Virus record (IMG/VR): IMGVR_UViG_3300037246_000572
Coordinates: 1 to 32,112 of that record
Reading direction: 5' to 3' (one strand)
Origin: a virus
Length of the DNA stretch: 32,112 nucleotides
Notes under the pieces: model-generated
The model's database searches: none
Told to the model about the DNA's origin: nothing
Seen by the model: the letters and a program-made list of their open reading frames with translations, nothing else
Shown here: piece by piece, positions 1 through 32,112 of the stretch
Layout: each line of letters opens with the position of its first letter
Numbering within the stretch: the stretch's first letter is position 1
Program-made: the position numbers and the translations under genes

Positions 1-249
1 CGCCTGCTGCATGATAGGGATGAACTTCTTCAGCATCGCCTTGTCATTCTGCTTCTTGTCCCATTGTAGGTGGTGGATTTCCTTCTCCCCCTCCCACTGG
101 TACGAGATACAGATCACCGCCGGTTCCTTTATCAGGTTGGCTGTCGGTACGTTGATGCCGTACCCTCCCTTCCACAGCCAGTACTCAGCGGGTGACACTT
201 CAATATCGAAGACAACTCTATCACCTGTGTGGTCAACTTGTTCACTCAT
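1..249 (-). CDS. DnaQ-like 3'-5' exonuclease, N-terminal part (runs off window)
   Basis: Only the first 83 codons are present; the gene continues past base 1. Residues 12-18 read VVFDIEVSP, the first acidic motif (DxE) of the DEDD exonuclease superfamily. The following stretch, with Trp/Gly-rich text and 'EPAVICISYQW', resembles the exonuclease domain related to family B polymerases that many phages carry as a stand-alone protein. The ATG overlaps the stop of the endonuclease VII gene (ATGAGTGA), implying translational coupling. A role in trimming DNA ends or proofreading during phage replication is inferred. The other catalytic acids lie outside the window, so activity cannot be judged. Confidence 0.72.
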   Translation of the reverse strand, partial: MSEQVDHTGDRVVFDIEVSPAEYWLWKGGYGINVPTANLIKEPAVICISYQWEGEKEIHHLQWDKKQNDKAMLKKFIPIMQQA

Positions 250-586
250 CTATATCTCCCTTCAGTATCTGTTGGGCAGGCCAGGTATCTATGTAGTTGG
301 CCGCATTGATTAGCTTCTCTGCATCATCACCGAACTTGGCAATCGCAGTGTTGCAACCCCAGCATAGTAGCCCTCGTACCTTGGTTCTCTTTAGCTTCGG
401 GTCTGCCTTCTTGTCTCTCTTGACATGCTCATGGTCTACATGAAGCCGCCTCTTCTTGGGAGGCTTGCTGCATATCCAGCATACCCCCTTCTGCTCCTTG
501 AGGATAGCTTCGTACTCAGCCTCAGAGATACCATAGGTACGCCTGAGGTATGAGTCTCTCGATGACTTAGCCATCTGACCCTGCAT
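242..586 (-). CDS. Recombination endonuclease VII-like HNH nuclease
   Basis: This 114-residue protein matches the T4 endonuclease VII (gp49) family, which cuts Holliday junctions and branched DNA before packaging. It carries an N-terminal 'YGISEAEYEAILKEQ' helix, a first zinc pair CWIC, the catalytic core LHVDHEH, then VRGLLCWGCN, which supplies the second zinc pair and the conserved Asn. All expected catalytic and zinc residues are present. The ATG at 574 (MAKSSR) is an alternative start: it overlaps the stop of the upstream 56-residue ORF and has AGGG just before it. The adjacent exonuclease and the SbcCD/recombinase genes upstream support a DNA-processing role. Confidence 0.9.
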   Translation of the reverse strand: MQGQMAKSSRDSYLRRTYGISEAEYEAILKEQKGVCWICSKPPKKRRLHVDHEHVKRDKKADPKLKRTKVRGLLCWGCNTAIAKFGDDAEKLINAANYIDTWPAQQILKGDIDE

Positions 587-737
587 ACTTAGCGTCGCTC
601 AGCATCATCAGTCGCATGTAGCTGACCGTGCTCTTGAGTGCTTCAACCTCATCAACGAGTTCAAGCACTGTGTCAGGTTCAACAACAGCCTCACACTCGA
701 CTGTATCCCTGATGGCTGCGAGTCGTTCGTCTGTCAC
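567..737 (-). CDS. Small acidic protein, GTG start
   Basis: A 56-residue frame (VTDERLAAIRDT...YAGSDG) starts at a GTG inside the last codons of the 89-residue gene (GTGTGA) and stops inside the first codons of the endonuclease VII gene. A GAGAGG ribosome site lies just upstream. The sequence is acidic and predicted helical, with heptad-like spacing around 'VLELVDEVEALKSTVSYMRLMML', so a short coiled coil is possible. It fills exactly what would otherwise be a gap of about 150 bases. I do not recognise the family and no function can be given. Confidence 0.6.
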   Translation of the reverse strand: MTDERLAAIRDTVECEAVVEPDTVLELVDEVEALKSTVSYMRLMMLSDAKYAGSDG

Positions 738-1003
738 ACCGGCCTCTCTATGATCTTAGTGATCTTAGATGAACCGTAGCTATACTCAATGATATTCCTG
801 ACAGCATCATCCATCGTTGAGAACCACCCGAGGCGCACCTTACCATCCTCTGCAGATTCGTCTATGCGACAAGCCATGTACAACTCGTCGTCACCATCGG
901 TGTTGTCCTTATAATTATGTGACTTAATGGTGCCTACCTCGTGGTACCCTATCCTAACACTGAACATCCTGGGTCGTTCTTCCAACGTTACATTGAAGCT
1001 CAT
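734..1003 (-). CDS. Hypothetical protein, 89 residues
   Basis: Unrecognised small soluble protein, MSFNVTLEERPRMF at the start, rich in beta-type alternating residues and acidic patches (DNTDGDDE). Start chosen at 1003 because an AAGGAGG ribosome site lies 10 bases upstream and the ATG overlaps the upstream stop as ATGA. An earlier in-frame ATG at 1027 would place that ribosome site inside the gene. No domain, membrane segment or metal motif is visible. It sits between a MazG-like gene and small ORFs upstream of endonuclease VII. Confidence 0.7.
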   Translation of the reverse strand: MSFNVTLEERPRMFSVRIGYHEVGTIKSHNYKDNTDGDDELYMACRIDESAEDGKVRLGWFSTMDDAVRNIIEYSYGSSKITKIIERPV

Positions 1004-1269
1004 CTCGGTGTATCCTCCTTGTAGCATACGTCTACTAGGTAGCGCACGCTCATAGCTGCCAGCTGTCGTGCCTCTGTCTCCTCTGCGTCTGTTTGCTTAT
1101 GCTTATGAGGCCAGTACGCAGCAGCCCTGAACTCAAGGAACTCTTCCTCTACTATCGCCACACCCTCATGGGCAGAGCGGATGTCAGGGAAGTTCTCATA
1201 GGCAGCGACCAGCTCGGCCCTCACCTCATCCAACGCGCAGTCAATTAGGCTCTCAATCTCGGGTGTCAT
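1000..1269 (-). CDS. MazG-like NTP pyrophosphohydrolase-type protein
   Basis: This all-helical 89-residue protein contains 'SAHEGVAIVEEEFLEFRAAA' and, about 25 residues later, 'ETEARQLAAMSVRYL'. That layout (an AHEG...EE.xEF helix followed by an EA.Q.AAM helix) is typical of short phage proteins related to the MazG/dUTPase-like all-alpha NTP-PPase fold. In that fold the acidic EExxE helix binds Mg2+ and nucleotide triphosphate. If active it would sanitise nucleotides or lower alarmone levels, but this is inference. The start at 1269 has AGGAAAC upstream; an ATG at 1305 is possible but overlaps the preceding gene more. Catalytic competence is uncertain because the second acidic motif is weak. 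Confidence 0.55.
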   Translation of the reverse strand: MTPEIESLIDCALDEVRAELVAAYENFPDIRSAHEGVAIVEEEFLEFRAAAYWPHKHKQTDAEETEARQLAAMSVRYLVDVCYKEDTPR

Positions 1270-1516
1270 TGAGTAGTTTCCTATACTGTTTAAGGTTGAG
1301 TCCAATTACCTGCACACAGGCGATGTACTCAGGGTGGCGGGTAGCCCAGTAACATACTACCCCCGTGTCCTTGTCGTAGCTACGCTCCAATACCACCGGG
1401 CGCTCAAGTGCATCCTCCAGGGTGGTAGTTTCCTTAGCGTTGGCTCTATCCACACAAGTAGTTACTACAAAGAACATGCCAACAATTAGAAATACTGCTA
1501 GTAGAACCTCTCTCAT
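1253..1516 (-). CDS. Exported or membrane-anchored small protein
   Basis: Residues 2-20 (REVLLAVFLIVGMFFVVTT) form a hydrophobic segment behind a short charged N-terminus, followed by 'CVDRANAKE', which could be a signal-peptidase site after ANA. A strict lipobox is absent (VTTC). The mature part has 'DTGVVCYWA' and 'YIACVQV', with two Cys that could pair in the periplasm. Start set at 1516, where GGGAG lies 5 bases upstream; the ATG at 1528 lies in the preceding gene. Family not recognised. A cell-envelope location is inferred from the N-terminus alone. Confidence 0.65.
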   Translation of the reverse strand: MREVLLAVFLIVGMFFVVTTCVDRANAKETTTLEDALERPVVLERSYDKDTGVVCYWATRHPEYIACVQVIGLNLKQYRKLLNDTRD

Positions 1517-1518
1517 AA

Positions 1519-2091
1519 TCACTCCCATATACCGTCAATGATTCCATGTTTCTTCAAAGCCATCTTCTCTGAGGGGAGCCATAGCTCACTCAGCTTAGTG
1601 GGCAGCTCCCGCTTCCAATAGTTCTCTGTGTGATTCGTATGCTCAGCCATGCATATAGCCCAGCGGTCCCAGCACATTCTAGTCGCAGCGATCTGTACCT
1701 CAGCTGTGTTGAGATTCTCATCTGCGTTATATCCCCCACTTACTTGATGGGCCATGAACAGACAGTTCTTTGAGGCGAGGCGCTTGTCTCCGGCTACCAG
1801 CAGCAGGCCAGCAGCGGAGCAGACCTCACCAATACCAACAGTGACGATCTCATTGTTGCAAGCACGCATCGCATCGTAGATGGCGAACATGTCTGACACT
1901 GATCCACCCTGGCTGTTAATCATGATGGTGATCTTACCCTCAGTGAGGGACAGGTACGATAGGCTCATGATGACGTTCTCTGCCATATCCTCATCGATGT
2001 CATCGAACACATAGATGACACGGTTGTCGAGGTCGAGCCCTCGGTCGAACGTCATGTTCAACTTGGCTAATTCTAACTCGACCTTCGTCAT
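1519..2091 (-). CDS. ClpP-like (SDH clan) serine protease
   Basis: This 190-residue protein follows the ClpP/crotonase fold. The oxyanion-loop region 'MINSQGGSVSDMFAIYDAM' precedes the nucleophile motif GEVCSAAGLLL (Ser about residue 92), and the histidine motif is MAHQVSGG (His about 115). The C-terminal 'LPSEKMALKKHGIIDGI' matches the ClpP ending. The segment that normally holds the catalytic Asp reads YWKRELPTK, so the third triad member may be Glu. It is shorter than host ClpP (about 200) and lies next to sbcC rather than capsid genes. A role in degrading or processing proteins during replication is inferred. ATG 2091 is chosen; a TTG at 2100 with AAGGGGG upstream is an alternative. Confidence 0.8.
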   Translation of the reverse strand: MTKVELELAKLNMTFDRGLDLDNRVIYVFDDIDEDMAENVIMSLSYLSLTEGKITIMINSQGGSVSDMFAIYDAMRACNNEIVTVGIGEVCSAAGLLLVAGDKRLASKNCLFMAHQVSGGYNADENLNTAEVQIAATRMCWDRWAICMAEHTNHTENYWKRELPTKLSELWLPSEKMALKKHGIIDGIWE

Positions 2092-2092
2092 A

Positions 2093-3883
2093 TTAGGCAA
2101 TGGATGATACCCCCTTATTCTTAACGACATGCACACGGTTAGGTACTAGGTTCACGAGGTTATCCTCGTTGGATATAAGTAGTATAGTTGATTTGTTACT
2201 AAGCTTGGTCGTAATGAAGTTGACGATACGCTCACAATTCTCAGGGCTTTGGTACAGGAAAGGTTCGTCAAGTATCATGAAGCTGGATGAGCCCTGCGTC
2301 TGCAAAGCTGCCAGATCCGACAGTGCCATGCCCACTGCGAAGCTGGTTAGTTGCCTCTCTGCCCCAGAGAACAGCTCGAATACAGTACTCCCTGTATCGG
2401 ACTTAGCTGTGACGCAGAACTCATCCTTTTCATCTCCCGACTTCAACACCTTGGTGGTGGAAAAGCTAACCTTTATCTGTCCGTTACCCAAGTCCCTGAG
2501 GTACTGGTTGGCCTTGCTCTCAAGGAAGGGGCACACCTGCTCAAACAGCAGCGTCTTGATGTCCGATCCGAAAGCCCGGCGCCAGAATATACAGTGCTCT
2601 CGATGCTGTTCCTCTAGCTCTAGTATCATACGGTAGGTGTCAGACGCCCGCTGCTCCTTGTTGTACTCTTCATTAGCGGAGCTGACGAGGAGGGCGAAGG
2701 GGCTAGTCTGCTCACTCAAGCTGCGGACTAGCTCCTTCAACCCGGCCTCTTCCTCCCGCGTTTTAATCTTAGACTCCAGCACCAGTACCTCTTGGCAGAT
2801 AGCCATCTGTGCGCTGTTGTTGTAGTGCTTCGCTTGGCTCTCCCCTCGCTGCTGGACGAGTAGCTGCCGGTGTTCCTTATCTGCTACAATAGATACCTCA
2901 TTCATCTTTACCTTGCCAGCAGGGAGAGGCTGGTCGCAGGCGGTACATACATCAGGACGAGCAGCCCTCATGTTGATGGTGGATGTCAAGCTGTCTATCT
3001 TGTAGTCCATGTTGTTGATGGCGAGGGTCAGCGCACCCGCCTCGATTACGTAGTCGTCTAGGTTCTCTTGCGCTGTATGATCTGTAGGCAGATACTCCTT
3101 CAGGTTCTCTATCTCTTGCTCAATGCCTGAGGAAGTCAGCTGAATCTTGTTGAGCTTCGCCCTTGCATCCCCCAGGGTGACGAGGTGGTCAGCGTTCCAG
3201 TTTACTTCCTGTGTCGTCAGCTTCTTCAGGTGCCCGATGGCCATGCTCACCCGCTCACCCTGTATCCGGAAGCTCTCTTGTGCGTTGCTTACCTTGTCAC
3301 TCGCCTGGGTGTACAGCACCTTAGCCTTCTCGTACCATGTATCGAGAGAGGTGAGCGGGAGGATCTCTTCTATGACCGCGCGCTGCTCGCTACCCGGCAG
3401 CGCTAGAAAAGACCGCTCCCTCCCCTGTCCGAAGAAGTCAGACTGAATGAATGTCTTGTGGTCCCTACCCAACAGCTGGTCTATCAGCGCCTGGGTATCC
3501 TTCTCGTTCCGCTGGCTCAAGTCTTCCCACTCTTCGTCAGGGCAGCGGTCCATCAACGCTGATAGCACCAGGGACTTAGGCTTGCGTGCCCTGTAGATAC
3601 GGTACTTCTTACCGTCGATCCCTTCGAAGTTGATGGTTACCCCGCAGTGCTTGGCGTTCTTGATACTGGTGTTAATGACGGCGTCGGCCTTGACACCGTG
3701 AACCGTCCTGCCATACAGCCCCCATGAGACACAGTGGTTAGCCACGCTGGACTTGCCAGCCATGTTACCGTTGTTGTCATCATTGCTCCAGCCGGTGACC
3801 AGCAGCAGCCCTCTATCCTTGAGGTCTAGCTCGATGGTCCCGATGGAGAAGACGTTGTGTGCCTTGAGGCTGAGTAGTTTCAT
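2093..3883 (-). CDS. sbcC: SbcC/Rad50/gp46-like recombination nuclease ATPase
   Basis: 596 residues of SMC-like architecture. The N-terminal ABC half has a Walker A in residues 31-46 (ending MAGKSS, with an insertion before the GK). A coiled-coil region is broken at 313-316 by a zinc hook CTAC. The C-terminal half has the ABC signature FSGAERQ (505-511) and Walker B FMILDEP (535-541). Together with SbcD it should form the Mre11-Rad50 type end-processing complex (T4 gp46/gp47) that resects DNA ends for recombination-dependent replication. The two subunits are separated by a 65-residue gene. The arms are short compared with E. coli SbcC (about 1050 residues), as is usual in phages. Confidence 0.93.
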   Translation of the reverse strand: MKLLSLKAHNVFSIGTIELDLKDRGLLLVTGWSNDDNNGNMAGKSSVANHCVSWGLYGRTVHGVKADAVINTSIKNAKHCGVTINFEGIDGKKYRIYRARKPKSLVLSALMDRCPDEEWEDLSQRNEKDTQALIDQLLGRDHKTFIQSDFFGQGRERSFLALPGSEQRAVIEEILPLTSLDTWYEKAKVLYTQASDKVSNAQESFRIQGERVSMAIGHLKKLTTQEVNWNADHLVTLGDARAKLNKIQLTSSGIEQEIENLKEYLPTDHTAQENLDDYVIEAGALTLAINNMDYKIDSLTSTINMRAARPDVCTACDQPLPAGKVKMNEVSIVADKEHRQLLVQQRGESQAKHYNNSAQMAICQEVLVLESKIKTREEEAGLKELVRSLSEQTSPFALLVSSANEEYNKEQRASDTYRMILELEEQHREHCIFWRRAFGSDIKTLLFEQVCPFLESKANQYLRDLGNGQIKVSFSTTKVLKSGDEKDEFCVTAKSDTGSTVFELFSGAERQLTSFAVGMALSDLAALQTQGSSSFMILDEPFLYQSPENCERIVNFITTKLSNKSTILLISNEDNLVNLVPNRVHVVKNKGVSSIA

Positions 3884-4077
3884 GATGGACGGATCAACAC
3901 TGTTTCGCTTTCGAGGTAGACGGAGTCAATGATCTTGTCTCCTGCCGTGCGGTTAAAATGATCGATAGCTTTCTCAATCGCATCAGCTACCACGATGGTA
4001 GTGCCTCGTTCAGGCTTGCCGTTATCGAACTGTGGCGTTAGAGTCTCGTCTTTCCAATGAATCGAATATGCTTTCAT
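3880..4077 (-). CDS. Hypothetical protein between sbcD and sbcC
   Basis: A 65-residue protein (MKAYSIHWKDETLTP...) joined by ATGA overlaps to sbcD upstream and sbcC downstream, so all three are likely translated together. The sequence suggests a small alpha/beta domain: strand, 'TTIVVADAIEKAIDHFNRTAG' helix, then 'KIIDSVYLESETVLI'. I do not recognise it. Its fixed place between two obligate partners suggests a function linked to that complex, but there is no motif evidence. Confidence 0.75.
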   Translation of the reverse strand: MKAYSIHWKDETLTPQFDNGKPERGTTIVVADAIEKAIDHFNRTAGDKIIDSVYLESETVLIRPS

Positions 4078-5105
4078 CCCATAATCTCCTTTCCAATCTT
4101 GCTTCGGTCTTCAGTTACATCCTTCTGCTTCTCGTACTCCTCAACAGCAGCGGGGATGTTGAACGCATCGTTGGCCATGCCACCCAACGGATTGAGTTTC
4201 CTTAGCTTCGCTATCTCATCATCAGGCGCGACGAACTCTACTGATCTTGCACCTGCCTTCATAAGCCCTTCTCTAATACCATCAGTATAGTTTGAGTTGT
4301 AATTATGCACACGAACAAAGTTGCCATCAAACAGACCGGGTTTGCCTAGTCGTTCTTGATAGACATAGTCCGCGCTCCCTCTACCATCCTGATCCAGAGT
4401 CACAAACCTAGGTGCGACTGTCTCAATGAACTCAAAGCTACCCGGATCCTCCTCCGTATCGAACACGAGGAAGCCTCGCTTGTCTCCCTTGTCAGCCCAG
4501 TTGATCTGTAGTGCTGAGCCTATGACGGTGACCCTTGGGTCTACCTTGAGGTGCTGGTGGTAGTGGCCCGTGAACACATGGCGCACATGGTCAGGGACCA
4601 TGTCCAGTGTGAATGTTGAGTTAGGCACGAAGCCTGACCCCATAGCCACACCGTCCATCCCTTGATGCAGGAAGCAGATGTCTCCTGTGTTCTCAAAGAA
4701 CTTACTGATGACACCCGGATCCTCCGTGTAAGGTAGGTAGCTCATGCCGTAAGCATCATGGGTAGGTTTATCAACCACCTCTATGTCCAGCGCCTTCAGC
4801 CAGTGCATCGAGTGAACCTTCATGGTCTTGTCTGACGTGTCGTGGTTACCTACCAAGGCAAACATGTCAGGCACCTGCTCCTTGATAGCTGCCATCCCTT
4901 CGTAGGCTACCTTCAATACCGAGGCGTCAATCTTGCCGTGTGTATGGAAGAGGTCACCTCCGAACACAACGTGGTCGATTAGGTTGTTGCCGCAGTACTC
5001 AGCAACCTGCTTCATCACATCGGCCCCGTCCTGCAACCTAGACTTAAGCTCGGAGCCATAGACATGGTTGTGAAGGTGGAGATCGGAGAAGACTAGAACC
5101 TTCAT
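4074..5105 (-). CDS. sbcD: SbcD/Mre11/gp47-like nuclease subunit
   Basis: 343-residue metallophosphoesterase. Metal-binding motifs appear in order: FSDLHLH (residues 6-12), GGDLFH (about 49-54), GNHD (86-89), 'FLHQGMDG', and GHYHQH near residue 180. This is the calcineurin-like order of Mre11/SbcD and T4 gp47. It should supply the Mn-dependent exo/endonuclease of the end-resection complex with SbcC. Start set at 5105 (MKVLVFSD), preceded by GGAGG six bases upstream and overlapping the stop of a 24-residue ORF as ATGA. An in-frame ATG at 5153 would add an unrelated hydrophobic leader. Confidence 0.93.
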   Translation of the reverse strand: MKVLVFSDLHLHNHVYGSELKSRLQDGADVMKQVAEYCGNNLIDHVVFGGDLFHTHGKIDASVLKVAYEGMAAIKEQVPDMFALVGNHDTSDKTMKVHSMHWLKALDIEVVDKPTHDAYGMSYLPYTEDPGVISKFFENTGDICFLHQGMDGVAMGSGFVPNSTFTLDMVPDHVRHVFTGHYHQHLKVDPRVTVIGSALQINWADKGDKRGFLVFDTEEDPGSFEFIETVAPRFVTLDQDGRGSADYVYQERLGKPGLFDGNFVRVHNYNSNYTDGIREGLMKAGARSVEFVAPDDEIAKLRKLNPLGGMANDAFNIPAAVEEYEKQKDVTEDRSKIGKEIMG

Positions 5106-5176
5106 GCCAAGCCTCCCATGTAGTATCCAAGCCAATAACAGAATAGAACCCACGACACCATAGGTACGTATCTCAT
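5102..5176 (-). CDS. 24-residue single-pass membrane micro-protein
   Basis: The frame MRYVPMVSWVLFCYWLGYYM(GGLA) fills exactly the gap between the recombinase stop and the sbcD start. Its ATG overlaps the recombinase TGA (ATGA) and its own TGA overlaps the sbcD ATG (ATGA). It is almost entirely hydrophobic and aromatic, enough for one membrane span. The nearest purine-rich site (GGGGG, 12 bases upstream) is not ideal, so translation may depend on coupling. No known family. It could be a functional membrane peptide or merely a coupling ORF for sbcD. Confidence 0.5.
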   Translation of the reverse strand: MRYVPMVSWVLFCYWLGYYMGGLA

Positions 5177-6252
5177 CGTAGTGGTTGCCCCCAAGGACTC
5201 ATCAGCCCTTCTTCCATGCACCAGTCAATGAAGATGGAGTATGCTTTGAGTGGCCCACCTAGGCCCATCAGCACGCCGTGCCAGTCAGCCATAGGAAAGG
5301 AATCCTCACCTAGGGTGTAGGTCTGTGACTTGTGCTTATGCTCGATCCAACCTGACTGGCACCCAGCCTTCAGTAGGCTGTCTTCCAAGTCAAAGCCAAC
5401 CGTGTTGAGCAACACTGTCTCCTTCACCTCAGGCCAGCTCATGCGTGAGCCCTTCAGCTTCTCTACTGTGAGGCTGATCTTCTGCCCTAGCCGCATGCCT
5501 TCATTCTTCCTGCCCTTTGGTATCTTGATCCACCCGGCTGACTTCATAGCGCAGCGTACAGAAGCAGCCAGCTTGATCGAGTGTCCACCCGATGAGTCGC
5601 TCTGCTTGGCGTACTTGTTGGCTGTGATGTTAGCGGTGGCGTGGTTAATCATGAACAGGTTGACGTTCAGCTCAGCTACGTCAGGTCCGATGCGGCGCAT
5701 GCCACCCCGGATAGCCTTCGCATCCTGAGCTACTCGTTCCTCCTCACCTATTGTCTTGGCTCGCATCGCTTCAGTAGCCGTACCAGTGATGGAGTCAATG
5801 ACGATCACCAATGGCTTGCCGTCGTTGTTTTCCTTCCTAGCTTTCAAGCAGCGTTGGATACTCCTGAACGTGGCGTCGATAGAGTCAGCGTCAAGCAGGC
5901 CGAGAGTCTCGCCATCCACATTGACACCGCACTCGTATGCTCTATCCTCATCCCACGACTTCTCTGTGTCAATGAACCAAGCACCACCACCCATGCGCTG
6001 TGCCTGAGCGATAGCGTGGTAGCCCAGCGTCGTCTTGCCGCAATGCTCAAACCCATACAGTTCAACGCACCGACCAGCAGGCCAGCCCGGTCTACCAATC
6101 TTGAAGTCTAGCTCGGGTAGGCCAGTGGGTATGCCCCACGGGATGTGACTCTTGATGGTGATGTCGCCCGGTCTATGCACAGTTGCCAGGGCTTCCTTAT
6201 CTTTCGCAGTAGACTTGGCCACTGCCTTAAACATGTCATTGAAACTACTCAT
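5173..6252 (-). CDS. recA: RecA/UvsX-like strand-exchange recombinase
   Basis: 359-residue ATPase of the RecA/RadA superfamily. Walker A is GFEHCGKTT (about 67-75), Walker B is LVIVIDS (about 149-155), and 'GGGAWFIDTEKSWDEDRA' corresponds to the RecA FIDAE segment. 'NVNLFMINHATANITANKY' matches the L1-preceding strand, and 'SSGGHSIKLAASVR' matches the L2/GG(N/H)AL(K)F(Y)AS.R motif. It should coat ssDNA and drive strand invasion for repair and recombination-dependent replication. Start at 6252 (MSSFNDMF), with AAGAGG seven bases upstream; an ATG at 6288 lies inside the preceding gene. It is shorter than T4 UvsX (391). Confidence 0.92.
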   Translation of the reverse strand: MSSFNDMFKAVAKSTAKDKEALATVHRPGDITIKSHIPWGIPTGLPELDFKIGRPGWPAGRCVELYGFEHCGKTTLGYHAIAQAQRMGGGAWFIDTEKSWDEDRAYECGVNVDGETLGLLDADSIDATFRSIQRCLKARKENNDGKPLVIVIDSITGTATEAMRAKTIGEEERVAQDAKAIRGGMRRIGPDVAELNVNLFMINHATANITANKYAKQSDSSGGHSIKLAASVRCAMKSAGWIKIPKGRKNEGMRLGQKISLTVEKLKGSRMSWPEVKETVLLNTVGFDLEDSLLKAGCQSGWIEHKHKSQTYTLGEDSFPMADWHGVLMGLGGPLKAYSIFIDWCMEEGLMSPWGQPLR

Positions 6253-6433
6253 TATTAAACCTCTTCCTATTAAAGCTACGCATCTCACATTCGTCCATGA
6301 AGTGAGGGTTAGCTTCCAGCTTCATCTGCCGCCGGTGGTCACGCCAACAGCCCAAGGCAACGCTCGCCGGAACGGCAAAGCAGATGATTGCTGCCACCAT
6401 CCCTGGCCAGTAAATGCTAAAGAACTCTACCAT
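6245..6433 (-). CDS. Small single-pass membrane protein, 62 residues
   Basis: MVEFFSIYWPGMVAAIICFAVPASVALGCW forms one long hydrophobic segment at residues 8-30, followed by a positively charged tail (RDHRRQMK), so an N-out, C-in orientation is likely. An AGGAGGT ribosome site lies four bases before the ATG. The stop overlaps the recombinase start. No family recognised. It is one of several small membrane proteins lodged between replication genes here. Confidence 0.75.
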   Translation of the reverse strand: MVEFFSIYWPGMVAAIICFAVPASVALGCWRDHRRQMKLEANPHFMDECEMRSFNRKRFNNE

Positions 6434-6451
6434 GTTACCTCCTCGGAGAAT

Positions 6452-6500
6452 GGCGGCGGGTCGTCGTAGCTACGCAGCGTTCTCGCAACAACCCGCCGCC
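6452..6500 (-). other. GC-rich perfect inverted repeat after the SSB gene
   Basis: GGCGGCGGGT at 6452-6461 is complementary to ACCCGCCGCC at 6491-6500. With G-U pairs the stem extends to about 15 pairs in the minus-strand transcript (arms 6486-6500 and 6452-6466, loop about 19 bases). It lies in the 82-base gap between the SSB stop and the ribosome site of the next gene. No U-run follows, so it is not a standard intrinsic terminator. It may trim or stabilise the SSB mRNA end or lower downstream expression. Confidence 0.6.
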
Positions 6501-6515
6501 TGTCCGAACACCTAA

Positions 6516-7229
6516 TCAGTCAGCCGATTCCGGCTCATCTTCTTCAAGTGCAATCTCCAGCTCGTCATAGGACAGAGCAGGGTACACCTTCTCCAAGTCA
6601 GTCGGGGCACCAAACTCCAGCCCTGCTGCTGCTACCTTCTCAATGACGTTGCTACGAGAGGGTATGCCTGACACGTTGTACTCTGTCTTGTATCGTCCCT
6701 GTCCCTTCCGTGTGATACGGAAGTCGATACCGGATTGGAGATCGGAGATGTCACCCCAGTCGCCTGCCGGATCGTTGTCGAACTCCATCAGTTGCTTGTA
6801 CACCTTGACGCCTGACTTCAGGACGAAGATACCATCCTTCAGTTCCTTCCCATCCGGGGATGAGTAGACGTACACGTTGTACAGGAATGCCTGCTTCGGG
6901 TAGAGTTGCTTCGCCCTCTTCAGGTTCTCACCACCCAGCTCATACAGCCGGTTACCTTCCTCGCAGATCGGGCACTCGCCCTCCTCGCCAGGACAGGTGT
7001 AGGTTCGGAACTTGCCACCCGGTCGCAGTCCATGTTCCTTATACATACGGAACCATGACGGTGAATCCTCATGGGGTGGGAGGACACGGCAGTGGGTAAC
7101 GCCTGTCTTGATGAACAAGACTGAACCTCCGCTGTCATCGCCTCGCATCTTCTGTGACTCCACATACGCATCCTTAATGAAGTCAGGGTTGTTCGTTCCA
7201 AATCCAGCGGGTAGTCCATTGTCTGTCAT
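6516..7229 (-). CDS. gp32-like single-stranded DNA-binding protein
   Basis: 237 residues. The core has 'THCRVLPPHEDSPSWFRMYKEHG' and a CPGEEGECPIC cluster. His66, Cys79, Cys86 and Cys89 reproduce the zinc ligand spacing of T4 gp32 (His64, Cys77, Cys87, Cys90) closely. A basic aromatic OB-type region follows, and the C-terminus is strongly acidic (LEEDEPESAD), as in gp32 and SSB tails that recruit partners. It should bind ssDNA at the fork and in recombination. AAGGAGAAGC precedes the ATG. The gene is first after promoter P1, with a leader of about 40 bases, which suits a highly expressed protein. Confidence 0.88.
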   Translation of the reverse strand: MTDNGLPAGFGTNNPDFIKDAYVESQKMRGDDSGGSVLFIKTGVTHCRVLPPHEDSPSWFRMYKEHGLRPGGKFRTYTCPGEEGECPICEEGNRLYELGGENLKRAKQLYPKQAFLYNVYVYSSPDGKELKDGIFVLKSGVKVYKQLMEFDNDPAGDWGDISDLQSGIDFRITRKGQGRYKTEYNVSGIPSRSNVIEKVAAAGLEFGAPTDLEKVYPALSYDELEIALEEDEPESAD

Positions 7230-7277
7230 TGCTTCTCCTTATCAGTATCGCCTTCGTTGGCGAATTGGTTATCTTCT

Positions 7278-7306
7278 ATTATAGCTTTTTCTGAAAACGA
7301 TTGCAA
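7278..7306 (-). promoter_or_regulatory. Promoter P1 (sigma70-like)
   Basis: On the minus strand TTGCAA (7301-7306), a 17-base spacer and TATAAT (7278-7283) form a near-consensus promoter. A block of 35 bases, 7274-7308, is identical to 15299-15333 (promoter P2). It starts right after the stop of the 152-residue gene and points into the SSB/recombinase/SbcCD operon, with a predicted start near 7271. Confidence 0.88.
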
Positions 7307-7309
7307 CCC

Positions 7310-7768
7310 CTAGTTGAGGGGGCTGTTCATCACCCTGATCTCTTCCTTCTGCTTGTAGCAGAGGGCGATAGACAAGGATGTCTTGTCACGCAGGGCCTGA
7401 TAGAAACCGTGGAGCTTGCGATAGAGGGCATCCGAGGCGTAGTACTTGTTGCGTGACTCGATGACGAGAGGGTTCTGGGTGACTTGTTCTCTGATCCCAG
7501 GCTCCGTGATCTTTACACCGTTGTCATGCGCGAACCGCCTACATTCCTGAGCAGCCCTAGTCTCAGCGATCTCTGAGTACTGCTTGTGCCTTGCTGCCTG
7601 GGCGTGTAGCTCAGCAGATAGGTCAGCATAGTACGCAATGATGCGAGGTAAGCTCATCATATCCTGATCAATTGTTTCCTCACCTAAGCTCATGTCAGCA
7701 TCGAGATCGAGTTCGATCTCCTGCTCTACCCATACTCCATCTTCCAGATGTTCAAGTCTAATTAGCAT
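7310..7768 (-). CDS. Helical protein, possible UvsY-like recombination mediator
   Basis: 152 residues: an acidic N-terminus (ELDLDADMSLGEETID), then a long helical region with 'AYYADLSAELHAQAARHKQYSEIAE', 'GVKITEPGIREQVTQNP' and a last helix 'GFYQALRDKTSLSIALCYKQKEE'. The layout of coiled helices, a KxTE element and a basic last helix recalls small phage UvsY-type mediators, and the place between polymerase and SSB/recombinase suits one. I see no diagnostic motif, so this role is inference. Its ATG overlaps the polymerase stop by 11 bases and its TAG directly abuts promoter P1. Confidence 0.7.
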   Translation of the reverse strand: MLIRLEHLEDGVWVEQEIELDLDADMSLGEETIDQDMMSLPRIIAYYADLSAELHAQAARHKQYSEIAETRAAQECRRFAHDNGVKITEPGIREQVTQNPLVIESRNKYYASDALYRKLHGFYQALRDKTSLSIALCYKQKEEIRVMNSPLN

Positions 7769-10322
7769 TGAGTTCTGCCTCCGACCAGCTGTTACCTACG
7801 CCTACCTTCATGTTAAACTTCCAGCCCTCTAGCTGAGGCACTGGCATTGCTGCTATCTCCTTGACCTTGGGCATGAACCACTCAACGTGCTCATCCCTCA
7901 CCTCCCATGCCCCGGAGTCATGTACTGTGAGGATCAGGAAGATGTCTTCATCCGACAACTCACCTGTCTTGATCTTCTCAATGAGGTGCTCATCCACTGC
8001 GTTGAGGCACCGCACCGTAACTGAGTTAGCGGGTGACTGAATGCTTCCGTTCACCGCTTGCCGTTCAGCGTTCAGCACAGCCCACTCATTGCCTGAGTTG
8101 AGGGTGCTACCCATGTGCTTCATCCTCCCGAAGGGGGTGATGAGTAGGCCAGCGTTGGCTGAGATCCTAGCCACTGTCTCCTTGAAGTACACAGCCGCAG
8201 CCGGGAACCTCTCATCCAAGGAGGCGTAGCCCCTGTTAATCATAGCGTCGTCGATGCCATGTTCCTTCCCATCCGCATCCTTCCATGTCAGCTTCTTGAG
8301 TGAGTGCCCTTCCTTCGCACCATAGATACGGCTGAAGTTGACAGCCTTGGCGATGTCTCGGTTGTGATCCAGCACCTGCTCGATCGGTATCTCAAGGAAG
8401 GCAGCAGCCGTGGCCTTATGGATGTCCTGGCCTGACCGGAAGACCTCCTGCATATCCTTATCCCCTGACATGATAGCCAAGGTGACCAGCTCAATCTGGC
8501 TGAAGTCACCGTACACCACCTTGTATCCAGGGTCACAGACGAACATGTCTCGCAGGTTGCCCAGCCCCTTAGCTATCCGATCCTTGTCCAGTCTAGGTAT
8601 CTGGTGGAGGAAAGGCACAGCGACACGACCATTCACCGTGCCATGAATCATCACACCTATCCTAGCTCTACCGTCACCCTTAGACAGTAGCTTAGCGTTC
8701 TTCATATACGTTCCGGTGAGTTTCGTAAGTGACCGGAATCGCATGATATCCTCCACGAGAGGTAGCTTAGGCGCTAGCTTAAGAAGCCTATGCTTATCTG
8801 TACAGTAACCCTTCGCCTTCCTCTTGTCTTCGATGTCCTTGAAGAACCCTGCGTTCTTGATAGCCTCGGCCACCTCGTTGTGAGCATCCGGGTTGAACTC
8901 AGGCCATGTCGCTGCCTTCAGGCTCACGAGGAGGTCATCCCTTTCCTTGGAGAACTCCACTGTCAAGGCGTCGATCACATCAGGGTCAAGCCTCGTGCCG
9001 TACCACTCAGCCCTGAAGAGGGTACGGATGAAAGGATGTACCTCATCCAAGTACAGCTGCCATACATCAGGCAGGGCCTGAAGGCGAGGGAAGTACCGGC
9101 AGAACAAACGGTACACGTTCTCCGCATCCTTGCTGCCGTACTTCCACATCAGGTTGTCAGGCACATGGTCGTAGGTATTCTTCAGTACCTTACCGTGACC
9201 GGTGATCTTCTTCAACTCCTTGCTGTAGTCACCCGTGTCCAGCTCTAGGTCAGACAGGTACTCAAGGTCATGAGGCGGGTGCTCCCAAAGAAGGTGGTGC
9301 ATAAGCATTGTGTCAAAGAGGAATCCCTTGACCTCAATTCCACAATGCTTACGCAGCACGCACATATCGTATTTGATATTATGCGCTGCCTTTGGAATGT
9401 TAGCATCCTCAAAGATCACCCTCAACATCTCGATGGTATTGTACCTATCACCCTTGCTCCATGAGTTCTTCAGCTTCCAGTCAGTACCATCAGGGTCATG
9501 GTTGTAGAAGGGTACCACAGCTGAGGTAACCTCAGCCTCATCGTACCCCCAGCTGAACTGCATACATATCATAGGCTCATCTGACCAAGGCAGGCCCCGT
9601 GACTCAGTATCGAAGGCGAACATACCCTTCTCCTGAATCTTCTCGATCATCCAGCTCAGGTCAGCTGCGTTCTCGATCAGCTTGTATGGTGTGTCCACTG
9701 CCTTGGGGTTGATAAGATTCCCCTCAACGCAGGACTTAGCCACCCTCAGATCCTTGGTGATGGTACTCTCAAGGCGGGGGTCAGGGTTCATGAAGAGGGC
9801 GTTCGGATCAGATGACACCACCACGTTGTACTCTTTCGTAAGGGTATCATCGTGGGGAAATTTAACCTTGAAGACCTGACCATGAAGCTTGTTGATACCA
9901 CCATCACCCATGAGATTGAAGGCACGTAGAGTCTCAGCTCCCATCAGCACTACCACATCAGGGTCCACTGCCCTCAGCTCATCAGCGAGGTGGCCCATGC
10001 ATGCCCTGATCTCAGGCACCGCTGGCTTACGCTTGGGAGGGCAGCACTTCACCAGCCCGGTGAGGTACACATCCTCAGTGCTTAGGGTTGCCAGGGCACA
10101 CAGATCCTCCAGCTTCTCGACGTTCCTGCCCTTGCCTAGGGTGCCCTGGTCCCTCATATCCGGGGCCTTGAGCACCACCATCACCTTATGGGGCTTAGGT
10201 GCCTCTATATTCTTCACACGGGGCACGGAACAGAGGCTCTGCCCTGCGATCTGTACGTATTTGGTAAGGTGCCCTAGCTTGCATGCCGGTTGGCCCTCAC
10301 AGGCGATCTTACAGCTCTCCAT
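7758..10322 (-). CDS. polA: Family A DNA polymerase with N-terminal UDG-like and 3'-5' exonuclease domains
   Basis: 854 residues. Residues 1-200 resemble family 4 uracil-DNA glycosylase, as in the SPO1 DNA polymerase: Cys-rich N-terminus, 'VKCCPPKRKPAVPEIRAC', 'DPDVVVLMGAETL'. The glycosylase active motifs are altered (LKAPD for GEAPG, SDPNAL for the HPxxL motif). A DEDDy exonuclease follows: FDTESRG (about 238), AHNIKYD (about 315), YGSKD (about 397). Polymerase motifs are TVNGRV (about 563), motif A GDFSQIEL (about 606), motif B RDIAKAVNFSRIYG (about 656) and motif C VHDS (about 801), where the usual Glu is Ser. This is the replicative polymerase. ATG 10322 lies five bases after GGG; 10325 is equally possible. 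Confidence 0.95.
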   Translation of the reverse strand: MESCKIACEGQPACKLGHLTKYVQIAGQSLCSVPRVKNIEAPKPHKVMVVLKAPDMRDQGTLGKGRNVEKLEDLCALATLSTEDVYLTGLVKCCPPKRKPAVPEIRACMGHLADELRAVDPDVVVLMGAETLRAFNLMGDGGINKLHGQVFKVKFPHDDTLTKEYNVVVSSDPNALFMNPDPRLESTITKDLRVAKSCVEGNLINPKAVDTPYKLIENAADLSWMIEKIQEKGMFAFDTESRGLPWSDEPMICMQFSWGYDEAEVTSAVVPFYNHDPDGTDWKLKNSWSKGDRYNTIEMLRVIFEDANIPKAAHNIKYDMCVLRKHCGIEVKGFLFDTMLMHHLLWEHPPHDLEYLSDLELDTGDYSKELKKITGHGKVLKNTYDHVPDNLMWKYGSKDAENVYRLFCRYFPRLQALPDVWQLYLDEVHPFIRTLFRAEWYGTRLDPDVIDALTVEFSKERDDLLVSLKAATWPEFNPDAHNEVAEAIKNAGFFKDIEDKRKAKGYCTDKHRLLKLAPKLPLVEDIMRFRSLTKLTGTYMKNAKLLSKGDGRARIGVMIHGTVNGRVAVPFLHQIPRLDKDRIAKGLGNLRDMFVCDPGYKVVYGDFSQIELVTLAIMSGDKDMQEVFRSGQDIHKATAAAFLEIPIEQVLDHNRDIAKAVNFSRIYGAKEGHSLKKLTWKDADGKEHGIDDAMINRGYASLDERFPAAAVYFKETVARISANAGLLITPFGRMKHMGSTLNSGNEWAVLNAERQAVNGSIQSPANSVTVRCLNAVDEHLIEKIKTGELSDEDIFLILTVHDSGAWEVRDEHVEWFMPKVKEIAAMPVPQLEGWKFNMKVGVGNSWSEAELNAN

Positions 10323-10383
10323 CATGTCCCTTTCTCTTCAATTCCCACCAGATATGCAGCCTCAGGCAGAACCGCAGAAGCAT
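10309..10383 (-). CDS. Possible 24-residue basic peptide upstream of polymerase
   Basis: MLLRFCLRLHIWWELKRKGH(DGEL) starts in the 110-base gap before the polymerase and ends inside its first codons. The peptide is amphipathic and basic with Trp-Trp. There is no good ribosome site, only a weak AAGTG. It could be a leader peptide or chance; it is listed because gaps in this genome usually hold small ORFs. Confidence 0.25.
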   Translation of the reverse strand: MLLRFCLRLHIWWELKRKGHDGEL

Positions 10384-10435
10384 ACGAGTACACTTCAGCT
10401 TAACTATAGTATAACAAGTGTGTAGGTCTTCTCTC

Positions 10436-10741
10436 CTACTCACCACCACCCCACCTCATCATCTTGTACAAAGCTATCAAACCAGTAGGCACTATGCTAC
10501 CACACTTCACGCAGGGTATCTCCCAGCTATTGTTACCGAGGTCGTCGGTGCTCCAGTTCTCCTCATACCTATGAGAGTAGGCCCCCCAGGGTTCATCACC
10601 GCAGTAGTGGCTGATCCATAGAGGTATCGCCACCGATTCAGGGAGGCTTCGCCTCAACACCCACTCACCTTCCTCTATCAGGGTAGTGAAGGCTGTTCCC
10701 TCACCTGCCCAGCCTGCTTCCTTAAGGTCAGGTTCCTTCAT
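10436..10741 (-). CDS. CxxC/amphipathic-helix family protein, paralogue A
   Basis: 101 residues. The middle has 'EEGEWVLRRSLPE' and 'WISHYCGDEPWG'. The C-terminus is CVKCGSIVPTGLIALYKMM followed by RW. The C-x2-C, proline and hydrophobic helix pattern recurs in seven other proteins of this window. The upstream H-x-C plus the CxxC could make one zinc site. No function is known to me. Its ATG at 10741 overlaps the DUF2061-like stop. It lies between that gene and the polymerase. Confidence 0.75.
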   Translation of the reverse strand: MKEPDLKEAGWAGEGTAFTTLIEEGEWVLRRSLPESVAIPLWISHYCGDEPWGAYSHRYEENWSTDDLGNNSWEIPCVKCGSIVPTGLIALYKMMRWGGGE

Positions 10742-11003
10742 CAGATCTCCCGGCCACTAGGCCCCGTTGAAACTCCGAGCGTCCACCCTGGTGAGCCTCT
10801 TCCTTTCCGAACATGACCTTCAGGCTCCAGAATCTATCATGGTAGTAGAAGATGAGTACCCCCAGCACCAAGTCAATGAGTGCCAAGGCACTACCAAACT
10901 GCCATGAACCAGTCAGACCGAAGCCAACCGCGAAGTGTACGAGTAGCATGATGCTCTTGTAGCTCAGCGTCTTAGCACAGGCTCTACGAGGTAGGCTTGA
11001 CAT
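10728..11003 (-). CDS. DUF2061-like two-pass membrane protein
   Basis: 91 residues. 'KTLSYKSIMLLVHFAVGFGLTGSWQFGSALALIDLVLGVLIFYYHDRFW' has the features of the DUF2061 family: KT.SY at the N-terminus, two hydrophobic helices, and a closing YYHxRxW. The family is a small membrane domain of unknown function, common in bacteria and sometimes in phages. Start at 11003, overlapping the previous stop as TAATG, with GGGGTG nine bases upstream. The C-terminal 25 residues are a charged extension. Confidence 0.72.
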   Translation of the reverse strand: MSSLPRRACAKTLSYKSIMLLVHFAVGFGLTGSWQFGSALALIDLVLGVLIFYYHDRFWSLKVMFGKEEAHQGGRSEFQRGLVAGRSDEGT

Positions 11004-11089
11004 TAGCATGCACCCCATCTAAGTATGTTGTATGCTGTGACTATGAGCCCAATAACTGCACCCAAGATTGCACCCTCTACCCACTGCAT
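11003..11089 (-). CDS. 28-residue membrane micro-protein
   Basis: MQWVEGAILGAVIGLIVTAY(NILRWGAC) is a single glycine-rich hydrophobic span ending in a basic, Cys-terminal tail. A GGAGG ribosome site lies five bases upstream. The start overlaps the upstream stop (TGATG) and the stop overlaps the DUF2061-like start (TAATG). The strong ribosome site argues for real translation. It may form a complex with the two adjacent membrane proteins; this is inference from gene order. Confidence 0.65.
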   Translation of the reverse strand: MQWVEGAILGAVIGLIVTAYNILRWGAC

Positions 11090-11253
11090 CAGATCCTCCG
11101 ATCCTTCTTTAGTGCGTCCTGTTCCTTGTGATATTCATATACTTCTCTGAATGTGTAGCCGAACTTGTATACCTGAACGAGATAACCCGCTCCTCTCAGT
11201 AGCAAGCCCGGTCCAAAGATGACGCCTAGTACCCCAAGAATAATCCACCACAT
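11089..11253 (-). CDS. 54-residue membrane protein
   Basis: MWWIILGVLGVIFGPGLLLR gives one membrane span, followed by an aromatic and charged tail (VQVYKFGYTFREVYEYHKEQ). GGGGG lies five bases before the ATG. The start overlaps the upstream stop as TAATG and the stop overlaps the 28-residue ORF as TGATG. Part of a run of four membrane genes between 10728 and 11723. No family recognised. Confidence 0.7.
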   Translation of the reverse strand: MWWIILGVLGVIFGPGLLLRGAGYLVQVYKFGYTFREVYEYHKEQDALKKDRRI

Positions 11254-11723
11254 TAGATCCCCCTATCAGGAAGGATGTCCCTCTTCGCCACGATGAAGGG
11301 CCCTTCACCAAACCCATACTGCTCATCGAAGTGAGCCAGTACGTATCCCTCTACAGCCTGAGTGATGACGATGGTGTAGTAGAACCCCATCGTTGCACAC
11401 AGATGGTTCTCATAGAGTAACTCAGCGGCGATGGCATCTTCTTCATTCATCTTAGCCCCACCTCTCTCGTAGGTGTCAAGCTCATTCACCAACCGCTGCC
11501 ACGTATTGAGCAGCTGGATGGAGGTGTCGTGGAGGTCAGGTGAGAAGCATATCTCAGCCCCATCCACGATGACACCTGTGTCTATCGAGAAGGGCTTGTA
11601 CTCCTGGCCCTCTGCCTGATACTGTACCAGTGCCAGCAGTGCTATCACAACGATAGCAAGCAGGCACCATGCCTCAGGTGAAACCCTAGGCTTCCGATGT
11701 TCCTTCAGTCTACTTCCGTTCAT
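11253..11723 (-). CDS. Membrane-anchored protein, N-terminal span
   Basis: 156 residues. A basic N-terminus (GSRLKEHRKPR) precedes a span at about residues 18-34 (WCLLAIVVIALLALVQY), then a long soluble domain with two Cys (AEICFSPD, NHLCATMG) and helices. By the positive-inside rule the domain is likely periplasmic, where the Cys could pair. Start at 11723 with GGAGAAAG upstream; 11801 would lie inside another gene. No family recognised. Regulation of an envelope function by the phage is possible but unsupported. Confidence 0.7.
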   Translation of the reverse strand: MNGSRLKEHRKPRVSPEAWCLLAIVVIALLALVQYQAEGQEYKPFSIDTGVIVDGAEICFSPDLHDTSIQLLNTWQRLVNELDTYERGGAKMNEEDAIAAELLYENHLCATMGFYYTIVITQAVEGYVLAHFDEQYGFGEGPFIVAKRDILPDRGI

Positions 11724-11859
11724 ACTCTTTCTCCTTCTCATCAATGTAGTGTTCACAGTTCTCACATGGTATGTGATTACAGCCGTCGCTTGTTGGATCA
11801 CCAGGGCATTCCTTCTTCCCCGGCCAGAAGTGTCGCCCGCATTGGCAGCAGATGGTCAT
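11710..11859 (-). CDS. 49-residue Cys-rich zinc-binding protein
   Basis: MTICCQCGRHFWPGKKECPG continues with 'CNHIPCENCEHY' and a charged helical tail. Eight Cys/His-type ligands in a short span (CCQC, C, C, CxxC, H) suggest two zinc sites or a treble clef. The start overlaps the upstream TAA as TAATG, and the 3' end overlaps the next gene by 14 bases. No family recognised; a role in nucleic-acid or protein binding is a guess. Confidence 0.65.
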   Translation of the reverse strand: MTICCQCGRHFWPGKKECPGDPTSDGCNHIPCENCEHYIDEKEKEYERK

Positions 11860-12164
11860 TACCCACACCAACAGTTGCGGTACTGTGGTTTATGAGGGCA
11901 CCCTGTACCTCGGCTGGTCTTTCTAACCGGAGGTGGGCGTGTGCTACCTTGCCCTACCGCTGTGGCAAGCATGTTGCTCGCGAGTTGTGCCGCCTTATCT
12001 GCATGCCACCGAGGATCACCCTCGCACCCACACTTGGGTGCCTTGCAGTTGAACATCCACTCACTAGGGGTGGGGCGGTACATCACCTGCTCCCGCTCTA
12101 GCTCCTCCACCCTATCCTTTAACATCCGGATCTCTTCCTTCAGTTCCTCGGTGCCTTGACTCAT
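11859..12164 (-). CDS. Coiled-coil plus Cys-rich protein
   Basis: 101 residues. Residues 4-28 (GTEELKEEIRMLKDRVEELE) form a strongly heptad-patterned helix, suggesting a dimer. The C-terminal half has 'CKAPKCGC' and ends 'CPHKPQYRNCWCG', likely metal-binding. GGAG lies five bases before the ATG, which overlaps the primase stop as ATGA. The coiled coil followed by Cys clusters could make a dimeric zinc protein acting with primase, but no homologue is recognised. Confidence 0.7.
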   Translation of the reverse strand: MSQGTEELKEEIRMLKDRVEELEREQVMYRPTPSEWMFNCKAPKCGCEGDPRWHADKAAQLASNMLATAVGQGSTRPPPVRKTSRGTGCPHKPQYRNCWCG

Positions 12165-13003
12165 ACCATCTCCTCTATCACGGCCAGCTCTAGGTCATCT
12201 GGCTGGCCTGTCAATGTAATCACCTTACAGTCTATGCCAAGGGCACGCAGCTTCTTCACGGCCTTCTCCGAAGCTAGCCCAGTACCACTGTCCCACAGGA
12301 AGGTCACCTTCTTGATCTTGCTGTGTAGAATCTTGTCGATGTGCGTGTCGCTAAGGTGTGATCCGAATGTCGCAGTGCAGTGGAGGTGACGCAACCACAT
12401 GGAAACAAACGTGTTCTCCACTAGTACTAGGTCAGGCCACAGCCTGCATTCTTCCCAGCCAAGGAAGTAGTTAGTAATAGGGTGGCCTGAAGCATACCGA
12501 TACGGCTTCGGCCCAGCCTTGAACCAATCCTCCGGTGCCTTATCCTTAGCCACCCGCCTTGAGTTGTACTGCACTAGCTCACCGCTCTCGTAGACAGGTA
12601 CATACAGTCGCTTGTCGTCTTGATGTATCCGGAACTGCTGGATGCGATCCCATGTCACACCTCGTACAGCCAGCGCCTCCACCGCTAGGTCGAGGTACTC
12701 GATCTGCTTGGCATCCTTGGGCAGGGCCACCGGCTTAGCCAGCACGGTGTCGATGTTGTCCAAGGCAGGCACGTACCCAGCTAGCTCAGGTGGGTAGCCC
12801 ACCGAATCAATAAGCCTGTCAAGGGGCCACACCTCACGGCACGTAGCCCTATGACAGAAGCCCACCTGCTTAGCCACGTTGAAGTAGCAGCTCGGGTGGT
12901 CACACTCAGGGCAATCAAACTGTAGCTCGTTGCCATTCTTCTTGTTGATGGCAAAGGCACCCAGCAACCACTGAGTTATGTCAGCCTTGCTGTACTCAGC
13001 CAT
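12161..13003 (-). CDS. DNA primase (zinc finger plus TOPRIM)
   Basis: 280 residues. The N-terminal zinc-binding domain has CPECDHPSCYFN and 'GFCHRATC' (about residues 31-55), as in DnaG/T7-type primases that read the template. A TOPRIM-like domain follows: 'LVLVENTFVSMWL' (conserved Glu), 'VTFLWDSGTG' (acidic strand-loop, usually DxD) and 'TLTGQPDDLE'. It should make RNA primers for lagging-strand synthesis with the helicase at 15333-16736. It is short for the family and appears to lack a helicase domain. AGGGAT precedes the ATG. The TOPRIM DxD is DSG, so the exact metal ligands are uncertain. Confidence 0.85.
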   Translation of the reverse strand: MAEYSKADITQWLLGAFAINKKNGNELQFDCPECDHPSCYFNVAKQVGFCHRATCREVWPLDRLIDSVGYPPELAGYVPALDNIDTVLAKPVALPKDAKQIEYLDLAVEALAVRGVTWDRIQQFRIHQDDKRLYVPVYESGELVQYNSRRVAKDKAPEDWFKAGPKPYRYASGHPITNYFLGWEECRLWPDLVLVENTFVSMWLRHLHCTATFGSHLSDTHIDKILHSKIKKVTFLWDSGTGLASEKAVKKLRALGIDCKVITLTGQPDDLELAVIEEMV

Positions 13004-13070
13004 GTGCTATCCCTATGATTGCCAGCCACATCAACACGTACACCACCGCTGTGATAGCTAAGGTAATCAT
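12996..13070 (-). CDS. 24-residue membrane micro-protein upstream of primase
   Basis: MITLAITAVVYVLMWLAIIG (then IAHG) is one uninterrupted hydrophobic span. Its ATG overlaps the upstream stop (ATGA) and its TGA lies inside the first codons of the primase. There is no strong ribosome site, so translation would rely on coupling. It is the same length and arrangement as the micro-ORF before sbcD. Confidence 0.5.
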   Translation of the reverse strand: MITLAITAVVYVLMWLAIIGIAHG

Positions 13071-13255
13071 TCCGATGTCTCGTCTAGCTCTTTGATCAGT
13101 TCGTCAGCCCTCTGTACTGCGAACTTGATACTCATAGGACTGAGGGGCTTACCAAACTCATACCGCATGCTAGTAGCAAACTTCAGCGCCGCCTCGAATC
13201 GCTGCTGCTTGTCTTGGAAGAACTCAGTCACCTCAAATGTCAAGTCACTACCCAT
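13067..13255 (-). CDS. Hypothetical 62-residue helical protein
   Basis: MGSDLTFEVTEFFQDKQQRF continues through two predicted helices ('AALKFATSMRYEF' and 'SIKFAVQRADELIKELDE'). GGGGG lies eight bases before the ATG, which overlaps the upstream TAA as TAATG. No motif or family recognised. It is highly charged and soluble. Confidence 0.65.
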   Translation of the reverse strand: MGSDLTFEVTEFFQDKQQRFEAALKFATSMRYEFGKPLSPMSIKFAVQRADELIKELDETSE

Positions 13256-13407
13256 TATCTAGGCCCCCATCCACCAATCCAGGGGTTGCCCTTCATGCTC
13301 GCAGCTACCTTGTCGCAGCCCTTGCACAACCCGGATTCATTTACCTTCAGCACAGCACCACATGAGGGTACCATACAGATCCGCTTAACCTTTGCCTGAT
13401 TTCGCAT
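13255..13407 (-). CDS. 50-residue four-Cys zinc protein
   Basis: MRNQAKVKRICMVPSCGAVL, then 'GLCKGCDKVAASMKGNPWIGG'. The C-x4-C and C-x2-C pairs are spaced about 14 residues apart, as in zinc ribbons, after a basic start that could touch nucleic acid. GGAG lies six bases before the ATG. The frame overlaps the FmdB-like gene by 23 bases and stops at TAATG. Family not recognised. Confidence 0.65.
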   Translation of the reverse strand: MRNQAKVKRICMVPSCGAVLKVNESGLCKGCDKVAASMKGNPWIGGWGPR

Positions 13408-13606
13408 AGCCATCTCCTGACCAGCCACCACCCTTCAGGGAGAAGCTGCTCTTACATAGTTGTCTCTTGCATGGGGAGCAGCACTGTACATCGTTGCCAT
13501 CTTGGTCAACTCCCATCTTAGTACACTCAGTCAACGGCTCAGCCGTGATCCTCTGCTGTACCACTGTCTCATGGTTCGACTCGCATAGGTACTCGTAGTA
13601 CGGCAT
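13385..13606 (-). CDS. FmdB-like zinc-ribbon protein
   Basis: 73 residues. The start MPYYEYLCES, an internal 'CCSPCKRQLCKSSFSLKGGGW' region and the closing GYAKSG follow the FmdB family (usually MPxYEY.C..C...CP.CG...F.L.GGGW...Y). The second Cys of the first pair is replaced by SNHE, with extra Cys around the second pair, so the metal site is modified. These proteins are annotated as putative regulators without proven function. ATG 13606 chosen because the family begins MPxYEY; a GTG at 13615 has GGGAGG upstream. Confidence 0.78.
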   Translation of the reverse strand: MPYYEYLCESNHETVVQQRITAEPLTECTKMGVDQDGNDVQCCSPCKRQLCKSSFSLKGGGWSGDGYAKSGKG

Positions 13607-13616
13607 GATGTCCACC

Positions 13617-13934
13617 TTACCTCCCTATCCTATCAGCCACGAGCTTCGCCGTTTCTTCATCAACGAGAGGGCTGAGGTCTAGCTCACCATAGTGCTCATT
13701 GAAGTACGTACTGTGGGCTATGATGACATCAGATTTGTTAGGAGCACAGTCCACGCATACCCATGTCTTGTAGGCTAGAGAGGGGTACCCTGCGTGACCA
13801 CTCAAGTATCTCTTGTAGTACCACATGGGCTCACCCTTCACATCATCGGCACACTCATCACACCTACGATAGAACCACTTAGGTGTACGCATACGGATCA
13901 ACTTGATGACTCTGTTCAGCTTGTCTCGCCTCAT
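13617..13934 (-). CDS. Zinc-finger protein with two CxxC pairs
   Basis: 105 residues. A basic N-terminus (RRDKLNRVIKLIRMR) is followed by YRRCDECADDVKG and, about 30 residues later, TWVCVDCAPNKSD, making one four-Cys site around an aromatic core (MWYYKRYLSG). The pattern resembles treble-clef or DksA-like small zinc proteins but has no diagnostic features. The ATG overlaps the upstream stop as ATGA. It may bind RNA polymerase or nucleic acid; this is speculation. Confidence 0.72.
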   Translation of the reverse strand: MRRDKLNRVIKLIRMRTPKWFYRRCDECADDVKGEPMWYYKRYLSGHAGYPSLAYKTWVCVDCAPNKSDVIIAHSTYFNEHYGELDLSPLVDEETAKLVADRIGR

Positions 13935-14179
13935 CCTAGTCTGTCCACTGCATCATGATAAGTCTCCCTCAGGTAGTCAGGCTCAACCTCTCTGTCATCC
14001 TGAACATACATCTTATCCAGAGGGTCCAGCTCCATGCCCTTGTACGCACACTGTATGTCTCCTGGGTACTTTGCGTTGTGCTTCTGTGCGAACACACGCC
14101 ACTCAAGCATGAGGCTAGCTCTCTCCTCAAGCCAAGGCTCTGTCTTTCTTAGTGCCCATTCCTTGAATCTCCACCACAT
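13931..14179 (-). CDS. Hypothetical 82-residue protein
   Basis: MWWRFKEWALRKTEPWLEER is a Trp-rich amphipathic start, possibly membrane-surface binding, followed by a charged helical region ending 'YLRETYHDAVDRLG'. Start at 14179 because the preceding stop overlaps it as TGATG and GGAGG lies seven bases upstream; two earlier in-frame starts fall within that ribosome-site region. Family not recognised. Confidence 0.68.
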   Translation of the reverse strand: MWWRFKEWALRKTEPWLEERASLMLEWRVFAQKHNAKYPGDIQCAYKGMELDPLDKMYVQDDREVEPDYLRETYHDAVDRLG

Positions 14180-14316
14180 CACCATACCTCCTCAAGGGCT
14201 AGGAATATGCCGTGGACTACAGCCGCTAGCCCTACGAAAGCTGCTACAGTAAAGAAGCTACCTCCCGCTGAGCCAAGCAACCCAGCCCCACCATAGATCA
14301 TTATGTATTTCTTCAT
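14179..14316 (-). CDS. 45-residue membrane protein
   Basis: MKKYIMIYGGAGLLGSAGGS continues 'FFTVAAFVGLAAVVHGIFLALEEVW', giving one long or two short hydrophobic spans with a Lys-rich start. A weak GGGATAG precedes the ATG. The stop overlaps the next start as TGATG. No family recognised. Confidence 0.6.
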   Translation of the reverse strand: MKKYIMIYGGAGLLGSAGGSFFTVAAFVGLAAVVHGIFLALEEVW

Positions 14317-14318
14317 CT

Positions 14319-14756
14319 CTATCCCATCCTGTAAAAGTCATGCATCATTTTGATCTCACCCGACACCTGCTCACCACATAGGCCGCAGGTATCCTCATCT
14401 GCTAGCTCAACCTGTACGTACCCATCCTCCCACCAATCTTCAATCCTCCCGAACTCCGGGTGCCTATGGGTGATGTAGTCAGCGTTGATCCGCCACTGTC
14501 CTATATGAACAGCGTTCTCATCTTCCATAATCAATATGTCTGAGCCATTCAGGATACATAGGGCACCGAGGTGCTCGTCTGCCGCTATGATCGTGTCATC
14601 ATCCTTCCGCTGCATGGTCTTCACCACCTCATCATAGTACGCCCTGGCTGAGGTGTAGGGTTTCCCGTACCATGTCACCGTGTTCTCGCCTATCGAATCG
14701 TCGTGCTCGTAGGTAATCATATTCTTCCTGATAGTCATGGTTGTTTCTTCAGTCAT
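14319..14756 (-). CDS. CxxC-helix protein, divergent paralogue B
   Basis: 145 residues from ATG 14756 (MTEETTMTIRKN), which has AGAGG four bases upstream. Residues about 60-120 hold 'DEHLGALCILNGSDILIMEDE' and 'GQWRINADYITHRHPEFGRIEDWW'. The end is CGLCGEQVSGEIKMMHDFY followed by RMG. The CxxC and C-terminal helix match the seven shorter paralogues, although the proline is replaced by serine. An upstream ATG at 14852, with GGGAGGG about 10 bases before it, would add 32 residues and cannot be excluded. Function unknown. Confidence 0.68.
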   Translation of the reverse strand: MTEETTMTIRKNMITYEHDDSIGENTVTWYGKPYTSARAYYDEVVKTMQRKDDDTIIAADEHLGALCILNGSDILIMEDENAVHIGQWRINADYITHRHPEFGRIEDWWEDGYVQVELADEDTCGLCGEQVSGEIKMMHDFYRMG

Positions 14757-14824
14757 GGTTCCTCTCAACTTCTTGTCAGGGTTGGTCATCATCCCCAGCC
14801 TGAGTAGTGTGTGCTTCTTCATAC

Positions 14825-14928
14825 AGATAGCTGGTATCCCTATTGCCTTCATGCAGAAGGCCCTCCCAAGGCGCTAACCGCATACCAAGGGAGGGCCTCA
14901 CTGTGTGCCCTGAAGTTAGATAGCTGGT
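14825..14928. repeat. 11-base direct repeat
   Basis: AGATAGCTGGT occurs at 14825-14835 and again at 14918-14928, 93 bases apart, flanking the hairpin and pseudoknot region upstream of the CxxC paralogue B gene. The second copy overlaps one arm of a predicted long-range helix. Confidence 0.6.
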
Positions 14929-15106
14929 TAGCTTGCCGCCAATACATCAGCCCCTCAGGGGATTTTATACTGGAGTCATGTACCAAGGTACAATTATTTC
15001 TATTCCCAGTATAAGGTAATCTAAAGATAGATTCATAATCATAATGAATGTTCTCATTGTAGTTCATGATCTTTATTATCTTCATCTTATTGTTCTCTTT
15101 ATTCAC
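14849..15106 (-). CDS. Doubtful ORF over the structured AT-rich region
   Basis: A GTG-started frame of 85 codons runs across the inverted-repeat region and stops in an ATGA overlap with the ATG at 14852. The first third is Asn/Lys/Ile-rich (MKIIKIMNYNENIHYDYE), reflecting AT-rich DNA unlike neighbouring genes; the last third is ordinary. There is no good ribosome site for the GTG or for an internal ATG at 15085. It may be a leader ORF whose translation would melt the hairpins, or a chance frame. Family not recognised. Confidence 0.3.
   Translation of the reverse strand: MNKENNKMKIIKIMNYNENIHYDYESIFRLPYTGNRNNCTLVHDSSIKSPEGLMYWRQANQLSNFRAHSEALPWYAVSALGGPSA
14858..15049 (-). other. Structured leader: nested hairpins and possible pseudoknot (candidate cis-RNA or origin)
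   Basis: Inverted repeats seen directly: ATTCAT/ATGAAT 15031-15049; AATCTA/TAGATT 15018-15033; TTATACTGG/CCAGTATAA 14965-14973 with 15006-15014, enclosing TGTACC/GGTACA 14979-14992; CCCC/GGGG 14951-14961; AGGCCCTCCC/GGGAGGGCCT 14858-14867 with 14889-14898; GGCGCTAACC 14870-14879 with 14926-14937 (two-base bulge). The last two pairings interleave, so they form a pseudoknot or two exclusive states. One of them hides the GGGAGG preceding ATG 14852. The section from about 14985 to 15120 is AT-rich. A translational switch or a replication origin downstream of P2 are both plausible inferences. Confidence 0.5.
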
Positions 15107-15120
15107 CTTGTATTTTGAAC

Positions 15121-15234
15121 CTATAGGCTCATGATGTCGAGCTGACGTTTCTTTATGACACCAGACGTAAGAGTGCGTCCGGTCTCAAGGGGTAACTGAG
15201 CCTCTAGCTTTCCTTCCCCTGGTGTGAATACCAT
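15121..15234 (-). CDS. 37-residue leader protein after promoter P2
   Basis: MVFTPGEGKLEAQLPLETGR then 'TLTSGVIKKRQLDIMSL'. It has one of the best ribosome sites in the window (AAGGAGG, five bases before the ATG) and is the first frame after P2, about 60 bases from the predicted transcript start. Codon use matches the phage genes. No family recognised. A small CTTCA/TGAAG stem lies immediately before the ribosome site. Confidence 0.6.
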   Translation of the reverse strand: MVFTPGEGKLEAQLPLETGRTLTSGVIKKRQLDIMSL

Positions 15235-15302
15235 GGGCTCCTCCTTCAGTTGAAGTGTATTTCAGGGGGGCTCCCTCTTAGAGTCTCCCTTCTCTCTATT
15301 CT

Positions 15303-15331
15303 ATTATAGCTTTTTCTGAAAACGATTGCAA
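15303..15331 (-). promoter_or_regulatory. Promoter P2 (sigma70-like)
   Basis: TTGCAA (15326-15331), a 17-base spacer and TATAAT (15303-15308) on the minus strand. It begins two bases after the stop of the replicative helicase gene, and its 35-base core (15299-15333) is identical to P1. It would drive the leader ORF, the structured region and the genes through primase and polymerase. Predicted transcript start near 15296. Confidence 0.88.
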
Positions 15332-15332
15332 C

Positions 15333-16736
15333 CTAGTCCCGTTGCTTGCGCTGCTGCTTCCTCACTTGCTTCTCACGAGGTGTCTCATCATGTGTCTCAT
15401 TGATGTCATCAACCTCGCAAGTGTCCTTATCATATACGGTATTCGTAATGCTCATCTTCCCAAGGTCACACTCAAGGTAGACAGATCGGTGTGCCCTACG
15501 TGAGTGGCGTTGCTTCAGGTCAGCCAGCTCCATCACTATCTTGTCATCGTTGATGGCCTCCTGTCTCATACCGATGATGGCAGCCGCCTCTTGTAGATGC
15601 TTGACCGATCCTTGTGCCATGTCCAGGCCAAGCGGCTGCTTGCCCTTCTCCTTGGCGTACCCTGATCGGTTGGTCTGCGCTGCTGTCCACACCAGTATGT
15701 TGTGGCGCTTGGCGAAGCGGGAAAGATCACGGGCAATCGCACCGATCCAATCCCATACCCTATCCCTGCTGTACCCTGTATCACAAGGCTTCATACGCTC
15801 AATGAAGTCAAGCACCAGCACATCAGGCTTCCACCCAATGAGGTTGACCCACTTCATCATCTCTGCCTCAAGATCATCGACGCTAACCTCTCGATTAACC
15901 TCAGTTAATCGCAGCCTATCCTGTAGCCCACCCTTCCACTGCTTCTCAAGTATGGGTGACACGGCACCAACTGTCGGGTCATCTATGATCTTAGTCACCT
16001 CCTCACCTGTGAGGCGGGACAGTACCCTCTCTGTCTGCTCCTCCATCGACAGCTCATTGGTGACCAGCCATACCCTGCGCTGCTCCACCGTGGCCATGAG
16101 GTGAGCCATGACCACTAGCATCGTGGACTTACCATCCCCCGTGGGGGCCATTATGATACCTAGCTGCTTGGTACGCAGCCCACCGGCACACCACTGATCT
16201 ATCGTATGGATACCAGTAGGTATTCTCACTAGCTCAGGTGCGAACCCATGGTTGTCAACGAGGTAGTCGATGGCCTCTCGCACATCCATTGACTTGTCCT
16301 CGCTGGTGTCGCCATGCTTGTTGAAGAATGAGTGTAAAGTTTTAAGTATATCACTACCCTTCAGGTCAGCCTGCTTGCTCAGGAATGTCTGGCTGTTGTT
16401 CAGCTCTTGGAAGTCACGCACCACACCTGTATCCCTCGCCTGCCCCAGCGTATAGATCATGCTGGAGTTGTCGGGGATCTCAGTTACGATGTCGTTCAGT
16501 GCATCCTTGTACCGTAGGTTGTATGCCTCGGCATCCTTGTCCTTGAAGATCTCATGCAGCGTGGGTACTGATGGCTGCTCGCCATGCTTACGCACGAAGG
16601 CGAAGATCTCTGCTAGGATGGGCACATACTCAGTGGTATGCAGCCACCCTGGTTTGAATGACACTGCGAACTTCCTTGCATCCTCTGGTCTAGCTGTTAA
16701 TGCGTACAGGAATGTACGCTCATCGAAATTACTCAT
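15333..16736 (-). CDS. DnaB/gp41-like replicative DNA helicase
   Basis: 467 residues. The N-terminal helical domain (about 1-160) is followed by a RecA-like motor: 'IPTGIHTIDQWCAGGLRTKQ' precedes Walker A APTGDGKST (197-205), 'VWLVTNELSMEEQ' is motif 1a, Walker B VLVLDF (306-311), and 'LVWTAAQTNRSG' carries the motif 3 Gln. This matches phage DnaB-type 5'-3' hexameric helicases such as T4 gp41. It should unwind the fork and work with the primase encoded downstream. The C-terminal tail is highly charged (REKQVRKQQRKQRD). AAGGAGG lies four bases before the ATG. Its stop abuts promoter P2. Confidence 0.93.
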   Translation of the reverse strand: MSNFDERTFLYALTARPEDARKFAVSFKPGWLHTTEYVPILAEIFAFVRKHGEQPSVPTLHEIFKDKDAEAYNLRYKDALNDIVTEIPDNSSMIYTLGQARDTGVVRDFQELNNSQTFLSKQADLKGSDILKTLHSFFNKHGDTSEDKSMDVREAIDYLVDNHGFAPELVRIPTGIHTIDQWCAGGLRTKQLGIIMAPTGDGKSTMLVVMAHLMATVEQRRVWLVTNELSMEEQTERVLSRLTGEEVTKIIDDPTVGAVSPILEKQWKGGLQDRLRLTEVNREVSVDDLEAEMMKWVNLIGWKPDVLVLDFIERMKPCDTGYSRDRVWDWIGAIARDLSRFAKRHNILVWTAAQTNRSGYAKEKGKQPLGLDMAQGSVKHLQEAAAIIGMRQEAINDDKIVMELADLKQRHSRRAHRSVYLECDLGKMSITNTVYDKDTCEVDDINETHDETPREKQVRKQQRKQRD

Positions 16737-16822
16737 GCTTCCTCCTTGTACCTCAGCCTCTTGGCCATCTTGGTACTGTTTCTTGGTTGCTACTTCGAGC
16801 GGATGTAGAACTTATGTGTAGT

Positions 16823-17125
16823 CTACAGCTTCTCAAGAAAGGCTACCATACGTAGCCCTTCAGGTACTACCTCCTTGCAGTAGTTACATACGTACCCCCT
16901 ACAATCATTATCCTTCCGCATGTTTGTACTATTCTCACTGTGCTCACTGTGCTTATACTTCTCATAGCATAGGTGATTAAAGGTACCACACGGCCAGCTA
17001 TCATTACCTTGGATTGGATAACCCCAGTCACCTATCCTACTCCAGTACGTACTACGATCATACTCGTAATGCATCCTACTATGCCATTTCACATACTCAG
17101 TCGTCATTGCCTCTTCACTCAGCAT
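16823..17125 (-). CDS. CxxC/amphipathic-helix family protein, paralogue C
   Basis: 100 residues with many aromatic, His and Tyr residues ('RMHYEYDRSTYWSRIGDWGY', 'PCGTFNHLCYEKYKH'). It ends CNYCKEVVPEGLRMVAFLE then KL, the family signature of C-x2-C, x4, Pro and hydrophobic helix. The upstream HxxC could complete a zinc site. The ATG overlaps the ligase stop as TGATG. It lies between ligase and replicative helicase, followed by an 86-base gap holding nothing convincing. Confidence 0.72.
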   Translation of the reverse strand: MLSEEAMTTEYVKWHSRMHYEYDRSTYWSRIGDWGYPIQGNDSWPCGTFNHLCYEKYKHSEHSENSTNMRKDNDCRGYVCNYCKEVVPEGLRMVAFLEKL

Positions 17126-17997
17126 CACATATCATCCTTGTGCCTGAAGCCTTGGAAGCTAGGGAAGCGAGGCTTACCCTTGCCACCATGAGGCTGGTGC
17201 TTGTACTTGATGAGGTCACCAACATGCACCTGCCTATTGCGCCAGTAATCCTTGCGTTGCTTGGCGCTGAACCCTGTACCTACCTCAAACTCAACGCCTG
17301 TCTTGAGGTCACGTACCTTCCACTTACCCAGCACACCAGCCGGTACCTTCCCTGCCTTGGCAGTTGATCGTTCCGATTCACCCAAGGCATTCTTTACCTT
17401 CGGGTTGTTGTTGGTCATCTGTTCTTCAAAGCCAATGATCTCAGCCTCATCATCCTGAAACATCTTGTACTTCATAAGCCCTTGCTCAGCGCCGGTGGAG
17501 CGGCCATACTTATAGTAACTGCCCGCTTGCCTCGCCATCACACCCTCGTACCCACCACTGGCACACTTGTCCCAGTACTTGATGAACCCTTCCGAGTCAT
17601 ACACTATGACAGGCTTGAGGAACTTGAGCCACGGTGGGTGAGGCTTGGGTAGGTTGTCAAGAGCCTCGACCCTCAAGCTGTACGATTGCTCGGTCATGTT
17701 GTGTATGTCGAACACGAGGTACTCAAAGTCAGGCTCACCATCCTTACGCATCACTGCGCTGGATACATCACCGAAAGCCTTAGCCCCCGGTATCCATAGC
17801 TCACCGTCCAGCCCCTCCACCCCGTACTTCTCCAGCTCTGCTTGGATATGCAGGTTGGGTATAGGCTTGAGGCTTCGGCTCTTGGGTGCGCCCCCCGTAA
17901 AGGTGAGGCACCGGATACCATCCACCTTGGGTGTACATAGTACCGGGTAGTCCAGTGCATCAGTATCTTTCAGTGTTGCTGCTAGCATGGGTTTCAT
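17125..17997 (-). CDS. ATP-dependent DNA ligase (T7-like)
   Basis: 290 residues with nucleotidyltransferase motifs in order: motif I TPKVDGIR (Lys about 24, the adenylated residue), 'KSRSLKPIPN', motif III GLDGELW (about 62-68), 'FEYLVFDIHN', motif IV GYEGVMAR, and motif V QGLMKYKMF. An OB-fold region follows (GKWKVRDLKTGVEFEVGTG). It is a compact two-domain ligase, smaller than T4 ligase (487) and near T7 ligase (359). It should seal Okazaki nicks. Start at 17997, overlapping the upstream stop as ATGA with GGAAGGAA seven bases upstream; an ATG at 18030 is less likely. Confidence 0.93.
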   Translation of the reverse strand: MKPMLAATLKDTDALDYPVLCTPKVDGIRCLTFTGGAPKSRSLKPIPNLHIQAELEKYGVEGLDGELWIPGAKAFGDVSSAVMRKDGEPDFEYLVFDIHNMTEQSYSLRVEALDNLPKPHPPWLKFLKPVIVYDSEGFIKYWDKCASGGYEGVMARQAGSYYKYGRSTGAEQGLMKYKMFQDDEAEIIGFEEQMTNNNPKVKNALGESERSTAKAGKVPAGVLGKWKVRDLKTGVEFEVGTGFSAKQRKDYWRNRQVHVGDLIKYKHQPHGGKGKPRFPSFQGFRHKDDM

Positions 17998-18266
17998 GTC
18001 ATGTTTCCTTCCATATGGAATAGGTGCCACATTGCTTGGAGTGACTCGGGCATCTCCAGATCACCACAGTACAGACAGTACTGATCCCTTACCTCATTTC
18101 TAAGCAGGCAGTCGTATGACCCTCGTGTCATTTTATTATTTGCTCTAGCCTCCTCACGTTTAGGGCAGAGGTGGTAGGCAAACATCCTACCTGTAGAGGG
18201 GAACACCTCCAACCAGAAGCTACCCTCCGTATACTTATTTGCTCCATGCTCCTGTTCAAACTTCAT
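17994..18266 (-). CDS. CxxC/amphipathic-helix family protein, paralogue D
   Basis: 90 residues. 'SFWLEVFPSTGRMFAYHLCPKRE' supplies the strand and HxC element, and CLYCGDLEMPESLQAMWHLF is the family ending. Start at 18266 (MKFEQEHGANK) with AGAGG five bases upstream; an earlier ATG at 18395 would overlap paralogue E by 140 bases. D and E are adjacent and overlap by 11 bases, which points to a tandem duplication. Function unknown. Confidence 0.75.
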   Translation of the reverse strand: MKFEQEHGANKYTEGSFWLEVFPSTGRMFAYHLCPKREEARANNKMTRGSYDCLLRNEVRDQYCLYCGDLEMPESLQAMWHLFHMEGNMT

Positions 18267-18552
18267 TAGAACCTCTCCTCTGGTCGTTGCATAGTAGATG
18301 CCACAGCGCCCAGATCTCATTAGGTATAGATTCAGTACAACGGATACATATCTGGCGGGGATCTTCTCCATTCTGTTGCCTCGATTCACCGCCATTGCAC
18401 CGATGTATCATCATCGCATTGTATAGGCCTTCAGCCGCCTCCTTTCTTCTTACGAGATACCATGTACCTATATTTAGTACCGTTACCCTGTAGTGGCTAT
18501 CGGGACGATAGATCTCAGGGGGATTAGGGGGATTAGGGAGATCACCCATCAT
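18256..18552 (-). CDS. CxxC/amphipathic-helix family protein, paralogue E
   Basis: 98 residues. A Pro-rich start (GDLPNPPNPPEIYRP) precedes 'GTWYLVRRKEAAEGLYNAMMIHRCNGG' and the ending CIRCTESIPNEIWALWHLL, followed by CN. Its 'W.l.RR' strand, HxC and CxxC-Pro-helix are shared with paralogues A, F, G and H. The ATG overlaps the upstream stop as ATGA; the next ATG three bases on is also possible. Function unknown. Confidence 0.72.
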   Translation of the reverse strand: MMGDLPNPPNPPEIYRPDSHYRVTVLNIGTWYLVRRKEAAEGLYNAMMIHRCNGGESRQQNGEDPRQICIRCTESIPNEIWALWHLLCNDQRRGSNEV

Positions 18553-19244
18553 CCCACCACGAAGCCAGTGTCATCACCTCTGGCACGGCCCCTTGCAATT
18601 AGTCCAACGATCTTACCAGTAGGGTCACGGAACCTGAAGTCATGCTCCATACCAGAGATGACATCAATACCATAGAACTTCTTGGGTATCTCCTCTCTGA
18701 ATACCACGGCCACGTTGTACCCCTTGGCTGTGATGAAGTTTACCTCAGCGAACGTGTCCCTCTCACTGAAGCTGTACGTCAGGTGATAGTTGTCAGGCAA
18801 CCCATCCCTCATGTACTTCTGCATCCTCATGTAGCTCTTGGTGTAATCATAGAACTGCGTGTTGCTGAAGGCCTCCAAGGGGAGGTAGTTCTCCCATAGT
18901 ATGTCACTCGTGCCATTCAGCCTAGCTACAGGGGTGTAGCCCTTCTTCAAGGCACGAGTCTCAAGGTTGACCAGCTCATCGGTCAGCCTCTCACAGTACT
19001 CATCCCTCGCACCAAAGAAGTCTAGTGTCTTGGCGATACGGGAGTTTTGTACCGTTCTCATGGCCCCTCTACCTGCCGTATACAAGCAAGAGTCACGACA
19101 CCCTTCTGTCGCCCAGGCACAGACAGTGTGCTTACCATCTGCCACCTTATCAGGGGCCATGTATTGAATCACAGCTTCATAGCCGAACTCATCGAGCATC
19201 TTCTTTGTTTTCGCATTTGTCTTTGCGTTACTGAGTAGCGTCAT
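18549..19244 (-). CDS. GP88-like phage protein with Cys cluster
   Basis: 231 residues. 'CAWATEGCRDSCLYTAGRGA' (about 42-61), then 'VQNSRIAKTLDFF', resembles a family of phage proteins (mycobacteriophage GP88 type) with conserved GC...C(L)xxAGRG and R..KT segments. 'PVARLNGTSDILWE' is also typical. The Cys-x6-Cys-x3-Cys cluster could hold a metal or Fe-S centre, but biochemical function is not established as far as I know. GGAG lies five bases before the ATG, which overlaps the helicase stop as ATGA. It would be the first complete gene after internal promoter P3. Confidence 0.6.
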   Translation of the reverse strand: MTLLSNAKTNAKTKKMLDEFGYEAVIQYMAPDKVADGKHTVCAWATEGCRDSCLYTAGRGAMRTVQNSRIAKTLDFFGARDEYCERLTDELVNLETRALKKGYTPVARLNGTSDILWENYLPLEAFSNTQFYDYTKSYMRMQKYMRDGLPDNYHLTYSFSERDTFAEVNFITAKGYNVAVVFREEIPKKFYGIDVISGMEHDFRFRDPTGKIVGLIARGRARGDDTGFVVG

Positions 19245-20707
19245 GGTTTCTCCTCAATAGTAAATCCTTCTGCCTTCCAGTACTTCTTCCTCGCTGCTGA
19301 GTGGCGCTTCAATGTCTTACCACTGTTGTCCTTGAAGTCAATCACCAACACCTCATGCTTGCCCTTGGCCTTACGTAGACCACGGCCTATCCTCTGTAGT
19401 GATGCCACCTGTGACTTACCTCCCCCTGCTAGAATGAGGGTGCGGAGGTTAGGGAGATCAACCCCATCATCATAGATGGTCGTTGCAATTATAGCTTTTT
19501 CTGCGCCGGATTGCAAGTCGGCCAGCACCTTGTCCCTATCCTTCAGCTTGGTGCTACCCTGCTGAATGGCCGGAAGAACAATCCCCTTTGCTTCCGCCAT
19601 GTTATGGAGGACTTTTGCATGTCCTAATCTATTTGTCATCACGAACGCAGGCTTTGGGCAGCTAACCAACAGCTCGATGATCTTATTATTCCTTGTATCA
19701 TTACCCATCACGCTGTGCTCATAGCAATCGGGCCATACCGTAGGCCCACCAGTAGCCTTCATCTCGTAGATGACCACCCTTGGAGGGGTGAGGTGCCCCG
19801 CATCAATGAGTTGCTTGTTGCTGATAGAGCATAGCTGATTGCCAGTGACACCCACCAACAGCTGGTTGCTGTACTCATCCTTCATAAAAGGTGTGGCTGT
19901 GAGTCCCCAGCGATAGTATGCACAGCGGAACTGCCGAGCCATCATCACGAACTGATTACCCTTGGCTATCTTACTAGCACACAGGTGGGACTCATCGAAG
20001 AAGATCTGCTGGGCTGCTATGAACTGGTTGATCTTAGATCCATCCGCCTCCTTGATCCTGTTGTGTAGTGTCTGAATCGTAGCCACACTGATACCACTAG
20101 GGTCAGGGTCGAACACGCTGTCACCTATCTGCCCTGCTGTCACCCCATACTTGGCGAAGCGCTTGATAGCCTGAGACATGAGGTGCTTCCGATGCACCAC
20201 GAACACAGTGGGCACAGGGTTAGCTTGGTACATGGCAACAGCCAGCTCTGTCTTACCACCACCAGTAGCAATCTTTAGCACACCACACGGCCAGTCATAC
20301 GACGTACCACCAAGGGTGACCTTGTTGGACATAGCGGCATCGTATGCCTCAGCTTGGTAGTCCCTCAGCTGCACAGTGTACGCCCCTATCTTACCCTTGG
20401 GCACCATACGTAGGTCATCCAACTCAATAGGGTTGCTCATCTTATTCATCAGCTTGGCATGAACATAGGGTAGCAGCCCTGTAGGGAAGAAAGAGCTATG
20501 GTTGCCTGGATGTGGCTTGCTCAGCACGCTGGTCAGTCCATCCCATCCACTAGCCCCCTTGGTACGGAGCCATAGCTTATGTGACTTCATGTACCTAGCG
20601 CCAGGAGCCAGGGTCTTGACCTCATCCCTCACCTGACTATAGACCTCCAGCTCACCCTCATTGTCGGGCTTGACTAGAGCTACGGTGTTGTCGAACTCAA
20701 TCTTCAT
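19241..20707 (-). CDS. UvsW-like SF2 DNA helicase
   Basis: 488 residues. A short N-terminal domain is followed by the SF2 motor: 'VQLRDYQAEAYDAA' (Q-like motif), Walker A IATGGGKTE (about 147-153), 'VFVVHRKHL' (Ia), DESH (about 238, motif II), LTATP (about 270, motif III), 'AIIATTIYDDGVDLP' (motif V) and QRIGRGLRK (motif VI). This matches T4 UvsW and related helicases that process branched DNA, R-loops and stalled forks. Start at 20707 (MKIEFDN) with GGGGTG upstream. Codons in motif V carry a complete sigma70-like promoter (P3). Confidence 0.92.
   Translation of the reverse strand: MKIEFDNTVALVKPDNEGELEVYSQVRDEVKTLAPGARYMKSHKLWLRTKGASGWDGLTSVLSKPHPGNHSSFFPTGLLPYVHAKLMNKMSNPIELDDLRMVPKGKIGAYTVQLRDYQAEAYDAAMSNKVTLGGTSYDWPCGVLKIATGGGKTELAVAMYQANPVPTVFVVHRKHLMSQAIKRFAKYGVTAGQIGDSVFDPDPSGISVATIQTLHNRIKEADGSKINQFIAAQQIFFDESHLCASKIAKGNQFVMMARQFRCAYYRWGLTATPFMKDEYSNQLLVGVTGNQLCSISNKQLIDAGHLTPPRVVIYEMKATGGPTVWPDCYEHSVMGNDTRNNKIIELLVSCPKPAFVMTNRLGHAKVLHNMAEAKGIVLPAIQQGSTKLKDRDKVLADLQSGAEKAIIATTIYDDGVDLPNLRTLILAGGGKSQVASLQRIGRGLRKAKGKHEVLVIDFKDNSGKTLKRHSAARKKYWKAEGFTIEEKP
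19488..19516 (-). promoter_or_regulatory. Promoter P3, inside the UvsW-like gene
   Basis: TTGCAA (19511-19516), a 17-base spacer and TATAAT (19488-19493) on the minus strand, with CAGAAAAAGC before the -10 exactly as in P1 and P2. Only six spacer bases differ. It lies in frame within codons for DLQSGAEKAII. It would initiate near 19481 and transcribe the GP88-like, CxxC, ligase and helicase genes. Confidence 0.72.
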
Positions 20708-21029
20708 GTTTGTCACCCCATGCAATCAGCTTCAAGAACCCTTGGATATAGTCCGGTGCCTCTTCGCTACACCTACGGCACCAGAGGTGAGGTTCCAACG
20801 TGACCTCGGTGGTGGAGCTGAAGACTAAGCCTTCCATAGCACTGGGAACCTGATGACAGGGGCTTAGCCCTACCCCTTCATGGTAGTGGTACGTGTTGTA
20901 CCAGATCAGCTTCTTATCCATACCATACAGATCGTACGACCTCTCGTTGCGTACTACATGCCACCCATCCTTAGCTATCACATCGTTCGGGTGATTCTCT
21001 CTGAACTTTTTGTTTCCCATACGACTCAC
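20697..21029 (-). CDS. CxxC/amphipathic-helix family protein, paralogue F
   Basis: 110 residues. 'KDGWHVVRNERSYDLYGMDK' and 'SPCHQVPSAMEG' precede the ending CRRCSEEAPDYIQGFLKLI then AWGDKHED. It closely resembles its upstream neighbour G (CATCDVYAPDWVKGAMKLI), so the two are probably a tandem duplication. A GTG at 21029 overlaps the upstream stop as GTGA with GGAG six bases before it; an ATG at 21020 is the alternative. Function unknown. Confidence 0.72.
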   Translation of the reverse strand: MSRMGNKKFRENHPNDVIAKDGWHVVRNERSYDLYGMDKKLIWYNTYHYHEGVGLSPCHQVPSAMEGLVFSSTTEVTLEPHLWCRRCSEEAPDYIQGFLKLIAWGDKHED

Positions 21030-21322
21030 GCCTCACTCCATTGGATTAGCTTCATGGCTCCCTTCACCCAGTCAGGGGCATACACATCACAGGTAGCACA
21101 CGTACCGCTGTGATCGTTGTGCCCTACACCTACACTGAAGCCACTCGGGTGACGATGGTGCAAGACATACCAAGGATCACAAGGGTGACGACCACCATTT
21201 CGGTAGCTTATAGTACGCCGCTCCACCCACCACCCTTCACCTATCTCCATATTTTGTACTACACCCCACCCATAGTCACACTTAGGGTAGATAGGTTCAG
21301 TACTCTTGTCAAATAGGGGCAT
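21026..21322 (-). CDS. CxxC/amphipathic-helix family protein, paralogue G
   Basis: 98 residues. 'GEGWWVERRTISYRNGGRHP' and 'CDPWYVLHHRHPSGFSVG' precede CATCDVYAPDWVKGAMKLI then QWSEA. The 'GWxVxR' strand and C-terminal signature are shared with F. High His, Trp and Tyr content. The ATG overlaps the upstream stop (TGATG) and GGAG lies eight bases before it. Function unknown. Confidence 0.75.
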   Translation of the reverse strand: MPLFDKSTEPIYPKCDYGWGVVQNMEIGEGWWVERRTISYRNGGRHPCDPWYVLHHRHPSGFSVGVGHNDHSGTCATCDVYAPDWVKGAMKLIQWSEA

Positions 21323-21732
21323 CACGCCTTCTCCAGCTTGGCCTCAACAGCAGCCATCTCTTTATGCAGCCTCTCTTTGGTACGGTTCAGCTTGGCCTTG
21401 GCGATGCGCTTCTTCTCTGACTCCTTGTACGCCGTGATCTCATCCACCGAGGTAGCCTGCCAGATCTTGTAGGCTCTCATCTCCTCCTTGTACTGCGCCA
21501 TCTCCTGCATGTACTGAGTGTGTGGCTTCCCCGCTGCTTCCAGTTGTATCTCATACTCATGGGGATCAAACTCAATGCTTATGTGCTCCAGCAGAAGGTG
21601 AGTGTTTTCCTTCATAAACCTCTCAAGCTCTTGGTTGAAGTCGGTCATCGACATACAGTTCCACAAGGCATGGGTCAGCTGCCCATCCTGGCTTGGTTTC
21701 TTTGGTCGTGTCATCCATACAAAACTACTCAT
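21322..21732 (-). CDS. Hypothetical coiled-coil protein
   Basis: 136 residues. The C-terminal half is a long charged helix ('EEMRAYKIWQATSVDEITAY' through 'KERLHKEMAAVEAKLEKA') likely to form a coiled coil. The N-terminal half is mixed, with Trp and Met. AGAGGG lies seven bases before the ATG, which overlaps the HNH-like stop. No family recognised; an oligomeric scaffold or DNA-binding accessory are both possible. Confidence 0.7.
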   Translation of the reverse strand: MSSFVWMTRPKKPSQDGQLTHALWNCMSMTDFNQELERFMKENTHLLLEHISIEFDPHEYEIQLEAAGKPHTQYMQEMAQYKEEMRAYKIWQATSVDEITAYKESEKKRIAKAKLNRTKERLHKEMAAVEAKLEKA

Positions 21733-22453
21733 TAGTCGGCCCTCTTATTATCTTGTATTGTTTGGTTGTCACTATCTGTTTGGTGACTTGGATGATCTCA
21801 TCCTTCATATCCTCACCTTGGGTGAGCCTCTCTACCTGCTCACCTATGGTGTTCTCTCCATCAACTATCTTCACAAACCTAGCGCCCTTGGTGTAATCAA
21901 ACTCAGGCTTCCAATCAGATGTGGTGACGTACCTCATACAGTTAGCCACATCAGCCAGCCTCACGTTCAGCTTGTCCTTCAGTGGGCCTAGTACCTCAGG
22001 CCCAGCGCCTACCTGCACCGCCTTGACTAGACTCTCAATGGTATCAGCGAAGCTATCAAGCCCCACTATATCTTGCCTCACCTTACGAGTAGAGGTATAG
22101 CCATGCTTGCACCGGGCACACACAACGATCAGGTTGTCAGGCCTTGCCTCACCACCCACGTTGAGGGGTACATACCATGCCAGCCTAGCTGAGTACACAC
22201 TCACACTACCCAGGTAGCTAAGGCTCTTGTCACAGTACGCACACCTACCCTTGTACTTGTCGTAGCATCCCTCTGCCTCTGTTGGTGTGACCTTGTTGTA
22301 TGTCTGCCATAGCTTGTCCATGCCAGTGATGCGGCCATAGTTCTGCTTGATCTCGTTGTTGATTTCCTCCAAGCTCTTAGTGAGGAAGGTACTAGCCCTT
22401 CTACCCTTACGTTTCTTCGTGCCCTTCTTCATGCCAGATCCAGGGCCACCCAT
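21725..22453 (-). CDS. HNH-fold protein with degenerate catalytic motif
   Basis: 242 residues. A glycine- and lysine-rich start (GGPGSGMKKGTKKRKGRR) could bind DNA. The core 'GRCAYCDKSL' plus 'PLNVGGEARPDNLIVVCARC' gives the two CxxC pairs and the P-L-x-x-G-G...D-N-L...C-x-x-C layout of HNH nucleases. The expected 'DH' before the P-L element is 'WY-V', so the catalytic His is missing by eye. It may bind DNA without cutting, or use another residue. Start at 22453; the ATG at 22498 lies within the upstream gene. Confidence 0.65.
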   Translation of the reverse strand: MGGPGSGMKKGTKKRKGRRASTFLTKSLEEINNEIKQNYGRITGMDKLWQTYNKVTPTEAEGCYDKYKGRCAYCDKSLSYLGSVSVYSARLAWYVPLNVGGEARPDNLIVVCARCKHGYTSTRKVRQDIVGLDSFADTIESLVKAVQVGAGPEVLGPLKDKLNVRLADVANCMRYVTTSDWKPEFDYTKGARFVKIVDGENTIGEQVERLTQGEDMKDEIIQVTKQIVTTKQYKIIRGPTNE

Positions 22454-22454
22454 G

Positions 22455-22670
22455 CTACACCGCCTCGTCGTCCAGCACATCCTTACCTGCGTGGACAATT
22501 AGTTCAAGCTGTGTCTTGTTGAAGAACCAGCCTTGTTGATCCGGCTCATCATCAGCGCCAACTACAACGAGGTAGTCACCATGCACATCACTATGAAAGA
22601 TCTCTACCTTCTCTGCTCCATTGAAGCTCTCTGATGTAGCCTTGCTGTAGTATCCTTCGGGTACATACAT
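22455..22670 (-). CDS. Hypothetical 71-residue protein
   Basis: MYVPEGYYSKATSESFNGAE then 'VEIFHSDVHGDYLVVVGADDEP' and a final helix 'NKTQLELIVHAGKDVLDDE'. It looks like a small beta-rich domain followed by a helix. GGAGG lies six bases before the ATG and the upstream stop overlaps as TGATG, which fixes the start at 22670. No family recognised. Confidence 0.7.
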   Translation of the reverse strand: MYVPEGYYSKATSESFNGAEKVEIFHSDVHGDYLVVVGADDEPDQQGWFFNKTQLELIVHAGKDVLDDEAV

Positions 22671-23122
22671 CACGCACCTCCTCTGTTGTCTATGCCTCTT
22701 GTAGCTATACACTTCTCACAGTCAGGGTTCTCATCCCCACACAGACACCCATTATCTTGCCCAATTGGCACCACGTATCGTCCGAACTCATCTTCGTTGC
22801 ACCTCTCACACTCAGGTTCAGCACACATTTCAATCATGCCGGTATCCTTGTGCGCTAGGTCAACGTCACCATTCTCTTTGATCTTCTTATCCTCATACGG
22901 TGCAGCGATACGCCTATCAAACTCAGCAAGCGTACCAATCAAGCACCCTCTGATCTTACAGATGGTGCTATAACTAGGCTGCTTCTCGAACCATCGAGCC
23001 ATGAGCTTGTAGAGTACGTAGGTCACATGCCCTGAGACATACCCGTACTCATCCAAGCCCTCGTCTAGTGCATCCAAGTCTGCATCGTACTGCTGCCTAT
23101 CATCCTGAAAAATGTACGGCAT
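22670..23122 (-). CDS. DUF6899-like protein with Cys-rich C-terminus
   Basis: 150 residues. 'MPYIFQDDRQQYDADLDAL', 'SGHVTYVLYKLM' and 'AEFDRRIAAPYEDKKIKENGDV' match a phage and bacterial family of unknown function that begins MPYI.qeDR and ends EF.RR...PYED.K...NGDV (DUF6899 type). The last 50 residues add 'CAEPECERCNEDEFG' and 'CLCGDENPDCEKC', a seven-to-eight Cys extension that may bind two metals and is unusual. Start at the second ATG (23122), five bases after GGAG. Confidence 0.72.
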   Translation of the reverse strand: MPYIFQDDRQQYDADLDALDEGLDEYGYVSGHVTYVLYKLMARWFEKQPSYSTICKIRGCLIGTLAEFDRRIAAPYEDKKIKENGDVDLAHKDTGMIEMCAEPECERCNEDEFGRYVVPIGQDNGCLCGDENPDCEKCIATRGIDNRGGA

Positions 23123-23130
23123 CATATCTC

Positions 23131-23436
23131 CTATAGGTATGCGTTGGTTTGGGGAGGCCCATCTTCTTTCTTATCGCCTGCCTTCCCTCCATGTGCTGCC
23201 GATACCTCAGCAGCAGCACGCTGGAGATCAGCGTAGCTCACGGCTCTGCCGCCTCCAGGCATACCGCCACCCATCAACGCTGACATAGGTATGACCAACC
23301 CTTCCTCCTCATCATCTTCCTTCTTATCCCTGGTGTTGAGATAGATCTTTACCAGCAACACCAGTGCTAGTGTACCAACCACTGTTGCTACACTACTAAT
23401 CAGTATCACCAACAACAACGTATTCAGTACTACCAT
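23131..23436 (-). CDS. Membrane-anchored protein with low-complexity tail
   Basis: 101 residues. Residues 2-30 are a long hydrophobic span (VVLNTLLLVILISSVATVVG and on), followed by KIYLNTRDKKEDDEEE and a glycine/methionine-rich stretch 'SALMGGGMPGGGRAVSY', then a charged tail. The soluble part is likely cytoplasmic. AGAGGTC precedes the ATG, which overlaps the sigma factor stop. No family recognised. Confidence 0.7.
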   Translation of the reverse strand: MVVLNTLLLVILISSVATVVGTLALVLLVKIYLNTRDKKEDDEEEGLVIPMSALMGGGMPGGGRAVSYADLQRAAAEVSAAHGGKAGDKKEDGPPQTNAYL

Positions 23437-24686
23437 AGTCGCTTGACCTCTCTTACTTTCTCTAGTTTCTTGATGGCTCTCTTCTCAATCTTCCTGATGC
23501 TCTCCCTACTATAGCACACACCGCCATACTCTGCCTTGAGCAGCGGCCCTATCTCAGCCAGGGCTTTCGGTACATCCCCTGCTGTGTTGTGGAACCATCG
23601 AAGCGTCATCACCTGAAGCTCCAGCTTCTCTAGGTTATCTTGCATAGCCTCCAGTAGTTGCTCTCTCTCATCCGCTTCTTGGATGGTGTCGAGGGCAAGG
23701 GGGTCATCGTTACTAATCATCTCACCTATGGTGGTAGGGTTCGTCTTGTTGTGCCTATTGAAAGGCTGATCGAGGTGGATGTAGTTGCTCATTAGTATCT
23801 TGATGAGGCTATCTACCTCCTCTGTTGTGAACATGTTGTTAGATCTCAACCCTGTCCTACCCTTCAGTATCTTGTTAGCTTCCTCCGTTATGGTGAAGAG
23901 GTTGGTTTCGTTGGAGTCAATGCCATCGTATGCCTTGGCTACTACCAGTATCCTCTCCATCTTAGATCGAGGCACACGTACCAGCCTGCTACTGTTGATG
24001 ACCCATTCCTTAATCAGACGCTCACCTCTACCGTATGCAAAGGTCAGCAGCTTCACCCTCTTACCTTGTGCTGTCAGGTAGCCAGGGTCATACCTGCGTA
24101 TGGAGTCAAGGAAGTAGATCAGTACCTCTTGTGCTGCATCCCTTTCGTCGATGCTAAGGATACGAGAGGAGTTCTTCTTGGCTATCTCCTGTGCTGCCAT
24201 CAGCATGGATCTTAGTAGTACATCTTCTATCCTTTCCATGTTCTCTTGGATGTGACGTAGCTCATCTGTTGGTGTCAGGTGCTCAAGCATCTCATCATAG
24301 ATATCATTCGATAGTCTAAGATGAAACAGCACCACCCTCTTATGAGACATAGAGTAAGACACCCTTGTATCAGGGGCTAGGTATGAGAGGAAGTGTTTAT
24401 CAATAGCAGCGTTGTGCCCTGCCTTTCTGGTGTTGCTGTTAGCACTCAGCCTAGCTATCGAGGTGCCTGCCCTGACGATACTATCATACACACTAAGGAA
24501 GTACTTGACACACCTATCCCTATGTAGTATGTACCAGTGCAGCTCATCCTTCCACGTCTTGTACTCATCGACCAGCTCTATCTCTTCCTTCTCGGTCAAG
24601 TGTACCTGTTCACGGCCTACCTCCTCATAGTAGTTACTACCACTAAGCACAACCCCAATACCATAGGTTGTTTGAGTTGGGCTCAT
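23430..24686 (-). CDS. Phage-encoded sigma70-family RNA polymerase sigma factor
   Basis: 418 residues. Region 2 spans about 155-250: 'RDAAQEVLIYFLDSIRRYDP' (2.1-2.2), 'VKLLTFAYGRGERLIKEWVI' (2.3-2.4 position, cf. FStYA...Ir.ai), 'RLVRVPRSK'. A region 3-like stretch follows, then region 4: 'NLEKLELQVMTLRWFHNTAG' and a helix-turn-helix ending 'CYSRESIRKIEKRAIKKLEK', the -35-binding part. The 150-residue N-terminal part is unusual. It should redirect host RNA polymerase to a later class of phage promoters. Target promoters cannot be read from this window; P1-P3 look host-type. The ATG overlaps the upstream stop as ATGA. Confidence 0.88.
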   Translation of the reverse strand: MSPTQTTYGIGVVLSGSNYYEEVGREQVHLTEKEEIELVDEYKTWKDELHWYILHRDRCVKYFLSVYDSIVRAGTSIARLSANSNTRKAGHNAAIDKHFLSYLAPDTRVSYSMSHKRVVLFHLRLSNDIYDEMLEHLTPTDELRHIQENMERIEDVLLRSMLMAAQEIAKKNSSRILSIDERDAAQEVLIYFLDSIRRYDPGYLTAQGKRVKLLTFAYGRGERLIKEWVINSSRLVRVPRSKMERILVVAKAYDGIDSNETNLFTITEEANKILKGRTGLRSNNMFTTEEVDSLIKILMSNYIHLDQPFNRHNKTNPTTIGEMISNDDPLALDTIQEADEREQLLEAMQDNLEKLELQVMTLRWFHNTAGDVPKALAEIGPLLKAEYGGVCYSRESIRKIEKRAIKKLEKVREVKRLW

Positions 24687-25678
24687 CCTGTTGTGACCTC
24701 AAGCCTACGGGTAGGTGACATCAGCTTGTGCCATCGGCCCACGGTACTGACGTTGTTCCAATCGTTCATGGAATGTATCGTACCTCTGATGTATACACCC
24801 TGCCCACAACGCATGATCTCTCCTCCGGTAGCGGAGGTACGAGAGAACCTCTTGCTGCTGATAGAGAGGTTCTGGTAGGCAGTAGGGTTCCTGTTCTCCC
24901 ATGCCACCGCTGCCTTTCTCCACTCATCTTTAGCAGCTATCCATTGCTTAGCCTTAGTGGTATGAGGGATGCTAATACAAGAATCAAGAGGCATAAGGAA
25001 CCTCATTGTCTCATTCCCATACCCCTCAGACCCTACCGTCACCTCATTCATAACGAACCCATAGTCTAGCGGGTTCAAGGGGGTAGCCATAGTAGCCAGC
25101 AGCGCAGCATCAAACTCCGGGGGTACAAACTCCTCAACCTGAGGCTCAGCCCACCACTCATTACAGAGCAGCACCTGACCTTCAGGATCTTTGGTCAGCA
25201 ACCTCGCCTCTTGCACCGTACTCACTCTCTTCGGCACCCTGTCTATGTACCTATACCCTTCGAGTCTCATACCATCCTCGTTGACCTTAGCGTGCAACAA
25301 CCAGGGTGTATCTCCTATCTCAATTAGGAGAGCGGTGTCATCAAAGTCAATGATACCTGATCCAATCAACGCCTCATCGTCACTGTTCATAGCTGCAATC
25401 GGGAGCTGCTGCCATCTGCTAGTCTCTACCCTTCTAGCCATACGATAGGTGAAGCTTCGTTGACCTGAGCTGCTCCAGAAGGCAGCGTTCTGTATGCTCC
25501 CCATGTTGAGGTTGAGTCCGATGAGACTGCTACCTGCTGGCCGACCATACTCAGTGACGGCCCTGACCAGCAGCTTACAATGCTCACCCTCAAGCACACG
25601 GTACGTCCCGTGTACCCTCTTCCTTCCTAGCTTACCTTCAAAGAAGGCTTCAATGAATTTCACTGTCGTCCACGCCAT
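24683..25678 (-). CDS. Hypothetical 331-residue protein
   Basis: Unrecognised. MAWTTVKFIEAFFEGKLGRK leads into alternating strands and helices. It is Trp-rich ('NEWWAEPQVEEFVPP', 'NPTAYQNLSISSKRF'). There is no membrane span, zinc motif or nucleotide loop. A region rich in 'DFDDTALLIEIGDTPWLL' suggests a beta-rich domain. An AGGAGG site lies eight bases before the ATG. It overlaps the sigma factor start by ATGA, so it is produced together with it and might act with it. No function can be given. Confidence 0.78.
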   Translation of the reverse strand: MAWTTVKFIEAFFEGKLGRKRVHGTYRVLEGEHCKLLVRAVTEYGRPAGSSLIGLNLNMGSIQNAAFWSSSGQRSFTYRMARRVETSRWQQLPIAAMNSDDEALIGSGIIDFDDTALLIEIGDTPWLLHAKVNEDGMRLEGYRYIDRVPKRVSTVQEARLLTKDPEGQVLLCNEWWAEPQVEEFVPPEFDAALLATMATPLNPLDYGFVMNEVTVGSEGYGNETMRFLMPLDSCISIPHTTKAKQWIAAKDEWRKAAVAWENRNPTAYQNLSISSKRFSRTSATGGEIMRCGQGVYIRGTIHSMNDWNNVSTVGRWHKLMSPTRRLEVTTG

Positions 25679-25679
25679 G

Positions 25680-25919
25680 CTACTTACCTCCTACAAGTAT
25701 GACCTTATCCTCTGGCCCATGCTCAGCACCACACGCACGGCATACCAGTACGTTTTCATCTTCCTTCTTCTTATCCGTAGGGTTGAACCACTTGGTTGCC
25801 TCTACCTGTGTACCCTTGGGCTTGTTCACCTTGTCTTTGTCGGTCATACCTCCGCAGAAGTGAGTGATGTTATCGTCCATTGAGAACCAGTCACTATTAC
25901 TAACCACCGTAGCTGTCAT
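25680..25919 (-). CDS. Small protein with a C-terminal CxxC
   Basis: 79 residues. MTATVVSNSDWFSMDDNITH includes 'HFCGGMTDKDK', and the end has VLVCRACGAEHGPED, a zinc-knuckle type CxxC. With the upstream His/Cys it could form one metal site. Start at 25919, five bases after GGGAG; an ATG at 25931 overlaps the upstream stop as TAATG and is possible. Not clearly part of the CxxC-helix family, since no C-terminal helix follows. Confidence 0.68.
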   Translation of the reverse strand: MTATVVSNSDWFSMDDNITHFCGGMTDKDKVNKPKGTQVEATKWFNPTDKKKEDENVLVCRACGAEHGPEDKVILVGGK

Positions 25920-25930
25920 GTCAACTCCCA

Positions 25931-27166
25931 TTACTTAGTCAGCTTCACCTTCACCTTCGTACCCCAAGGCACCTGATGATTCTCGTACCCTTCAGGGTGA
26001 GCCCACAGTACAGGGTACGGAGGCTTATCTTCGGGGAATGATGTCTCAAGGTCAGTGAAGGCGATGACCATACCGATTCTCTCTTGTGTCTCGTTGATCT
26101 TCTCAAAGACATCAATGTGTGAGGTGCCACCCCGTGTGGCCTTGATCTTCTTGATGGTGTTCAGGTCATACTCCTCTATATGGTAGCAGTTTACATCATG
26201 GAAGAATATCTTGAGCCACTTGCACCCTGTCTCACGCAGGATACCCGAACACTCAGACACAAACTGTGACAGGTTATCGTCACTGATAGACCCGGAGGTA
26301 TCAATCGCTATGATCGCACCGTTGGGGCTACGTGTCCGAGAGGGCAGCTGCATACTACTGGATGAACTAGAGAGCATGGCACGAGCCCTTCTATTAGGAC
26401 GAGGATACCCGTACCTACCCCGGAACATGGACGTTGCCACCCTTCTCAGGTGTTCCTTCCATGTCACGCTGGGCTTGCGTATCTCAGCCATGAACTCATC
26501 AGCAAACGCAGGCGACTTGCCTCGTTTCTGTGCGTTCATAGCGGCTGCGATCACATGCTGCTTCCATTTTTCTACTGTCTCAGCGTTGGGTTCCTCACCG
26601 TGCAGCGCACCCGATGTGCAACCACGCTCACCTACCTGACTACCCGGCTCAACCTTAGGGCCTTCGCCTCCCTCACCTACATCGTGAGGACAGCCACCAA
26701 ATTGCTCCACCTCATCAGGGTTCTGGATCAGATGATAGTAGATCTGCTCCGTTGTCTTACCTCTATGCTGCTCCATCAACTCATCGGTGATGTTCTTCTT
26801 ACTCACCGCTGATTGCTTGAGCCCAGCATCTACGAGGATGCTATCCACCTTGATGTCAGCAGCTATGTTCCATACCTGATGGTTCCCACCTTGAGGGAAC
26901 CGTACAGTACACCGCTGAACAAGGTGCATCACCTCATGTGCAAGCTCGAACATCGTTTCTTGCACACTGGTGAATCCATTGACCCAATCAGGGTTGTAGT
27001 ACATATTACCCTTGTGATCCACGCAGGTAGTACCAACCCCTGCTGTCTTAGACTCATGGAATACCATCCTCATCACCAGCTCCCCGAAGAAGGGGAAGGC
27101 CATGAGTAGCTGCATCCTAGCCTTAGTCAGCTTCTCTCTCGGATCTCCTGTGTCTATGCTCTTCAT
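25931..27166 (-). CDS. Metallopeptidase/VWA protein (DUF2201-like), MoxR partner
   Basis: 411 residues. The N-terminal domain has FELAHEVMHLVQ, an HExxH zinc-peptidase motif (77-81). A variable Gly/Glu-rich linker follows, then a VWA-like domain with IDTSGSIS, a MIDAS DxSxS motif (289-293), and 'MVIAFTDLE' supplying the distal Asp. This matches the DUF2201 putative metallopeptidase plus VWA-like pair encoded next to MoxR ATPases. The partner ATPase is directly upstream, two bases away. Roles proposed for such pairs are chaperone-like or metal-insertion activities; none is proven for phages. Start 27166 has GAGG six bases upstream. Confidence 0.85.
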   Translation of the reverse strand: MKSIDTGDPREKLTKARMQLLMAFPFFGELVMRMVFHESKTAGVGTTCVDHKGNMYYNPDWVNGFTSVQETMFELAHEVMHLVQRCTVRFPQGGNHQVWNIAADIKVDSILVDAGLKQSAVSKKNITDELMEQHRGKTTEQIYYHLIQNPDEVEQFGGCPHDVGEGGEGPKVEPGSQVGERGCTSGALHGEEPNAETVEKWKQHVIAAAMNAQKRGKSPAFADEFMAEIRKPSVTWKEHLRRVATSMFRGRYGYPRPNRRARAMLSSSSSSMQLPSRTRSPNGAIIAIDTSGSISDDNLSQFVSECSGILRETGCKWLKIFFHDVNCYHIEEYDLNTIKKIKATRGGTSHIDVFEKINETQERIGMVIAFTDLETSFPEDKPPYPVLWAHPEGYENHQVPWGTKVKVKLTK

Positions 27167-27167
27167 C

Positions 27168-28307
27168 TTAAGCCTCGTTGTTGGCAAGGTACGTTCCGTA
27201 CCGGGTGTACATCTCCTTGAAGTAAGGGTTCTGTGCTGCCTTCACCCGGCCCTTCTCATCCAGCTTGCTGAGTGCGATGATGGTTGCCATCTTAGCGATG
27301 AGCAATCCAAACTCTGCCTCCAGCTCGGGACGAAGCACATACTGTAGTGCCTTGTCCCAGAGGTGCCAGTTTTCCTCCTTGTTGATGTGATACTCAAGCG
27401 CCGTGATCGTAGCGTAGAGTACGTCCACCTCTGTCTTGTCCGGGATACGTGCAGTATCCGGGTTCTTGCAGATGTCCTTGGGATCTACCAAGGTGGTGGT
27501 GTTCTGTGCAAAGGTACTGAACTCGATACCGATACCAGAACCAACGCACCCTACTGCACACGGGTACAGCCAGTCACCATCCACCTTACCATCCGGCTGG
27601 ATCTTGAACATGGACTTGCTAAGCATCTCCCATGTTCTCGGTGTAGCAAACGCCTTCTCGCTGGCGTTCAGCTTCACCACCTCATCAAAGCGATTCAACG
27701 AGGTGGCCTGCCTACGGATGTAGGCATTGATGAGAGGGTGAATGTTACCCTTGTCCATGCCCCATTTCAACCACGCATCCACATCACACTTGGCATAGTA
27801 GTGATGCATCCTGTTAGCCAGAGCCATCGGCATCTCAAAGGCACCCGACTTGTCCTCTACCCTGTTGCCTGCTGCCACGATGAACACATCATCACGGAGC
27901 TGGAGGTTCCCAACCTTCTTCTCACCACACACCTTGAAGCAGGCAGCTTGTGTCTGCTCGTGTCCAGTGGGAAGGTCATCAAAGAAGATGACCATCGGGC
28001 GCTGCTCATCCTTCGGGCACTCATAGCTGGCATGGTAAGCCCAGATGGGGGCAAGGATCTGCGTAGCTACCGCCACATCCTTGTACTTGTACTCAAATGG
28101 TACACCACTGATGTCAGTGGGCTCCGAGCACCCAGCCAAGACCAACACAATCTCATGGTCTTTACCGAACGCTTCCTTGGTTGCCTCTGTCTTGCCAATA
28201 CCGGGCGTACCCCAGACCATCGAGGCAAACTCAGGGCCGAGCTTGCGGATCATCTGAAGGATCTCAGTCACGCTCTGTTGGCAGATCTCTTGTCCTGTAT
28301 CAGACAT
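27168..28307 (-). CDS. MoxR-type AAA+ ATPase
   Basis: 379 residues. Walker A is GTPGIGKT (33-40), Walker B MVIFFDD (105-111), and the sensor-1 region is 'VFIVAAGNR'. 'SEPTDISGVPF' after Walker A corresponds to the 'DLxG' element of MoxR proteins, and 'MPMALANRMHHYY' to the arginine-finger region. MoxR ATPases work with VWA-domain partners as remodelling chaperones; the partner is the next gene. GGAG lies eight bases before the ATG. The C-terminal 150 residues are less conserved and probably contact the substrate or partner. Confidence 0.88.
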   Translation of the reverse strand: MSDTGQEICQQSVTEILQMIRKLGPEFASMVWGTPGIGKTEATKEAFGKDHEIVLVLAGCSEPTDISGVPFEYKYKDVAVATQILAPIWAYHASYECPKDEQRPMVIFFDDLPTGHEQTQAACFKVCGEKKVGNLQLRDDVFIVAAGNRVEDKSGAFEMPMALANRMHHYYAKCDVDAWLKWGMDKGNIHPLINAYIRRQATSLNRFDEVVKLNASEKAFATPRTWEMLSKSMFKIQPDGKVDGDWLYPCAVGCVGSGIGIEFSTFAQNTTTLVDPKDICKNPDTARIPDKTEVDVLYATITALEYHINKEENWHLWDKALQYVLRPELEAEFGLLIAKMATIIALSKLDEKGRVKAAQNPYFKEMYTRYGTYLANNEA

Positions 28308-28309
28308 AC

Positions 28310-28483
28310 TTACTTCTCCTCTGTTGTGGTTGATGATGCCTTACGCTTCCTTGCTTCGATACTCTGGAGCCTTATCAAGGCACTCAGTTGGGGCGATGTA
28401 GCAGGAGGGTCATTATACCTTAGCTTCTCTTTGCCTACCCTCTTTGTATACTGAGGCTTCCTCTGTCTTGTGCCATTACCCAT
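28310..28483 (-). CDS. 57-residue basic protein
   Basis: MGNGTRQRKPQYTKRVGKEK then 'LRYNDPPATSPQLSALIRLQSIEARKRKASSTT'. The N-terminal half is strongly basic and probably disordered; a short helix follows. GGAGG lies six bases before the ATG. It overlaps the DUF932-like stop (TGATG) and ends two bases before the MoxR ATG. It may bind nucleic acid or dock onto the ATPase; both are guesses. Confidence 0.65.
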   Translation of the reverse strand: MGNGTRQRKPQYTKRVGKEKLRYNDPPATSPQLSALIRLQSIEARKRKASSTTTEEK

Positions 28484-29550
28484 CACTCTCCTCCGTTGCC
28501 GAAGATGTTGATGCTACCAAGTTTCTCAGCCATGTCAAGTGCGAAGGCATACGCATCAGCCTTCTGCTGTGCCCCGCTACCCTCAAGGAGAGAGTGCAGC
28601 TTGGCATCGTACTCATTGGGCCTGACCTTTGATGACTTGACGTTACGGATACGATCTACCCATTCAACGACAGCCATGTATGCACCCAGCATGGTACCCT
28701 TAGTAGCAGGGAGCTGGCACGCAGGCCCACTGTTGTAGATACCCGTGATCTCATCACGGATATTCTCTGCCTTCTTCGTGTGCTCTTCCGGGTCAGGGAA
28801 GAGGGACATGAAGAACACATCACGCTGTGCTGTGGTCAGCTTCACCGAACGCAGCAGCCTGAAGGATGCCTCCATCTCAGTGAAGTAATCACTGAGCTTG
28901 TTGATGCTCAGTGCTGCTTGCTTCACACGTTGCTCAACCCTTGAGCTATGCCTGAAGCTGATGCGGTATGCCTTGTTGGTTGACAGTACCGTACCATTCA
29001 CCCCTCTCAAGGGTGCAAGTACCAGCTCCAATCCCTTGGTGCTGTTGTGTGATGCTGTGACATAGAAGAAACATTCAATGTCATCCGTACCGCTGAGCTT
29101 GATGGTGTTCTTCGTCTTCATTACAACGAACGCTTGCTCACCGTTACCAATGATACCTCCTGTCACATACGATGCCGTGCCCTCATCCACCAATGACTCA
29201 GTGAACGCCAGCATGTCACGGTACTGAAGGATACCTCTGTTCCTCCCCACTGTACCAAGGTAGCGACCATCATCCTCTCGGATCACAGCTACCTTGTCGG
29301 GTACTACTGCCTCTACCTCCTTGTTGATGAAGGCAGTAGCTTCGGCGAGCATCCTCTCTGCCTCGCCTACCCTACCCTCGTTCATCACCTCTCTGATACG
29401 ATCTACCACTACGGGTGGCACCTCAGTAGGTACAGTGTAGGTGTACTTGATGTCAGCTTTGATGGCGGTGAAGTCAAGGCCAGCTTGCTCGGCCATCTCT
29501 TCTGCTGTGTTGGCGTTGATCGCCGGTAGATAATCATACACACTCTTCAT
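28483..29550 (-). CDS. DUF932-like phage/plasmid protein
   Basis: 355 residues. The central part matches DUF932 (TIGR03299-like) proteins: 'GRNRGILQYRDMLAFTESLV' (cf. V...Y.pvqN.e.f.f), 'SYVTGGIIGNGEQAFVVMKT', 'YFYVTASHNSTKGLELVLAPLRGVNGT', 'ISFRHSSRVEQRVKQAALSI'. The family is widespread on phages and plasmids with no agreed role. Some members accompany MoxR/VWA modules, as here, where it lies just upstream of the pair. AGGAA lies six bases before the ATG. The N-terminal 90 residues are an extra acidic segment. Confidence 0.75.
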   Translation of the reverse strand: MKSVYDYLPAINANTAEEMAEQAGLDFTAIKADIKYTYTVPTEVPPVVVDRIREVMNEGRVGEAERMLAEATAFINKEVEAVVPDKVAVIREDDGRYLGTVGRNRGILQYRDMLAFTESLVDEGTASYVTGGIIGNGEQAFVVMKTKNTIKLSGTDDIECFFYVTASHNSTKGLELVLAPLRGVNGTVLSTNKAYRISFRHSSRVEQRVKQAALSINKLSDYFTEMEASFRLLRSVKLTTAQRDVFFMSLFPDPEEHTKKAENIRDEITGIYNSGPACQLPATKGTMLGAYMAVVEWVDRIRNVKSSKVRPNEYDAKLHSLLEGSGAQQKADAYAFALDMAEKLGSINIFGNGGE

Positions 29551-29552
29551 GG

Positions 29553-29909
29553 TTACTTCCTCACATCTGCGAGCAGGATGTAATGAACCTTCGACCTGAA
29601 GTCATCGCTCATCTCACTCAGTTCCTTCTCACACTCACACTTAGGGTCTGCCTCCTCTCTGATGTACCGTTGGCACGCTGTACTATCATCATTCCACATC
29701 GTCCGACGGCTATGCTCTGCGAAATCATCAGCCGTCATCACCTTGAGGGTAGTATCACTGGTACTGGTGCCCTCAAACACATCGAGTACCCTTAGTATGG
29801 TGCCCGGTTCCATCTTCTCGTTGCCCGTCACCACTGATGGGGCATAGATGAACATGGTCTTGCTGCCGGGCTTGATCTTCTTCACTGGCTGTAGTAGTGT
29901 CAGGTTCAT
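29553..29909 (-). CDS. Hypothetical 118-residue protein
   Basis: MNLTLLQPVKKIKPGSKTMF starts a beta-rich half ('GTILRVLDVFEGTSTSDTTL'), followed by helices and 'ADPKCECEKELSEMSDDFRSK' containing one CxC. It may be a small SH3- or OB-like barrel. The ATG overlaps the upstream stop as ATGA. No family recognised. Confidence 0.7.
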   Translation of the reverse strand: MNLTLLQPVKKIKPGSKTMFIYAPSVVTGNEKMEPGTILRVLDVFEGTSTSDTTLKVMTADDFAEHSRRTMWNDDSTACQRYIREEADPKCECEKELSEMSDDFRSKVHYILLADVRK

Positions 29910-30196
29910 GACGTTGCCTCATACTTGAAGCTATACATCACGACACCAGCAAAGTTCTTCTTCTCCTCGATGACACCCTTGCCCACGTATTCATCCTTGA
30001 TAATAACAAACTCCTTCTCTGACATGCCAGCGCTGGCGATGATGTCATCTTTCTCCACGCTGATGCCTTGCCCACCCTTGATGAAGATAGCTTCCAAGAA
30101 CATACGCCTGTTGAAATACCCATGAGTAATGGGGTTGGGCATCTGCTCTGTCATTATCGCCATCGCCTCTACTACTGCCGGGTTGGTATCACTCAC
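29906..30196 (-). CDS. Hypothetical 96-residue protein, possibly winged-helix
   Basis: A GTG start (GTGA overlap with the upstream stop) has GGAG eight bases upstream. Two predicted helices are followed by 'SEKEFVIIKDEYVGKGVIEE' and a beta-type ending 'AGVVMYSFKYEATS'. The helix-helix-wing order hints at a winged-helix fold, but no diagnostic residues are seen. An in-frame ATG at codon 12 is an alternative start. Function unknown. Confidence 0.65.
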   Translation of the reverse strand: MSDTNPAVVEAMAIMTEQMPNPITHGYFNRRMFLEAIFIKGGQGISVEKDDIIASAGMSEKEFVIIKDEYVGKGVIEEKKNFAGVVMYSFKYEATS

Positions 30197-30444
30197 TGTC
30201 CCAGCTCCAAGGTGTACTGAAACAAGGGTCGAGTGTACGTGTCATTCTTTGCATCCTCCTGCTTGAGCTGCTCAACAATGATCTGATGCCCTTGTTGTGC
30301 TACCTCTTGCTCAGTGCCCTCTCCTTGATGGAAGATGACTCGGTGTTGAGGGACAGGGTGTATCTTCCGACACCTGTCATGCCTCTTGGTCTGGTACACA
30401 CGAAACTTGACCTTGTATTCACTGATCCTTGTGTTGTCTAGCAT
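30193..30444 (-). CDS. Hypothetical 83-residue basic protein
   Basis: MLDNTRISEYKVKFRVYQTK begins a basic beta-rich region ('RHDRCRKIHPVPQHRVIFHQ'), followed by a Gln-rich helix and 'FQYTLELGQ'. GGAG lies six bases before ATG 30444, two bases past the upstream stop. A longer frame to 30561 lies entirely inside paralogue H and is rejected. No family recognised. Confidence 0.68.
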   Translation of the reverse strand: MLDNTRISEYKVKFRVYQTKRHDRCRKIHPVPQHRVIFHQGEGTEQEVAQQGHQIIVEQLKQEDAKNDTYTRPLFQYTLELGQ

Positions 30445-30445
30445 C

Positions 30446-30796
30446 TTACTCTCCTTGCTCAATACCCCAGGCATAGATACGGTACAAAGTTTGCACCTCT
30501 GTCGGGGTTTTCTCACCACATGACGGGCACTGTTCATAGTTTCTATTGACACTATGCACAATGCTTATGTTCACATCGGTGCCAATGACACCGACAATAC
30601 TCATTGATTGATTCCTTGCCTCCTTACCTAAGGATCTACAATCATGGATGATATAAGCAGCGACGGCACCGCCTTCACTGGGAATCATCCTGTTATACAA
30701 CACCCAATCACCATTGGTGTACATGATGCTGCGTGTCTGACCTTCAAACTTACCACCCATCATACCATTAGAGAAGTAATCATTAGGGTCAATCAT
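30446..30796 (-). CDS. CxxC/amphipathic-helix family protein, paralogue H
   Basis: 116 residues. 'YTNGDWVLYNRMIPSEGGAV' and 'YIIHDCRSLG' supply the shared W-strand and HxC element, and CPSCGEKTPTEVQTLYRIY then AWGIEQGE is the family ending. It is about 10 kb from the nearest other member, so the family is dispersed. The ATG overlaps the upstream stop as ATGA with AGAGGAAG upstream. Function unknown. Confidence 0.75.
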   Translation of the reverse strand: MIDPNDYFSNGMMGGKFEGQTRSIMYTNGDWVLYNRMIPSEGGAVAAYIIHDCRSLGKEARNQSMSIVGVIGTDVNISIVHSVNRNYEQCPSCGEKTPTEVQTLYRIYAWGIEQGE

Positions 30797-30960
30797 TTCT
30801 TCCTCTTGTTGAAGTGTGTCCTCAAATCAAACTTCTTCTCCTCATCACAGTGCCTATCCCAATGCAGCTTGCACACCTCAACATCCTTGATGCGCCAGCT
30901 CTTGTCGAAGGCAGCATAGGTTAGTAGAACAGGACGCTTGCACCTAGCTACATCACACAT
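30793..30960 (-). CDS. Treble-clef-like small zinc protein
   Basis: 55 residues: MCDVARCKRPVLLTYAAFDK then 'VEVCKLHWDRHC' and a basic tail. The C-x4-C...C-x2-H pattern is typical of short phage zinc proteins with 'C..C.rP' starts. Start 30960 has AGGAAG upstream and overlaps the previous gene. Function unknown. Confidence 0.68.
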   Translation of the reverse strand: MCDVARCKRPVLLTYAAFDKSWRIKDVEVCKLHWDRHCDEEKKFDLRTHFNKRKK

Positions 30961-31210
30961 CTTTCTTCCTTGTGTTGTCAATCACTAGCCTTGGCCCGGT
31001 GTAGACAGGCACCGGCTTCGTCGCCACCGTCATGTTGACATGCTTAACACAGTCATCGCATAGATGCAAGTACAAGTTGTCCTTGCTATCTGTGATGGCA
31101 CAGTCAAGCATGTTGGTACACTCACAGCACATCTTCTCACCGCAAGCATCACACTTAACATCAGCAGTCGTCATCCCGCACCGTTCACAACCTGAGGTTA
31201 GCCATGCCAT
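30953..31210 (-). CDS. Multi-Cys (RING/FYVE-like) small protein
   Basis: 85 residues with CERC, CDAC, CCEC, single Cys and CDDC pairs in the first 55 positions, then a tail without Cys. Four Cys pairs suggest a two-zinc cross-brace domain, as in RING or FYVE-type folds, though no specific family signature is met. GGAGG lies six bases before the ATG, which overlaps the upstream stop (TGATG). Confidence 0.7.
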   Translation of the reverse strand: MAWLTSGCERCGMTTADVKCDACGEKMCCECTNMLDCAITDSKDNLYLHLCDDCVKHVNMTVATKPVPVYTGPRLVIDNTRKKDV

Positions 31211-31458
31211 CAGTGACCTCCGCTATCATCATGATACCTGAGGTACTGTGACACCATGTCACTGTACTCTTGCAAGTACCCTGCCATCTCTGTATCTGTG
31301 AAGTAGAAGATGTCGTTGCCTCTTCGTTCCAACTCAGCGGGAGGTATCGCATTGACTATGAGTTGACACACTCTCATGTCGGTCAGCTCACTAAGAAACT
31401 CCAACAAATTCAATACCTTACGCTTGTCCTTGTCCATCCTTGGCTTGCGCTCACTCAT
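31210..31458 (-). CDS. Hypothetical 82-residue helical protein
   Basis: MSERKPRMDKDKRKVLNLLE opens with a basic segment, then helices ('LSELTDMRVCQLIVNAI', 'MAGYLQEYSDMVSQYLRYH'). GGAGG lies six bases before the ATG, which overlaps the upstream stop as ATGA. No family recognised. Confidence 0.7.
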   Translation of the reverse strand: MSERKPRMDKDKRKVLNLLEFLSELTDMRVCQLIVNAIPPAELERRGNDIFYFTDTEMAGYLQEYSDMVSQYLRYHDDSGGH

Positions 31459-31550
31459 AGCAACCCTCCAACTATCACACCCATCGCAATGATGAACGCC
31501 AGCTCACCGACGAGCACAACCCAACCGCCAGCTTGTTGTAGGTTACTCAT
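31455..31550 (-). CDS. 31-residue membrane micro-protein
   Basis: MSNLQQAGGWVVLVGELAFI then 'IAMGVIVGGLL' gives one hydrophobic span with a mid-segment Glu. GGGAG lies six bases before the ATG. Both ends overlap neighbours (TGATG upstream, ATGA downstream). The strong ribosome site supports real expression. Function unknown. Confidence 0.62.
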   Translation of the reverse strand: MSNLQQAGGWVVLVGELAFIIAMGVIVGGLL

Positions 31551-31732
31551 CACTTACTCCCGTTGATGATCTTCTCTATGTATGAACCCGCTTGTTCAAC
31601 GTGGCCTCGCAGCGCTATGAAATCTTGCTCGCATAGCATCCTTCGCTTGACCTCGTGACGATGACAGTCTAGCTTGGCAGTACACCAGAAGCATACGCCA
31701 CCTATCACAAACCCGATGAAGTATTCAAGCAT
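31550..31732 (-). CDS. Small membrane protein, 60 residues
   Basis: An N-terminal span MLEYFIGFVIGGVCFWCTAK is followed by a His/Arg-rich helical tail (DCHRHEVKRR). GGAG lies seven bases before the ATG. It could sit in the inner membrane with the tail in the cytoplasm. No family recognised. Confidence 0.7.
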   Translation of the reverse strand: MLEYFIGFVIGGVCFWCTAKLDCHRHEVKRRMLCEQDFIALRGHVEQAGSYIEKIINGSK

Positions 31733-32060
31733 CTCTTATCTCCTTCTCCTTCTCCAACGCAAGCAGCTTCAGCTCTTCCTTGGCTACCACCCTGCCCATG
31801 TCACGGTGCATCTCTTTCAGCACGATGAGTCTCTCTCTTACTGTATCGACTGTCACTTCCTCGGGGTCAAGCTCATAACCCTTGCCTCTCTTAAGGGCAC
31901 GGTACGCTACGAACATCCAGTACAACACGAGCAGACCCATCACCATAGCCCAGCCCTCTTTGCCTGATGCTACGTCAGTGAGCATGACATAGAAGGCGAA
32001 CACACCCATCACCAAGGCACCCCAGAAACTGTTGACAATCGCATTGATCTTTCTTAGCAT
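31725..32060 (-). CDS. Two-pass membrane protein with charged C-terminal helix
   Basis: 111 residues. Two spans (about 11-29 and 37-54) are joined by a short loop (TDVASGKEGW), followed by 'YRALKRGKGYELDPEEVTV' and a long charged coiled-coil-like helix. An N-in, C-in topology is likely. AGGAG precedes the ATG. No family recognised. Confidence 0.72.
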   Translation of the reverse strand: MLRKINAIVNSFWGALVMGVFAFYVMLTDVASGKEGWAMVMGLLVLYWMFVAYRALKRGKGYELDPEEVTVDTVRERLIVLKEMHRDMGRVVAKEELKLLALEKEKEIRDA

Positions 32061-32061
32061 C

Positions 32062-32112
32062 TCATTCTCCTGTCAGTCGTGCTACTGCTGCCATGATCTG
32101 CTCACCATAGTG
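32062..32112 (-). CDS. C-terminal fragment of an upstream gene
   Basis: Only the last 16 codons are present (HYGEQIMAAVARLTGE) before a TGA; the gene begins beyond the right edge. Nothing can be said about function. The stop lies two bases before the next ATG. Confidence 0.55.
   Translation of the reverse strand, partial: HYGEQIMAAVARLTGE

Follow-up and report, generated by a model that had tools for sequence, protein, structure and literature searches.

Eight small genes dispersed along the window (the whole stretch of viral DNA analysed here, a record of 32,112 bases) share a common ancestry, as shown by profile comparisons of their predicted products, and belong to one lineage-specific family of phage proteins. 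The window is a fragment and ends before a large tandem block of such genes that is found in its relatives. The eight open reading frames had been singled out in a preliminary description, and all of them are present where it placed them, on the minus strand (Table 1). The C-terminal pattern by which they had been grouped, a C-x2-C followed by a proline and a hydrophobic helix, is seen in all eight, with Ser in place of Pro in the gene at 14319. That they form a single diverged multi-copy family is borne out by a profile built solely from members of other phages, containing no sequence of the window, which recovers eight out of eight (E 2e-14 to 2.2e-6). The next-best frames of the window score 0.005 (25683) and 0.046 (an endonuclease VII-type gene), and the best score in 50 shuffles of its open reading frames is 0.009. 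Pairwise similarity among the eight is weak (about 20–30% alike, the best pairs reaching 27–28% identity), and BLAST recognises few pairs, namely 10436–21026, 10436–30446 and 20697–21026 (E 1e-6 to 1e-7 in an eight-sequence database). For the gene at 17994, the shorter version listed in Table 1 is the more likely one, because the 129 bases that the longer version adds upstream overlap the part of the preceding gene that encodes its domain.

Table 1. Members of the family and the ClpP-type protease gene in the window.
Feature	Position	Strand	E-value	Remarks
Member in slot before DNA polymerase A	10436..10741	(−)	2e-14	40% identical to same-slot member of G003
Member directly downstream of DnaB helicase gene, long N-terminal extension	14319..14852	(−)	8e-8	Slot and subfamily kept in relatives
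Member between DNA ligase and DnaB	16823..17128	(−)	1.6e-6	4-base overlap with ligase gene
Member, 90 aa	17994..18266	(−)	1.2e-9	Likely start 18266 (preliminary description: 17994–18395)
Member after GP88-like gene (PF17338)	18256..18552	(−)	1.9e-13	4-base overlap; used for AlphaFold2 model
Member before helicase gene	20697..21029	(−)	5.8e-12	4-base overlap with adjoining member
Member, first of pair before helicase gene	21026..21325	(−)	2.2e-6	
Member upstream in early strand, near record end	30446..30796	(−)	6.9e-13	
ClpP-type protease	1519..2136	(−)	8e-27 (PF00574)	Same early block; conserved alongside family in relatives

The family core is a domain of about 80 residues that reads, in order, W, H-x-C/H, C-x2-C, Pro and an amphipathic helix. 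The upstream W and HxC, previously noted in several of the eight, prove to be genuine features of the family upon alignment with the relatives' members: the Trp is nearly invariant and the first putative ligand is His in 144/144 members. At the second putative ligand, 120 of 143 members have either Cys (99) or His (21), both cysteines of the C-x2-C are kept in 146/146, and the position after this motif is Pro in 131 and Ser in 11 of the 146. Ligand conservation thus supports the four-ligand zinc site suggested earlier as a probable one, in which H-x-C/H and C-x2-C probably hold one zinc ion between them, and the exchange of Cys and His at the second ligand fits a metal site better than a disulfide; it is from this conservation that we infer the zinc geometry. 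An AlphaFold2 model of one member (18268–18510, with 112 aligned members; mean pLDDT 77.9, pTM 0.68) predicts strands at 8–14, 17–22, 32–38 and 41–45 and a helix at 64–79, where the H-x-C closes the third strand and the C-x2-C precedes the helix. Whether all members adopt the same fold, a check proposed in the preliminary description, could be followed up in part, with this member modelled well and a second model, made from a single sequence, being poor (pLDDT 46.5). Foldseek searches of PDB and BFVD returned no match at E<=0.001, and the best VIA-align structural match had a Z of 3.3; a likeness to the HIT-family fold (Z about 3) was discarded as lying within noise.

No described family in the libraries searched matches these proteins. 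Scans of Pfam, PHROGs, NCBIfam and PADLOC with single members and with 112 members gave no convincing family match, none of the zinc families in Pfam, NCBIfam and PHROGs matched more than 1/112 members at E<=0.1, a profile search of PDB sequences found nothing below E 1.9, and tblastn in cultivated phage and plasmid records, performed with one consensus that may miss distant members, returned chance-level matches only. The family is, as had been proposed, undescribed as far as these libraries and the open-access literature reach, an earlier description being possible. Lar-like restriction alleviation proteins (phrog_6795), which are likewise small phage proteins with a zinc-ribbon look, were considered and rejected, the one match among 112 members being near chance (E=0.0015) and the others being unmatched. 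An HNH or endonuclease VII identity (PF13392, PF02945) was also rejected, since these profiles match other genes in the same phages and not the family. The endonuclease VII-type gene of the window (242–586; PF02945, E 2.7e-19) owes its weak false family match to its C-x2-C motifs. As for the frame at 25680–25931, a small protein that is conserved in single copy, shows W ... HFC ... W ... CxACG and lacks the Pro-helix, it was tried as founder of the family and not accepted (hhalign probability 23%).

Searches with the DNA polymerase gene found 19 related viral contigs. Two of them are about 119.5 kb long, and a further search, with the major head protein encoded by one of the pair, gave 49 viral loci and one contig from a metagenome-assembled genome (MAG). 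All of these records are metagenomic and mostly incomplete, none being rated at least 90% complete. Iterated profiles run over all open frames, with reversed frames as decoys, yielded 118 members in the near relatives at E<=0.01 against 0 decoys, and 147 matches at the same threshold, again against 0 decoys, when seven more distant records were added. One of these 147, the window's own endonuclease VII-type gene (E 0.008), is left out as a false match. The combined set comprises about 148 members in 20 records, with 34 and 30 copies in the two 119-kb contigs (G010 and G019, respectively), 18 in a 49-kb contig, 16 in a 121-kb contig, eight in the window and seven in the MAG contig. In two scans of 2.9 million viral contigs by subfamily, every phage recovered was one of the relatives already collected. 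One record, G022, has the replication genes and no detectable member, which suggests that some phages of the wider lineage can do without the family. The MAG contig, L127 (JAJFLM010000335.1), is 119,592 bases long, was assigned to a Deltaproteobacteria genome and carries the head protein and replication genes of the lineage; as it is phage-sized, the link to a Deltaproteobacteria host comes from binning alone. No member was found in 45 other genomes of this class, and a host search by polA in genome contigs returned nothing. No recognisable major head protein of this type occurs in the cultivated phages of the collection, from which it follows that the lineage is uncultivated; the terminase has one weak match among cultivated phages, and megablast of the central window against them found nothing.

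Judging from the replication genes that it carries, the strand on which the family lies would be the early strand. The order of these genes (clpP, sbcC, sbcD, recA, gp32-like SSB, polA, primase, dnaB, ligase, GP88-like, helicase, HNH, sigma, vWA and MoxR) is constant across near relatives, with differing numbers of family members lying between one gene and the next. This strand carries every copy in G010 (34) and G019 (30), amounting to 34/87 (39%) and 30/80 (38%) of the genes called on it, fractions that are approximate because the open-frame lists, made by a simple caller, include spurious genes. A tandem block of about 5 kb stands at the head of the early strand, with 14 copies in G010, 16 in G019 and 12 in G011, and smaller blocks of about 1.5 kb are found in the MAG contig (7 copies) and in G024 (6 copies). 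No member was detected in 29 smaller contigs picked by their major head protein, which is what a restriction of the family to the early half would predict. An upstream motif apparently shared by the translated leaders was dropped, since on reading it turns out to be the final stretch of the gene in front, translated in a different frame.

Several other features of these genomes deserve mention in their own right. The window encodes a MoxR-type ATPase and vWA-type pair (25931–28307; phrog_1297, phrog_1314) that much of the lineage retains within its replication block. Several dispersed HNH_3 genes of G019, about 40–53% alike (L063:1434–1895, L062:13185–13655 and further copies) and fewer in a close relative, are likely homing endonucleases. 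The structural half of G010 holds a second, smaller tandem family of three adjacent genes that are 33–36% alike (L054:11739–13016), the first of which has no Pfam match. Finally, some genes are each split over two open frames, i.e. the ligase of G010 (59.5–60.2 kb, L056/L057), which is explained by a 20-kb piece boundary, SbcC of G019 (78.7–80.6 kb, L063/L064), behind which there may be such a boundary, and SbcC of G014, which is also split near a cut, at 40,000.

The arrangement of the copies bears on the idea that each of them serves the product of the adjoining phage gene, say as an accessory subunit of DnaB, ligase or polymerase. The genes are packed like those of an operon, their several 4-base overlaps in the window suggest coupled translation, and the slot downstream of dnaB is occupied by one and the same subfamily in most near relatives; the last two points speak for such partnerships. 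However, in relatives with core genes that are 65–80% identical, most slots are empty or occupied by unrelated subtypes, and 14–16 copies stand together in a block devoid of core genes, which makes this explanation improbable. The slot before polA illustrates the point, since it holds three unrelated subtypes across relatives and is empty in several others. The first is shared by the window and G003 (Table 1), the second is found in G001 and G002 and has its best match elsewhere in the tandem blocks of G010 and G019 (39–41%), and the third is found in G005 and G016, with its best match in the block of G011 (31–35%). The two tandem pairs of the window (17994/18256 and 20697/21026), in which the preliminary description saw local duplication, are indeed adjacent but are not simple recent duplicates, the closest sequences to 18256 and 20697 being genes of G001 (44 and 61% identity, respectively), where the paired slots are also present. 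Local duplication is nonetheless supported as one route of family growth.

Copies have been repeatedly gained, lost and relocated. Between G010 and G019 there are 24 ortholog pairs and 16 unpaired copies, and median amino-acid identity is 62% for the family pairs, 76% for other small genes and 84% for large genes, with median omega values of 0.31, 0.24 and 0.14, respectively. The ortholog pairs of the family are under purifying selection, and this, together with the unpaired copies, indicates that the genes are functional and maintained yet often gained or lost. Although the family evolves faster than replication genes and than small genes in general (p=0.0015), no such excess is seen over small genes elsewhere on the early strand (p=0.51, n=11), and the notion that it is unusually fast-evolving was dropped on that account. 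A reading in which the copies are selfish elements or near-neutral by-products of recombination might appeal to their insertion in many slots and to the homing endonuclease genes dispersed in the same region of G019. It is already disfavoured, and we regard it as very unlikely, since the pairs are under purifying selection, the ligands are intact in nearly all of about 146 copies and the family is devoid of a nuclease domain.

Small zinc-stapled domains often bind nucleic acid, and the members could accordingly be DNA- or RNA-binding proteins, each regulating phage or host transcription or mRNA. Besides this general consideration, their genes sit among replication genes, and the copies of a distant relative (contig 263 of G036) are basic, with a median pI of 9.1. 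Against it, most of the copies range from neutral to acidic (median net charge −1, pI below 6.5 in 60%), their median pI of 6.1 (as compared to 8.0 for other small proteins called in G010) means that they are not generally basic, and no nucleic-acid-binding family matches above threshold. Nucleic-acid binding is on balance an unlikely function.

Taken together, the early-strand position, purifying selection, turnover and a charge that is not generally basic make protein-binding accessory factors a better reading than nucleic-acid binders or selfish copies. We therefore propose, while giving the proposal only about an even chance, that these are early proteins each binding a host protein of its own, and that they form a host-takeover or counter-defence toolkit renewed by duplication. 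Zinc would staple a small β-sheet to the C-terminal amphipathic helix, and the stapled core would serve as a scaffold. The copies would be made early in infection, their variable loops and N-termini might let each of them bind and alter a different host protein, and duplication would renew the set. Purifying selection and copy turnover fit this distinct-target reading, without proving it.

In a variant that we consider a long shot, the copies would be interchangeable zinc-stapled adaptors, each handing one host protein to a shared phage machine, for which the phage ClpP is a possible partner. This ClpP is conserved in the phages that hold the family, has its catalytic Ser and His in place across the lineage, and a phage adaptor-like protein of host ClpCP is known, SPO1 gp53 (PMC6873191). 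On the other hand, its catalytic Asp is not clearly aligned, and no member was detected in G022 even though a ClpP-like gene is present there. Were the adaptor reading true, the phage would refresh its set of targets by copying a single small domain and moving the copies elsewhere.

The make-up of the family also has a practical side. Small early gene blocks are known in phages, but their products are as a rule unrelated and must be solved singly. Here, over one third of the genes on the early strand of a 119-kb phage stem from one domain, so that one structure and one screen could address about 30 proteins. Ortholog pairs, unpaired copies and slot exchange can be traced between close relatives.

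The nearest precedent in layout is the host takeover module of Bacillus phage SPO1, which resembles the tandem block described here in being a dense cluster, with 26 early genes whose products act on different host processes (PMC6873191). In the present phages, by contrast, a single zinc-type domain is common to all members of the block, and further copies lie between replication genes. As regards a takeover function, which is putative here, what is seen is the position of the genes on the replication (early) strand. To our knowledge, the genes of the SPO1 module are not one duplicated family. The nearest precedent in evolution is provided by Borg elements, whose multicopy Zn-metalloprotease (de-SAMPylase) families, with a dN/dS of about 0.24, are rapidly diverging zinc proteins, often encoded close together and proposed to counter the host (PMC12660748). 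These proteins, however, have a recognised fold, are predicted to be enzymes and are encoded by archaeal elements of megabase size (PMC12660748). The family described here consists of an ~80-residue domain with no recognised catalytic motif, in 119-kb phages, and has a median omega of 0.31. Large eukaryotic viruses, for their part, have expanded paralogous families, such as CR1 and RL11, in which one domain has given rise by birth-and-death to host-interaction genes. The proteins and hosts are unrelated and the comparison is by analogy only, but these uncultivated phages offer a phage example of birth-and-death evolution that resembles the host-interaction families of eukaryotic viruses.
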